A stretch of DNA of 64,000 bases from Acorus gramineus (Eukaryota; Streptophyta; Magnoliopsida; Acorales; Acoraceae), in the NCBI GenBank assembly GCA_030737835.1, contig CM060851.1:10902154-10966153 (forward strand). Reading direction: 5' to 3'. This document shows, in pieces, positions 1-64,000 of the stretch. The first letter of the stretch is position 1, and every line of letters begins with the position of its first letter. The notes below the pieces were generated by a model. It was not told the DNA's origin, searched no databases, and saw nothing but the letters and a program-made list of their open reading frames with translations. A program made the position numbers and the translations under genes.

Positions 1-465
1 AGATGTTCAGTATGTTCTTCCTTGTTCTTTGAGTATATCAGAATGTCATCGATGAAGACAACAACAAACTCATCAAGGAAAGGTTTGAAGATCCAATTCA
101 TCATGTCCATGAATGCTGTAGGGGCATTTGTTCAAACCAAATGGCATGACCAGAAATTCATAATGCCCATAACGAGTGCGAAAAGCCGTCTTCGGGATGT
201 CCTCCTTCTTCATGTTCAACTGATAATAGCCCGACCTTAGATCGATCTTGGAGAAGACCGTAGCTACTCGAAGTTGATCGAACAAGTCGTCTATCCTTGG
301 GAGAGGATACCGGTTCTTGATCGTCTTTTGATTCAGCTGACGGTAGTCAATACATAGTCGCAATGAACCGTCTTTCTGTCTAACGAACAACACCGGCGTG
401 CCCCAAGAGGACACACTCGGCCTTGCAAACCCTTTCTCTAGCAGTTCCTTTAACTGAGCTTTCAA
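1..465 (-). pseudogene. G1 reverse transcriptase fragment
   Basis: The minus-strand translation shows Ty3/Gypsy RT blocks in order: a '[17 protein letters not shown]' segment, '[14 protein letters not shown]', '[10 protein letters not shown]', '[13 protein letters not shown]' with the first catalytic Asp, '[20 protein letters not shown]', and a FIDD-type active-site block near the window edge. This identifies the pol gene of G1. It continues on the other side of solo LTR A at 3881, where the linker between protease and RT is found. Fossil, cut by the window edge. Confidence 0.9.
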
Positions 466-734
466 CTCCGCCAGTTCTGCTTGTTATATATGTGTCACTT
501 TTAACCTGCTGGTAACCGTTGGAGCGTTTTGGCAGTTTTTTATTTTTTTTCGATTTTCGATCGGAACCGCTAATTTTTGGACTGTTAGCTATCGTCCTGA
601 GTTAGAGGACTCCGATTGGAAATCTAACTGCATATTTGGTGTCCTGGTGCCATTTTAAGCCTCTCACGAAAATTTCATCAAATTCCGGTAACGTTTCCAA
701 AATTTCACAGTTCCGCGGCATATCCGGGTTTTTA

Positions 735-901
735 AGTGACTTACTATATATATGTGAGATCTAAAAAGTGAGATGCACTATTCATCATCCCTACCAAAGT
801 TTCCCTCTCTCCTCTCTCTCTTTTTCTCCCATTTGAAGCCCTTAGACCCCTCAAACCCAAAAACCCAAAGCATAGGAAGTGTAGATCGGGTCCCGATCTA
901 C
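735..901 (+). promoter_or_regulatory. LTR A promoter-like region and palindrome
   Basis: A TATATATA stretch at about 745-752 is followed 50 bases on by a CT-rich tract (about 795-830) of the kind seen at plant transcription starts. A 21-base palindrome, GTAGATCGGG-T-CCCGATCTAC, lies at 881-901. The palindrome is kept in the left LTR of B (near 22550) and in shorter form in its right LTR (near 28490). Promoter function is inferred from position in an LTR; the palindrome is read directly. Confidence 0.5.
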
Positions 902-1109
902 ACCCCGGTGCTTTCAAATTCGAATTCCGGTGAGTTTTGCCCCTCCATCCCCCCTCTCTTCTTCCCTGATTTGGACCATTTCGGAGGTGGGAGTAGATCC
1001 GGGCGTTGGAAGCCTTCTGGGAGAGGTTTCGGTGCGCGGAGAGCAACCGGACATCTCTTCCTCCCCTTGGTAAGCCTCTTTTCCTCTCTTTTCTTGCATA
1101 GATGTATGC

Positions 1110-2110
1110 TAGGGGGTGGATTTGGGGTTGGGTGGGGGTCGGCGGCTGTGGGTGGCCGTTGGCGGCGGTGGGGGGGGGTGGGGGTCGGAGGCCATTGGTG
1201 GCCGGAGGTGGGTGGTAGAGGAGCTCGGGCTGGGTGGGCTGGCAGTCCCGGGCAGCAGGCAGCACAGGCAGGCGCAGCTGGCGAGCAGCGACAGGGCGCG
1301 CGCGCGCGTGCGCACGGACGTGCGCACGGGCATGCGCTCGGGTTGGCGCTGGGCGCGCTGGGTAGGACTAGCTCGGGTAGGCTGGGAGCGGGTGCACCAG
1401 GTTTGCCGGGCGCGCGAGCGCGTGCGCGCGGGTGCGCGCGCGGGCGTGCGCTCGGGGGGTGCAGGGGGAGGTGTGTGGAGCAGGATGGCTGCGGGCTGTG
1501 CGAGCAGGGCAGGCCGGCCGGGCAGGCCATGCTCGGGCAGCTGGCAGGGGGTGCTCGGGCATCAGGCGGGCAGTGGCTATGCGTGCAGGGCGAGCGGTGC
1601 TCGGGCCACTCGGCGACGCGCGCAGGCAGGCAGCGCGGGCAGGCTGGCAGGCGCGCTGGGCGAGTGTTGCGTGGGCGTGCGCGTGGGCGCTGGGTGAGGG
1701 TCCCGGGTGCTGGGCGCTGAGCGTCGGGTGCTGGGCCGCGGATACCGGGTGCTGGGCTGAGGCGCAGGCGTGCGCGCGGTGCAGTGGGTGTGAGCGCGTG
1801 GTGCGCGCGGGTAGAGGGTGGTAGGTGTGCGCGGAGTGCGCGCGGATAGGGGCTGGAGGTGCGCGCGGGGCGAGGCGCTGCGCGCGGGGCGTGCGGGTTG
1901 CTCGCGGGCCAGCGCGGGGCGTGCGGGTGCGCGCGGGCTGCTGCGCTGGGGGCGCAGTGGGCGCGCGGTGCACCCGGGCGGCTCGGCTGCGGGTCCAGGC
2001 GTGCGGGCAGGGGCCGGCGGTGCGCCTGGGTGCGCGGGCTGAGGCGCGGTGGTGCATCCGATCGCGGGTGGTTGCCGGGGTGCTCGGGCTAGCGTGCGTG
2101 CGGGTCGTAT
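1110..2110. repeat. CpG-dense low-complexity core of LTR A
   Basis: About 1 kb of very GC-rich DNA dominated by GCGCGC, GCGGGC and GTGCGCGCG motifs. Every frame on both strands is long and open here and gives Arg/Ala/Gly/Pro-rich strings with no family resemblance, which is what biased composition alone produces; I call no gene. Alternating CG/TG runs are candidates for Z-DNA. Comparable cores lie in LTR C (13680-14130), LTR D (54375-54760) and both LTRs of B (21660-22200; 27600-28140). Confidence 0.8.
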
Positions 2111-2217
2111 GCACGTTTGCCCGAGTGTTGGGTGTTTGTTTGTGGGTTTTGGGTATTTAATTGTGTATTTTGGGTATTTGTGGATTTTTACTCACCAGTT
2201 GATACCCTGTCTTGCAG

Positions 2218-2253
2218 ATCTCGACGGACGGTCGCGCGACGACCCGATCTTCG
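2218..2253 (+). other. Micro-exon-like block in LTR A
   Basis: A 36-base block lies directly after a pyrimidine-rich CTTGCAG and directly before GTGAGTGG, so it has the look of an internal exon. A donor-like CTTG/GTAAGCC lies upstream at 1069/1070 and an acceptor-like TTTTTCCCCAG lies downstream at 3496. The same arrangement is found in all other copies of this LTR family. Splicing is inferred from motif conservation only. Confidence 0.5.
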
Positions 2254-2558
2254 GTGAGTGGGACAATCCAACCCAGTAGAGAGGCGTTATACGCATTTGG
2301 GCGTATACCGACCTCTCCTGGGGCACCATGGATTATATTAACCTGTTGTAATGTATATTTCATGCGAGCATGATTTAAATGTAGAATGCATGCTACCCTA
2401 GACTTGTATGTTAGGGACTTGCACCCTTAGGATATGTGTATGAGCCATGCATCATGTCCCCCCTGTTCTCATGCTAGGAATCCTTGGCCTATGCATGTGT
2501 CCTACTAGTTTATTTATTAAATTAAATGCTAGTGTATGATAAATTGCATGCCTTAGAT

Positions 2559-2880
2559 AATATTATAGGGAGGAGCCTTGCGAGGTCAACACTGAGACCC
2601 GGGTTAGGGTACTCCGTGTTCCTTGTTTGGTTGTCGGGGTGTCCTGTATCGGGAACTCACGCTGCCCTCCCAAGGTTTCTTGTCCCAATAATATTATAAG
2701 TAATGTTATACCAAATTGTATGATTATTAGCATAATTAGTGAATATTATAGGGGAGGGGCCTCGCGAGGACAGCGGTGAGACCCGGGCTAGGGTACTCCG
2801 TGTTCCTTGTTTGGTTGTCGGGGTGTCCTATATCGGGAACTCACGCTGCCCTCCCAAGTTTCTTTCCCCCAATGATATTC
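2559..2880 (+). repeat. Two copies of an LTR-internal repeat (TR1)
   Basis: Two tandem copies of about 140 bp start at about 2559 and 2742. Both carry GAGACCCGGG, TCCGTGTTCCTTGTTTGG and a 'CTGCCCTCCCAAG' end. LTRs of B also have two copies, LTR C has one (about 14565-14690), and a relic lies inside B at 23605-23730. Copy number varies between members of the family. Confidence 0.85.
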
Positions 2881-3204
2881 CAACCTTGCTATTATTGTAC
2901 ATGTTCCCCGCATCTTGGTTATGCGCCCTGGAGGAATTCTGAGGAATTCAGGACATTAGAGTCGTTGAGAGGTGTAGTCGGCGGATCCGAGTGGATCATA
3001 TGCGTATGGATAGGCTGTTCTGTCCCCTTCGTTGGATCCGGTAGAGGCTGCCCCAGCGTTAGAAAGGCCGTCCCTTCCAAGGGTTCCCATCAGTAGGCGC
3101 CTCCTGATTTGGTTTCGGACTGTGCTGAATGTGGGAGTAGACCAAGCGGCCTACGGAGTGGAGGAGAGACTATCGGTGGACCAAGGGTGACCAACAGCCT
3201 AGTC

Positions 3205-3385
3205 AGTCCCAAAATCCTATGTCACCCGTGGTAGGGTGAGGGTGAGGGTGTAGTGGGTTGGCGATTAGCGACCCGCTGGTTTTGTGATTGGATGATTATC
3301 AGTCCCAATATCCTGCGTCACCTGTTGAGGGTGAGGGTGAGGGTGTGGTGGGTCGTCGATGGAGCGACCCACTGGGTTATGTGTT
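3205..3385 (+). repeat. Two G-rich LTR repeats (TR2) with G-quadruplex motif
   Basis: Two units of about 90 bp start AGTCCCAA(A/T)ATCCT and contain GGGTGAGGGTGAGGG followed by GTAGTGGG or GTGGTGGG and a 'GCGACCCACTGG' end. In the first unit four G3 tracts with short loops lie at 3234-3257, a canonical G-quadruplex pattern. LTR C holds four units of the same repeat. Confidence 0.85.
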
Positions 3386-3880
3386 ATGCCACTTAGAGGC
3401 TGGATAAATAAATGAATTGTGGTCAATATTGTCTGTGATGCATGGGTTGTGCTGTTCACTGAGCGTGTGGCTCACCCCTCGCATATTTTTCCCCAGTTGC
3501 CACTGAGCCGGAGCCGGAGGAGCAGTTGGAGCCGTCCGAGGGATTCCTTCAGTAGCGGAGCAGCGCTACGTTCCGCGAGTGCCAGAGGCTATCAGCATCC
3601 CTTCTTGACTGTATGTATTTTATTTCCGTGCTTGGCACGCGGTTGTATATATTGGCTCTCACATGACAGATGATTGAGTATCGAGTCTGTAGTATGTTTA
3701 TTTACAGATTCAGTCTTTCGCTTCCGCATTTGGTGTATATATCATGTCAGCCTCTTTGTTTGTCTATGTGTCATTCTGGTTGTTTGTGTATGATATATTA
3801 TTGACCTCTTGTGTAGATTATGATATTTTATATACACTTGCCGCGTCCTGGGGACGGCCGCCCTGGGGCGTGACACTGCT

Positions 3881-5645
3881 GGTGCCATACGATAAGGGGC
3901 TTTTGATATCAGTTCAATACCAGGGATTAGATTGATAGAAAATTCGATTTCACAATCGGGTGGTAACCCCGGTAGGTAGTCTAGAAAAACTTTTGGAAAT
4001 TCTGCGACTACTGACGTCCCTTCGATACTTGTCTTTTCAGCCTTAGTGTCCATGTTGCATGCTATGTACCCCATGCAACCGCTCTCCAGTAGATGTTGTG
4101 CTTGTAATGCTGAGATAAGACCCAATGGTCCTACGCTCCAATGCCGACAAAGCATAAAGTCCGTAATCCTAGAATCTTGAGTGACACGGTCTTCAAAAAG
4201 CAGTCCATGTTAGCGTGATAGGCAGAGAGCCAATCCATGCCAAGGATGACATCGAACTTTTGAATCTCCAAAAGCAAGAGGTTCGCCACCAAACATTGGT
4301 CTTCTATTTGAACCATGCACCCTCGATAGATTGATCGAATGGCAACTAATTCGCTAGTAGGAGTCGTGACAATAAAAGGTTTCTCAAGAGGACTCGACAC
4401 TAGACTTGCACGATTTACAAATTCGATAGACACAAAAGAGTGCGAAGCTCCAGAATCAAATAATACGAATGCATCATAACCAGTGACAGAAACGGTACCT
4501 TGAACAACTTCGTCAGTCGCGTGAACATCTCCCACTGATAGAGCATGAACCTGTCCACGCGGCTGTGGCTGCGGCTGACCACGAGAACTCGAAGCTCCTT
4601 GTCCACCAGTGTTTTGCTGTCTTGGCACGCCTTGCGCCTTTCTTGGTTCAGTGCAGTCGACCTGACGATGTCCCAGCTTCCCGCAATTGTAGCATGCACG
4701 ATTGTCTCTTCGCTTCTGGGGACATTCATTAGACTTGTGTCCCGGCTCCCGACAGTTGTAGCAGATGACTCTCCCGCGCACTTCTCGTCCGCGATTATCG
4801 TCAGCAAAGTTCCTCTTTCGATTATCCATCCTCTGGCCACCACCGAAACGTTGATTATTCCGGTTCTTCGCACGGGCTTCATTCTCCTTCTTCCACTCCA
4901 AGGAGTCCTGTTCCGTGAAAAGTGCACAATCCTTCAGCTCCTCATAGACACGGATTCAGAGGTTCCACAGTCTATGACGAATGTCGCTCCTTAGCCCTTC
5001 TTGGAAGCGACGACACTTTTCGCTCTCAACTTGGATGTATTGAGGCGCAAAGACCGATAACTCCAGGAACTTCTCCTCATACTGGGCCACCGTCATGTCT
5101 TGAGTTTGACGAGGGTCCAGAAATGCTTGAACAATGCGATCACGCTCCGCAGGAGGAAAGTACTTCTTGTAGAACATCTCCACAAACTCCTCCCAGGTGA
5201 TATGTTCAATTCCACGGGTCAAAGATTGTTGACGAACAATCCACCATTGGATAGTGGTTCCTCGTAGTTGATGAGCCACCAAGAAGATATGACGGCTATC
5301 AGTCAGCTGCATTGATTTAAAGATTTGCTACAACTCCGTGATCCAATGCTTCAGGGCCATCGGGTCAGTGCCAACTCCTTGAAATGATGGCTGATCCATT
5401 TTCTTGAACCTCATCACCAGTTGTTCTAGCTGGTTCTGGTTTTCTCCTAAACGATGTAACGTCATGTGATTCTAGTGTTGGATTGTTTGCGCCACCAAGT
5501 TGGTCAGGGTCTAAAGATCCTGACGCAAAGTGTTGGCATTTCCTGCCATTTCTGATCTCCCCTAATATGAATCGACACACAGTTAGAACGTATCCTATAT
5601 GTATGCAAGCTTATACCTCCTATTCCTATTCCTTAGCTCTAATAG
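3881..5645 (-). pseudogene. G1 gag and protease region
   Basis: Minus-strand reading from right to left: an N-terminal gag block (near 5580), a Retrotrans_gag core (5312-4956) with 'WWIVRQQSL', 'WEEFVEMFYKKYFPP' and 'MTVAQYEEKFLELSVFAPQY', then two CCHC zinc knuckles (CYNCREPGHKSNEC and CYNCGKLGHRQVDC, about 4770-4665). The retroviral-type protease follows with 'FDSGASHSFVS' (about 4465) and a 'GMDWLSAYHANMDC' end (about 4210). A linker block of the type 'FPKVFLDYLPGLPPDCEIEF' (about 3990) leads into RT. Gag would coat the RNA and the protease would mature the polyprotein in the cytoplasm. The region is a fossil with several breaks. Confidence 0.88.
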
Positions 5646-5654
5646 GAAAACCTA

Positions 5655-5667
5655 GTCTCTGATACCA
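5655..5667 (-). other. G1 primer binding site
   Basis: The minus strand reads TGGTATCAGAGAC two bases inside the LTR end (...GGGGCGTTACA at 5670). TGGTATCAGAG matches the 3' end of initiator-Met tRNA, the usual primer of plant Gypsy and Copia elements. Confidence 0.85.
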
Positions 5668-5669
5668 AT

Positions 5670-6213
5670 TGTAACGCCCCAGGTTTACACAGTAAGAAAT
5701 TATCCGTTTTGCCCTTAAATGGGCTCACGGCTTTAAAACGCATCTTGATGTGTAAGAGCTGTGCTCACATATAAGCATAGACTATCTTCTCCCATTAGGC
5801 GATGTGGGGCTAAACACCCTCACCCTCACCCAATCCATGGGCCTCTTGGGACTCTTAGGTCTGGGCCAGGTGTCACAATCACTCCCCCTAATGGGCCACA
5901 CGTCCTCGTGTGGGGCCGCACCATCGCGAAATGGACAAGCTCTGATACCATTTTGTAACACCCCCATACCCATTATCCTTAATTAAGGCATGCGATACGG
6001 TGCGTTACTGCATCACAATCCACAATATATCGGATAATATAAATAAACACATAAAATGCTCTCCGGCTTTAAAACGCGTCTTGGTGTGTAAGAGCTGTGC
6101 TCACATATAAGCACAGACTATCTCCTCCCATTAGGCGATGTGGGACTAAACACCCTCACCCTCACCCAATCCATGGGCCTCTTGGGACTCTTGGGTCTGG
6201 GCCAGGCGTCACA
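5670..6213 (-). mobile_element. Tandem short-LTR array (TRIM-like unit)
   Basis: Two related LTRs (5670-5877 and 5954-6213) read on the minus strand from TGTGACRCCTGGCCCAGACC to GCGTTACA or GTGTTACA. They share a 'GTGAGCACAGCTCTTACAC' block and the motif GGGTGAGGGTGAGGG. Between them sit only about 76 bases: a primer site TGGTATCAGAGC (5939-5950) beside the right LTR and a purine tract TTAGGGGGAGTGAT beside the left one (5878-5892). That is the whole plan of a TRIM, a miniature LTR retrotransposon without genes. The left LTR also serves G1 as its 5' LTR, so the array is LTR, mini-internal, LTR, G1 internal. Confidence 0.8.
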
Positions 6214-6788
6214 CGCTATGTTAGGGTTGGCAGGTTCGTCAGCAGGCCTGGCAGGGCACGTCGGCAAGGCACGGCAGGGTTGGCAGGTCAGTCGGCAGGG
6301 CACGACGGTAGAGCTGGCAGGGCACGATGGCAGGGCTGGTAGGGCGCGATGGCAGGGCGTGTTGGCAGGGCTGGCAGGGCACGTCGGCAAAGCACGACAG
6401 GGCGCGACGGTATGCAGAGAAGCGCGAAGGCGTGAGAAAGAGAAGCGCGAAGGCGTGAGAATGTGCGTGATGGTGCAAGGTGGAGCTTTTAGATCTCGCA
6501 AGCAAAATTCCTCCCCCGCTCCGATTGAAGACTCTTCAATCGAAGCGGGGAAGAGAAAAAGAAGCTTTTGTGGATCTAGGATTTTTGAGGTGGAGGCTCT
6601 GATACCATGTTAGAATAAAGGAAAATGAATTCTTGTTATATTAGAGGAGTCACAAAGGCTCAATTTATAAATACACAAAGGAAACCCTAAAAATACCAGA
6701 AAAAAGAAACTAGGAAAACTAGGAAACTAATAATATCCTAATAATGATAATAAAGATATAATTTTCTCCTAATAATGACTATTTAACA
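6214..6788 (-). mobile_element. Copia-type 5' end fragment K1 (LTR, primer site, leader)
   Basis: On the minus strand an LTR runs from TGTTAAATAG (6788) to TATTCTAACA (6608), 181 bp, with a TATTTATAAAT promoter-like motif. A primer site, TGGTATCAGAGCC (6595-6607), abuts it. The leader (6594-6214) turns into a GCCCTGCC-rich low-complexity stretch like the one in Copia fragment K3 at 63700-64000. LTR style matches the 3' LTR of Copia K2 (33056-33181). The fragment stops at the TRIM-like array at 6213; its gene part is not next to it. Confidence 0.75.
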
Positions 6789-7860
6789 ACATTAAATCCT
6801 CCACTACGACGGGACCAAAGAAGTGAAAGTGTTGGAAGGTAAACTTGATTAGAAGTCCTAAGAGACCTTATAGATATTGTGTAGAATGTTCTTATAACTA
6901 GAAATATCTAAGTAGTCTAGAGTGTTCTTGTATCTTCACGAATCCGTAAGTGAAAATGTCACATTTGGAGATGAATCCAAGATTCCGGTAAGAGGGAAAG
7001 GTAAAATCTTAATTTGCTTGAAGAATGGAAGGCGTCAATTTATCTCAAATGTTTAACTATGTGCCCAACATGAGACATAATATCTGGATTTTGGGCCAAC
7101 TCTTTCCATGTTTGGTTCAAGAATATAATTATTCTGAGATTTATGACTATTCTAATATAAATAAGAATAAAATGATTTTGTGTTTGATTGTGTTTTGAAT
7201 TATTTTCATTGGGAAACGTAATAATAAAGTTTTTGTTGTTTGGATAAAATATGAATAAAGTATGGATAAAGATTTATAAAAAATAAAAAATGATGACAGT
7301 TGATTTGACAGTTGATTTATAAGAGGTGATGACAGTTGATTTGATAGTGGGCCCACATATTCTTTTAGTTTGAATAACCTGGAATAACTTAATTCTAATA
7401 GGTGGATGAAATCCATATACCACTTTATACTAGTTAATTCTGGCATACAAATTCTCATTTATTTCAGTTATCTAAACAACCATAATGAAGTTATTCTGAC
7501 TAATTCCAATTTATACCGGGCTTATTCTCTAACCCAACATGGGCCTAGAGAATGGCTATGATATACACATGAAAGATTATAGCCTTTCAATAAGAGATCA
7601 AATGAGCAATTTAATTTCTAAGGTGCCAATGGGAAAAAATAGAATGTTCTTACTTAACATTCAAAGTGATGTTGCAAAGTGCCTAAAGGCATGTTTCAAG
7701 GACATCTTTTGGATATGGCATTTGAGATTTGGGCATCTCAATTTTGGTGGGCTAAAGTTATTGTCAAACAAGAGGCGGCCCTTGAAGTTTTGGCTAAATT
7801 TGTTGGAAGGATGCAGTCCAAAGGTTTTTTTTTCAGTTTCCTGAGGATGATCAAGTGCGT
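6789..7860 (+). mobile_element. Copia protease/pre-integrase fragment K0
   Basis: Plus-strand remains of a Ty1/Copia polyprotein: a protease tail of the type 'NYVPNMRHNIWILGQL' (about 7050-7105), then, beyond a MITE, 'LENGYDIHMKDYSLSIRDQ', 'ISKVPMGKNRMFLLNIQ' and the pre-integrase block 'WHLRFGHLNFGGLKLLS' (7543-7780). Orientation is opposite to K1, which seems to have landed in it at 6788. Fossil, broken in several ways. The last 80 bases (about 7780-7860) do not match Copia and I do not recognise them. Confidence 0.8.
7106..7543. mobile_element. MITE M1 inserted in K0
   Basis: An AT-rich 438 bp insert has imperfect terminal inverted repeats: CCATGTTTGGTTCAAGAATA on the left and, reverse-complemented, CCCATGTTGGGTTAGAGAATA on the right. 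It separates two adjoining halves of a Copia protein motif. A close relative is at 39758-40214 (shared 'GGTGATGACAGTTGATTTG', 'GGGCCCACATATT'). No coding capacity. A clean target duplication was not found at this copy. PIF/Harbinger-type origin is likely but not proven. Confidence 0.7.
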
Positions 7861-8608
7861 AGTTTAGCTCCAGTTATATCTTATATAACTTTATGTATAG
7901 AACATGCAAGAATGCATAGGGAAATAATGAATCATATTGTGTGATTTTGTTTATGGAAAATGATACATTTAGCCCCCATTGCAGCTTCAATTGCAGTCCA
8001 CACTAGTTTTCTTTATTTTTTTTTTCAAAATCATACACTTTTCAATTGAATTACATACTATTATATGAAATAAAGTATATATTGAGATACATTAATGTAT
8101 TTTTTTTCACGTTGAAAAAATGATAAAAAAATTTACATATACATTATGATAGAACCCTACACTATGATAACGCAATAAATATACTACGTTATCATAGTAT
8201 ATGAGACTACAAAATAAACTGCAAAACAGACTGAGTGTATCAATACACTTTTTAAAAAATGATACATCCAACCCTTATTTTTTGAGAAGTTGGATTAGAA
8301 ATAAGACCCGATGGGCTATTTATCGAAAAAAAGGAAAAATTATCATTTCAATGGTGAGTGCTTGAGAGTCAAGACCGTATAGTAATCATTCAACAACGCG
8401 CTCCCAAGGAAACAAGAGGGAGGGGCTGGATTGGTAGACATCCCATCTACGGATACACCCCTAACAATCCGTCAGCGTTGTGATCATTGTAGGGTTTTTT
8501 TTCTTCTTCTTCTATTTTTCTCACCCTCAATTCCGATATCTTAACCTTACGTTGGAATATAAATGTTGAGTAGTAAAATCTATTTTTTCTTTAAAAAATC
8601 ATTTTATT
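7861..8608. other. AT-rich stretch without a recognised gene
   Basis: Nothing coding is recognisable. Two direct repeats, AATGATACATTTAGCCC (about 7959) and AATGATACATCCAACCC (about 8260), bracket about 300 bp and may be the ends of a degraded element. An F-box was sought just upstream of the DUF295 relic and not seen. Confidence 0.5.
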
Positions 8609-9642
8609 TTGTATTCTACTTTTATTGCCTTACATGATTTCAATTTTGGCTTCCCTCTGCTCTTCCTGCCCTGTAAAACCACCGGTAACAACAGACTCGA
8701 CCACGCCCTCTACAGCCCACTCGAGCGGAAGTTGCACCCCATCAGACTCCCCGATCAATCACATCGGGAGAGATGCATCGGATCCTCATTGGACGGCTGG
8801 GCTTGCATGGTCGATGACAATCTCGACCTCTACCTATTCAAACCCTTCTCTGGTGCTGCCGTGGTTACTCTCCCTTCCCATAGGCCTAGCTTCATGTCCG
8901 TGCACCTTCCAGGTGTCGAAAATGACGATGATCCTGAGCATTTCATTGATCCAGAAGGATTGGTGGGGCCCGGAGACTACATACGGGATGAATACTTGAA
9001 CAAGGTCGTCTGGTCTGCAGAACCAACGGATCCTAACTGTATCATCGTCTTACTCTTGCCGTGGCTCTACTATTTGGCATATTGCAGGCCAGGTGATGCA
9101 GAGTGGACGGTGATGGAGATTCCAATTAGTTTTCTATGCGATGCCATCTTCTACTAGGAGAGGTTATGCGTGGTGGGTGATCAATGGGGGAATATAGCTG
9201 GCTTTGATCTCTTACATCCAGGACAATACATCGCGATGCCAGAGTTACAGAATTTTCATTTCGCCATGAATAACCAGATGTATTTGGCGGAGGGTCCGTC
9301 GGGGTGAGGGACCTGAGGCACGTGTATGAATGTGAGATGGTAGGGTTCCAGGTATTCAAACTGGATGAGACGGAGGGAAGGTGGGTAGAGACCAAAAGCT
9401 TGGATGATGGGATGTTGTTCTTGGGACTGAATACCTCAATGTGGCTCTCCTCTAGCAATTTCCATGAATGCAAAGGGAATTCCATCTAATTCACGGATGA
9501 GCACATGAACAACGATGGTCCTCCTGGTTGGGGAGGGGATTCGGGCATTTTCCATTTGGAGGACGGGAGCTTCAGATCAATTTATGACAACGATATGAAG
9601 CCTTTGTATCCTCGGCCAGTATGGGTTGTCCCCAATCCATAA
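8609..9642 (+). pseudogene. DUF295 / F-box SKIP23-like pseudogene
   Basis: The plus strand encodes most of a DUF295 domain, the beta-propeller-like C-terminal part of plant F-box SKIP23-type proteins. Visible blocks: 'YSPLERKLHPIRLP', 'CIGSSLDGWACMVDDNLDLY' with 'LFKPFSGA' (residues about 37-80), 'EYLNKVVWSAEP', 'GDAEWTVMEIP', then after 9157 'CVVGDQWGNIAGFDL', 'VGFQVFKLDETEGRWVE', 'GLNTSMWL', 'FTDEHM', 'SGIFHLEDGS' and the family ending 'PRPVWVVPNP' (stop at 9642). Disabling changes: an in-frame TAG at 9155-9157, a frame change near 9300, and TAA at 9487-9489 where the family has Tyr before 'FTD'. No F-box precedes it, as in many stand-alone DUF295 genes. With only three lesions it is a recent pseudogene, or partly a sequence error. 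The start at 8609 is a convenience; the true start is not clear. Confidence 0.85.
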
Positions 9643-12600
9643 AAAGAAGAAGAAGGAAAGCAGGATGACTCTCTGCTCCATGGGTATGTCCTCGAGCTGT
9701 TCAGTTGATATATCCCCTCCTCCCCCCGCCCCTACCCCAAAGTTAGTAGTGATACTTCATCCATCAGTGTCATTAGGTGATGAAATTGTGGTTTTGTTCA
9801 TTAAGAATCTCATGTGAATAACTTTCTTTTTGTAATGGGAAGCGTTGGAGTTAGAGTAGAAGAATTAGTGTGATCATCTTTTTTTTTTCTTTAATTATTT
9901 TTTTGGATAGGATGCAGGATAGACCTTAATAGTTGGGTGGATTGTTATTTTGGTGGAGTTTTCCGAAAGATTTTAGTCCTCTTAAAGGAAAGCCCCTTCA
10001 AGGTAAGAAAGGCTCAGCCTACTTTTTTAAAAATGGTGGAAGACAAAGGTGTGGAGTAGCACATCTCCTCTCACATTTCCTTCCATGTAATGAAATGTAA
10101 CATACTAATACATGATCAACCAACCTTTTTAGTTTCTATCATGTTGACCACAGATTTGAAGTTGCAGTGTTTGTCGGTTCTCTTTTGTGTTCATTGTTTT
10201 TTCCTTTTCATGTTTCTTTTGTTTTCTTGAGAATCAAATATAATGTGCTCTGCATTGGCGAAAAAACAATAAAAAATAGGAAGATAACTATGCATTGGTA
10301 TATCCCCTTTAATAAGAAAGGAAAAATATCATACTACTAGGAAGTAAGAGATAAAGTGGTCCAGAACCCTATAAAATCTCTCTTTGTTTCATCTCTCCAT
10401 CACCAAGAACATCGTAGGTTTTCATGGTTGTGAATATGGAGAGAGCCATTCTGTTTGAAGGAGCTGCTAGGCATGAAATATGAGTTTTTTTTTTTTTTTC
10501 ATTCACTAATGGAAATGGTACCATTTTTCCACTCACTAATCTGTTGCTATTCATGTAGATAAAAAGTAAAGTTGACCTTTAAGTATATGGAGCTGATCCA
10601 AAATTCACTACTAAAAAGGTTGTATTTACGTTATCGGGAAACTAGACCTTGATCGTCATAACCCAAGCTTGCTCTCGCAGTTCTTGCCAAAATTTTATGT
10701 CATATGATTAGCATTGATGTGGATGCTAAATCAAATGATCTACCTGTGCCATATGATGGTTTGGTAATTTTAAGACAAGATTCAGGATCTGGTGTAGTTG
10801 GAGGAATTATGTAGATACATGTATTGATTGAAATTGCTGGCTATGTCTTTTTAGTGATTCATGCCTTCCATTGCACCTGGTGTATTTCTATATGTGTAAT
10901 CCATAATTCTGTAAACTTGATGACTGTCTTTCTATAAATATGATCCTCAAGCTTTTTTACGGGATTTTAAGAAAAAAAATCTCTTTGGTTGCTCATGGTC
11001 CTACACTATGTGTATGAAGTTCAGATTTGAATGCTTTATTTTGGGAACCTTTGGAATGACCCCTACTGTCTGTGGGAAGAAATAGGGACCTGTATGGTGT
11101 TCAAATCATAATTACCTTGGATGGTATTAAGAGGCTACATAAAAAATTAAACAGTGGCATCTCCCTGCCCCTACCCCACAGCCATGCAAGATTTATGGCC
11201 CTAATATGTGAAGAATAAATTGAAATCTGAATGTTGAGCTTAGGTTGTTTTGCTGGATGCATCCATGAGTTTCTCTCAGTGAAGGCAACCTCGCAAGCTT
11301 TTAAAACTATACATCCAAAACATAGCTGGGGGCTAGGGCCATAGGCTCATTGGGTTTGGCATAAGCATTCATAAAATACAACTTTTATGCTTGGGAAACT
11401 ATAGTAGATAGACTTCTCACTCATGAAAATTTACAGAAAAGAGGATTCTTTTCAAGTCTCACAGATAAAATGGCAATTAGCTCTTCTTCCAATGTTTATT
11501 TCCCTCCTCCATATGGCAGTCATTTTGAAAAAAATATGTGAAAAGCTGGACTTTTTTTAGTTTCATTATTGGGAGGGGCTGCAAGTAGGAAAAGTTGTAT
11601 TCGATCTCAGGTGAATTCCTGTAATTCTCAAATCCTCTTCTTACTTCACTGTATTTATAGTGCTTTCTGTTTGCCGCTGGAGTCTTTTATGGTTGCAGAG
11701 AATTAAAGTCCAAAAAATCATAGAGATACAGGAAATTTGATTACAAGTTTGACAAAGTATGTTGTATTGTAGACTTCTTGCATTGTGATTTTTTGGGCTC
11801 AATGAACTTTGATCACTTGCAAAATAAATACTAAGTGGATGAGCAGGTGACAACATATAAATGGAGCAGTTTTCATGTTCCTTAGCTAAAGATTGTCTCA
11901 ACACTGCCCTATCAGACAGGTATGGAGGGATATATTTGAAGGATCATTGCTTTAGTTTGATTAATAGAAAAGAGAAAGCTTTAACTTTCTATGTGTGGGA
12001 CGAGTTCGGAACGGAGTTTGAGCTAATGTGGCTCATAACTGTCACAGAAAGAGCTATGATTTTCTGGTTGAGAGGAGGGGGAGTACTCATTGAAAAAAAT
12101 ACTTTGACAGCAAGTTCGATAGAGTTCAATGGCAAATTTTGAATGCTTTGACATGATTTCTTTTGTTGTCTTCTCTTACTTACAATACATGTCATCTTCA
12201 TATTATGATTTTTCCGTTTCTGATCTTTGGAAACTGATCTTTATTTTGTGAATACGATTTGCTGGCATATTTATGTTGATGGTGGGGAATTTCACATATT
12301 TCTACCTATAGTCAATCTGAACTACTAGACGGGACAGTTTAGTTGACCGTATTATGGAATCCTGATTCTATTCTAAGATACAAAAGTGAGAAAAAATATC
12401 ATTAAATTAAGATAATTGTGATGCACTCTTTTTTGTAGCTCAAATTCTTGTCTCGTATTAATGAGATATATAGACTATTCATTTTTTTCTATAAGTGGAT
12501 CATTGTATTTCATTAGAATATATATTCCATTTTTTATATGCGGAGAGAATGTGTGGGAGGCAGCAATATGGAGTATCAAGGAATGGGGGAGATATTGTGT

Positions 12601-12743
12601 GGGTGCGACTTTCATCTCTTTGATACAGAGTAGCTTGTTTATTTGTTCGGGAAATTTTGCATGGTAGAATCCTCTTATTTTTAGTTTTTAAAGCTTTTTT
12701 TCTTTGTATTTTTCTTATTGGACACTTTTCTTCATACTCATAT
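9643..12743. other. Intergenic stretch, mostly without recognised features
   Basis: About 3.1 kb of moderately AT-rich DNA with short open frames that match nothing I know. It may hold the 3' flank of the DUF295 relic (about 9643-10000). One short exon-like frame is listed separately at 10681-10814. No terminal repeats or tandem arrays stand out. Confidence 0.5.
10681..10814 (+). other. Possible terminal exon of an unrecognised gene
   Basis: After an acceptor-like GCTCTCGCAG a frame of about 44 codons runs to TAG at 10812-10814, reading '...CHMISIDVDAKSNDLPVPY' and then 'DGLVILRQDSGSGVVGGIM'. Composition looks protein-like, and an AT-rich 3' UTR-like stretch follows. I do not recognise the family and cannot find the preceding exons, so this may be a remnant or chance. 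Confidence 0.2.
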
Positions 12744-14251
12744 TGTTGTGTCTGTGTCATTTGGAGCGCTCTGTTTGAAGATTTGGGTACATAATTTTTT
12801 TTCTCTAAGTTATGTATTCCTGATTTGGTATTTGGATTTGATTTTGTTAAAATCCAAGATGAAGAGGTTTAATTATGATTTTATTATGAGATGTCCAGTT
12901 TTGAGTTAGCTTTCGCACAGAAGTGGAATTAGGTCAACTGGATTCTTGTAGTAAAAGTTATGGGTATTTTTCCAAGTATACCCCGGGGATGGAAATTCTG
13001 GCAGCAGCCCTGCTCGATGTTTAGCTCTAATTTCGGAATAGCTGGAGAGATTATCTGATCTTGCCATGAACATGAAAGTTGTAGATAATCTTCTTAGCTT
13101 TCCATCGGTCTTGGAATTGAGCAATTCGGAGCTGTATCGAGGAAGTTATGGCTGTTCCAGTAAAGCTTGCGCAGAATTTCTAGTCGAAGGGCAACCTAGT
13201 CATTTCTCCTTAGATATTTTGCATAAATATCTCTATCTCTCTCTCTCTCTCCCTCCCAATGTTGTCGACCAGCATTTCTGGTCCCTCTCCTCTCTTTCTT
13301 TTGCCCCCCATGTGTTTGATGTGGGGTCTCAAAGAGGAGGAGATGGTGGTGGAGGAAGTGGTGGTGGTGGATCTTGGTGTTGTTGGTTGTTGTTTGTTCT
13401 CCCCTCTCTCAAGCTCTCTTTGCATGGATCTCCCCCCCTGATTTTCAGCTGAGAGGAGGCTGAGGAGGCCGAGGTGGTGGTGGTGGTGGTTGAGGTGGTC
13501 GCGGGTGCGTCGAGGGCCCCCGAACCTCCCCCTTTTGTTCCCCCTCCAAGGTGAGCTCCTCCCCTTCTTTTCTTGGTTTTCTTGGCTTAAGGGGTTGGTT
13601 GGGAAGTCATGCATGCTAGGTAGAGGTGTTAGGGTGTGTGTGAGGGGTTGGGATGGGTGAAAATGAGGTTTAGAGGGCTTGGGCGCGCGCTGGGCGCAGT
13701 CTGCGCGATTGCGCGCGCGCTGGGCGCAGGCGAGCGCTGGTGGGCGCGCAGACGCGCGCGGGCACGTGCACGTGGGTGCGCGCGGGAGTGCGCGCGGGTG
13801 CGCGCGCGAGCGGGCGCGCGCGCGGGCAGGGCGCCTGGGCATGCGCCTGGGTGCGAGGCAGGGCGCCTGGGCAGTGCGCATGGGCGCGGAGCTAGGGACC
13901 AGTGTGCGTGCGTTCGTGCGCGTGCTGGGGCGTGCGCGGGGTGCTGCGCGTGGGGCGCGGGCAGGACGCGTGGTGCACGCGGGTGCGCGCGAGCGTGCGC
14001 GTGCGTGCGGCAGCGCGTCGGGGCGCGCGGGCAGGCGCGCGGCAGTGCGCCGATGGTGCCGGGGTGTGTGCGTGCGTGCGCGTGCGGGTGGCCGTGCGTA
14101 TGGCTGCCCGGGGGTTCGGGAGTGAGTCGGGGTGCTCGGACTCGCGTGCGTACGGGCCGTATGTACGTTTGTCCGAGTGTTGGGTATTTTTAGTGTATTT
14201 GTAGTGGTATTTATGTATTTTACTCACCGAGTTGATTACCCTGTCTTGCAG

Positions 14252-14287
14252 ATCTTGACGGACGGTCACGCGACGACCCGGGTGTTG
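14252..14287 (+). other. Micro-exon-like block in LTR C
   Basis: A 36-base block lies between CTGTCTTGCAG and GTGAGTGG. It matches the block in LTR A closely (ATCTTGACGGACGGTCAC at its start). Same length as in A and both LTRs of B. Confidence 0.5.
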
Positions 14288-15024
14288 GTGAGTGGTACAA
14301 TCCAACCCAGTTGGGAGGCGCTATATGCACTTGGGCGTATACCGTCCTCCCCTGGGGCACCACGGTTAATATTAACTTGTGTAATATGTAGTATGCATGC
14401 TACCCTAGACTTTGTATGTTAGGGACTTGCACCCTTAGGATATGTGTAAGAGCCATGCATCCTGTCACCTTGTTATCATGCTAGGAAAGCCTCGACCTAT
14501 GCATGCGTCCTATTAGTTTAATTTATTAAATTAAATGCGAGCATATGTCTATTAGTATGCCTTGGGGAATATTAAGGGGGCCTTGCGAGGTCAACATTGA
14601 GACCCGGGCTAGGGTACTCCGTGTTCCTTGTTTGGTTGTCGGGATGTCCTATATCGGGACCTCAGGTTGCCCTCCCAAGGTTTCTTTTCCTCATTATTAT
14701 CATATATGTTCCCCGCATCTTGGTTATGCGCCCTGGAGGAATTCTGAAGAATTCATGACATTAGAGTTGTTGAGATGTGTTGTCGGCGGATCCAAGTGGA
14801 TCATATGCGTATGGATAGGCTGTTCTGTTCCCTTCGTTGGATCCGTGTAGAGACTGCCTCAGCGTTAGAAAGGTCGTCCCGTGAGAGGGCTCCCATCAGT
14901 AGGCACCTCCTGATTTGGGACGGACTGTGCTGAATGTGGGAGTGGCCAAGCGACCTACGGAGTGGAGGAGAGACTATCGGTGGACCAAGGGTGACCAACA
15001 GCCTAGTCAGTCCCAATATCCTAT

Positions 15025-17849
15025 GGGCCTGTTTGGTTGATAGGTGGGATTAGGATTATGTGAATCCTAGGATTCCAAATCCAGGTAGATTGGGATTGAG
15101 AATCCTATCAACCTGTTTGGTAAGGAACATGATTCAGAAAACAGGATTGGGATTCTCAATCCCAATCATGTGTTTGGTATTGCTTGGATTACAATATAAA
15201 AAATATATATTTCTAAAAATACTCTTTCTACAAAATCAAATATATGTTAACTCATAGTCAATTTTACATCATTTAATACATACACAATCTTCCAAAATTA
15301 TCCTTTATTTAATAAAATTTTAACAAACATTCTTTCTTTACAATGTTAAGCATCGAAATTCATGATTTTTTTTAAATAAACTTTTCTTCAATGTTGTAAC
15401 ATTAACGACCAATATGTTGACAACACAAGTAAAATAAAATAAATTATTAATAGAAAATGCTTAAAAATTATTGAAAAATAATCAGATAAGTTTTCTTACT
15501 CTAAACACATAAGCAAATTAACACTAGAGTTGACACACATAAACAAATTAACACTAGAGTTCACAACCTCAATTCAAAAGCCATTCGCCTGAATAATTAA
15601 TCTGACAGAAGTAAAGATGACAGCCAATCCTTCTTCAGTTCTTCAGGCATGTTTGAGAACAAATTAACTTTCACAGGATCACGCATTATAATTTCAGTTA
15701 CTCGCAAACAACGAGGCCCATCATCCCTACCCAATATGTTGAACACGTCAGAAAAAACTTTATCCATTCTAACTGTGGCTTCATCAGGCTTGTTAAGACT
15801 ATCTGCAATTGCATTGGCTGAAAGTTTAAAAGCCTCTACCAAGTTAGAAAATTCTGTCGTGAAAGAATCAGAGCTCTTCCTTCTCTTCCTACGACTCTGT
15901 GTTCCCTCTTCCCCAGTCGGTGTTGTCCGCCGTGGTTGGGTCACTGAAATATCCTCATTAACAATGTTCTCCAAGCCTTCATCCTGAATGTGTGGATTAG
16001 TATTTTGTTCTACATCTTCTGCGAGTTCTGTAGGTGTGAAACATCCTCTCCCATTAGCTCGGTCTTTTCCAAACACAAGTGCAAGGTCATCATAATGTGG
16101 AAAATGTTTCATCCACAATCCTTGGGCAATTTTGTGACTCTACAAAAAAAAAAAAAAAAAAGAATAAATCACAAATTTTATTAAGATAAAATAAAAAAAA
16201 ATCACAACTATTTACCTTTACCCATCCGTCATAAATTGTTTTTTTCACGTATCACCATTTTCTTCTCTTCATCCCATGCAAACCCGCTATCATGTTCCAG
16301 CATCTTATTTATTGCATTGTATTTATTCTTCAAATATTTCAATCTGGATTCGATGTGTGGATGTGCTTTAATTCCGCATCCAGGTAATTTATCATGCATC
16401 ATTTTCTCAATCTCTCCAAAAGTACCTGGCTTAAACCCATTGTCTGCTTTTATTTTTCCAGCAACACACAATTCAACCATATTCTCCACTAGTATCAAAT
16501 CTTCTTGAGACGTCCATACATGTTTATTGTTAGCATCTCTACCTGTCTGTGTGATTTGTTCACTATCCATCCTAAAAGAATGCTTGAAAAGTTAAATAAA
16601 ATAGTTGTACAAATATATTATTGGACAATTTAATTAAGACAAAAAAGGGACAATCACATTCAAAAGCATATGAACAATACCACAATAGTAATGAACAATT
16701 ATAATGGTGAAAATCTAACATTAAACTAAAAGCAAATTAAAGCTGTTTCTTGAGTGTCACAATAGACCACAATTTTTTTACATTAAAAAAAAAAACTCAT
16801 TAAACACCTTGCAAACTACGAGGTCAAACTACGAGGTTGACGTTTTAGCAAATATTTCTTATAGATCCTCTCTGCAACAATAGCAATTAAAATCACCATC
16901 ATATTTTGTAAATGTGCCAACAACTTTTCTCTCCTTCCCAAATGTCTACGAGCCATTACTGCATTAAATTGTTGTTCATTAAAAAAATTTCATTCAGGTG
17001 AATAAGATGAGAGTAACAACTATATACCAAAATAATTAACAATACATAGAATTATCTATAACAAAATATTTTAGTCATGTGAATAAAATCAACATCTTAT
17101 AGGCAAACATTCATGTTTAATTTTTCATCTTTAAAAAATACAAAGCAAATTAAAAAATATATATAAAATCAAACAAAAAAAAATCAAATTGATGATTAAA
17201 CTAAAGAATATTAAACCAAGGAATAAACAAAATCAATATTAAACTAATGTGTTTGTCTTACAGAGGGTCTATAAACTAACAAACATAAAAAAAAATAATT
17301 AAATACATATGAAATCCATGCGTTGATGACACATAAGCACAAAAAAAAAATCAATATAAAAACAAAATGAATAACTAATAAATGTAAAAATAATATTTAA
17401 AAACGAATGAAATCCAATGCTATGATGACAGCATTGATGACACATAAGCACAAAAAAAAAAAAAATTAAACGAAGAAGAAGTTTCTTTGGTCTTACGGAG
17501 GGGATATAAAACGAGGTCTTTGTTTTTTATGTATATTATTGGCCGGTGGAGATGGAAAAAATTTTCATGCGGCGAGAATGGTTTGGGATTGACAAGGAAG
17601 AGAAAAATCAATTATTAAAAAAGGGAGATGAAAAATTTGGGTAAAAAAGTCTTTTTTTCAATCCACCTAGATAGGGATTGGGGGAATACCACCTCTTGAG
17701 TGGGATTCTCAATCCCCCTAATGAAGGATTCTCAATCCCTTTCTTCCAATCACAATCCCCCTTTTAAAAATTATCCAAACAAATTATTGACCTAGATTGG
17801 GATTCTCAATCCCAATCCAGGCACCCAATACTCCTATCCAAACAGGCCC
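15025..17849 (-). mobile_element. PIF/Harbinger-type DNA transposon without transposase
   Basis: A 2825 bp element with terminal inverted repeats GGGCCTGTTTGG on both ends and a 3 bp duplication TAT (15022-15024; 17850-17852) interrupts a TR2 unit of LTR C; the same unit is uninterrupted further right, so the insertion point is certain. Subterminal regions are rich in GGGATTGAGAATCCC-type motifs in both orientations. It carries a Myb/SANT-like gene on the minus strand (16570-15597), the accessory ORF of plant PIF/Harbinger elements. No DDE transposase is present in the rest (16571-17849, AT-rich), so it must be mobilised in trans. TSD and ORF type point to PIF/Harbinger; the TAT target is slightly unlike the usual TWA. 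Confidence 0.85.
15597..16570 (-). CDS. Myb/SANT-like DNA-binding protein of the Harbinger element
   Basis: Two exons on the minus strand. Exon 1 (16570-16216) starts at ATG and encodes a Myb_DNA-bind_3 domain: 'KHVWTSQEDLILVENMVEL', 'GFKPGTFGEIEKMM', 'HIESRLKYLKNKYNAINKML', 'SGFAWDEEKKMV'. It ends at a GTAAAT donor. Exon 2 (16139-15597) follows a poly-T tract and TAG acceptor and encodes 'HFPHYDDLALVFGKDRANG', then a basic linker 'RRKRRKSS' and a C-terminal helix-rich part. In PIF/Harbinger elements this protein binds the element ends and helps import the transposase into the nucleus. An A7 run near 16243 shifts the frame near the end of exon 1 relative to the family pattern 'IYDGWVK'; six A would keep it open, so this is either one mutation or a homopolymer error. 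Confidence 0.75.
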
Positions 17850-18163
17850 TATGTCACCTATTGAGGGGTGAGGGTGAGGGTGTGGTGGGTCGGCGATGTA
17901 GCGACCCACTGGTTTGTAAGTCCCAATATCCTATGTCACCTATTGAGGGGTGAGGGTGAGGGTGTGGTGGGTCGGCGATGTAGCGACCCACTGGTTTGTA
18001 AGTCCCAATATCCTATGTCACCTATTGAGGGGTGAGGGTGAGGGTGTGGTGGGTCGGCGATGTAGCGACCCACTGGTTTGTAAGTCCCAATATCCTATGT
18101 CACCTATTGAGGGGTGAGGGTGAGGGTGTAGTGGGTTGGCGATAGCGACCCACTGGATTTGTG
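17850..18163 (+). repeat. Tandem 82 bp TR2 units in LTR C
   Basis: Units begin AGTCCCAATATCCTATG and end CCCACTGGTTTGTA. The first is split by the Harbinger element (its left end at about 15009, right part 17850-17918). Units at 17919-18000 and 18001-18082 are identical to each other, and a variant follows at 18083-18163. Each contains GGGTGAGGGTGAGGG plus TGTGGTGGG, a G-quadruplex pattern. Identity implies recent expansion. Confidence 0.92.
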
Positions 18164-18673
18164 TAGTTCCTGCCACTTTGAGGCTTAAATAATGAGGTTG
18201 TGGTTAATATAAATTGTGATGCATGGGTTGTGCTATTCACTGAGCGTGTGGCTCACCCCTCGCATATATTATTCTCCAGTGTTGTCTGAGTCGGATCTGA
18301 AGGAGGAGCTCCCCGAGGGACTTCATCAGTAGCGGAGTAGCGCCACGTCCCGCGAGTATCAGAGGCTATCAGCATCCCTTTTTTATTGTATGTATTATAT
18401 TCCGTGCTTGGGCACGCGGTTGTATTATATTTGGATGTCGTTGTATATATATTGGCTCTCACAGGACAGTTGATTATGTATCGAGTCTGTAATATGTTTT
18501 TAAATTACAGACTCAGTCTTTTAGCTTCCGCTATTTGTGTATATATCCTGTCAGCTTCATTGTTATCTGTGTTGTCATATTGATGTTGTTTAGGGTATGT
18601 TATCGACCTCCTGTTTAGATCGCTGATATCATATATACACTTGCCGCGTCCCGGGGACGCCCGGGGCGTGACA

Positions 18674-19010
18674 CATATGGGGTGAAGGCCCTACCGTTAT
18701 CTTTTAAATTTTTTTTAATTTTTTGATAAAAATATTTATCTCACTAAATAAGATATACTATTTTTTAAAAATTCATAAATTTGTAAAGTGAAATTAAGAC
18801 GGAAAATGATTTTATGTAACATATTTCTTAAACAATAATAAAAAAAGTGTGACCCAACATAGAATGAAAAAAAAAACATAATTTTTATATAGAACATCTT
18901 AAAACATAAATCACAACATCTTCCAAACAATAAAACCAATTATTCCAAAAAAAAAAAAAAAAAAAAAACCAAAACACACAACAAAAGAAATACCTTCCAT
19001 CGTCAGTTGT
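18674..19010. other. AT-rich spacer, no gene seen
   Basis: Between LTR C and the Ole e 1-like relic. An A-rich run lies at about 18947-18968. It may be the degraded 3' part of the relic; nothing recognisable remains. Confidence 0.5.
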
Positions 19011-19134
19011 AATCCTCCGGGGCGCAGACCCTTGACCTGAAAGAAACGGACTGGCGGCGTATATAACAGCCTCATAGTACTTCCCATAGAACCTCTTCTG
19101 CTCGTTGCGGAGAGGAGCGCCGTAATTGACAATG

Positions 19135-19178
<44 letters not shown>

Positions 19179-19434
19179 GGACACATTGCAGTGCGTGCAA
19201 TGCGTTGTCCTTCAACGCATTGAGCCCTTTTGAGTTCCGTGTAATGACACCGACTTTGTAGGAGGATATGTTTTGGGAGTCTGTTAGGGACCAGGAGCCC
19301 GCGTTGGCGCAGCTCTGGCAGTAGACCATGCCTTCGACGACGATGGTGGGGGAGGAGGAGGAGGAGGATGGTTGCAGGTGCGCGAGGGAGATTGTTAGGA
19401 ATGTGAGAAGGAGAGGGAGTAGTGTGTTTGACAA
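19011..19434 (-). pseudogene. Pollen Ole e 1-like secreted protein gene, broken
   Basis: The minus strand encodes a signal-peptide-like start 'LLPLLLTFLTISLAHLQP', then the Ole e 1 hallmark 'VVEGMVYCQSCANAGSWSL' and 'SSYKVGVITRNSKGLNAL'. After a polyproline stretch comes the family's later block 'NYGAPLRNEQKRFYGKYYEA' with 'VIYAASPF'. Ole e 1-type proteins are secreted, cysteine-containing cell-wall or pollen proteins of about 130-200 residues. The middle of the domain is missing, replaced by a 40-base C run (19138-19177) that also changes the reading frame. The first codon in frame is TTG rather than ATG, directly beside the start of Copia K2, and the last part after 'AASPF' does not match the family. 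Probably a pseudogene damaged by the neighbouring insertion and by homopolymer expansion. Confidence 0.75.
19138..19177. repeat. Uninterrupted 40-base G homopolymer
   Basis: Forty G in a row on the plus strand, inside the Ole e 1-like frame, where the minus strand reads as polyproline. Its length is likely unstable in the genome and in sequencing. Confidence 0.9.
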
Positions 19435-19439
19435 TTTTT

Positions 19440-20091
19440 TATTTTTATTTTTTTGTGTTCCTTTTATGTCCGCCCTGCACCGCCCTGCCGCACCGCCTCG
19501 TACTGCTGCGTCACCCTACCGCGCCGTCCAGCGCCACCCGCGCACCATCCGCGTCTGCCTGCGTGTCGTCTCGGAATTGCGTGATCAGCGCGGATCCGCG
19601 CCGATCAGCCCGGATTTCCTGGGATTCTATCCCGGATTCGATTCCGGACAGCATCCTGGATCTCCCGGGAATTTGTCCCGAGATCCCGTGCCTCGCTCCC
19701 GCGCGCGCCTGGCCCAGCTGCCCGACCCAGCTCCAGCTGCCCGACCCGGCTCCAGTGCCCGACCCGACCCGGCTCCAGTGCCCGACCCGACCCGGCTCCA
19801 GTGCCCCGACCCGACCCAACCCGACTCCAGCGCCCGACCCGACCCGGCTCCAGCGCCCCGACCCAACCCGACCCGGCACTAGCTGCCCGACCCGGATCCG
19901 TGACCCGTTTACCACCCCATCATCGCCTTTTTCGGTATTTTCTTTATTCGGCCGCTACGGGTTCATTCGGACTCCAAATATAGTCATATTGGTACTCATT
20001 TTGCTCCATTTTTCGTTCTGCACGCATCTGTGACTATATTTTCATCATCCGAGGCATATATTTTTTCTCTGTTATTCTCTTTTTGCCTATT
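19440..20091 (+). other. K2 leader with low-complexity CCCGACCCG tract
   Basis: GC-rich leader whose centre (about 19730-19900) is a run of degenerate 'CTCCAGTGCCCGACCCGACC' units of about 20-30 bp. Open frames here are Pro/Asp/Arg-rich products of repeat composition, not genes. An AT-rich stretch leads to the gag ATG at 20092. Confidence 0.7.
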
Positions 20092-20268
20092 ATGGCTACG
20101 GATAACACTCAGATCATCGATGTTAAGTTTGATGGTAACAATTATGATGTCTGGTCTATTAGTCTTGAACTTCAGCTTGATTATCGTCGCCTATTGGGTC
20201 ATGTTACTGGCACTAATCTAGCTCCTGTACTTGAACCATCTCCACCGGATCCTGATGAGACCACCATC
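20092..20268 (+). pseudogene. K2 gag N-terminal part
   Basis: From ATG 20092 the frame gives a Copia gag N-terminus ('VKFDGNNYDVWSISLEL', 'HVTGTNLAP') until element B begins at 20269. The last five bases (CCATC, 20264-20268) are the target duplication of B. It continues on the far side of B at 28899. Fossil. Confidence 0.88.
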
Positions 20269-22960
20269 TGTCACGCCCCAGGGCGGCCGTCCCGGGGACG
20301 CGGCAAGTGTATATATAATATCAGAATCTACACAGGAGATCAATAATATATCATACACAACAACTAGAATGACACACATGCAACAAAGGGGCTGACATGA
20401 TATATACACCAAATGCGGAAGCAAAAGACTGAATCTGTAAATAAACATTCTACAGACTCGATACTCAATCATATGTCCTGTGCCAACCCACTACACCCTC
20501 ACCCTCACCCTTCAATGGGTGACATAGGATTTTGGGACTGACTAGGCTGTTGGTCACCCTTGGTCCACCGATAGTCTCTCCTCCACTCCGTAGGCCGCCT
20601 GGTCTACTCCCACATTCAGCACAGTCCGAACCAAATCAGGAGGTGCCTACTGATGGGAGCCCTCTGTCAGGAAGGCCTGTCTAACGCTGGGGTAGTCTCT
20701 ACCGGATCCAACGAAGGGGACAGAACAGCCTATCCATACGCATATGATCCACTCGGATCCGCCGACTACACGCCTCAACAACTCTAATGTCATGAACTCT
20801 TCAGAGTTCCTCCAGGGCGCATAACCAGGATGCGGGGAACATGTACAATAAAAGCAAGGTTGGAACATCATTGGGGGAAAGAACTCGGGAGGGCGGCGTG
20901 AGTTCCCGATATAGGATACCCCGACAACCAAACAAGGAACACGGAGTACCCTAACCCGGGTCTCACCGCTGTCCTCGCAAGGCCCCTCCCCTATAATATT
21001 CACTAAATATGCTAATAATCATACCAGTTATATAACATTACTTATAATATTAATGGGACTAGAAACCTTGGGAGGGCAGCATGAGGTCCCGATACAGGAC
21101 ATCCCGACAACCAAACAAGGAACACGGAGTACCCTAACACGGGTCTCAATGTTGACCTCGCAAGGCTCCTCCCTATAATATTATCTAAGGCATGCGATTT
21201 AACATACACTAGCATTTAATTTAATAAATAAACTAGTAGGACGCATGCATAGGCCGAGGTTTCCTAGCATGAAACAGGAGGCATGGTGCATGGGTCTTAC
21301 ACCTATCCTATGGGTGCAAGTCCCTAACATACAAAGACTAGGGTAGCATGCATTCTACATTTAAATCATGCAAGCATGGATTACATATTACTTCCGGTTA
21401 ATATACATCCATGGTGCCCCAGGAGAGGTCGGTGTACGCCCAAGTGCATATAACACCTCTCTACTGGGTTGGATTGTCCCACTCACCGGTATCTGGGTCG
21501 TCGCGTGACCGTCCGTCTAGATCTGCAAGACAGACATTCAATATGGTGAGAACAATACATAAATACTTCAAAATACTCACAAAATACACCAAAAGAACCC
21601 AACACTCGGGTATACGTACATACGGCCCGTACGCACGTTAGCCCGAGCACTCCGACTAACTCACGCACTCCCGGCAACCACTCGCACGGCCACCCGCCCT
21701 CGGATGCGCCGCCGCGCCTCAGCCCGCGCGCCCCGACGCACTGCCGCACGCACGCGCACGCTCGCGCGCGCCCGCGCGCACCGCGCGTCCAGCCCAGCGC
21801 GCCCCCACGCGCACTGCACGCACGCCCCAGCACGCGCGCGCACTGGTCCCCAGCACCGCGCGCACTGGTCCCCAGCACCACGCCAAGGCGCATGCCCAGG
21901 CGCCCTGCCCAGCACCCAGGCACAGTGCCCAGGCGCCCTGCCCGCGCGCACTCCCGCGCACACCCCCGCTTGCGCCAGCACCCGCGCGCACCCTCGCGAC
22001 CACTCCGCGCGCACCCGCACACCCGCGCGCACGCACCCGCGCGCGACTGCGCGCCCGACTGCGCCCGCCAGCGCCCAGCGCCCAGCACCCGCGCCCAGCG
22101 CCACCCGCGCGCACGCTCGCGCACGCCAGCGCGCACGCCCGCGCGCCCCTGCCAGCTGCTGTGCCTTTGCTGCCTGTGCTGCTGCCTGCTGCCCGGGGCT
22201 GCTAGCCTGCCAGCCCGAGCTCCCCTACCACCCACCTCCGGCCACCCCAAGGCCTCCGACCACCACCCCACAGCCCTCCGACGGCCACCCACCGCCGCCG
22301 ACCACCACCCAACCTCATTTCCACCCTCCTAGCATACATCTATGCAAGAAAAAGAGGGAAAAAGAGGCTTACCAAGGGAGGAAGGGAAGTCCGGTTGTTC
22401 TCCGCGCACCGAAACCTCTCCCAAAGGGCTTCCAACGCCCGGATCTACTCCCACCTCCGAAATGAGCCAAAACAGAGGAGAAGAGAGGGGGGACGGAGGG
22501 GCAAATCTCGCCGGAATCCGGATTTGAAAGCACCGGAGTGTAGATCGGGACCCGATCTACACTTCCTATGCTTTAGGTTTTTGGGTTTGAGGGGTCTAAG
22601 GGCCTCAAAAGCAAGAAAAACGGAGGAGAGGAGAGAGAGGGCTCAAGGTAGGAGATGATGAATAGTACCTCGGAAATTTTAGATCCCACTTATATAGTGA
22701 GCGACTTAAAAACCCAGATACGCCCCGGAACTGCGAAATTTTGGAAACGTTGCCGGAATTCGACGAAATTTTCGTGAGAGGCCTAAAATGGCACCAGGAC
22801 ACCAAATATGCAGTTAGATTTTCAATCGGAGTCCTCTAACTCAGGACGATAGCTAACAGTCCAAAAATTAGCGGTTCCGATCGAAAACCGAAAAAAAACG
22901 AAAAACCGCCAGAACGCTCCAACGGTTACCAGCAGGTTAAAAAGTGACACATATATAACA
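20269..22960 (-). repeat. 3' LTR of element B
   Basis: Reads on the minus strand from 22960 to 20269 with the same ends and modules as the 5' LTR, and is shorter by 468 bp. It contains the CpG-dense core (21660-22200), micro-exon-like block (21487-21522) and two TR1 copies. Sequence is otherwise almost identical to the 5' LTR. Confidence 0.95.
21487..21522 (-). other. Micro-exon-like block in the 3' LTR of B
   Basis: A 36-base block on the minus strand lies between TGTCTTGCAG and GTGAGTGG, the counterpart of 27409-27444. Confidence 0.5.
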
Positions 22961-22985
22961 TTCTTCCCCCCTTAGGAAATTTTGT
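22961..22985 (-). other. Polypurine tract of element B
   Basis: The minus strand reads CCTAAGGGGGGAAGAA immediately before the 3' LTR start at 22960, after an AT-rich GAGGACAAAATTT stretch. This is the plus-strand primer expected there. Confidence 0.88.
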
Positions 22986-23525
22986 CCTCAAAATATGCAA
23001 AAACATCTAGGAGGGGAAAAGATGCGTCACACCTGGCATCCTTGAGCTCTCAAGTGTCCTCGACACCGGAATGGTGCTGCCATCGCACCTCGACCAACTG
23101 GACGGTCTTGGTGCAGAGCCTCCTCACGCGGCGGTCCATGATCTCAATCGACTGCTCCACGAATGACTGTCCGGCTCAGAGACGAGCGGCTCGAACGGGA
23201 TGACGTGAGCAGGATCGTGGACACACCCTTACCCAACTGCGAACCCACCCCTCCAAGACGGAGAGGTAAGAATTGGCGCTGAGGTGAGCCTCCGATTAAA
23301 CTCCAGGAAGCTCTCCTCGCAAGACGGGGACCACTCGAACCGGACATCCTTCCGAGTAAGGCGGTTAAGAGGAACAGCTATATTCGAGAGTCCCTCGTCA
23401 AGCTTCCTACAATAACCCGCCAAACTCGGGAAGCTCCGAATCCTTGTAGGGTTCGACGGTCGACGCCAATTTGACGCGACGAGCGTCTTGCCCGGGTCCA
23501 CAGATATGCCTTCACCAGAAATCAC
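22976..23525 (-). pseudogene. Element B pol remnants: RT/RNase H linker and chromodomain-like end
   Basis: Two minus-strand pieces. At 23525-23225 'SFPSLAGYCRKLDEGLSNIA' and 'PLNRLTRKDVRFEWSPSCEE' match the end of Ty3/Gypsy RT leading to RNase H. At about 23150-22985 'VQLVEVRWQHHSGVEDT' resembles the chromodomain at the integrase C-terminus of chromoviruses. Most of pol is not present. Fossil, heavily broken. Confidence 0.75.
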
Positions 23526-23589
23526 TCAGCCCAAAAGGCCTTAACTCCCACCAAAACTCGCACTTGATCTTACATCCATTTGATGCTTC

Positions 23590-24245
23590 CATGGTATCCC
23601 TTGCCTGGGAAAAGAAACCTCGGGAGGGCACCATGAAATCCCGATATAGGATACCCCGACAACCAAACAAGGAACACGAAGTACCCTAGCCCGGGTTTCA
23701 ATGCTGACCTCACAAGGCCCCTTAATCCAGAAAGGAACACTAGAAGAAGACATCATTTTAAAGAACACTACTAACCCCATCGGATCATCTACCTCTAGAT
23801 GATCACCCAACGATGTCCTTCAACATCTAATACAAGACCGAACCCAACATCATCGGGAATGGTCAAATCAACAATTTGGTCACGAGCGACCCGTCTTCGC
23901 CTCATCCACACCCTCACTCCCGAAGGGAGACATTTTGGGACTTTGGGAGAGACTTAGACTGCTCTCTACCCCTGGTCCACCGGTAGCCTCTCCCCGCTCC
24001 GTAGCTCGCCTGGTCCTCTGACCGGGAGCCTGTCTAACGCCGGGGCTGTACTACGCGGATCCAACGAAGGGGAGAGCGATTCCACGCTCGCGGCACCATT
24101 CAATAATCTCTTCCCGGGTAGCCTCTACCTGGCACAGTCCCAGATTCAGTACCCCTCCGACTGCATCGGTGGTACCTACTAATGGGAACTCTCTGTCAGG
24201 GCGGCCATAACCCGGCTTCCTCAACCCGAACAACCATTCTTGACA
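23590..24245 (-). repeat. D-type LTR fragment inside element B
   Basis: Read on the minus strand, this stretch matches LTR modules, not gag-pol. 'AGGTACCACCGATGCA', 'CCAGGTAGAGGCTACCCGGG' and 'CTCCCCTTCGTTGGATCC' agree with solo LTR D at about 56030-56155, and a TR1-like piece lies at 23605-23730. So an LTR piece from a related element sits between gag and the pol remnants of B, in the same orientation. Confidence 0.8.
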
Positions 24246-24302
24246 CTCGCTCACCAAATACCATACACACTTGCATAACAGCAACCAAACACACACCCAC
24301 AA

Positions 24303-25640
24303 TTATATCCTATTACTGGAGAGTTGAGAACACAAGATAATACCTCGAACCATGATACCTGAAAGCTGCGCCTCCTCGGCCGTAAGCGCTGCAACTCTGC
24401 CCTGGACCAACCGCGGCTGGTGCGGAAGCTGCTGCTGTAAGAACTGCGGCTGCTGAGGTGGCACTCGGGGTCGGTCAGCATCTGGGCAATTGTATCTGAT
24501 ATGCCCGATGCGCTGACAATGGAAGCAGCGCCGCTTCTCCGGCTGCCAGGACTGGATGGGCACTGCTGCAATGGGTGCTGGATCCCACACTGGCACCGCA
24601 TCTGCTGGAGGAGAGGCAGCCGCTGACTGATCGAAGCGGGGCCTCTTCTTCTTGCGCTGCCCCTGGTCCCGACTCCCGGAAGGACTCTGATCTGCCGATG
24701 GGATCGAAGCCTTCACGGGGATCCCGAGGTCTCGCTCAACTGTCTTCGCTCGAGACACTAAGTCGGAGAACCTCGAGAATGCATGGGCGGTGACGTGCAC
24801 CCGGATGGCGCTGCTGAGACCCAACTCGAAACGACGACACCGCGTCCCCTCATCCATCACCAAGGCTGGAGCAAACCTGGAAAGGCTCGTGAAGCGCGTG
24901 GAGTAGTCAGCAACGGACATAGTGCCCTGCGTCAACTGCTCGAACTCTCGCTCCACTATCTGTCGCGTCGAGAAGGGGAAATACTCCTCCAAGAAATATC
25001 CCCTGAATCCTGCCCATGAAAGCTCCTCCACTCCCTCTGGGATGTCCACCACTCGGGTAGCCCACCAGTCGGCGGCGTCACCCTTCAGCATAAAGGTGGC
25101 TAGGGGGACTCGCTGACGATCAGTGCAAAGCATGGCCGCGAAGATCGTATCCACCTCCCTCAACCAACGCTCTGGCGCAAGAGGATCTGCCGACTGACCA
25201 TGGAACTCGGGAGGGTGGAGCTTCAAAAGGCGTTGAGGCCGCTCTGCTGCACTCGCGCCGCCGCCTCTAGCTCCTCCTCCCTTTCCAGGGGATCCTCAAC
25301 TCCTACTGCCGGAATCGCCACGGGAACTGGGGGTACATCGGGTACCGCAGGCGGATCTGCCGCCAAGGGGACCTGCGGAACTGCCTCGCGAGTCGCCCTC
25401 AGCTCCTGAATCTCTCTAGCCTGCTCTGCCAATGCTCTGGTCTGGGCCTCCAGCGCCCTCGTCTGTGTCTCCACCAAATCAGCCAACCGAGCGAAAGCAC
25501 GCTCCCAAGCAGGAGGCTCCTGCGTCAAGGGCTCTCCGGTAGCATCCTCGTCTCTGGTAGGTCCGGAAACCTCCAAAGACCGAGGGACCTCGTCCGCGCC
25601 GTCCTCTGCGAGGAGGCATATCAGCACCCTAAGAAAACCA
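24303..25640 (-). pseudogene. Element B gag
   Basis: A chromovirus-style gag begins near an ATG at about 25619 with an Arg-rich start ('PPRRGRRGRG'). A coiled region follows ('RALEAQTRALAEQAREIQEL', about 25460-25400), then an uninterrupted frame of 307 codons (25226-24303). This holds the Retrotrans_gag core 'FHGQSADPLAPERWLREVD', 'DAADWWATRV', 'FRGYFLEEYFP', 'MSVADYSTRFTSLSRFAP', a basic linker 'QRKKKRPRFD', and a CCHC knuckle 'CFHCQRIGHIRYNC' (about 24528). Gag forms the particle that packages the RNA. Part of an LTR-element fossil; the core frame looks whole. Confidence 0.88.
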
Positions 25641-25721
25641 GACACTAGGATCAGAATACTCATATAGAAATCCTAGGACTCATCTCTACGAAAAGAAGAC
25701 CATTGGCTCTGACAGGACCAG

Positions 25722-25733
25722 GCTCTGATACCA
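25722..25733 (-). other. Primer binding site of element B
   Basis: The minus strand reads TGGTATCAGAGC five bases after the 5' LTR end at 25739, complementary to the 3' end of initiator-Met tRNA. It fixes the orientation of the element and the LTR boundary. Confidence 0.92.
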
Positions 25734-25738
25734 ACTTT

Positions 25739-28700
25739 TGTCACGCCCCAGGGCGGCCGTCCCCGGGACGCGGCAAGTGTATATATAATATCAGAACTAC
25801 ACAGGAGGTCAACAATATATATCATACACAATAAACAGAATGACACACATGCAACAAAGGGGCTGACATGATATATACACCAAATGCGGAAGCAAAAGAC
25901 TGAATCTGTAAATAAACATTCTACAGACTCGATACTCAATCACATGTCCTGTGAGAGCCAATATACACGAATACAACTGAACATATACAAACACGTGCCA
26001 AGCACGGAAATCAAATACATACAGTCAAGAAGGGATGCTGATAGCCTCTGGCACTCGCGGAACGTAGCGCTGCTCCGCTACTGAAGAAATCCCTCGGAAG
26101 GCTCCAACTGCTGCTCCGGCTCCAGCTCGACTCAGTGGCAACTGGGGAAAAACATATGCGAGGGGTGAGCCACACGCTCAGTGAACAGCACAACCCATGC
26201 ATCACAGACAATATTGACCACAACTCCATCTTCATAATTCACAATCTCTTATTAACAACCACAAAGTGGTAACAAATACTCAAACCAGTGGGTCGCTTAA
26301 TCGCCAACCCACCCACCCTCACCCTCACCCTCACCCTTCAATGGGTGACATAGGATTTTGGGACTGATAATCATCCAATCACAACTCCAGTGGGTCGCTC
26401 ATCGCCAACCCACTACACCCTCACCCTCACCCTTCAGTGGGTGACATAGGATTTTGGGACTGACTAGGCTGTTGGTCACCCTTGGTCCACCGATAGTCTC
26501 TCCTCCACTCCGTAGGCCGCCTGGTCTACTCCCACATTCAGCACAGTCCGAACCAAATCAGGAGGTGCCTACTGATGGGAGCCCTCTGTCAGGAAGGCCT
26601 GTCTAACGCTGGGGTAGTCTCTACCGGATCCAACGAAGGGGACAAAACAGCCTATCCATACGCATATGATCCACTCGGATCCGCCGACTACACGCCTCAA
26701 CAACTCTAATGTCATGAACTCTTCAGAGTTCCTCCAGGGCGCATAACCAAGATGCGGGGAAACATATACAATAAAAGCAAGGTTGTAATATCATTGGGGG
26801 AAAAACTCGGGAGGGCGGCGTGAGTTCCCGATATAGGATACCCCGACAACCAAACAAGGAACACGGAGTACCCTAACCCGGGTCTCACCGCTGTCCTCGC
26901 AAGGCCCCTCCCCTATAATATTCACTAAATATGCTAATAATCATACCAGTTATATAACATTACTTATAATATTAATGGGACTAGAAACCTTGGGAGGGCA
27001 GCATGAGGTCCCGATACAGGACATCCCGACAACCAAACAAGGAACACGGAGTACCCTAACATGGGTCTCAATGTTGACCTCGCAAGGCTCCTCCCTATAA
27101 TATTATCTAAGGCATGCGATTTAACATACACTATCATTTAATTTAATAAATAAACTAGTAGGACGCATGCATAGGCCGAGGTTTCCTAACATGAAACAGG
27201 AGGCATGGTGCATGGCTCTTACACCTATCCTATGGGTGCAAGTCCCTAACATGCAAAGACTAGGGTAGCATGCATTCTACATTTAAATCATGCAAGCATG
27301 GATTACATATTACTTCCGGTTAATATACATCCATGGTGCCCCAGGAGAGGTCGGTATATGCCCAAGTGCGTATAACGCCTCTCTACTGGGTTGGATTGTC
27401 CCACTCACCGGTATCTGGGTCGTCGCGCGACCGTTCGTCTAGATCTGCAAGACAGACATTCAATATGGTGAGAACAATACATAAATACTTCAAAATACTC
27501 ACAAAATACACCAAAAGAACCCAACACTCGGGCATACGTACATACGGCCCGTACGCACGTTAGCCCGAGCACTCCGACTAACTCACGCACTCCCGGCAAC
27601 CACCCGCACGGCCACCCGCCCTCAGATGCGCCGCCGCGCCTTAGCCCGCGCTCCCCGACGCACTGCCGCACGCACGCGCACGCTCGCGCGCGCCCGCGCG
27701 CACCGCGCGTCCAGCCCAGCGCGCCCCCGCGCGCACTGCACGCACGCCCTAGCACGCGCGCGCACTGGTCCCCAGCACCGCGCGCACTGGTCCCCAGCAC
27801 CACGCCCAGGCGCATGCCCAGCACCCAGGCACAGTGCCCAGGCGCCCTGCCCGCGCGCGCGCAAGCTCGCGCGCACGCCCGCGCGCACCCGCGCGCACTC
27901 CCGCACACACCCCCGCTCGCGCCAGCACCCGCGCGCACCCGCGTGACCACTCCGCGCGCACCCGCACACCCGCGCGCACGCACCCGCGCGCGACTGCGCG
28001 CCCGACTGAGCCTGCCAGCGCCCAGCACCCGCGCCCAGCGCCACCCGCGCGCACGCTTGCGCGCACGCCCGCGCGCACGCGCGCGCGCCTCTGCCAGCTG
28101 CTGCGCCTGTGCTGCCTGTGCTGCTGCCTGTTGCCCGGGACTGCCAGCCGACATGCCCGAGCTCCTCTACCACCCACCTCCGGCCACCCCAAGGCCTCCG
28201 ACCACCACCCCACAGCCCTCCGACGGCCACCCACCACCGCCGACCACCACCCAACCTCATTTCCACCCTCCTAGCATACATCTAAGCAAGAAAGAGAGGA
28301 AAAAGAGGCTTACCAAGGGGAGGAAAGGAAACCCGGTTGCTCTCCGCGCACCGAAACCTCTCCCAAAGGGTTTCCAACGCCCGGATCTACTCCCACCTCC
28401 GAAATGAGCCAAAACAGAGGAGAAGAGAGGGGGGACGGAGGGGCAAATCTCGCCGGAATCCGGATTTGAAAGCACCGGAGTGTAGATCCCGATCTACACT
28501 TCCTATGCTTTGGGTTTTTGGTTTTGAGGGGTCTAGGGGCCTCAAAAGCAAGAAAAACGGAGGGGAGGAGAGAGAGGGCTCAAGGTAGGAGATGATGAAT
28601 AGTAACTCGAAATTTTAGATCCCACCCTTATATAGTGTGCGACTTAAAAACCCAGATACGCCCGGAACTGCGAAATTTCGGAAACGTTGCCGGAATTCGA

Positions 28701-28898
28701 CGAAATTTTCGTGAGAGGCCTAAAATGGCACCAGGACACCAAATATGCAGTTAGATTTTCAATCGGAGTCCTCTAACTCAGGACGATAGCTAACAGTCCA
28801 AAAATTAGCGGTTCCGATCGAAAACCGAAAAAAAACCAAAAAACCGCCAGAACGGTCCAACGGTTACCAGCAGGTTAAAAAGTGACACATATATAACA
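25739..28898 (-). repeat. 5' LTR of element B
   Basis: Reads on the minus strand from TGTTATATATGTGTC (28898) to GGGGCGTGACA (25739). It carries the same modules as LTR A: TATA-like stretch (about 28630), palindrome (near 28490), CpG-dense core (27600-28140), micro-exon-like block (27409-27444), two TR1 copies, two TR2 units (about 26300-26450), and acceptor-like CCCCAG (near 26145). Confidence 0.95.
27409..27444 (-). other. Micro-exon-like block in the 5' LTR of B
   Basis: A 36-base block on the minus strand lies between TGTCTTGCAG and GTGAGTGG. It differs from the 3' LTR copy at two positions and matches LTR A and C in length and core sequence. Confidence 0.5.
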
Positions 28899-29790
28899 CC
28901 ATCAAGGCCAGAGCTGAGGCGTATACTAAGGCTTTGTTGACATGGAAGGAGGCCGATTCTTGGGTGAAAGCTTATATTGGTTATTCGGTTATTCCAAATA
29001 TCCGTAAATATTTGAAGCCGTTCATTACAGCCAAGGAATATTGGGACTTTCTGAAGAATTTCTATACGCAGACCGATGGTGCTCAGGAATTCTATCTACA
29101 TCAGGCCATTTCTACTTCTTATCAAGGGGAGCTTTCTATTCGTGATTTTTATTCTCTTTTGTCTGATTACTGGGATCAACTCGCACCTATGGATCCTCAG
29201 ATGGAGGGTATTTTTCTGACACGCTATCGTGAGTACCGTAATCGTCAACGATTGTACCAATTCTTGATGCGTCTTCGTCCTGAGTTCGAGGCTATTCGTG
29301 CATAGATTCTTCATCGTTCTCCCAAACCGTCTCTTGATACGGTTCTTTTTGAGTTAGTTGCTGAGGAGACGCGTCTTCGCACTGTTGTCACTCCGCCTAT
29401 CGTTGATCACAGTTCTGTCAATGTTGCACATCGTCAAGACAATCGCTACACTCGGGTCACTTGCTATTATTGCCATAAATTTGGACACGTGCAATCTGAA
29501 TGTCGTAAGCGTGCTCGTGATGGTGCTCCTCTTGTTTATGTACCTCGCACTTCAGCTCCTGGAGCACTTCCTCCAGCACCTCGTCCACTAGATCCTGCAA
29601 CATCACGTGCACTAGCGCCTCGGGCGCAAGCACCTCGGGCACCTTCTACAGTTCCTCCACGTCGCTCTCAGCCTCGACCTGCAGCTGCTGTTGCATCTGA
29701 TTTTCTACTGATCCGCCGGCATATTCTTCCTCTCAGATCACTGAGAGTCTTGCGCAGCTCCACCTTCAACAACAACAGCTTCAAGATATG
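28899..29790 (+). pseudogene. K2 gag remainder
   Basis: Right of B the gag continues with the duplicated CCATC and the UBN2/DUF4219-type Copia gag pattern: 'WKEADSWVKAYIGYSV', 'PFITAKEYWDFLKNFYTQT', 'LHQAISTSYQGELSIRDFYS', 'FLMRLRPEFEAIRA', and a zinc knuckle of type 'CYYCHKFGHVQSEC' near 29463. A Pro-rich linker leads to the protease. Fossil. Confidence 0.85.
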
Positions 29791-32700
29791 CTTCGCTCAG
29801 TGACTGGTAGTGATTCATCTGCTCCCTTTTCTGCTTCTACTGCGGCGACAGGTAACCTTACCTCCTCATGGATTCTTGACTCTGGGGCTTCCCATCATAT
29901 GACTTCTCAGGCATCCTTTATTAGTTGTCCTACTCGCGTGTTTCCCACTCCTGTTATTCGTACGGCAGATGGGACTCCTCTGTCTGTGTCGAGTTCTGGT
30001 TCTCTTGCTGATCCTTCTCATCGATTTCAACTTCCTGATGTTTTTCATGTTCCTGGTCTATCACTAAATTTGCTTTCTGTTGGTCAAATTGCGGATCATG
30101 ATTGTCTCATTACTTTTGATTCTTCTACTTGTTCTGTACAGGATCGTCGTACGGGGAAGCAGATTGGGACAGGCTCTAGACGCGGTGGGCTCTACTACAT
30201 GGATCATCTTCATATTCCTTCGTCTTCTGCAGCTTCTGCTCGCTTGATTTCTTCTTCTCCTTCCTCCTTTGATGTATGGCACCGCCGTCTTGGCCATCTC
30301 TCTCCTCCAAGACTTCGTTATCTAATAAGTACCGGTGTTTTAGGTTCCTTTTCAAAAACTGAGCTTCAACCATGTGTGGGCTGCAAGTTGGCAAAACACT
30401 TGGCTCTTCCATTTCCTACTAGTAAACACATTTCTGCTTCTCCTTTTGATCTAGTTCACTCTGATGTTTGGGGTCCCTCCCCTATTCCTTCTAAAGGGGG
30501 TAACCGTTATTATGTTATTTTTATTGATGATTTTCTCGCTTTACCTGGATATATTTGATGCATAGTCGTTCTGAGTTGTTACCCATCTATAAATCTTTTG
30601 CTACAATGGTTGAAACTCAGTTTTCCAAACGCATCAAGGTGTTTCGCTCTGATTGTGGGGGGAATATTGTTCTCGTGCTTTTCGTGATTTTTTATCCTCC
30701 CAAGGCACTCTACCACAGCTTTCCACTCCTTATGCTCATCAGCAGAACGGGGTTGCTGAGCGCAAACACCGTCATATCCTCGAAACGACCCGGTCCTTAC
30801 TCCTCTCTGCTTCTGTTCCTGTTCAGTTTTGGGGTGAGGCTGTTCTTACAAGTGTGTATCTCATCAATCGCACTCCTTCGTCTATCACTGCTGGCATCTC
30901 CCCCTTTCAGCGTCTTTATCATAGTCCTCCTGATTATTCTCGTCTTCGTGTTTTTGGATGCACGTGTTTTGTCCTACTTCCTCCTCTTGAGCGTACCAAA
31001 TTGTCTCCTCGTTCCACTATGTGTGTTTTTCTTGGGTATAGTAATGAGATCAAAGGATATCGATGCTATGATCCTGTTGCTCGTCGTCTTCGGACATCTT
31101 GTCATGTCACATTCTTTGAGAGTCATCCATACTACGCTCTTCGCTCGCCTCCTGTTCCTCTTCCCCCATCCACGGTTGAGGAAGTCACATTTTTGGACTT
31201 TTCCATTCCTGATTTCTCATCTTCATCTTTTGCTCCTCAGTCATCTACTCCGTCTGTACCTGACCACTCTTCCTCGTCAGTCCCATCTTCACCCTTGCCG
31301 TCTTCGTCAACTTCTGGATGATTCACGTGGGACGGTTCTGTCTACTCCTACACCTGTTCCTGATGCTGCTTCGCCAGAAGACGATTCTGCTTCCGCACCA
31401 GTTGCTCCTCGTCGCAATCCGCCTCGCGCTCGTCGACCTCCTCAACGACTCAGCTTGGTTGCCTCTGATTCTTTTTCTCCTAGTTTTCAGTGTTTTCTTT
31501 CAGCTGTTTCCACTCATTGGGAGCCCCAATCATATCGTGAGGCTGTCGGCATTCCAGAATGGGAAGGTGCTATGGCAGAGGAGCTTAGTGCATTACAACG
31601 CACTCATACGTGGAAAATTGTACCACTTCCTCCAGGGAAGACTCCTATCAGCTGTAAGTGGGTTTATAAGATCAAGACCAACTCTGATGGTTCGATTGAG
31701 CGTCACAAGGCTCGGTTGGTTGCCCGTGGTTTCACTCAGCAGCATGGTATTGATTATGATGAGACATTTGCTCCTGTAGCAAAGATGACAACTGTTCGTA
31801 CTTTGATTTCTGTTGCTTCTGTTCGTCAATGGCCCATTTATCAGCTTGATGTCAAGAACGCTTTTCTTCATGGTGATTTATCAGAGGAGGTTTACATGAC
31901 TCCTCCTCCGGGTCTTCCTCATTCATCTGGTCATGTATGCCATCTTCACCGCGCTCTCTATGGTCTCAAGCAGGCTCCTCGTGCTTGGTTCGCTCGATTC
32001 ACTGATGCTATCTGTGCTGCTGGGTTTGTTTCGAGTTCCTCTGATCCAGCTTTATTTGTTCACACCTCTGGTCCTCATCGTACTATCCTGCTGCTTTATG
32101 TTGATGACATGATCATCACCGGCGATGATTCGTCTCATATACAGTCGGTCAAGCAACATCTTCAGCGTCAATTTGAGATGAAAGATCTTGGCAAACTTCG
32201 CTATTTTCTAGGCTTGGAAGTTGCTTCTGCTCCGCGTGGTTATCTTCTCTCCCAACGCAAGTATACTGCTGACTTGATCGACCGTGCCTGTCTAACTGAT
32301 GATCGCATTTCTCCCACTCCTATTGAGCTTCATGCTAAGCTCCGGCCTGACGATGGAGAACCACTCTCTGATGTTACTCGTTATAGACAGCTTGTTGGAA
32401 GCCTCGTCTATCTCACTGTCACTCGTCCTGACATTGCCTATGCTGTGCATATTGTCAGTCAGTTTGTCGCTGCCCCTCGTACTGTTCATTATGCAGCAGT
32501 TCTTCGGATTATACGCTATCTACGTGGCACTATATCTCGTGCTCTGCTGTTACCGTCTTCTTCTACTCTTGAACTTCGCGCTTATACTGATGCTGATTGG
32601 GCAGGAGATGTCACAGATCGAAAATCCACAACTGGTATATGTGTCTTTCTTGGGGACTCTCTTATATCTTGGAAGGCCAAGAAACAAGACATTGTTTCTC

Positions 32701-33015
32701 GTTCGAGTGCTGAGGCCGAATATCGTGCTATGGCATCTGCTACTGCTGAGGTTGTTTGGCTTCGACGCCTCCTCTCTGACATGGGCGTCATTCTATCTGC
32801 GTCTACTCCCTATATTGTGACAACAAGAGCGCCATTCAGATTGCTAGCAATCCAGTATTTCATGAACGTACGAAGCACATCGAGATCGATTGTCACTTCG
32901 TCCGTCATCATTTTATTGCGGGCACTATATCACTCCCATATATTTCCTTTTCTCTTCAGTTATCAGACTTTTTCACAAAGTCTCATACACTTCAGCGGTA
33001 TGGTTTCTTGTTGAG
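29791..33015 (+). pseudogene. K2 pol: protease, integrase, RT, RNase H
   Basis: Blocks in order: protease 'WILDSGASHHMTSQASF' (29868), pre-integrase 'VWHRRLGHLSPPRLRYL' (30275), integrase 'HSDVWGPSP' (30459) and 'YAHQQNGVAERKHRHIL' (30732), integrase tail 'FGCTCFVLLPP' (30952), RT 'CKWVYKIKTNSDG' (31652), 'QLDVKNAFLHGDL' (31840), 'LYGLKQAPRAW' and 'LLYVDDMIITGDD' (32092, the catalytic YVDD), RNase H 'YTDADWAGDVTDRKSTTGIC' (32583) and 'SRSSAEAEYRAMA' (32698). The protein would cut the polyprotein, copy the RNA and integrate the DNA. It is spread over more than one frame and is broken, with a few lesions; the RT to RNase H part looks well kept. Confidence 0.9.
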
Positions 33016-33040
33016 CAAACTCTCGGTGTATGATCCACCA

Positions 33041-33181
33041 TGAGTTTGAGGGGGGTGTTAAATGTATATATATGTTAGGATTAAGGGTAGATTAGTCTTT
33101 TCCTTGTTTCCCTTTTTGTACTATAAATATTGGATACAAACTCTAATAATATGATTGATTCATTCTTTTCATATTCTAACA
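33041..33181 (+). repeat. K2 polypurine tract and 3' LTR
   Basis: The tract GAGTTTGAGGGGGG (33042-33055) directly precedes an LTR that starts TGTTAAATGT (33056) and ends TATTCTAACA (33181). It holds a TATAAATA box at 33122-33129. Its ends match those of LTR K1 (6608-6788). Confidence 0.82.
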
Positions 33182-33344
33182 ACGCAGACAACGGACGGGC
33201 GGACGGCTCCACCGTGATGGACGATGGCGGAGCCCATCTCTTTCTCCTCTCAATCTCTCCCCCCCTCTCTATCCCTCTCTCTTACTGGCTCTCTTTCTCC
33301 CTCCCGGCCTCCCCTCCGACTCTCTCCCTCTCAAAAACATAGGG
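33182..33344. other. CT-rich flank of K2, no gene
   Basis: A GC- then CT-rich stretch directly after the K2 3' LTR, with CTCTCT runs. It may be host sequence flanking the insertion. The minus-strand frame through it is a tail of the LINE reading frame and carries no domain here. Confidence 0.4.
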
Positions 33345-33533
33345 GGAGTTCGCGCGTCTAAGAATGCCCTCCAACCTCTTGATCACCCCTTGGGGAGCCT
33401 TAAAAATTGAGAAATAAAAAAGAGGAAGCGAAGATAGCACATATTGTAACCATATGAGTTTCCCACCTGACGATAAGACTTTCCCTTGCCAACGTTCTAG
33501 TCTTTTTGATATGCGATTGATCACTGGTTGTCA
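33345..33533 (-). mobile_element. L1-type LINE reverse transcriptase scrap
   Basis: The minus strand reads 'PVINRISKRLERWQGKVLSS', 'GGKLIWLQYVLSSLPLFYFS' and 'FKAPQGVIKRLEGILRR', the conserved thumb-like block after the RT domain of plant L1 LINEs (family pattern: RL..W....LS.GGR..LI..VLSS.P.Y..S.F..P). Only about 60 residues remain. It ends abruptly on both sides, so it is a small dead fragment. Confidence 0.8.
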
Positions 33534-33907
33534 GTCAGATCACTTGTTGCCAGTCATGCTTGGACATCACCTTTTACATAATTGATTCTACCCTCCAATT
33601 TTCATAAAACTACTATATTTAATCATGGTCAAGGCTAACTTAAAATATCTCATTTTATATATATTGGTTGAATGTATGCTAAGAATTTTTTTAATGTAGA
33701 ATGTTTTGGATGGATGTCACACATCCATGGAACAATTAAAAACATTTCATCAATTAAAAAATTATATATCATTCATTCTTCGAATTGGTTGATCTCCTCA
33801 TTTACTATTTTGTTTAAGTCATTTGGGTGGGTTAGAGCTTCTCCAATAGATACATTAACTAACTGGTTAGTGTCAGGTTTTATGTAACATGTAGAGACTT
33901 GTACCCC
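33534..33907. other. AT-rich spacer, no gene seen
   Basis: No coding frame of note. It lies between the LINE scrap and MITE-like element M3. Confidence 0.5.
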
Positions 33908-34413
33908 CAGTATGGCGTGACAAATAAGCCCAGAATAAGAAAGAATACAGGGGAATAGTAAAAAAAAGTTGTTTGTTTTGACAGAATAAACCCCGATAGT
34001 TATGTCTGGATAAGTTAGGATAAGACCTGATAACTATTATAAGGAAATATTGGAATTGTTTATTATACCTTACATATGCCAATGGATAAAAATACCCTTC
34101 TCTGTCATTTTAAAAAAATTATCTCACCTAATAGTCTCACACAGATTTCAAAAACTGTCATATCTATCAAATCAATCATACATTTCTCACACTATTCCCA
34201 GGGGTATAGTTGTCATCTAAAAAGTCATAAACTCTTATTCATCCCTTATCAACTATTTATCATCACTTTATCCAAGATGAACCAAACAATAAAAAAATCA
34301 TTTTATGTTTTTCAATAAGAATAACAGAAAATGCAACCAAACAAAAAATTGCTTATTCAGTCTGAATTGTTATCAGGAGCGAATAACCCAATATTACACC
34401 CCATACAGGGGGG
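33908..34413. mobile_element. MITE-like element M3
   Basis: AT-rich, non-coding, about 500 bp. The ends are imperfectly inverted: AGTATGGCGTGACAAATAAG on the left, and reverse-complemented TGTATGGGGTGTAATATTGG on the right, each followed by TTATTC/GAATAAG motifs. Family unknown; boundaries approximate and target duplication not determined. Confidence 0.45.
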
Positions 34414-34429
34414 GTTAGGGACTTGTTTG

Positions 34430-35165
34430 GGACCTGTTTGGTTCCAAAAACCTCTGCAGTGATTCTGGTGACATGGTCTCCCCCACTGGATGGCCGGGTA
34501 AAAGCAAATTCAGATGGATCGGTCTCGGATGATCGATATGATTTTGGTGCAATTGTTAGAGGCCCCTCTGGAGACTATAAACAGGCCATGGTAGCACCAT
34601 CTATAGCAGCTTCATTTAATATTTTGGAATTGAAATGTATTATTGCTGGCCTACGACTTTGCAAAGAGTTCGGATGGAAAGTTTGGTCCGAATCTGATTC
34701 CACTACTACGGTGGCGTGGGCTCAAGGAAAGGGGATCATCTTGTGGACTGCACTGCGAGATCTTCATGAATTAAACCAACTGGTTTCTCTACTTTAGGAC
34801 TGGAAAGTCTCCCATGTTTTTCAAGAGGGAAAACGAGCCGCGGATGCCTTAGCACTTGGCAGTCATCCATTGGATTCTCTTGTCTCAGCTCAAGCCAATT
34901 GAACACAGATATTCAAAAGCTTATTCTTGAAGATAAATAGGGTCAACTGCAACAGAGGGTATCCCATTCCTGCCTACAAACCTACCCTCCTCCGTAATGG
35001 CAATCTTTCTCCTCAGCCCTTGTGATACATTAATAAAGTTGTTAAGGGGGGACTGTTATTTTTAATGGCCTCCATCCCATTTTGTAGGAGTTGATGTACA
35101 TTTTGTAAAGTTATAGATGAATGAAAAAGCTTTATTTACCCAGCAAAAATATATATATATATATA
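34430..35165 (+). mobile_element. LINE 3' end with plant RNase H-like (RVT_3) domain
   Basis: A plus-strand frame reads 'WSPPLDGRVKANSDGSVSDD', 'GAIVRGPSGDY', 'ELKCIIAGLRLCKEFGWKVW', 'ESDSTTTVAWAQG' and, beyond an in-frame TAG at 34795-34797, 'HVFQEGKRAADALA'. These are RNase H blocks with catalytic D (in NSDGS), E (in ELKCIIAG) and D (in ESDS), as found at the C-terminus of plant L1 elements. It is followed by a 3' UTR-like stretch ending near 'GCTTTATTTACCC' and a TA dinucleotide run (35149-35166), as is usual for LINE ends. A 5'-truncated dead copy, or a related stand-alone RNase H-like gene. Confidence 0.72.
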
Positions 35166-35440
35166 TTTGTATCATACTTTTTAACTTTAGCTTTTCACGT
35201 CTCCTAAGGTTGGGGTCCTATTGTGGGGATTTGTAAATGTATAATGTAGTTTGTGGTTGTAGAGAAGAACAAAAGATCAACTCATGAATCCTATAAAAAC
35301 AAACAACACATGAACACATATCTATAAAATTCAATTTGTTGGTATCCGAGCAAGATAGGGCATCTAGGCTTAACAGAGGCATGGAAAGCGGTACATTCAC
35401 ATGGGAATGATGAAATTTGATCAAAGTGGATATGGAAGCC
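35166..35440. other. AT-rich spacer, no gene seen
   Basis: No recognisable content; lies between two LINE fragments. Confidence 0.5.
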
Positions 35441-35830
35441 TATTCAAACACCAAAGCAGTGTCTTTGTGCTCGGCAAGCCTTAGCTTATAAAACAAACTT
35501 CCTACTCTTAACAGGTTGCATCAAAGGGACTTGTTCATGATGTTGTCCGCCCTCTATGCACTATGGGCAATGAAGATGTAGATCACCTCTTCGTAGGCTG
35601 CTCTTACTCTAGATTTATTTGGATAAAGCTATTCTGAGATCTTTTGATAAGATGCCCCTCTCCTTGTACTTTGATCTCCTTCCCAAACTAGCTGGCTGGC
35701 TACCAATCTCACTGACCCTTTCAGAAAGGAGATTGCATATATGATCATCTCCACCACTTTTTGGTTCTTGTGGACAGAGCGAAATAAGAGGCTCTTATCA
35801 ATGAATAAGAACGGAGGCAGAGAGAGAGAG
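35441..35830 (+). mobile_element. LINE zinc-binding (zf-RVT) fragment
   Basis: The plus strand contains 'CLCARQALAYKTNFLL' and, in another frame, 'MGNEDVDHLFVGCSYSRFIW', the zf-RVT region found downstream of RT in plant L1 elements (pattern C..C....E...HLF..C..S..IW). In a complete LINE this would lie upstream of RNase H, but here it is downstream of 34430-35165, so it belongs to a different copy. Broken by at least one frame change. A GA run follows at about 35818-35835. Confidence 0.7.
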
Positions 35831-37021
35831 AGAGATGGTAGACCTCGTGAATGGATTGTGGGATCAACGGGTTGTTTTTGAAGAGAGTTAGTGTGGTACT
35901 ACTGTGGTTATTTGGTAAATATGGGATGTGATGTTAACAATACAGGTGGTGGGTATATGCGCACCCTACAAAGTATTGTTTTATCTTTTTTTCTTGATGT
36001 ATAAATTTAAAATCATATCAAATAGTATGCATGTAGATACTGAGATTTTAATATGCTATTTAATATGTTAGTCTACATTACTTTGATATTATGCATATGA
36101 ATGAAACTTTTAATAATATTGTATAAATGAAAACTTCTATCTCAATTATATAATAATATTGCTTAATATTAAAAAATAATTAATTTTCTAAAATAGGTTT
36201 GTAAACACTCAACGTACTATTTTTAATATAATACTATCGTTTAATATTATAATAATTCAACTAGGACAATTGGTTTTTTTTTTTTTTTTTTGAGGGTAGG
36301 TAGACGCTTGAAATTTGTTATGTGAATTATCTACAACATAGTTTTATATAACATATTAAATACACAAATTAAATATGATAAATGACATTCATCATAAACA
36401 CAAGCTTTTTGCAGTTATAAGCAACCCTTTGATTTAGTTTAGATAACTAATTAGCATGGACGGTTTATTTACATCAATAGTGAGTGCATTTTAGAAACTG
36501 TTATAAAAAGTACATCCAAGTTACATTTCAATATTGTTAATATAATATATATAATATCTCTATCTAAAGTCTAAACTGTTATAAAAAGTATGAATAAATG
36601 TTAAAACATTTGATGGATGCTTTTTAGAAACAATGATTTGCTTTAAAACATCCCTAAATCTAATCTCCAAAATTTTTAAAATAAATTAATTTAAAATAAT
36701 GTGTTCTTTTTAATGATTTGTATTAAACATCCCAAAATCCAATCTACATATTTTTAAAATAAATATATATAAAATACGGTTCTCTTTTCCTAAATATTCA
36801 AATATCATATCTAACCATATAGCCTAGATTTTCTCTAAAATCTTTAATATGAACAAAATTATTCGCTAGACCATTTCTATGATCTACTAATGATTTAATT
36901 AGAAAGAAATCATATAATTGATTCAAATATATTCAAGAGAAAAATAAGATAAAAGATTATTTTAAATTATGTCTGTTTAACATATTTTTATAAAATCTTT
37001 GAAATATATTACTTAAATAAA
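35831..37021. other. AT-rich stretch, no gene seen
   Basis: About 1.2 kb of very AT-rich DNA with a T run at about 36270-36290. No domain, terminal repeat or tandem array recognised. Confidence 0.5.
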
Positions 37022-38125
37022 GGGTTAAAGATATCTAAGTCCCTACAAACATGGAAAAAACCCATATAAGTCCCTACTAAAATTGGAACAGACGTACAAG
37101 CCCCTGAAAACTCAGAAAAACCCACTTATCATCCCTGAGTTAAATTTTCATCCAAACTTAACAGAATATTCTCAGAATATTTCATCACATATAATTGTGT
37201 AGACATTGAAGCCCTTATAAACATTGATAAAGACAAATTAATACCTGCAAAAGTCAAAATTGTCCCTGAAAGACTCTTACATTAAATTGTATACACATTG
37301 CAGTCCTTATTTTTTCATCTTCTATCTTATCGCTCACACTCCACCTGAAGATTTCAAATTGGATGTAAAAAAATATTTTAAGTTTGGATGAAAATTTAAC
37401 TTTATTTTAACCGGTGGAATGCATGCTTTTTATCTTTTTGTTTGTAGGGAAGTAAAAAAAGTGGCATGAGTTTATTAAAATTCTCTCTGTAAATAAACAA
37501 ATTTTGTAGAAAATCATATATAGGTTTTTCAAAGCAAACAAACACTTTAAAGAAAAGAGCATTATGCATTACTTGTTCAGTTGAATTGTGAGCGATATGA
37601 TAAAAGATGAAAAAATAAACAAAAAAATTATATTATTTGTCTTTATGATTGTTTATAAGGACTACAATGTCTACACAATTAAATGTAAAAATCATTCAGG
37701 GGCATTTTTGTCTTTTACAGGGACCAATTTGTCTTTACGATTATTTATAAGGACTGTAATGTCTTTCCAATTAAATGTAAAAATCTTTCAGGGGCAATTT
37801 TATCTTTTACAATGAATAATTTGTCTTTATGATTATTTATAGGAACTGCAATGTGTACACAATTTAATGTAAAAATCTTTCAGGGGCAATTTGTCTTTTG
37901 GAGGGACTAATTTATCTTTCTGACTGTTTATAAAGACTTCAATGCCTACACAATTATATGTGATGGAATATTCTAGGAATATTATGTTTAGTTTGGATGA
38001 AAATTTAACTTAGGGATGATAATTGGTTTTTTCTGAGTTTTTAGGGACTTGTACGTCTGTCCCAATTTTAGTAGGGACTTATATGGGTTTTTCTATGTTT
38101 GTAGGGACTTAGATGTCTTTAACCC
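37022..38125. mobile_element. Mutator-like element with long inverted repeats
   Basis: A 1104 bp element starting GGGTTAAAGATATCTAAGTC and ending in the inverse (GACTTAGATGTCTTTAACCC is its last 20 bases). Inverted repeats are about 300 bp per side. They are flanked by an 8 bp direct repeat TAAATAAA. Long inverted repeats are typical of Mutator-like elements or foldback derivatives. No transposase; the interior holds further repeats of a 'TTTCAGGGGCAATTTT' motif. A close relative lies at 41056-41729. Confidence 0.82.
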
Positions 38126-38642
38126 TAAATAAAAATCTAATGAGGTATACATTTATCGGGTTTGGATCTTCTACTTGTATTTTTTTACTTGGTTTATGCT
38201 TTGATCAATCAGACGGTCATAAATTCATTATATAAAATGTATCCATTTATCTATTTATAATTTGATACATTTATAACTGTTTAATTAAAATTGTGATGAT
38301 GTGACAATTCCACGATAAAAATCAAGTAAAATACAAGCATGAAAATCCAAACCCACATTTATCTTACATAAATAAGTATATCTATTTATCTATATTACTA
38401 ACTTTCAACATTTGAAACTAAAATTATCACAATCAATTAAACTAATTCCATATCCCTCAAATCATGCCCTTATTAATTTAATATTCCTAAAAAAAAACAT
38501 AGTTATTAACATGAGTCCTAATTTTTCGACATTGGGGGGGGGGGGGGGGGGGACATCTATCATTATAAAAAGGACACCAATATTGAAGCAACGCAAACCA
38601 TCTTCCTGAAAGAGAGAGAGAGAAAGAGAGTTTATATCAATC
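38126..38642. other. AT-rich flank of the MYB relic with a 19-base G run
   Basis: AT-rich DNA with (G)19 at 38534-38552 and a GA tract at about 38610-38630 just before the MYB start codon. It may include the old promoter or 5' UTR of the MYB gene; no clear TATA position can be chosen. Confidence 0.45.
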
Positions 38643-39148
38643 ATGAACCCCTCACCGAACATCCCCGCAAGCAAGAGTCTCCCGAAGCTCTTCGGCGTGA
38701 ACCTTTTCAAGGCCCAGAAGAAGAGAAAGTCCAAAAGCATGATAGACCTTAACAAGGTCCCAAAGAAGAAGAGTGCTTGCTTCGGTGCATTGGACCGAGG
38801 ATGAGCATAGGAGATTCTTGGAAGGGCTACAGGCACTTGGCAGTGGCAAATTGGGCGGGCATCGCGAAAGATTACGTCATCACCAGGAATGCGACACAGG
38901 TCTCCACCCACGCTCAGAAGTACTTCCAACACCAGGCACAAAACGCGCAAAAGCAATGCACGTACTCCAGCATTTTTGACATGCCAATGCCTTCACCTCC
39001 ACCTCCACCTCCACCAACACATCCTAAGCATATGAACAATGAGGACATGCCAACACTTCATATTCCGATTTGGGTGTACATGCCTGACATTATTGGTCCG
39101 ATTAGGCCATTGGCCATCCGCGAGAATCTGAACTTGCAGCGTGAATGA
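38643..39148 (+). pseudogene. MYB-related (SHAQKYF type) transcription factor, broken
   Basis: From ATG 38643 the product begins 'LPKLFGVNLFKAQKKRKSKS' with an N-terminal LFGV block like that of KUA1/MYBH-type single-repeat MYBs. The MYB repeat follows in a second frame ('HWTEDEHRRFLEGLQALGSG', from about 38786). A third frame carries 'NWAGIAKDYVITRNATQVST' and 'HAQKYF', the third helix with the class motif (here THAQKYF). A Pro-rich tail 'PMPSPPPPPPPTHP' ends at TGA 39146-39148. Such proteins bind I-box-type DNA in the nucleus. The repeat is split by a one-base change near 38855 and the N-terminal block is in another frame again. So it is a pseudogene, or a gene with sequence errors; it is also short (about 168 codons) and has no introns, which fits a retrocopy. 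Confidence 0.75.
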
Positions 39149-39757
39149 GAGACTAGCTATGGAAGCATTTGATAATAAATATGTAGTGTTATTATAGGGT
39201 GAGTCTGGCATCAGCTATTATTGACAATCTCTTGCGTGTATAGAGAGGTAGAAGAATTTGTTTTCTGGTTTATTTTGATTTGGAGGACCCTTGAATCTGA
39301 AAAAAAATAAAGTTATTTATTTATGCCTATGTTATTTGGATTTTTATTTTGTTTTGTGTTTGATTTTTATATTTTAATTTTAAGATCAGCTTTTCCACAT
39401 TTTCTCTATATGCTATTTTAGTTAATTGGTTTTTATTTTATTATAAATTATTTATAAATTTATTATTTGATTTGCATAGAAAAAACTCAAGTTCACGTTT
39501 TTTTTGTTATTATTTATTTATTTTTAATTTTTTTCGTTAGTTTTATCTCTTTTTTTTTTTCCTGTTTTTTCTATTCAATATTTTATTGGGGTTGTGTGTT
39601 TTGTTTCTAGGTAATGGCTATTTTGTTCCTATTTTATGGAGATTTTATATTAATTATAATTTGATTACCAATAGATATAGAAGGGACGTGAGAGGACACG
39701 ATTAATCAAATTAGGATGGGAATTGTACCATGGCATATATATCCCTAAAAACATAAA
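39149..39757. other. AT-rich stretch, no gene seen
   Basis: 3' flank of the MYB relic, rich in TTTTATTTT runs. Nothing further recognised. Confidence 0.5.
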
Positions 39758-40484
39758 GCCCCCCGTTTGAAACGGGAATAGGATTTATTCTTGGGTATAC
39801 ATTTTATCCAAGCATAAGTGAGTATAAATAAGGATAAAGTGATTTTGTGTTTGGTTGTGTTTTGAATTATTCTCGTTGGTAAACGTAAGATAAATGTTTT
39901 GTTATTTGGGTAAAATGTGAATAAAGTATGGATAAAGATTTATAAAAAGTGAAAAAATAATGATAGTTGATTTTACATGTGATTTATAAGAGGTGATGAC
40001 AGTTGATTTGACGGTGGGCCCACATATTTTTTGAGTGGAATAACCTATGATAACTTTAATTCTAGGGGTTGGTTGGAATCCATATACCATTTTATATCAA
40101 TTTATTTTGGTATACTTTATATCAGGGGTTATCCGAGGTTTTCAAACACCCTTTTTCCCTTATTCGAGGTTATCCGGGGTTATCCGGGGGTTTATTCTCA
40201 AAACAAATGGGGGCTAAATGTTAAAAAAATAATGACTGTTGATTTGACAATTGATTTATAAGAGGTGATGTCAGTTCATTTAACAGTAGGCCCACGTATT
40301 CTTTTGATTTAAATAACCTGGAATCACTTAATTCTAATGGGTTGATGGAATCCATATACCACTTTATACTAGTTAATTCTAGCATACAAATTATCGTTTA
40401 TTCCAGTTATCCAAACATCTAGAATGAAGTTATTCCGACTAATTTTAATTTATTCTTAGTTTATTCTCGAACTAAACATGGGCA
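39758..40484. mobile_element. MITE M2 (39758-40214) and adjoining partial copy
   Basis: M2 has inverted ends GCCCCCCGTTTG on the left and GCCCCCATTTG (reverse complement) on the right, with TAAA on both sides (39754-39757; 40215-40218). Its interior matches M1 at 7106-7543. Directly right of it, 40219-40484 repeats the right-hand part of the same family ('GGTGATGTCAGTTCATTT' to 'CTCGAACTAAACATGGG'), so M2 either landed in or next to an older copy. Confidence 0.72.
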
Positions 40485-40674
40485 AAAAGTAAATGTCCTA
40501 TAAATTTCTATTGTTAACTTCTAGTAACTCACATAATGTTAGAAATAACTACGGATATACTCTTGGTAACTAGGGTTCTTGTTTGATATGGTTTATGTGG
40601 TCGTGGCAGAGACAATAATGGGTGGTTATGACAAAATCAGTCGCATGGACATATATGATTCATTTTATGTTATG

Positions 40675-40975
40675 TGTTGTGAATATAGTGGATAACCACC
40701 ACTTCTCTAACCCATAACCTCTCCCACTCTTCAACTCCATAACCCCCACTCTTCTATTTCATAACACTCCCATTAGTGCCCCACTATCTCCCCCTCACCT
40801 CTATAGACTTGTAACTCTCCACCTTTGGGATTCCTCTATGCACCCTATAAATAGAGGGGTTCTCTTGTATTCAACCAACAAAGTGAATAAGAATCTCTCT
40901 CTACTTCTCTTCTCTATATGCTTGTGTGGTTTGTTTATATACTCTTATATATCATATTCTATTTAGTTCACAACA
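40675..40975 (+). repeat. K4 5' LTR
   Basis: Starts TGTTGTGAATATAG and ends GTTCACAACA. A TATAAATA box lies at 40846-40853, with a CT-rich stretch about 40890-40915 downstream, as expected around the start of transcription. Confidence 0.95.
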
Positions 40976-40992
40976 CGTTATCAGCACGAGAA
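40976..40992 (+). other. K4 primer binding site
   Basis: CGTTATCAGCACGAGAA directly follows the LTR. TTATCAGCACGA is a recurrent primer-site sequence of one group of plant Copia elements; I cannot name the tRNA with certainty. Confidence 0.7.
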
Positions 40993-41055
40993 GCTCTTTG
41001 TTAAAGAGAAAGGTTTGTATCGATGGGTTCTTAATGATCTATATATAAAAAAAAA

Positions 41056-41729
41056 GGGTTAAAGACATTTAAGTCCCTACAAACATGGGAAAACCCATAT
41101 AAATCCCTACTAAAATTGGAACAGACGTACGAGTCCCTGAAAACTCAGAAAAACCCAATTATCATCCCTGAGTTAAATTTTCATCCAAATTTAACAGAAT
41201 ATTCTTAGAATATTCCATCACATATAATTGTATAGACATTGAAGTCCTTATAAACAGTCATAAAGACAAATTAGTCCCTACAAAAGATAAAATTGCCCAT
41301 AAAAGACTTTTACATTAAATTGTGTATACATTGTAGTCCCTATAAATAATCATAAAGACAAATTAATCTCCGTAAAAGATAAAATTGCCCTTAAAAGACT
41401 TTTACATATAATTGAATAGACATTTATCTTTATGATTATTTATAGGTACTGCAATGCGTACACAATTTAATGTAAAAGTCTTTTAAGAGCAATTTTATCT
41501 TTTACAATGACTAATTTGTCTTTATGACTATTTATAAGGACTTCAATGTCTACACAATTATATGTGATAGAATATTCTGGGAATATTCCATTAAGTTTGG
41601 ATAGAAATTTAACTCAGGGATTATAATTGGGTTTTTCTGAGTTTTCAGGGACTCGTACGTCTGTCCCAATTTTAGTAGGGATTTATATGGGTTTTTCTAT
41701 GTTTGTAGGGACTTAGATGTCTTTAACCC
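41056..41729. mobile_element. Short Mutator-like element in the K4 leader
   Basis: A 674 bp relative of 37022-38125, with GGGTTAAAGACATTTAAG at one end and its inverse at the other. Both sides carry nine A (41047-41055; 41730-41738), the 9 bp duplication expected for Mutator-type insertion. It is almost entirely inverted repeat, with no coding capacity. Confidence 0.85.
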
Positions 41730-42129
41730 AAAAAAAAATATACTCTCCTTTAATGTTATGTATTTTTATGTAAATTATCTACTACATACATATGATTAAT
41801 TTTTTTTCAATATGCATGGAACCGTATGCAAATCATGTGTAGAACCCGTATACATCTTTTATTTTCATCTGATGTACTGCATACATCTATCTTTTATTTT
41901 CCATGCATGCAATCCCCGTGAAAATTTTCCATACATATGTTATGATATGATTAATTTATGAAAACTAGTATGCAATTTTCTCATGCAACATATGCGGCAT
42001 CTATCATTTGATTATTTATTTTTCATGTAACTGTTTCATGTTTGTCATCTTTTATTAAAATTTAAATATTATACATCTATGTGTAGAACCAGAAGTTCTC
42101 ACAAATATCAATTAATTTGATATTTATAT

Positions 42130-42600
42130 TTGATTTGAAATTCATTTTAATGTTACAATGTCATGTGTCCCTATAGGATCATACAAAAATTGTAATTACA
42201 TGGATCCCTGAAGGACCATGTAGAAGTTATGAATAATGTGTTCCAATTAAGACCATGCAAATTTTATTCTATCCCTGAAGGACTACAAAAATTATTACAT
42301 GGATCCTTGAAGAATCATGTAAAAGATATGATTAAAAATGTCCCTGAAGGACTATGATTATATTGTAAGGATCATACAAATTTTATTTTATTTTATCCCT
42401 GAAGGACTGTACAAAAATTATGATTATATGAATCTTTGAAGGATCATGTAAAATTTTATTTTGTTCTATCCCTGAAGGACTATACAAAAATCATGATTGT
42501 TCGTGTCCCTGTAGGACCAAACAAAAGTTATATGATATATTTTTCAGGTCCTTGAAGGACCAAATAATAAAAAAAAGGATCCATGTATCCCAGCAGGAAC
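42130..42600 (+). repeat. 11 imperfect TCCCTGAAGGA repeats in the K4 leader
   Basis: Near-palindromic units of the form (A/G)TCC(C/T)TGAAGGA(C/T) recur every 30-65 bases in AT-rich DNA (about 42169, 42205, 42268, 42303, 42341, 42404, 42432, 42469, 42507, 42550 and 42586). Each has TCC and GGA arms. They are more regular than chance and lie between primer site and gag. Confidence 0.75.
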
Positions 42601-42689
42601 ATGTAAATTATGATTAGATTTCACCATCATCATCATCATAATGAAGAGGATTTAAAGATTAATACCTCATTGACAAAGGTCCACCGGCC

Positions 42690-43000
42690 ATTATGCCTCA
42701 AATATGCTCCAGTTGTAGCAATATTGAGAGCACCAATTTTATATATTCTCGTTGCCGAACAACGATTTTTTTAAAATATCATATAACTCAACTCAATGGC
42801 ATAGCATCATTACCCGAAGTAAATGCATTTTATTTTATGTTCGCCATGGAAGTTGTGGTCATGAATGATGAGATCATGATAGTTGAGAAAGCACAACAAT
42901 CATAAAGTTTGTAAAATATCTCAAATCACTAGAAGTGATTTGCTATTAAACAAAAGCATAATTGAAGGGAAAAGGGTTGCAGAACAAACCCCTAACACAA
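42690..43000 (+). pseudogene. K4 gag region, worn
   Basis: A short frame with 'MPQICSSCSNIESTNF' and weak similarity to the end of a Copia gag is all that remains between the leader and pol. I cannot align a full gag or a clear CCHC knuckle. Fossil. Confidence 0.4.
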
Positions 43001-43136
43001 GGAAATATGGTCACGTACCTGATGTACGATCAGACTTTTATAATTTTTATAATTATAATTTTTCTTTGTTATCTAAAATCCATTTTTCTTATTTTTATAT
43101 TTATCTTATTTATTTCATTTTTTTTTTTTTACAAGA

Positions 43137-46100
43137 ATGGCTATGGTTGGTGACATTTGTCTAGCAGACAGCGCTACAACACATACGATCCTACGAAATA
43201 AACAATATTTCTCGACATTGACATTAATCAATGCAAATGTTAATACCATTTCTGGTACTACGAAATTAATTGAAGGCTCCGGAAGAGCAAATATAATATT
43301 ACCAGGAGGTACAAAATTTTGTATTAATGATGCATTATATTCAGCAAGATCCAGAAGAAATCTGCTAAGTTTTAAGGATATCCGTCTTAATGGATATCAT
43401 ATTGAGACTATCAATGAAAACAATATGGAGTATTTATGTATTACTTCAATTGTTTCAGGCCAAAAACATGTATTAGAGAAACTTCATGCTTTCTCATCTG
43501 GGTTGTATTATACAACCATAAAAACAATCGAATCATATGCTGTAATGAACCAGAAGTTCTATGATTCAGATATTTTTACACTTTGGCATGATCGTCTCGG
43601 GCATCCAGGATCTACAATGATGCGTCGAATAATTGATAATTCATTTGGGCATTCGTTAAAGAACCAGAAGATTCTTTTACCTAATCACTATCAATGCACT
43701 TCGTGCTCACAAGGAAAATTGATAGTTAGACCATCCCCTACAAAAGTCAATGTTGAGTCACCAACATTTTTGCAAAGAATCCAAGGGGATATATGTGGCC
43801 CAATCCACCCCCCATGTGGACCATTCAAGTATTTTATGGTATTGATAGACGCATCTGCTAGATGGTCGCATGTTTGTCTATTATCCACTCGGAATGCTGC
43901 ATTTGCAAGACTACTTGCTCAGATAATCCGATTACAGTCGCATTTTTCGGATTATCATATAAAGTCAATACGTCTTGATGGAGCTGGTGAATTCACATCG
44001 AAAACTTTTAACGACTATTGTATGTCGCATGGCATCGATGTTGAACACCCTGTTGCTCATGTGCACACCCAAAATGGATTAGCTGAATCATTTATTAAGC
44101 ATCTTCAGCTAATTGCACGTCCTATGCTTTTGAGGACAAAATTACCCGTTTCAGCTTGGGGTCATGCTATATTGCATGCAGCAGCATTAGTTCGCCTTCG
44201 GCCAACTGCTTATCATCAATATTCCCCTTTACAGCTCGTACTGGGTCATCAACCAAATATTTCACATCTTCGAATTTTTGGTTGTGCTGTACAAGTTCCT
44301 ATTGCCCCTACACAACGAACTAAAATGGGCCCTCAACGTCGATTGGGAATTTATGTAGGCTTTGATTCTCCCTCTATTATAAGATATCTTGAACCATTGA
44401 CAGGGGATGTTTTTACCGCTCGATTTGCGGATTGTCATTTTGATGAGACAATATTCCCGTCATTAGGGGGAGAAAATCCGTCGCCAGAAGAACGACGTGA
44501 ACTTATATGGAAAACTCCATCTTTGTCTCATCTTGATCCTCGCACTAATCAATGTGAAACTGAAGTGCAAAGAATCACTCATCTTCAAAGAATTGCGCAT
44601 CAATTGCCAGATGCATTCAATGATGCAGCAAAAGTGATGAAATCACATATTCCAGCTGCTAATACTCCAGCTCGAATTAATGTTCCAATAGGAAAAACTG
44701 CTAATATGCCGGCTAATGAATCAACAAAAACACGCCTGAAGCGTGGAAGACCTATAGGCTCAAAAGATTCAGCTCCCCGAAGGAGAAAAACAATGAAGAA
44801 TAATTCTCTAGAAGAGTATGAAACACTTGAAAGACCCACAATAATAACTCCTATAGAGGAAGAAGTCCCTGAAGTGACACAAGTCCCTGAAGAGACTGAC
44901 GTCCCTGAAGTGACGCCCGTGCATGAAGAACAAGTACATGGAAATGAAGAAATTTCCATAAATTATGCAAATTCACAAATATTGTGGGATCGAAAGCAAG
45001 TGCTTGTTGATGATATATTCTCATTTGCAGTAGCTACAGAAATCATTTCAGATAATGATTTAGAACCACGTTCAGTGGATGAATGCAGACGAAAAAATTG
45101 TTGGCCACAATGGAAAGCTGCTATTCAAACAGAATTGGATTCACTTGCAAAACACCAAGTATTTGGACCAGTAGTCCTAACCCCTGAAGGTGTTAAACCA
45201 GTAGGATGTAAATGGGTGTTTGCGAGAAAACGAAATGAAAGAAACGAGATTGTTAGATACAAAGCTCGTCTTGTGGCACAGGGTTTCCTGCAGAGACCTG
45301 GGATAGATTTTGAAGAGACATATTCTCCTGTGATGGACACAATCACATTTCGGTATTTAATTAGTCTTGTAGTCTCAGAAGGACTTGACATGCAGCTAAT
45401 GGATGTGGTTACTGCATATTTATATGGAAAATTAGATACCGACATTTATATGAAAGTTCCTGAAGGACTAAAATTGCCTGAAGCAAAACCACGAAATATG
45501 TACTCAATAAAGTTAAGACGATCCTTGTATGGATTAAAGCAATCTGGACGAATGTGGTATAACCGTCTTAGTGAGTACTTAATAAAAGAAGGATATGTCA
45601 ATGATCCAATATGCCCCTGTGTATTTATTAAGAAAATGGAACTCGGATTTACCATTATTGCAGTATATGTTGATGATATTAATCTAATTGGGACTCCTGA
45701 AGAGCTCAAAAAGGCTTCCGAATATCTGAAAAAGGAGTTTGAAATGAAAGATCTTGGAAAAACAAGATATTGTCTCGGCTTGCAAATTGAGCAAAGTTCA
45801 AATGGGATACTTGTTCATCAAACAACATATGTTGAAAAAATCCTGAAGCGTTTTAATATGGACAAATGTCATCCATTAAGTACTCCAATGGTAGTAAGGT
45901 TACTTGACCCAAAAAGGATCCTTTTCGTCCAAAAGAAGATACTGAAAATCTTCTTGGTCCTGAAGTACCATATCTTAGTGCAATTGGTGCCTTATTATAT
46001 TTGGCCCAATGCACTAGACCTGACATTGCATTTTCAGTTAATTTATTGGCCAGATTTAGCTCTGCACCAACTCGAAGGCATTGGAATGGTGTGAAGCACA

Positions 46101-46675
46101 TTTTTCGTTATCTTCGTGGAACGTCAGACATGGGTCTATTCTATGCAAAGGATTCCAATAATGGTGCACAACTAAAGGGTTATGCAGATTCAGGATATCT
46201 TTCAGATCCTCACAAGGCTCGCTCACAAACAGGCTATGTATTCACTTGCGGTGGCACAGCAATCTCTTGGCGATCTACGAAACAGACTTTGGTCGCCACG
46301 TCTTCTAACCACTCTGAGATTCTTGCACTCCACGAAGCAAGCCGGGAATGCGTGTGGATAAGGTCTTTGGTTCATCATATTCGTACTGCATGCGGACTAT
46401 CTCTCATTACAGATGTTCCAACAACTATATATGAAGACAATGCAGCATGCATTGCTCAAATCAAAGGGGGATATATCAAGGGAGATAGAACAAAGCATAT
46501 TTCTCCAAAATTCTTTTACACTCATGAGCTCCAGCAGAGACATGAAATTGATGTTCAACAAATTCAGTCAAAGGACAATCTTGCAGATTTGTTTACTAAA
46601 GCTTTGTCGACATCAACATTCAAGAAGCTGGTGTATGAAATCGGGATGCGACGAGTTTGCGACCAAAATTCTTGA
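43137..46675 (+). pseudogene. K4 pol: protease, integrase, RT, RNase H
   Basis: Protease-type block 'ICLADSATTHTILRNKQYF' (43153), pre-integrase 'LWHDRLGHPGSTMMRRIID' (43581), integrase 'CTSCSQGKL' (43696), 'QGDICGPIHPPCGPFKYFMV' (43783), 'SIRLDGAGEF' (43963) and 'HTQNGLAESFIKHLQLI' (44061). Then a linker with a VPE(V/E)T repeat (44862-44920), RT 'VGCKWVFARKRNERNEIVRY' (45202), 'YLYGKLDTDIYMKVPEGL', 'SLYGLKQSGRMWYNRLSEYL' and 'VYVDDINLIG' (45664, catalytic YVDD), and RNase H to TGA near 46675 ('RSQTGYVFTCGGTAISW', 'DNLADLFTKAL'). A 985-codon frame covers most of it. Looks nearly whole. Confidence 0.92.
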
Positions 46676-46904
46676 AATCTTGTACTTATGAGGGGGAGTA
46701 ATTTTTGATGACATTTTGCGAACTGTACTCTTTTTCCTTCGCCTAGGTTTTGTCCCATTGGGTTTTCCTGGCAAGGTTTTAATGAGGCAGTGTCAAACGC
46801 ATACACTATTATACGATTAAGTTACATTGTACTCTTTTTCCTTCGCTTTGGTTTTTTCCCATTGGGTTTTCCAAGCAAGGTTTTAATGAGGCAATTTTCT
46901 TAGC

Positions 46905-47233
46905 GTGGTGGTCATCCAAGGGGGAGTGTTGTGAGATATGGTGGATAACCACCACTTCTCTAACCTATAACCTCCCCCACTCTTCAACTCCATAACCTCC
47001 CCCACTCTTCTATTCCATAACACTCCCATTAGTGCCCCACTATCTCCCCCTCACCTCTATAGACTTGTAACTCTCCACCTTTGGGATTCCTCTATGCATC
47101 CTATAAATAGAGGGGTTCTCTCTTGTATACAACCAACAAAGTGAATAAGAATCTCTCTCTACTTCTCTTCTCTATATGCTTGTGTGGTTTGTTTATATAC
47201 TCTTATATATCATATTCTATTTAGTTCACAACA
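46905..47233 (+). repeat. K4 polypurine tract and 3' LTR
   Basis: CCAAGGGGGAG (46916-46926) directly precedes the LTR start TGTTGTGAGATATGG at 46927, which ends GTTCACAACA at 47233. TATAAATA lies at 47102-47109. Between the pol stop and this tract, two copies of a GTACTCTTTTTCCTTCG/CAAGGTTTTAATGAGGCA block (46725-46795; 46829-46893) form a short direct repeat. Confidence 0.92.
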
Positions 47234-47238
47234 TTATG

Positions 47239-47777
47239 TATATATTTTTTTTATCTCTTTGAATTTTTGTTTATTATATTTTATATGTTGCCGCACACAT
47301 TTTTTTTTTCTTTCATGTTACCAAGAGGTTGAAGAAAAAGAGAGAAAAGCAAGACTGAAGGGTTAAAAGAGAAGAAGAGTGAAAATGGGCTCAAGGATAA
47401 TGCGCACTCGCAGGCTCGCCCTTTGGTGACAGGACTACTTTGACAAAGAAAGTCGTATTACAATGTAAATAAATTTATCATTTAAAAGGACTTATATGTC
47501 TTTTTCAATATTTTCATGGACTTATATAGGTGTTTGATTTTATATGGATGGAATATTATGAGAATATTCTGTTAAATTGAAATTTTTTTTAACTCAATAG
47601 CTAAATTGACTAACTATAACAGTTTAAATAACATATATGTCCCATCACAAGTTTGCAATGATTTATATGAGTTTATGCATTCTTATAGGGAATTCAACGT
47701 CTTTAACCTTTTATGAAAACATGTTAGGCTCTCATTTAGACAAACAAGTTTGGTGTATCAATTCAAGTCTTTCCCAT
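47239..47777. other. Spacer with a faint Mutator-like relic
   Basis: AT-rich DNA. 'GGAATATTATGAGAATATTCTGTTAAATTG' (in two halves, about 47549-47580) and 'CAACGTCTTTAACC' (about 47697) echo the Mutator-like family at 37022 and 41056, suggesting a decayed copy. No gene. Confidence 0.4.
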
Positions 47778-48740
47778 TGTGGAGGTAAAAATCCTCACCG
47801 CGACACGTGTCACCTCAAGGGGTAATGCGTCACACCAGGACGAACATGGGTTTACTGTGGAACCCACGAATCCGGGTTCCAATCTTTGGTCATGATGACT
47901 CTCCCAGATGTGCTGACACGACTAGATCCAGTGTCTAGTTGAGAGGTTGGGCATCCAAAGGCGAGTAGTCTAAGGCATAACCAAACATGAGGTCTGGTCA
48001 GTCGACCTTACTCCTCAGAGGCGAGTAGTCTTAGACACGATCAGACACGAGGTCTGGTCGGACGACCTTACTCCTCAAAAGCGAGCAGTCAAGGCATGAC
48101 CAGACACAAGGTCTGGTCGGTCGACCTTACTCCTCGAAAGCGAGCAGTCTAAGGTACGACCAGACACGAGGCCTGGTCGATCGACCTTACTCCTCGAAAG
48201 CAAGCAGTCTAAGGCACGACCAGACACGAGGTCTGGTCGGTCAACCTTACTCCTCGCAGACATGCTATGAAACGTACGGGCGAGCACGTCAAGAGACCCC
48301 GAGCAAGAAGAAGAAACGGTCAGAAGACCACTAACGCCTGTAACTGCAGAGGTAGCATTTAAGGCCCATTACCAACAGAACGTGGGTAGTCAAGGACCGA
48401 CGTGGAACATAAATACCGGGGGCATTTCCCTAGAAAAAGGCCCACTAAGCACTTAGTGGCAAGACGGTTACAAGAACATTAAAGGAATTACGTGTGACTT
48501 GATCCCCAAGGGGTACGTAGGCAGCCTATAAAGAGGTCGCGCACTCAGCACTCTAAGGGCACAGTCGAAAAAGGTGAAGAGAGTTACCCATTGAGTCAAA
48601 CCCAATCATTGAGCTCTGTTTGTGTTATTTCCTATTCAGTCGTGGAGAGAATCGAAGCATAGCTGCGAGAATTTGTATTGCTTGAGTTCTTTTTCTCAGT
48701 AAACTTACAAATCTAACTGAAGGGGAAAATATCCTCCTCA
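47778..48740 (+). repeat. 5' LTR of element E with 60 bp tandem repeats
   Basis: The right end (CTCCTCA at 48740) is fixed by the primer site; the left end (TGTGGAGGTAAAAATCC, about 47778) is my best guess. A TATAAA box lies at 48527-48532. Five tandem units of about 60 bp (47959-48260) each contain GCGAG(T/C)AGTC, GACCAGACACGAGG and GACCTTACTCCTC. Confidence 0.75.
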
Positions 48741-48741
48741 G

Positions 48742-48761
48742 TTTGGCGCCATCTGTGGGAA
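48742..48761 (+). other. Primer binding site of element E
   Basis: TTTGGCGCCATCTGTGGGAA lies one base after the LTR. TGGCGCC(A/G)TCTGTGGGAA is the primer site characteristic of plant Tat-group Gypsy elements and usually ascribed to Arg tRNA. Confidence 0.85.
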
Positions 48762-48788
48762 ACTGAAACAAAAGGCCAGTGTCCGCAA

Positions 48789-50590
48789 TGTCAGGTCCGA
48801 GTGACACTAATGTAGGAGGACGATAGGAACAAGACGTTCTTCCATCCATTACTGCCGACGGCTCCCCGGAAACCTTGGCTGTCAAGTCCAGGGCCTCAGG
48901 CGAGTAATGGAGTCGATGCAGGAAACTCTATTTACTCGCCTACAAGAGTCAATGCAGCAGATGATCAAAGCCTCGATGCAACAGTTATATACGAACGTGG
49001 ATTGACAATAGCTAGTCCAGGAAGAAATTTGGCCGCCACCTCCTGTACGGCCCAACCCCCCTACCATCAACGCTGAAGGTTCAGAAGGAAGTACCTCTTC
49101 CTCCAATTAGAGGCAGTGGTCTCGTCGACGCTCATGCACCCCTTGAGTAGGTCAAAGGCCCCACGAAGGACAAAGGCGCGGGCGCTCACCTCATGGAGAA
49201 CGCTCCGTGGAACGGGAGGCTTCTTGGAGGCAAACGCACTAGGGGTGATCGATCTTACGTGAGGTTTCGGAAGGGCGTCGGTATTATTCTCCACCTCGCC
49301 CTCGAGCTGGGGAAGCGATCGCGCAGCCGCGTTACGCTTTTTGCTCCGAGGTGCAGCGCGTTCCGAATCGTGAAATGGTGGAGTATGCAATACGGGGATT
49401 CGCCTCCCCGTTTTGCACAGAGATTCTCACGGAACGACTTCCCCGGAAGTTCGTCCACCCCAAATTCAAGATGTACAATGGCATGACGGATCCCTATGAT
49501 AACATCTTGGCATTCCGACATTCGATGGCCTTGTATGAGCTCTATGATGGGCTTATGTGCCACCTCTTCCCTTCTAGCTTGGAGGAGGCCGCTTTGACAT
49601 GGTTCCACCTCCTTCCCCATGCAACAATCAAAACTTTCGAGGAGCTCGGCACTATGTTCTCTGAGCACTTCATCTGTAGTCGGCGGAGGAAGAAGGACCT
49701 CGGCGATCTCATGAAGATCCAGATGCTATCAGGAGAGACGATTCGGCAATTTGTCGATCGCTTCCGCATCCTTAAAATTCAAAGTTGAAGACTGCAACGA
49801 GGACGCAGCAATAATGGCTTTCCGGAACGGCCTGCCATCCGGAAACGGCCTCAAGGAGTCTCTTATCAAGCGTACCCCGTATGACTTGCGTGATTTAATG
49901 GGGTGTGCTGAAAAGTACGCCAAGGTGGAAAAAGAATCGAGGACCCTTAAGCAGGCGATGGCTGTGTCCCGGTCTCCACCAACGGTTGTTGCCCCGTCAC
50001 CAGCAGTCAAACATCCACAGGAGCTGCATAAGAAGGACCAGCGGAGCGAGAAGGTCAAGAAGCTTGGTGCCTCAACAAACGAGATACGAGAAGGACGGGG
50101 GATGTTATTCAAGGGCCCTCTGTCACAGATCCTGTCCAAAATCCAGGAGGAGCCGTGGTTCCGATAGCCCGCACCTATGAAGCAGCGAATCAAAGCGGGA
50201 CCAAGCTCTCCGCTACGACTACCACAAGAGCGTGGGCCATACTACCGACCAATGCCGAATCCTCCGAGGCTTCTTGGAGACCCAGTTCCAAAAGGGACGC
50301 TGAAAGGAATATGGTCCTGTCAAGAAACCCCCGGCTTCCGGTGAGCGGCATGTGACGAACATTGGCCCTAATACATCGGCAGGGGTCATTGATGTCATTT
50401 TTGGAGGCGTACCACATTATATCTCACCAAAAAGTGCTCGTCGAGACTCGAAGATGATGCAAGTCTCCTTCGAAATGATGCACATTGACCAGGAGCCGTA
50501 GCTAGTCGTGAAAAGACAAAGAAGTGGTGATGAAGGGCCATCACTTTCTCTGACGCTGACCAGGAAGGAGTCCACGCCCCGCACTCGGAT
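48789..50590 (+). pseudogene. Element E gag region
   Basis: From ATG 48789 ('MSGPSDTN') through a coiled, Gln-rich start to the Retrotrans_gag core at about 49440-49780: 'FVHPKFKMYNGMTDPYDNIL', 'FRHSMALYELYDGLMCHLFP', 'LEEAALTWFHLLPHATIKTF', 'KIQMLSGETIRQFVDRF'. A basic region follows (to about 50170). This is the particle-forming protein of a Tat-type element. Fossil with several breaks. Confidence 0.82.
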
Positions 50591-50593
50591 GCC

Positions 50594-50795
50594 TTGGTAA
50601 TCACCTTGCATATCTCTAATTTCGATGTTAAGAGAATTCTCGTTGATACAGGAAGCTCAGCCGACATCCTCTTCATGAAACCCTTTCTTCGGATGGGGTT
50701 AAAAGCCGCTAACCTCACTCCCACGAATGACCCTCTGGTCGCATTCAACGGAGCACGAGTCGTCGTCGCTGGACGAATCACACTGCCGGTTTGAG
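50594..50795 (+). pseudogene. Element E protease
   Basis: 'ITLHISNFDVKRILVDTGSS' followed by 'ADILFMKPF' shows the retroviral aspartic protease core (DTGSS) in the Tat-type form VDTGSSADILF. It lies between gag and RT as expected. Fossil. Confidence 0.85.
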
Positions 50796-51015
50796 CAGGG
50801 AATCGGACCACTATGACGGAGTTCATTATCATGGACCTCCCGTCTATGTACCATCAACGGCTCCATTTCCCCACGGCCGAGGGGATAATGGAGATTTGAG
50901 GAGACCAAGTTGCCGCAAAGCGGTGCTACATGGCGGCGATGGCAGGGAAGTCAGCCCTACCAGACTTCGAGGAGCAGCCTGAGGATGAAGAAATTCATCC
51001 AAAAAGGTAGCAATT

Positions 51016-52340
51016 ATGCATAACCGAGTCAAGGTCGATGAGCGCAGACCCGGTCCCGAAGACAGGGTCCTTGAAGATCTCGAGAAGGTCCCAATAGACC
51101 CCTTCGACCCTGAGAAATACTTTCTCGTCGGGAGTTTACTCTCCGCAGAAGAGAGAAAGGCGATACTCGACCTCCTCATCGAGAACAGGGACATCTTGGC
51201 CTGGAAGCCTCAAGACATGCCGGGAATTGATCCTGAGGTGGCAAGCCATCGGCTGTCCATATCGCCGATCATCCGTCTAGTCCGATAGAAGCAGTGACGA
51301 ATGGCCACCACACACGTCGAGGCGGTGCGGGACGAGGTGGAATAAACTCCTGGCCACAGGGTTCATACGAGAAGTGCGACACCCCAAGTGGCTGGCCAAC
51401 ACTGTGGTGGTTCCAAAGAAGAACAAGAAGTGGTGGGTCTGCGTGGACTTCACCAACCTGAACAGCTCCTGTCCGAAGGACAGCTTCCCACTTCCGAAGA
51501 TTGACCAACTGGTAGACTCCTCATCGGGTAATGAACTAATGAGTTTTATGGATGCTTATTCAAGCTACCACCAAATCCCAATGCACGAGCCCGACCAGGA
51601 GAGGACAATGTTCATAACCCCTACGGGCATTTACTGCTATAAAGTGATGCCGTTCGGGTTAAAGAACGCAGGGGCCACTTATCAGAGGTTGGTGACTAAA
51701 ATCTTCCAGCATCAGATCGGTAAGACTGTTGAGGTTTACATCGATGACATGATGGTAAAAAGTGAGCGCCTAGTTGACCACTTGGCCCACATGGAAGAAA
51801 TCTTCATTGTGCTGCGTAAGTACCGCCTCAAACTAAATGCGACAAAATGCTCTTTCAGAGTCACCTTGGGCAAGTTTCTGGGGTACCTGACGACGCAGCG
51901 AGGAATCGAAGCCAACCCTGACCAAATCAAGGCGTTATTGGATAAGAAGCCCCCACGGAAAAAAAGGAGGTATAGAAGCTGGCGGGGAGGTTGGCCGCTC
52001 TCAATCGATTCATCTCTAGGTCCACTGATCAATGCCAGCCATTCTTCCAGTTGCTGCGGAAGGCTCAGAGATTCGAATGGACGCCAGAATGTAAAGGCAT
52101 TTGAAGAAATCAAGAAGTACCTCAGCACGCCACCACTTCTGGTATGTCCTTCCTTAGGAGACACTTTGCTCCTCTACATTGCAGCCTCCAAGCATGCTGT
52201 TAGCTTCGCGCTATTGAAGGATATTGACCAAGGGCAGAGGGCAATCTACTATGCAAGTAAGGCGCTCAGTGGGACGGAGACCAGGTATTCCCGCATCGAA
52301 AAGTTGCGTTTGCCTTGCTCATTTTAGCCCGGAAATTGCG
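51016..52340 (+). pseudogene. Element E reverse transcriptase and RNase H
   Basis: The linker 'FLVGSLLSAEERKAILDLLI' and 'NRDILAWKPQDMPGIDPEV' precedes RT blocks 'WWVCVDFTNLNSSCPKDSFP', 'DAYSSYHQIPM', 'TPTGIYCYKVMPFGLKNAGA' and 'VEVYIDDMMVKS' (51730, catalytic YIDD). RNase H type 'LLLYIAASKHAVSFALLKD' and 'YYASKALSGTETRYSRIEKL' follows. This fits the Tat branch of Ty3/Gypsy. Fossil with several breaks. Confidence 0.88.
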
Positions 52341-52880
52341 CTATTACTTCCATGCCCATACGATCCATGTCATCACCGAATCACCGCTCAAGGCTGTATT
52401 GCAAAAGGCGGACGTCGTAGGACAATTGCTCAAATGGGCAGTGGAGCTCTCAACTTTTGATATCTACTATCTGCCCAAGAGTGCAATTAAAGGACAGGTC
52501 GTCACAAACATCATCGCCGACCTTACACCTGCCTGGCAGCATGTCTGTTTAATCTTCAACTGCAGGCGAATTTCTTGGACACTCCATGTCGACGGGGCGT
52601 CCAACCAAAATCGGGCAGGAGCTTATCCTACGCAATGAAGATGATTTCTTGTTTGAACACGCAATCAAACTAGGATTCAACGCTTCTAACAATGAAGCCA
52701 AGTACGAGGCACTCATTGTGGGCTTGGAATTCGCTGTAGATCTCGCCGTCCATAAATTGGTGATCTACATCGATTCCTAGCTCGTGGTTTGTCAGAGCCA
52801 TGGAGAATATCAGACGAAGGATGACTGAATGGCGGCTCATCAGGGATAAACCCGTACTTTGCTTGAACGAATCGGTGAGT
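52341..52880 (+). pseudogene. Element E connection and second RNase H-like domain
   Basis: 'LARKLRYYFHAHTIHVITES' and 'LLKWAVELSTFDIYYLPKSA' close the first RNase H. A second domain starts with 'WTLHVDGASNQNRAGA' (DGAS motif, about 52579) and continues with 'ASNNEAKYEALIVGLEFAVD' and 'VIYIDS' (about 52765). A plant-type second RNase H after the retroviral one is a mark of the Tat group. Fossil. Confidence 0.82.
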
Positions 52881-53424
52881 GGGAAGTCCACACAATCGAT
52901 CGCGAGCGGAATACTCATGGTGACGCTCTAGCAAATCTGGCAAGTACGCTTGAGGGAGAACCATCCCGGGAGATTCAAGTCGAATTCTTGAGGGAGCCAA
53001 GCATAACCCATCCCAAACAGGTTATGGCAGTGGAGTCAACAACTCGTGAACCGACCTGGATGGACCCCGTTCTGTCTTACTTTAAATACAACTTCCTCCC
53101 AGCAGATAAGGAAGAGGCCAGGAAAATCAATAGCCGATCCGCTTGGTTCTTGATCTCTGATCAGGGCGTACTGTATAAGCAAAGCTTTCAAGGCCTTCTC
53201 CTCAGGTGTGTTAATCCCGAAGAAGCTAAAGAAGTGTTAAGAGAAATACATTCGGGGGTGTGAGGAAGCCACACGGCCTTGAGGTCCTTGGGGAAGCGCG
53301 TGTTGACAGCCGGATACTTCTGGCCAACCCTTGCAAAGGACTTGCTCGACCTGGTGAGCAAATGTGGCAAGTGCCAACGATTCGGTCCCCTAATTCACCG
53401 ACCAGCTGGGGATTTGAATACACT
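52881..53424 (+). pseudogene. Element E integrase N-terminal part
   Basis: 'HTIDRERNTHGDALANLAST' and 'VLYKQSFQGLLLRCVNPEEA' lead to the integrase zinc region with 'TAGYFWPTLAKDL' and 'KCGKCQRFGPLIHRPAGDLN' (53293-53415). Solo LTR D interrupts directly after the 'LNT' motif. The continuation is at 57140. Confidence 0.82.
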
Positions 53425-54903
53425 ATAAATGTTGTGCCTGTGTCATTTGGAGCGCTCTATTTGAAAATTTGGCTACATAATTTTTTTTCCTAGAAGTTAT
53501 GTATCCCCGATTTGGTATTTGGATTTGATTTTGTTAAAATCCAAGATGAAGAGGTTTAAATATGATTTTATTATGAGATGTCCAGTTTTGAGTTAGCTTT
53601 CATACAAAAGTGGAATTAGATCAACTGGATTCATGTAGTAAAAGTTATGGGTATTTTTCCAAGTATACCCCGGGGATGAGAAATTCTGGCAGCAGCCCTG
53701 TTCAATGTTTAGCTCTAATTTCGGAATAGCTGGAGGGATTATTTGATCTTGGCATAAACATGAAAGTTGTAGATAATCTTCTTGGCTTTCCAGCGGACTT
53801 TGAATTGTGCAATTCGGAGCTATATTGAGGAAGTTATGGCTGTTCTAGTGAAGCATGTACAGAATTTCTGGTCAAGGACGACTTAGTCATTTGATCCTTC
53901 TTTAGATATTTATGTGCCAAATAAATATCTCTCTCTCTCTCTCTCCCTTCCACTCCCCACGTCAACGTGGGATTCAAAGCTCTCTCTTCCTCTCTCTCAA
54001 GCCCCCCAAGTGTTTGTTTTAACTCCTCAATGAGATGGAGAAGGAGATGGTGCAAGTGCATGACTAGGTTTGTGCATGTGTGGTGTTGTTGATCCTCCTC
54101 TCTCAAGCTCCCTTTTCATGATCCTTCCCCCCCTGATTTTCAGCCAAGAAGGAGGCTGAGGAGAGGCTGAAGAGGTGGTGGTGGTGGTAGAGGTGGCCGT
54201 GGGCGCGTCGAGAGCCCCGCATCTCCCCCTTTCCCTTTCCCTCTTTTGGTAAGTCCTCTTCCCCTTCTTTTTGATTTGTAAGGGCTGTTGGGATGGTTAG
54301 GGTGTTCATGCATGCTATGCATATGGGTTAGGGTGTGTGTGAGGGGTTGGGGAGGGTTAAAAAGAGGTTGGGAGAGGCTGGGCGCGCGTTGGGGGCAGTC
54401 TGCGCGCGCACAGGCGGGCGCTGGCAGGCGCAGGCAGGCGCGCAGACGCTCGCGGGCGCTGGCGCGAGGGGGGTGCGCGCGAGTGCGCGCGAGCGCGCAC
54501 GCGTGCGGGGCAGTGCGCCTGGGCATGCGCCTGGGAGCGGTGCTGGGGGCTAGTGTGCGTGCATGTGCGTGCTGGGGCATGCACGGGGTTCTGCACAGGC
54601 GCGCAGTGCGCGCGAGGGCGCGCGGGCTGGACGTGCAGTGCGATCTGGGAGGCGGGCAGGCGCGCGGCAGTGCGCCAAGGGTGCTGGGGCGCGTGCGTGC
54701 GTGCGTATGCGTGTGTGCGCGTGCGGGGGGCCATGCGTGTGGCTGCCCGAGGGTTCGGGTAGGTGTCGGGGCACTCGGACTCACGTGCATGCTCGCATGC
54801 GTGCGAGTCCGTATGCATGCTTGTCCGAGTATTTGGTATTTCTAATGATTTCTATGTGTAAATTGTGTTGTTACTCACCAAATTGGATGCCCCTACCTTG
54901 CAG

Positions 54904-54942
54904 ATCTCGTCGGAAGGGATGCGCGAGGTCCCGGGTCGTATG
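54904..54942 (+). other. Micro-exon-like block in LTR D
   Basis: A 39-base block lies between CTACCTTGCAG and GTGAGTGG. It is three bases longer than in A, B and C and clearly diverged inside, but it keeps its ATCTCGTCGG start and both flanking motifs. Confidence 0.5.
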
Positions 54943-55359
54943 GTGAGTGGTTCGATTCCAATCCCCCCCCCCTCTCTAGGGATGCGCTCGACGCGCGTAG
55001 ACGCGCGTCGCGCATCGATGGGGCCCCCTAGCTATAATATGTAGATACCATGTTAATGCATGTTTGCTATGATATAACCATGCCTTGTTAGACATTATAT
55101 GCTAGGGATATACATCCATGATTCATGTATAGAGGCCCATACATGCCTAGACACCATGTCCCATGCTTGAAAAGCCTTGATCTATGCATGTTTCCCATTT
55201 AGTTTAATTTAATTAAATCAAAATGAGATTATATTGGTATAAGCATGCCTTAGAGAATATTATAACCTTGTTGTTATAATATATGTTTCCCCGCATCTTA
55301 GTTATGCGCCCTGGAGGAATTCTTGAGAATTCATGACATTAGTAGTGTTAGAAATCGTT

Positions 55360-56310
55360 GTCGACGGATCCAAGAGGATCGTATCCGTGTGGGTAGGCTG
55401 TTTTCTCCCCTTCGTTGGATCCGAGTAGGGACTCCCCGGCGTTGGAAAGCTGTCCTGACAGAGGGCTCCCATCTGTAGGTACCACCGATGCGTCGGAGGG
55501 TGCTGATCGTGGGAGTATACCAGGTAGAGGCTACGCGAGGGAGAGGCTACTGGTGGACAAGGGTGGAGAGCAGCCTAGTCTGTCCCAAAAGGCCCATGTC
55601 ACCCCTAAAGGGTGAGGGTGAGGGTGGGGTGGGTCGGCGATGTTACGACCCACTAGCTTGTGCAGTTACTCCCGTTTAGGGACTTTAATTATTTTAAGGT
55701 TAATATGAGTGTGTTGCATAGATTGTTGTTATGCCTGTGTTTTGATATCTCGATAAGTGATTATCGAGAGTAGTTGTTTTCCATTGGGTTCGCTTTGCGA
55801 ACATGGGATCGTTCTCCCCTTCGTTGGATCCGATGTAGGAACTTCTCGGGTTTAGCTGTCCTGACAGAGGGCTCCCATCCGTAGGTACCACCGATGCATT
55901 CGGAAGAGTACTGATCGTGGGAGTATACCAGGTAGAGGCTACCCGGGGAAAGGGCTACCGGTGGACCAAGGGTGTAGAGCGGTGAGTTGAGGAGATCGGG
56001 TTGTAGCTGTCCTGACAGAGGGCTCCCATCCGTAGGTACCACCGATGCATTCGGAAGCATACTGATCGTGGGAGTATACCAGGTAGATACTACCCGGGAG
56101 AGGGTTAACGAATGATGTTGCGAGCGTGGGAATCGTTCTCCCCTTCGTTGGATCCGAGTAGGGACTTCCCGGCGTTGGAAAGCTGTCCTGACAGAGGGCT
56201 CCCATTTGTAGGTGCCACCGATGAGTTCGGAGGGTACAGATCGTGGGAGTATACCAGGTAGAGGCTACGCGAGGGAGAGGCTACCGGTGGACCAAGGGTG
56301 TAGAGCAGTC
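55360..56310 (+). repeat. Four diverged tandem units in LTR D
   Basis: Four copies of a module with CTCCCCTTCGTTGGATCC (in most units), CCTGACAGAGGGCTCCCAT (55453, 55857, 56008, 56186), CCACCGATG and GTGGGAGTATACCAGGTAGA, spaced about 150-400 bases apart. A and C hold one looser version. A piece of this module is found inside element B (23740-24245). Confidence 0.85.
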
Positions 56311-57139
56311 TAAATTTCTTCCAAAAGTCCTATGTCACCCCTAAAGGGTGAGGGTGAGGATGAGGTGAAGAATATTGTCGCGTGACCCATTCGTTGTTCG
56401 ACCGTTCCCATAGTTGTTGGGTCCTTGTCTTGTATCGATGTTTAAAGGCATCGTTTGAGCAATTATCTAGATGTAGATGATCCAGTAGTGTTGTGTAGAC
56501 CAGTAATTCCGAGTCTCTTCGACCGACGGTATGGTCTCTCCGCAAAAGTCCCAAGAGTCTCCCTCCGGGAGTGAGGGTGAGGGTGAGGGTGAGGTTGGTC
56601 GCGCCGCCGCGTGACCCTGTTATCCATTGGGTTTCTACCCATGTTTTTCCTTGAAAAAGGGAATTGATTATGTATTGAACTGTAGTATGGTGATTGGTTT
56701 CCAGCCACTCACTGAGCTTGTAGCTCACCCCTCGCATACTGTTTTTTTTCAGGGGCAGTGTTGGGCGTGGAGTTGGAGCTTTCCTGTGGCGTGGTCTTAT
56801 GGGCGTGGAGCGTTCTTCCGGCGGATGGCGAGTGCGAGGCTGTCAGCAGTCCTAGAGTCATTGTATGTATTGTAAATCGTGCATGTGGCACAGGTTGTAT
56901 TTTCTTTGGTCTAGACTTGGCTCTCACAGGACAGTGATTGTGTATTCGAGTCTGTAATAATGTTTTTGATTTACAGATATTGTTTATATATTATGCTTCC
57001 GCTTTTCAGTCAGTTATCATTATCTTGCTTTGTCACCTTGTGTATTGTTGTTGGAGTCTTTATTGACCTCAGGTATTGATAGCTGATATTTTATTATTGC
57101 CACGTCTCAGGGACGGCCGCCCTGGGGCGTGACAGTCAA

Positions 57140-58005
57140 GTCCCTGGCCATTCGCTCAATGGGGATTCGATATAGTCGGGCCCATGCCCTTGGCACCGTC
57201 CCAGAAGCGATTCCTCCTGGTCGCCACTGACTATTTCACCAAGTGGGTGGAGGCTGTGGCCCTGGCCAGAATCCGCGACAACGAAGTACGAAGTTTCCTT
57301 TGGAAGGAGATCGTGTGTCAATTCGGAGTGCCGAACACCATAATCTCTGACAATGGGACACAATTCGATAATGCCACCATGAGGGAGTTATGCGAGGAGT
57401 GGGGCAAAAAGCACCTTTTCTCCTCTCCGCACTACCCCCAAGGAAATGGTCAGGCATAAATCACCAATCGTACCATCCTGGACGGGATCAAGAAACGGCT
57501 CAACGCGGCCAAAGGCAACTGGGTGGATGAGCTTCCCTCGGTGTTATGGGCGTACCGCACCACGGCGCGAAGGGCCACAGGAGAGACTCCCTTTTCCTTG
57601 GCTTTTGGCATCGAGGTTGTAATCCCCATAGAGCTCGGGATCTCAACATTTGGGACCGAGAACTTTGAGCCACGGATCAATGAAGAAAATCTCGCGTCTG
57701 ATCTCGACCTGAGGGACGAGCGGAGGGAAACAGCTTCCATCAGAATGGCGAACTACCGGAACCAGATCGCACGAAGCTACAACAAGAGGGTTTCGCGACG
57801 AAGCTTCTGAGTAGGGGACCTGGTCCTTCAAGAGGTATTCCCCGAATCCCGAAAAAGATCCGATGGTAAGCTCAGGCCTAGTTGGGAAGGCCCGGTTAAG
57901 GTCATCGAACTGGGCATCAAAAGAGCTTATTATCTGGAACGAATGAACGGAGAGACACTCATGAGACCTCGCAATGTAATGCATTTGAAAAAGTACCACT
58001 TCTAA
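57140..58005 (+). pseudogene. Element E integrase core and C-terminal part
   Basis: Integrase resumes with 'APSQKRFLLVATDYFTKWVE' (catalytic D in ATDYFTKW), 'FGVPNTIISDNGTQFD' (second D), 'FSSPHYPQGNGQA', 'LPSVLWAYRTTARRATGETP' and 'FSLAFGIEVVIPIELG'. A GPY-like tail follows, with 'GKLRPSWEGPVKVIEL' seen near 57870 and 'RPRNVMHLKKYHF' to a stop at about 58003. It inserts cDNA into host DNA. Fossil with a few breaks. Confidence 0.88.
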
Positions 58006-58699
58006 AATAAAAAAGTTTTTATTTATTCGTGAGAAATATTTCATGTGAATAAGAGCCCGTTCGAGGTCGCGCGTGAACTTGGTTTCAAATATAGCACTGA
58101 ACGGAGGTCGTGAGTATAGCACTCCACGGAGGTCGTGCGTTGATCCAGTTCAGGTCGATTGGATGAGCACTCTTTGTAAGAGGTCGCGCGGGCGACGCCC
58201 CATCCATCGATAAGCACTCGAGTAAAAGGTTTGCAAAAGTGAGACACATAGGTTACACTCAAAAGATGAGGTCATTCAGAAGTACAAGCTTCCCCATATG
58301 CTCTAGGCGACCCAGGCTCTACGACCAACCCTTGGAGGTTGCTAGGAAAGGATGAGCAGGATTCGTCCCAGGACTTAATTCTGAAAGGGTACCTCCCTCT
58401 CGTCCAAAGCACTCCATCTACAAAATCTGCAAGCAGGAGCTAAAGGAACGCACAAGACTCACTCGCACGACGAGGACAAAAAAAGGGATAACCTACCTCT
58501 GCCATTCTAGGGGCCCCGGCCCTATGGAGGCCGTGATGACGGGATAAGTCAGAGTTAGTCCATCGAGTGGACGCAAAACTCTATTATCACGACAATAAGC
58601 ACTCCAAACATTCAGATCATGTGAAAGCAAGCAGACATGCAAAAGACAAGTCGTTTAAGGAAACATTGTTTATTTTATAAAATGTCTAGGTCTGAGACC
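58006..58699. other. Untranslated part of element E after pol
   Basis: No coding frame recognised. Repeats of 'GAGGTCG(C/T)GCG' (58045-58195) form a loose array. It separates sense pol from the antisense region. Confidence 0.5.
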
Positions 58700-60970
58700 C
58701 GTCACTAGGGCCAGAATCACGAACAGAAGGGGGATCAGCGGCGATACGAGGAGAGACGTTGTTGGATCTATCTTCATAACTTTGACAATATCCACAATTG
58801 TAGTTCTTCTCGGCACAAGTCGTCAAGGAATCCGAAAGTTCATTCATCTGGTCCCTCATAGTCGTGAAGGCTTCTGCTCGACCCTTTGACAGACCGTCCT
58901 CGTAAGTGACTACACAGTCTGTTCAAAGTTCGTAGAGCTTGACTTGCTGCTCTTGCGACTCATGCATCATGGCCTCGACTCGCTTTTCTGCGTTGTGCGC
59001 CCACAAGGAAAAGGAAGCCTGATCTAACGACTGAGAGAGCTTTAGCTCAAGGAGCTCTCTCATGTGATCTTCAGCAACAACAGCCTGAACCTGAGCAGCA
59101 GACAAGTCCCGACGAGCGGAGGATTCGGCGGGTTCTGCAGCAAGACGCGCTCGCTTCGCGATCACAGCCTGTTCCTCGGCCGACTTAAGTTGTGTTTCTC
59201 TGTGGTGAGCGAGCTCATGGGCCGACTTTAGGAGGTCTTCAGAACTCATCGCATCCAGGCTTTGCTCGTTGAGTACCTGCCAGATGACAGAATTCTGAAA
59301 AGCAAATGGTTAAAGGCTTGAAGAAGAAACTTTGAAGATAGAAGTCGAACACGTACGTTGTAAAAACTCCAGCCAAGCCAGGTGAAAAGAGCTTCCGTCA
59401 TAGCCCGGTGAGCACAATTCAAGTAACCCTCAAGGAGACAGCCCCTGAGCTGTGTACTGGCTAACTCCCTGCTAGCGCGATCAACAAAGGGTCCTCTTGA
59501 ATGGGTACCAGCTGCAGGTGCGGAAGCAGAGGCCGAGGGGATGTCCAAGGGAGCAGGGCACGGAGCCCCAGCCTCCATGGCAACGCCAGGTGAAACCGCG
59601 AACGTCATGACAGGAGGAGCGTCCACCACGGCCAAAAGCGACTGGGGGCATCCCAGCAGGAGCCGGAACGATTGGTGGCACCTCCGAAGGAGTAGTCATG
59701 TTGAAAGTACCCTCCGGTATCTCGGCTAGGGGCACCTCCGACGAAGCAGCAACTGCAGGCACTAAGCCTGCCACGGTAACTGGGACAACCCCATGTAGAG
59801 GAGCTGATGAAGCCGTGGCCACTACCTCCTCGACAAAGGAGGGATCGACTTCCGGGGAAGAGGGAACCTCCACCGTCTCTGGTACCTGAATGACTGGAGA
59901 GCTTGGTGGGCATCCCTCTTCATGGGAGGGCAAAGAAAGCTCTGCGGTAGCCACACCAACAGCACTCGAAGGTAGTTCGCTCCCCGCGGGGGATACAGGG
60001 GAAACATCTGGTAGGGCTTCGACTCTGCCTTCAGAGTCCGCCCCCTCAACCGATGAGGTTGAGCGAGCAGCTTTGGTCCGCCGTTTCGAGGGAAGTGGCA
60101 GTCTAGGCCTCTTCTTCAAAGCCAACTTGCCTCTGGAGGCAGTGAACCGTTCGCCCACTTCTTCGGAAGCGGCAGCCTCCGCAAGGGCAGGAGATGCGTC
60201 GAACCCTGAAGATGAGCTGACTACCGTTAAAGAAGAGCCGACAGCCCTGGATGCAGGGAGTTAAAGGATTTTGCGGAAATCCTTTTCCTCCATCTTTTGA
60301 GCCTTGGCAATCTGATCCAGCTTCACCACCGATGGGTCTGGGGGCGCGCGCTCCGAATCATCTGCAGGAAGCATAAGGAGGCCTATTGGCTAAAGAAAGA
60401 AGGCAAGGGCAGATAAGGTGTATAAGATCCAATGATTTCGTGCTCACCCAATTTCGCCTGGCGAAGGCGACATGGCACCCATGGCGTGCCACCCGAAGCA
60501 GTGGCAGGAACCGCCCACGGGCCGATCAGTTGTGCAAGGTATTCATCCCTCCATCCGCTGTCGGATGAGGGAAGCTTTTCCACGAGAGGGACTGCGCCAA
60601 GTCTCGCCCGAAGATAGTAGGCGTGCTCCGACTTCCTCAAGTCATACAGCTTGTGGTTAATCATGACGACGCACATCAGCACCTGTAACAGATTAGGGGA
60701 GCATTGCACCGGGTGAAGATTGAATCGGCGCATGAAGTCCCTGACCAGCTCAGGAAAAGGAAAAGAAAGGGAGCTCCTCAGCATCTGAGAAGGATACATG
60801 AAGAGCTTCTCAGAGCTGCTGCCTTTAAGATCATATATGGATCTGAAAGGAGTAGGTGTGATGGCGATGGAATCAGGAATCGACAGGGAGGACCTTAGTT
60901 TCTGGACAATGTCTATCGACATGGTGGCACGAAGAGAAATTCGAGAAGAGGTAAAGTTTGAAAGCAAGCA
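58700..60970 (-). pseudogene. Antisense gene region of element E (Transposase_28-like protein)
   Basis: On the strand opposite to gag-pol several coding blocks follow each other from right to left. At 60967-60455 a domain with 'FPFPELVRDFMRRFNLHPVQ', 'LLQVLMCVVMINHKLYDLRK' and 'HAYYLRARLG' resembles Pfam Transposase_28, 'putative gypsy-type transposon'. At about 60370-60270 a 'DPSVVKLDQIAKAQKMEEKD' helix is seen, and at 60158-59500 a Ser/Pro/Val-rich linker with a basic 'KKRPRLPLPSKRRTKAA'. At 59249-58923 there is a coiled coil ('RDLSAAQVQAVVAEDHMREL'). Splice-like borders (a GTGAGC at about 60455, TCCTGCAG at about 60371) separate the first blocks. Antisense genes after pol are known in Tat-group elements such as Grande; their role is unknown. 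Fossil with some breaks. Confidence 0.72.
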
Positions 60971-61059
60971 GGGGATTCGACTTCTGAATTCTCTCTCCTC
61001 TTCTCGCCAAATGATGGAAACTTATAGAACGGTCCTTCCTCGAAGAATCCCTGCAATCA

Positions 61060-61565
61060 TGATAGGAGCGTGAAAATTGAAATCATGGAAGATTTGCCAC
61101 CGAAATCTTCTGCAAATATCGAGGGACAGCTGGCGGGAGAAACGAGGTGCCAGTTTTGATAAACGTGCAGCCTACGTGGTGAATTTATTATCACGAATTT
61201 ACCACGTGGCATGAAGAAGAGACCGAATGACAAGAAAGCCCCTACGGACACGTGGGCATGACTAGAGAAATCCTGTTCGTGAACTTGGTTCGTAGATCCT
61301 GTTCGCGGGTGATCGTAGATACGATAAGTTTTTGGGACTCCACGACCCACCAATAGAATTGTATAGCGAGTAGATAAAAGACGATCAAGGTTGAGCAAAG
61401 AAAGTAATTTTTTATTCATTAATTGGATAAAGGTTACAAAAAAAAGGGTTTCAACCCTCTGCTCGGTCTTCTATTCGTCCCTTCCCATGAAGTCTCCTCT
61501 CCCTCACAGCTTGGTGCAGTCCAGGAAGCTCTTCGTTGCTCATCTCTCAAAAACCACGAGAATGG
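61060..61565. promoter_or_regulatory. Region upstream of the antisense gene, with hairpin and G-boxes
   Basis: No coding frame. An imperfect inverted repeat (61170-61185 with 61196-61210; GCCTACGTGGTGAATT against GCCACGTGGTAAATT in reverse complement) can form a 15-16 bp stem. G-box cores CACGTG lie at 61203-61208 and 61249-61254. For the antisense gene this is the upstream side. Promoter function is inferred only. Confidence 0.4.
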
Positions 61566-64000
61566 TCAGCATAGCCCAAGAACTAGAGGATGCGCAGTAG
61601 GAGAGCCAAGAGGAGACTCAGGGAGAGGAGAACTGGAAGCAGGCTCAAACACAACAGATGACCCAGGAAGAGGTAGAGACATAATAGGAGAGACCTGAAC
61701 ATGAGAAGGCACAGAAGGAGGGGAGGCAGTGGGTGTAGAAGAAAAATAGGGAACGTCCTCGACAAATGACACATGATGAGCGAGCCAAAATCGATCTCCA
61801 ACAGGATCGTAGTAGCGATATCCCTTGTGTTCGAAACTAATCCCCAAGAATACACACTTGACTGACCGAGCGGCCAACTTGGTGCGTTGATGAGGAGGGA
61901 GAAGCACGAAACAAATACATGCAAAAGAGCGAAGTCTGCTATAATTAGGTTTGGAGGAGTAAAGGTGCTCATGAGGAGTCATACCAGAGAGGACAGAGGA
62001 GGAAGTGATATTGATAAGACGAGCAGCCTCAGCCCAGAATTTGTTAGGAACTGAAGAAGAAAGCAAGAGAGAACGAGTCGTCTCAAGAATATGGTGATGT
62101 TTTCTTTTAGCAACACCATTCTGTTCATGAGTATAGGGGCAGGATTGCTAAAAGAAAATACCATGAGAATGAAGAAGAGAACGCATCGTGGAGGAGATAT
62201 ATTCATGAGCACAATCAAACCTGAAGATCTTGATACGAGTCTGAAACTGGGTGTGGATCATAGTGGTAAAGACCTCATATATCTTTGGAATCTCAGATCG
62301 ATGACGCAATAAATAAATCCAAGTAAAGCGAGAATAGTCATCAATAAAACTGATATAATATGAAAAACCACTCTTCGATGTGATATGTGAAGGACCCCGG
62401 ATATCAAAATGAACAAGCTCAAATGGACTAGAGGACTAATGACTACTAAAATGGAATAGAGTAGTAACAGATTTGGCCAATTTACAGCCCTCACAAACAG
62501 AAAGAGGAGAAAAGGAAACACGACCTAAATCACCAGACTGAATAAGGTCTTTAAGTCGAGACTCAGAAACATGACCTAACCTTTTATGCCACAAGTCAGT
62601 ATCAGAGGTGACAGTGCCACAAAAAACTGAGGGATCGGGTACAGGAAGATGAAGATACTCCACATAATATAGTCCGCCAATCCTACGACTAACACCAATT
62701 CCCTACCCTAAACGTGGATCCTGCACAAAACACCCAAAAGAAGTAAAGGTAACGGTGAATCCAGAATCAGGAGCATTCAAAACAAATGGTAATGAAAGGC
62801 GACCATAAGGATGAGATGTGGTGGTGACCGATCCACACTGCGTGATGACTAAAGGAGAGCCATTAGCAATATGAATCGAAGGTAGGTGTGAGGGTGCAGG
62901 TGAGCATGCAGTGAGGACAGAACTATCAGGCATCATGTGATGTGAGGCACCCAAATAAAAGATCTAATAAGCAGGAGTACCCATAGTAGAAGACAAGGCA
63001 AAGGGAATAGAAAAACCAGAAAGAGACTGCTGTAGAATCAGGTGGTCTAGGGACTGACTAATCTAGGCAAGCGTATCCGAATGTGGCAAAGCAATCGTAG
63101 CGGCAACAAGAGTAAGATGATGTCCTCGGCCTTGCAGTCTATGATGATTCTTAGTTGGTTTTTGTCTTTTCGGTCTATGGCGCTTCATAGCAGGAGCGAC
63201 CCCAGGATGCCATCATAGATAAATGACGAAGTAGATTGACAAAACACCATAGAATAACTGCGTGTCAGAGGAGAATCCATGACTTTGTTTTTGAGGTTAA
63301 AAACCAAACGATGACGTCGGGGACAAAATATCAATTGAAACGGACCCCTGGATCACCTTAATCGGACCTCCGGAGAGGAAGTTATGACCGATTTAGTGAT
63401 TCAAAGTCTCGGGGAGGCACTGGAGGGTGGCCGGAGGTGCCCAAGGGCGGCTGGAGGTGACCTGAGGGTGGATCCGGGTGGGGTTCTGGGCTTGGTCGCG
63501 GATCTGGGTTGGACTCGTGGAGTCGGGTCAGTTGTTGTGCCGGGTCGCGGACAAGTGCTAAGCCGGGCTGGTCGGGCGCGGATGAGTGATGGGCTGGGCG
63601 CGGATGGGTACCCTAGCGGATCCGGGATGGGCGAGTCGTCTGCCCAAGCGGATCCGGGACGGGTGAACAGGCTGGCACAAGCTGGCCCAACAGATCCCGG
63701 GAAATTTGGGCAGGATCAGCACAGTGGTGCTCGGGCTTATTTTTCAGACACAGCAGATCCCGGGAAATTAGGGCAGGACGCGCACGCGGCAGGGGCACGA
63801 TGGGCGCTCGGCAGGGCAGGGCCTCAGCAGGGCTGGGTGCGACAGGGCTGGGCACAACAAGGTAGGGCACGCGGCAGGGAAGGGTAGCAGCAGGGGCACA
63901 ACGAGCTTACGACAGGGCGCTCGGCAAGGCTGGGCACGGCAGGTCAGGGCGCTAGGGCAGGGCCACGGCAAGGCAGGGCTGGGCGCGGCAGGGCGGGTGG
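61566..64000 (-). mobile_element. Ty1/Copia fragment K3, runs off the right edge
   Basis: Minus-strand Copia: GC-rich leader (64000-63380), protease-type 'GASHHMMPDSSVLTACSPAP' (about 62954), pre-integrase 'DLWHKRLGHVSESRLKDLI' (62590), 'SVCEGCKLAKSVTTLFHF', then integrase pieces to 'LRSFACICFVLLPPHQRTKL' and 'CVFLGISFEHKGYRYYDPVG' (about 61930-61790). It stops at 61566 next to element E sequence, with no RT present. The leader low-complexity (GCCCTGCC, GGGCAGGGC) matches fragment K1 at 6214-6420. Fossil, broken several times. Confidence 0.85.
63380..64000 (-). repeat. GC-rich low-complexity leader of K3
   Basis: About 620 bases dominated by GGCAGGGC, GGGCACGGCA and GATCCGGG units. All frames are long and compositionally biased. 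No gene is called. Two GCAGATCCCGGGAAATT(A/T) units (about 63685 and 63753) form a direct repeat. Confidence 0.65.

Follow-up and report, generated by a model that had tools for sequence, protein, structure and literature searches.

Five long terminal repeats (LTRs) in the 64-kb window, the whole stretch of Acorus gramineus DNA analysed, carry putative splice signals that are conserved in the correct order and spacing around a predicted 36-39-nt exon, which suggests that the leader RNA of these elements is spliced. The reading we prefer, at a probability of roughly 0.6, is that of a Ty3/gypsy family with a long R region and a two-intron leader that would be spliced for Gag, whilst unspliced RNA would be the template for reverse transcription. 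Transcription would begin near the 5' end of the LTR and run through a very long R region, giving a leader with two spliceosomal introns and an internal exon of 36-39 nt. Removal of the introns would leave a short leader for Gag translation, and part of the RNA would be left unspliced for reverse transcription. The template RNA would normally have to be unspliced, since the LTR copies retain both introns. The start site, the occurrence of splicing and the separate roles of spliced and unspliced RNA are all inferred from the sequence.

The existence of very long LTRs is puzzling, since they burden the gag messenger with a leader of thousands of bases and many upstream ATGs. Introns within the LTR, if real, would lighten this leader, and the spliced messenger and the unspliced genome would then have to be distinct RNAs. 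Solo LTRs lying near genes would then bring with them a ready promoter, a first exon and a splice donor. The reading also makes a prediction at the level of DNA alone: rare reverse transcription of a spliced RNA would create LTRs missing exactly an intron, and these could be searched for in genomes.

The element family and its copies

The five LTRs belong to a Ty3/gypsy family, probably a Tekay/Del-like chromovirus. Two of them, B5 and B3, are the 5' and 3' LTRs of element B, which has the duplication GATGG, TGTT...GACA ends and a Retrotrans_gag match (Pfam), with the primer-binding site TGGTATCAGAGC after its 5' LTR. The pol of this element is broken; a 61-aa fragment matches RT_RNaseH_2 below the cut-off only (E 0.011; Pfam), and a 31-aa fragment, guessed by eye to be the end of integrase, has no Pfam match. 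The best protein relatives of the family are A. gramineus gags. Gag is followed by a non-coding spacer in element B, as it is in some gag models of A. gramineus. Tekay/Del chromoviruses typically have long LTRs and a primer-binding site of the initiator-Met type, and the family resembles them in both respects and in its relative P0008, where gag is followed by an RVP_2 protease domain.

All comparisons draw on these five related LTRs, which represent roughly two or three independent lineages. Pattern scans of viral_contigs for further copies gave 0, 1 and 4 stretches. The single stretch was judged to be chance, the part of it that was read not being LTR-like, as were the four, which had no donor 2 in the 40 bases downstream. 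Searches guided by protein sequence yielded a single distant relative, 26% identical, in genome_contigs and none in viral_contigs.

Table 1. Features of the five LTRs and of element B (positions in the window; exons and introns are predicted)
Feature	Position	Strand	Remarks
LTR A	482..3875	+	solo, target duplication CTGCT
A, exons 1 and 3, introns	exon 1 775-1069; intron 1 1070-2217; intron 2 2254-3496; exon 3 from 3497	+	
A, exon 2	2218..2253	+	36 nt
A, hairpin in intron 2	3007..3213	+	
B5 (5' LTR of element B)	25739..28898	-	duplication GATGG
B5, exons 1 and 3, introns	exon 1 28604-28314; intron 1 28313-27445; intron 2 27408-26142; exon 3 from 26141	-	
B5, exon 2	27409..27444	-	36 nt
B5, hairpin in intron 2	26453..26658	-	
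Element B, part of gag frame	24303..25295	-	Pfam Retrotrans_gag; first gag ATG 25619
Element B, shorter hairpin in spacer after gag	23943..24089	-	
B3 (3' LTR of element B)	20269..22960	-	donor 1 at 22372; acceptor 1 and donor 2 retained; acceptor 2 deleted
B3, exon 2	21487..21522	-	36 nt
B3, hairpin	20531..20736	-	
LTR C	12744..18673	+	solo, duplication CATAT
C, exons 1 and 3, intron 1	exon 1 13253-13550; intron 1 13551-14251; exon 3 from 18280	+	
C, exon 2	14252..14287	+	36 nt
C, hairpin in intron 2	14812..15017	+	
C, insert in intron 2	about 15022-17849		DNA-transposon-like
LTR D	53430..57134	+	no clear target duplication
D, exons 1 and 3, introns	exon 1 53951-54248; intron 1 54249-54903; intron 2 54943-56752; exon 3 from 56753	+	
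D, exon 2	54904..54942	+	39 nt
D, hairpin in intron 2, first copy	55390..55589	+	
D, hairpin in intron 2, second copy	55799..55998	+	
D, hairpin in intron 2, third copy	56123..56324	+	

Splice-site motifs and their conservation

A sequence-only reading of this DNA had noticed the block that we take as exon 2, and its positions and lengths in the five LTRs are correct (Table 1). Donor 1 (G/GTRAG), which that reading had claimed for A, C and D, is present in those and also in B5 and B3, as TTG/GTAAGC in A, B5 and B3, AAG/GTGAGC in C and TTG/GTAAGT in D. Donor 2 (G/GTGAGTGG) and acceptor 1 (CTTGCAG) are likewise found in all five, and the acceptor region of exon 2 is made up of GCTCACCCCTCGCATA, pyrimidines and CAG. 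Acceptor 2 was found where it had been proposed, in A, C and D, and in B5 as well; in B3 this stretch has been removed by an internal deletion. The original estimate of its distance from the block, about 1.2 kb in A and 1.8 kb in D, agrees with a predicted intron 2 of 1243 nt and 1810 nt, respectively (1267 nt in B5). A branch-point-like CTCAC lies 23-26 nt upstream of AG1 in every LTR and 22-25 nt upstream of AG2 in all four that have it. Donor, branch point and acceptor thus occur in the order and at the spacing of a GT-AG intron in 5/5 LTRs for intron 1 and in 4/5 for intron 2.

Donors and acceptors were ranked with a plant-like matrix, and CTCAC was compared with the branch-point consensus. 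Donors 1 and 2 rank 5 and 7 of 266 GT in A, 3 and 1 of 265 in B5, 3 and 1 of 217 in B3, 1 and 2 of 195 in C (the part ahead of the insert) and 1 and 2 of 307 in D. Acceptor 1 scores poorly, with ranks of 16/192, 3/182, 4/151, 10/136 and 58/252. Intron 1 is T-rich at either end but 73-78% GC in the middle (T 0.14-0.16), where it departs from the U-rich body that is the usual trend, though no strict requirement, of plant introns; the T content of intron 2, at 0.28-0.30, is roughly equal to that of exon 1. Excerpts of the BARE paper (PMC3735527) describe U-rich plant introns, and the middle of intron 1 is unlike these.

On both strands of the 64 kb, CTCAC[CT]-N12..30-TTGCAG occurs five times, always within an LTR, and GGTGAGTGG occurs six times, five of them within LTRs. 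The joined acceptor-block-donor pattern was observed five times, in related copies from roughly two or three independent lineages, and never in 60 dinucleotide-preserving shuffles of the window. When A, B5, C and D are aligned, the sole invariant runs of at least 8 nt around exon 2 are CTTGCAGATCT at the acceptor and GGTGAGTGG at the donor. Core splice columns, which were picked post hoc, are invariant in 13/13 cases compared with 150/295 of the others (Fisher 2e-4), and the interior of exon 2 stands at the background level (19/35). The columns of branch point 2 passed the invariance test weakly (5/5, Fisher 0.04); those of branch point 1 (1/5) and of the acceptor-2 CAG (0/3) failed it, probably because the aligner placed gaps there, although CTCAC is present in every copy and the CAG motif in each copy that has this acceptor. 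Homology of exon 1, in an alignment that includes the donor, is detectable for A-D (z 9.0), A-C (7.8) and B5-D (6.8), and the similarity of B5 and C reaches just z 2.9. Upstream of exon 1 no homology is detectable (z 0.1 to 2.1).

The proposal of spliceosomal signals in the leader is supported as regards donors, acceptors and spaced CTCAC motifs, all conserved amid a diverged leader, but not as regards the hint drawn from block lengths that are always a multiple of three. This is weak evidence, because four copies are of equal length and the net difference in the fifth is 3 nt. Joining exons 1, 2 and 3 of A, B5, C and D gives no common open frame in any of the three frames. A coding micro-exon is ruled out by this result, and the background-level conservation of the exon-2 interior also counters it.

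Promoter, leader and hairpin module

A TATA-like box lies about 260 nt into the LTR in A and B and 480-490 nt in C and D, and is followed in all five LTRs by a CT-rich stretch. If transcription is assumed to start at TATA + 31 (775 in A), donor 1 is placed at a nearly constant distance from the start, namely 295, 291, 294, 298 and 298 nt in the five LTRs. The predicted splicing would shorten the B5 leader from 2985 nt with 57 ATGs to 849 nt with 10. An ATG-poor leader was dropped as independent support, since the depletion of ATGs in exon 1 of A, B5 and B3 is not significant (9-14% of shuffles are as low); exon 1 of C and D contains 5 and 6. Published gene models were also set aside as support for splicing. 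The only A. gramineus model found for the leader, P0012, reads through donor 1; it was the one protein with E of at most 1 among 543 candidates when the joined leader of A was translated and used as the query, in one frame of that single copy.

Intron 2 contains a covarying hairpin of about 200 nt that is repeated downstream of gag; Rfam at gathering scores gave no matches in the 64-kb window. A possible third intron, with donor GTATGTATT and acceptor TTACAG, would measure 97, 117, 123 and 114 nt in A, B5, C and D. This region also folds as a small hairpin and may be a 3'-end processing site.

Alternative explanations and known systems

The promoter could instead lie close to the LTR's 3' end, placing the block in untranscribed U3 or in a 3' tail, where the motifs would be introns of a 3' UTR or would act at the DNA level, for example in protein binding. 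TATA-like stretches are seen by eye close to the 3' end, and there are conserved runs outside the splice sites, including one of 19 nt in intron 2 and others near the 3' end. This arrangement is nonetheless unlikely, given an upstream TATA-like box and CT-rich stretch whose distance from donor 1 is almost constant in 5/5 LTRs; nor would a DNA-binding role predict CTCAC 22-26 nt ahead of two separate AGs. The same conserved runs lend some weight to chance and shared ancestry, by which splice-like motifs would be kept among related copies without function, as do the small number of independent lineages and the choice of the block after the sequence had been read. However, the four splice sites, together with two motifs resembling branch points, stand in the correct order and spacing, the acceptor-block-donor pattern is absent from 60 shuffled windows, and the exon between the motifs has drifted to background; we regard chance as improbable. 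An action of the donors mainly through U1 snRNP, silencing the poly(A) site of the 5' LTR with splicing incidental, has a precedent in HIV-1 and foamy viruses, where U1 snRNP at the major splice donor represses the 5' poly(A) signal (excerpts of the review PMC12789967). That the donors outscore acceptor 1 would suit this role, but the conserved acceptors and branch-point-like motifs would be left unexplained, and such a role seems very unlikely.

If the leader is spliced as we propose, a more speculative and rather doubtful extension is that a retrovirus-like leader arose inside a plant Ty3/gypsy LTR, with whole introns in R. Spliced RNA would be translated and the unspliced genome would be marked by the hairpin, which is confined to intron 2 and, as a second copy, to the spacer behind gag, so that splicing would remove a signal for packaging or dimerisation from the messenger. 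In retroviruses whose splice donor lies in R-U5 or close to it, the unspliced RNA is the genome. The elements described here resemble them in having a putative donor in the leader, but the retroviral acceptor serves downstream genes, whereas both complete introns are predicted here to lie inside the LTR. A further parallel is seen in the solo LTRs of ta-TRIM in Taeniid tapeworms, in which transcripts start and are often cis-spliced; in excerpts of that paper the acceptors shown are downstream of the LTR, unlike those here, and the authors consider the donor possibly due to chance (PMC4558846).

No description of introns inside a plant LTR was found in search listings and excerpts of open-licence PMC papers. 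A term search of the available text of PMC3059260 gave no word beginning intron or splic, and excerpts of PMC7730604 and PMC9289625 describe no such introns. Plant LTR retrotransposons are generally intron-free, with Ogre and EVADE as exceptions (PMC12786077, in part). Excerpts of a clade survey mention introns for Ogre only, a point of difference between Tekay/Del elements and the family with LTR introns predicted here (PMC6317226). Ogre, of the Tat lineage of plant Ty3/gypsy elements, has an intron that is spliced out of some of its transcripts, much as predicted for this family (PMC6317226, in part). Barley BARE1 keeps the RNA used for translation apart from that used for replication, and one of the two pools is spliced, as would be the case here, but its 104-nt facultative intron lies in the gag region and it belongs to the other superfamily, Ty1/copia (PMC3735527, in part). 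Splicing of the Arabidopsis Ty1/copia element EVADE (EVD) similarly gives a messenger apart from the full-length RNA, the arrangement we propose here, although its intron is in the coding region rather than the LTR (PMC12786077, in part).

Predicted splice sites around the block

The five LTRs of one Ty3/gypsy family in the window are the solo copies A and C, copy D, and the 5' and 3' LTRs of element B (B5 and B3). The gag of B has 11 protein matches at E <= 0.001, and the top eight of the 11 are from Acorus gramineus (71-84% identity). Judged by this one gene, the DNA most probably comes from Acorus.

Coordinates of the LTRs, the insert and the probable hairpin modules
Feature	Position	Strand	Remark
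LTR A, solo	482-3875	+	target duplication CTGCT
B5	28898-25739	-	element duplication GATGG
B3	22960-20269	-	element duplication GATGG
LTR C, solo	12744-18673	+	duplication CATAT
Insert in LTR C	~15022-17849		DNA-transposon-like; Harbinger label from the sequence-only reading
LTR D	53430-57134	+	without clear duplication
Hairpin module, A	3007-3213	+
Hairpin module, C	14812-15017	+
Hairpin module, B3	20531-20736	-
Hairpin module, B internal region	23943-24089	-	after gag; shorter (147 nt)
Hairpin module, B5	26453-26658	-
Hairpin modules, D	55390-55589, 55799-55998, 56123-56324	+	three copies

The sequence-only reading proposed a micro-exon-like block in a spliced LTR leader; the block lies where that reading placed it, with lengths of 36, 36, 36, 36 and 39 nt. 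As predicted exon 2, it would be preceded by donor 1 (G/GTAAGC in A, B5 and B3, G/GTGAGC in C, G/GTAAGT in D) and followed by donor 2, G/GTGAGTGG in 5/5 LTRs. By a plant-like matrix, donors 1 and 2 rank 5 and 7 of 266 in A, 3 and 1 of 265 in B5, 3 and 1 of 217 in B3, 1 and 2 of 195 in C (within the part before the insert) and 1 and 2 of 307 in D. Acceptor 1 (AG1), CTTGCAG/AT, ranks more poorly than the donors (A 16/192, B5 3/182, B3 4/151, C 10/136, D 58/252). Acceptor 2 (AG2), which would end intron 2, ranks 4/192 in A, 11/182 in B5, 1/252 in D and 3/47 in C (part after the insert), and is gone from B3. CTCAC, which fits the plant branch-point consensus, stands 23, 24, 24, 25 and 26 nt upstream of AG1 in the five LTRs and 22, 24, 24 and 25 nt upstream of AG2 in four. 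With a start assumed 31 nt downstream of the TATA-like box, exon 1 would measure 295, 291, 294, 298 and 298 nt.

Conservation, chance and counter-evidence

When the exon-2 regions of A, B5, C and D are aligned (B3, a near-twin of B5, being omitted), 163 of 308 ungapped columns are invariant, and the only invariant runs of at least 8 nt are CTTGCAGATCT and GGTGAGTGG. Core splice-site columns are invariant in 13/13 cases vs 150/295 of the others (Fisher 2e-4, for columns picked post hoc), whereas the exon 2 interior is at background level (19/35). Conserved flanks around such an interior are the pattern of splice sites round a non-coding exon, from which splicing is predicted. Outside the five LTRs, GGTGAGTGG occurs once in the window, at 52874. 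The LTR 3' end has six invariant runs of at least 8 nt, the longest of which, GCTCACCCCTCGCATA (16 nt), lies directly upstream of acceptor 2. Exon 1 plus 90 nt is homologous between A and D (z 9.0), A and C (7.8) and B5 and D (6.8), the donor falling within the alignment, and weakly so between B5 and C (2.9); four-way, 92 of 321 ungapped columns are invariant.

The acceptor-block-donor pattern occurs five times in the window and in none of 60 dinucleotide-preserving shuffles, in which the acceptor part by itself occurs 19 times; relatedness among the copies reduces the effective sample to two or three lineages. Evidence that speaks against splicing comprises the very GC-rich body of intron 1, an A. 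gramineus gene model that reads across donor 1, and the lack of significant ATG depletion in exon 1 by a shuffle test (five ATGs in C, six in D). The middle part of intron 2 has 282 invariant of 419 ungapped columns, with a longest run of 19 nt; with such strong conservation in places, constraint in the LTR is not confined to the splice sites.

A/B and C/D show no detectable homology in the sequence that precedes the TATA-like box (z 0.1, 0.3, 1.7 and 2.1 for four pairs). The U3 of A/B (482-743 in A) is unrelated to that of C (12744-13221) and D (53430-53919), and the LTRs are homologous outside it, as in a promoter-module swap within the family.

A probable hairpin module

The intron-2 region holds a module of ~200 nt: LTRs A, B5, B3 and C have one copy apiece and D has three, and a further copy follows B gag. 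In 8/8 places its predicted fold is largely a single long hairpin (-61.6 to -93.4 kcal/mol), which in some copies carries an inner branch. Among three copies compared with shuffles, stability taken alone is convincing for D only (z -4.01 for its first copy, -1.49 for A, -1.26 for the B internal copy). In the eight-copy alignment, 93.5% of cells are paired, a level reached by 0/500 shuffles, and covariation scores 0.205 vs 0.162 +/- 0.013 in shuffles (1/500), dropping to 0.039-0.080 when the partner is slid. Both-sided changes, in 8/48 pairs, are matched by 73/500 shuffles and so are weak evidence. Because kinship alone can beat such shuffles without structure, a real hairpin is likely rather than proven. 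A search of the window against Rfam at gathering scores gave no match.

The non-coding spacer after the B gag frame (24300-23600, minus strand) has modules in common with the LTRs, matching a repeat of LTR A (87% identity, 117 nt) and intron 2 of D (69%, 506 nt). By eye, the ends of the A. gramineus gag gene models P0003 and P0006 resemble its translation, so it appears not to be private to B. The spacer could be a gag-pol intron.

A possible spliced leader

In B5, the unspliced leader up to the gag ATG (25619) has 2985 nt and 57 ATGs; removal of both predicted introns would leave 849 nt and 10 ATGs. A transcript start near 775 in A, and at its counterparts, would put the whole block inside R. 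Reverse transcription rebuilds LTRs from the R region of the RNA; both introns persist in the LTRs, and therefore the reverse-transcribed RNA would normally be unspliced. The intron-2 hairpin could, by conjecture, mark genome RNA. Retroviruses follow a like logic, with unspliced RNA as the reverse-transcribed form, and so, in another form, does BARE (PMC3735527). Ogre (PMC6317226), BARE1 (PMC3735527) and EVADE (PMC12786077) are known cases of splicing among plant LTR retrotransposons. In a limited search of the open-licence literature, no paper was found to describe introns that lie wholly within a plant LTR.

A conserved GTATGTATT ... TTACAG stretch of 97-123 nt (~3600-3720 in A, with counterparts in B5, C and D) ends in a small hairpin and holds an acceptor-like site that ranks first by score in A, B5 and C, and second in D; it may be either a third intron or the 3'-end processing site. 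LTR A is nested in a separate minus-strand Ty3/gypsy element (flanks 1-480 and 4134-4955): one flank has, by eye, an RT-like frame, and the other has zinc knuckles and an RVP_2 protease. By eye, LTR D also appears inserted into a different Ty3/gypsy element, an RT-like open frame lies close to it (51281-52327, +), and two long open-frame stretches (29701-33014 and 43077-46675, +) resemble Ty1/copia polyproteins.
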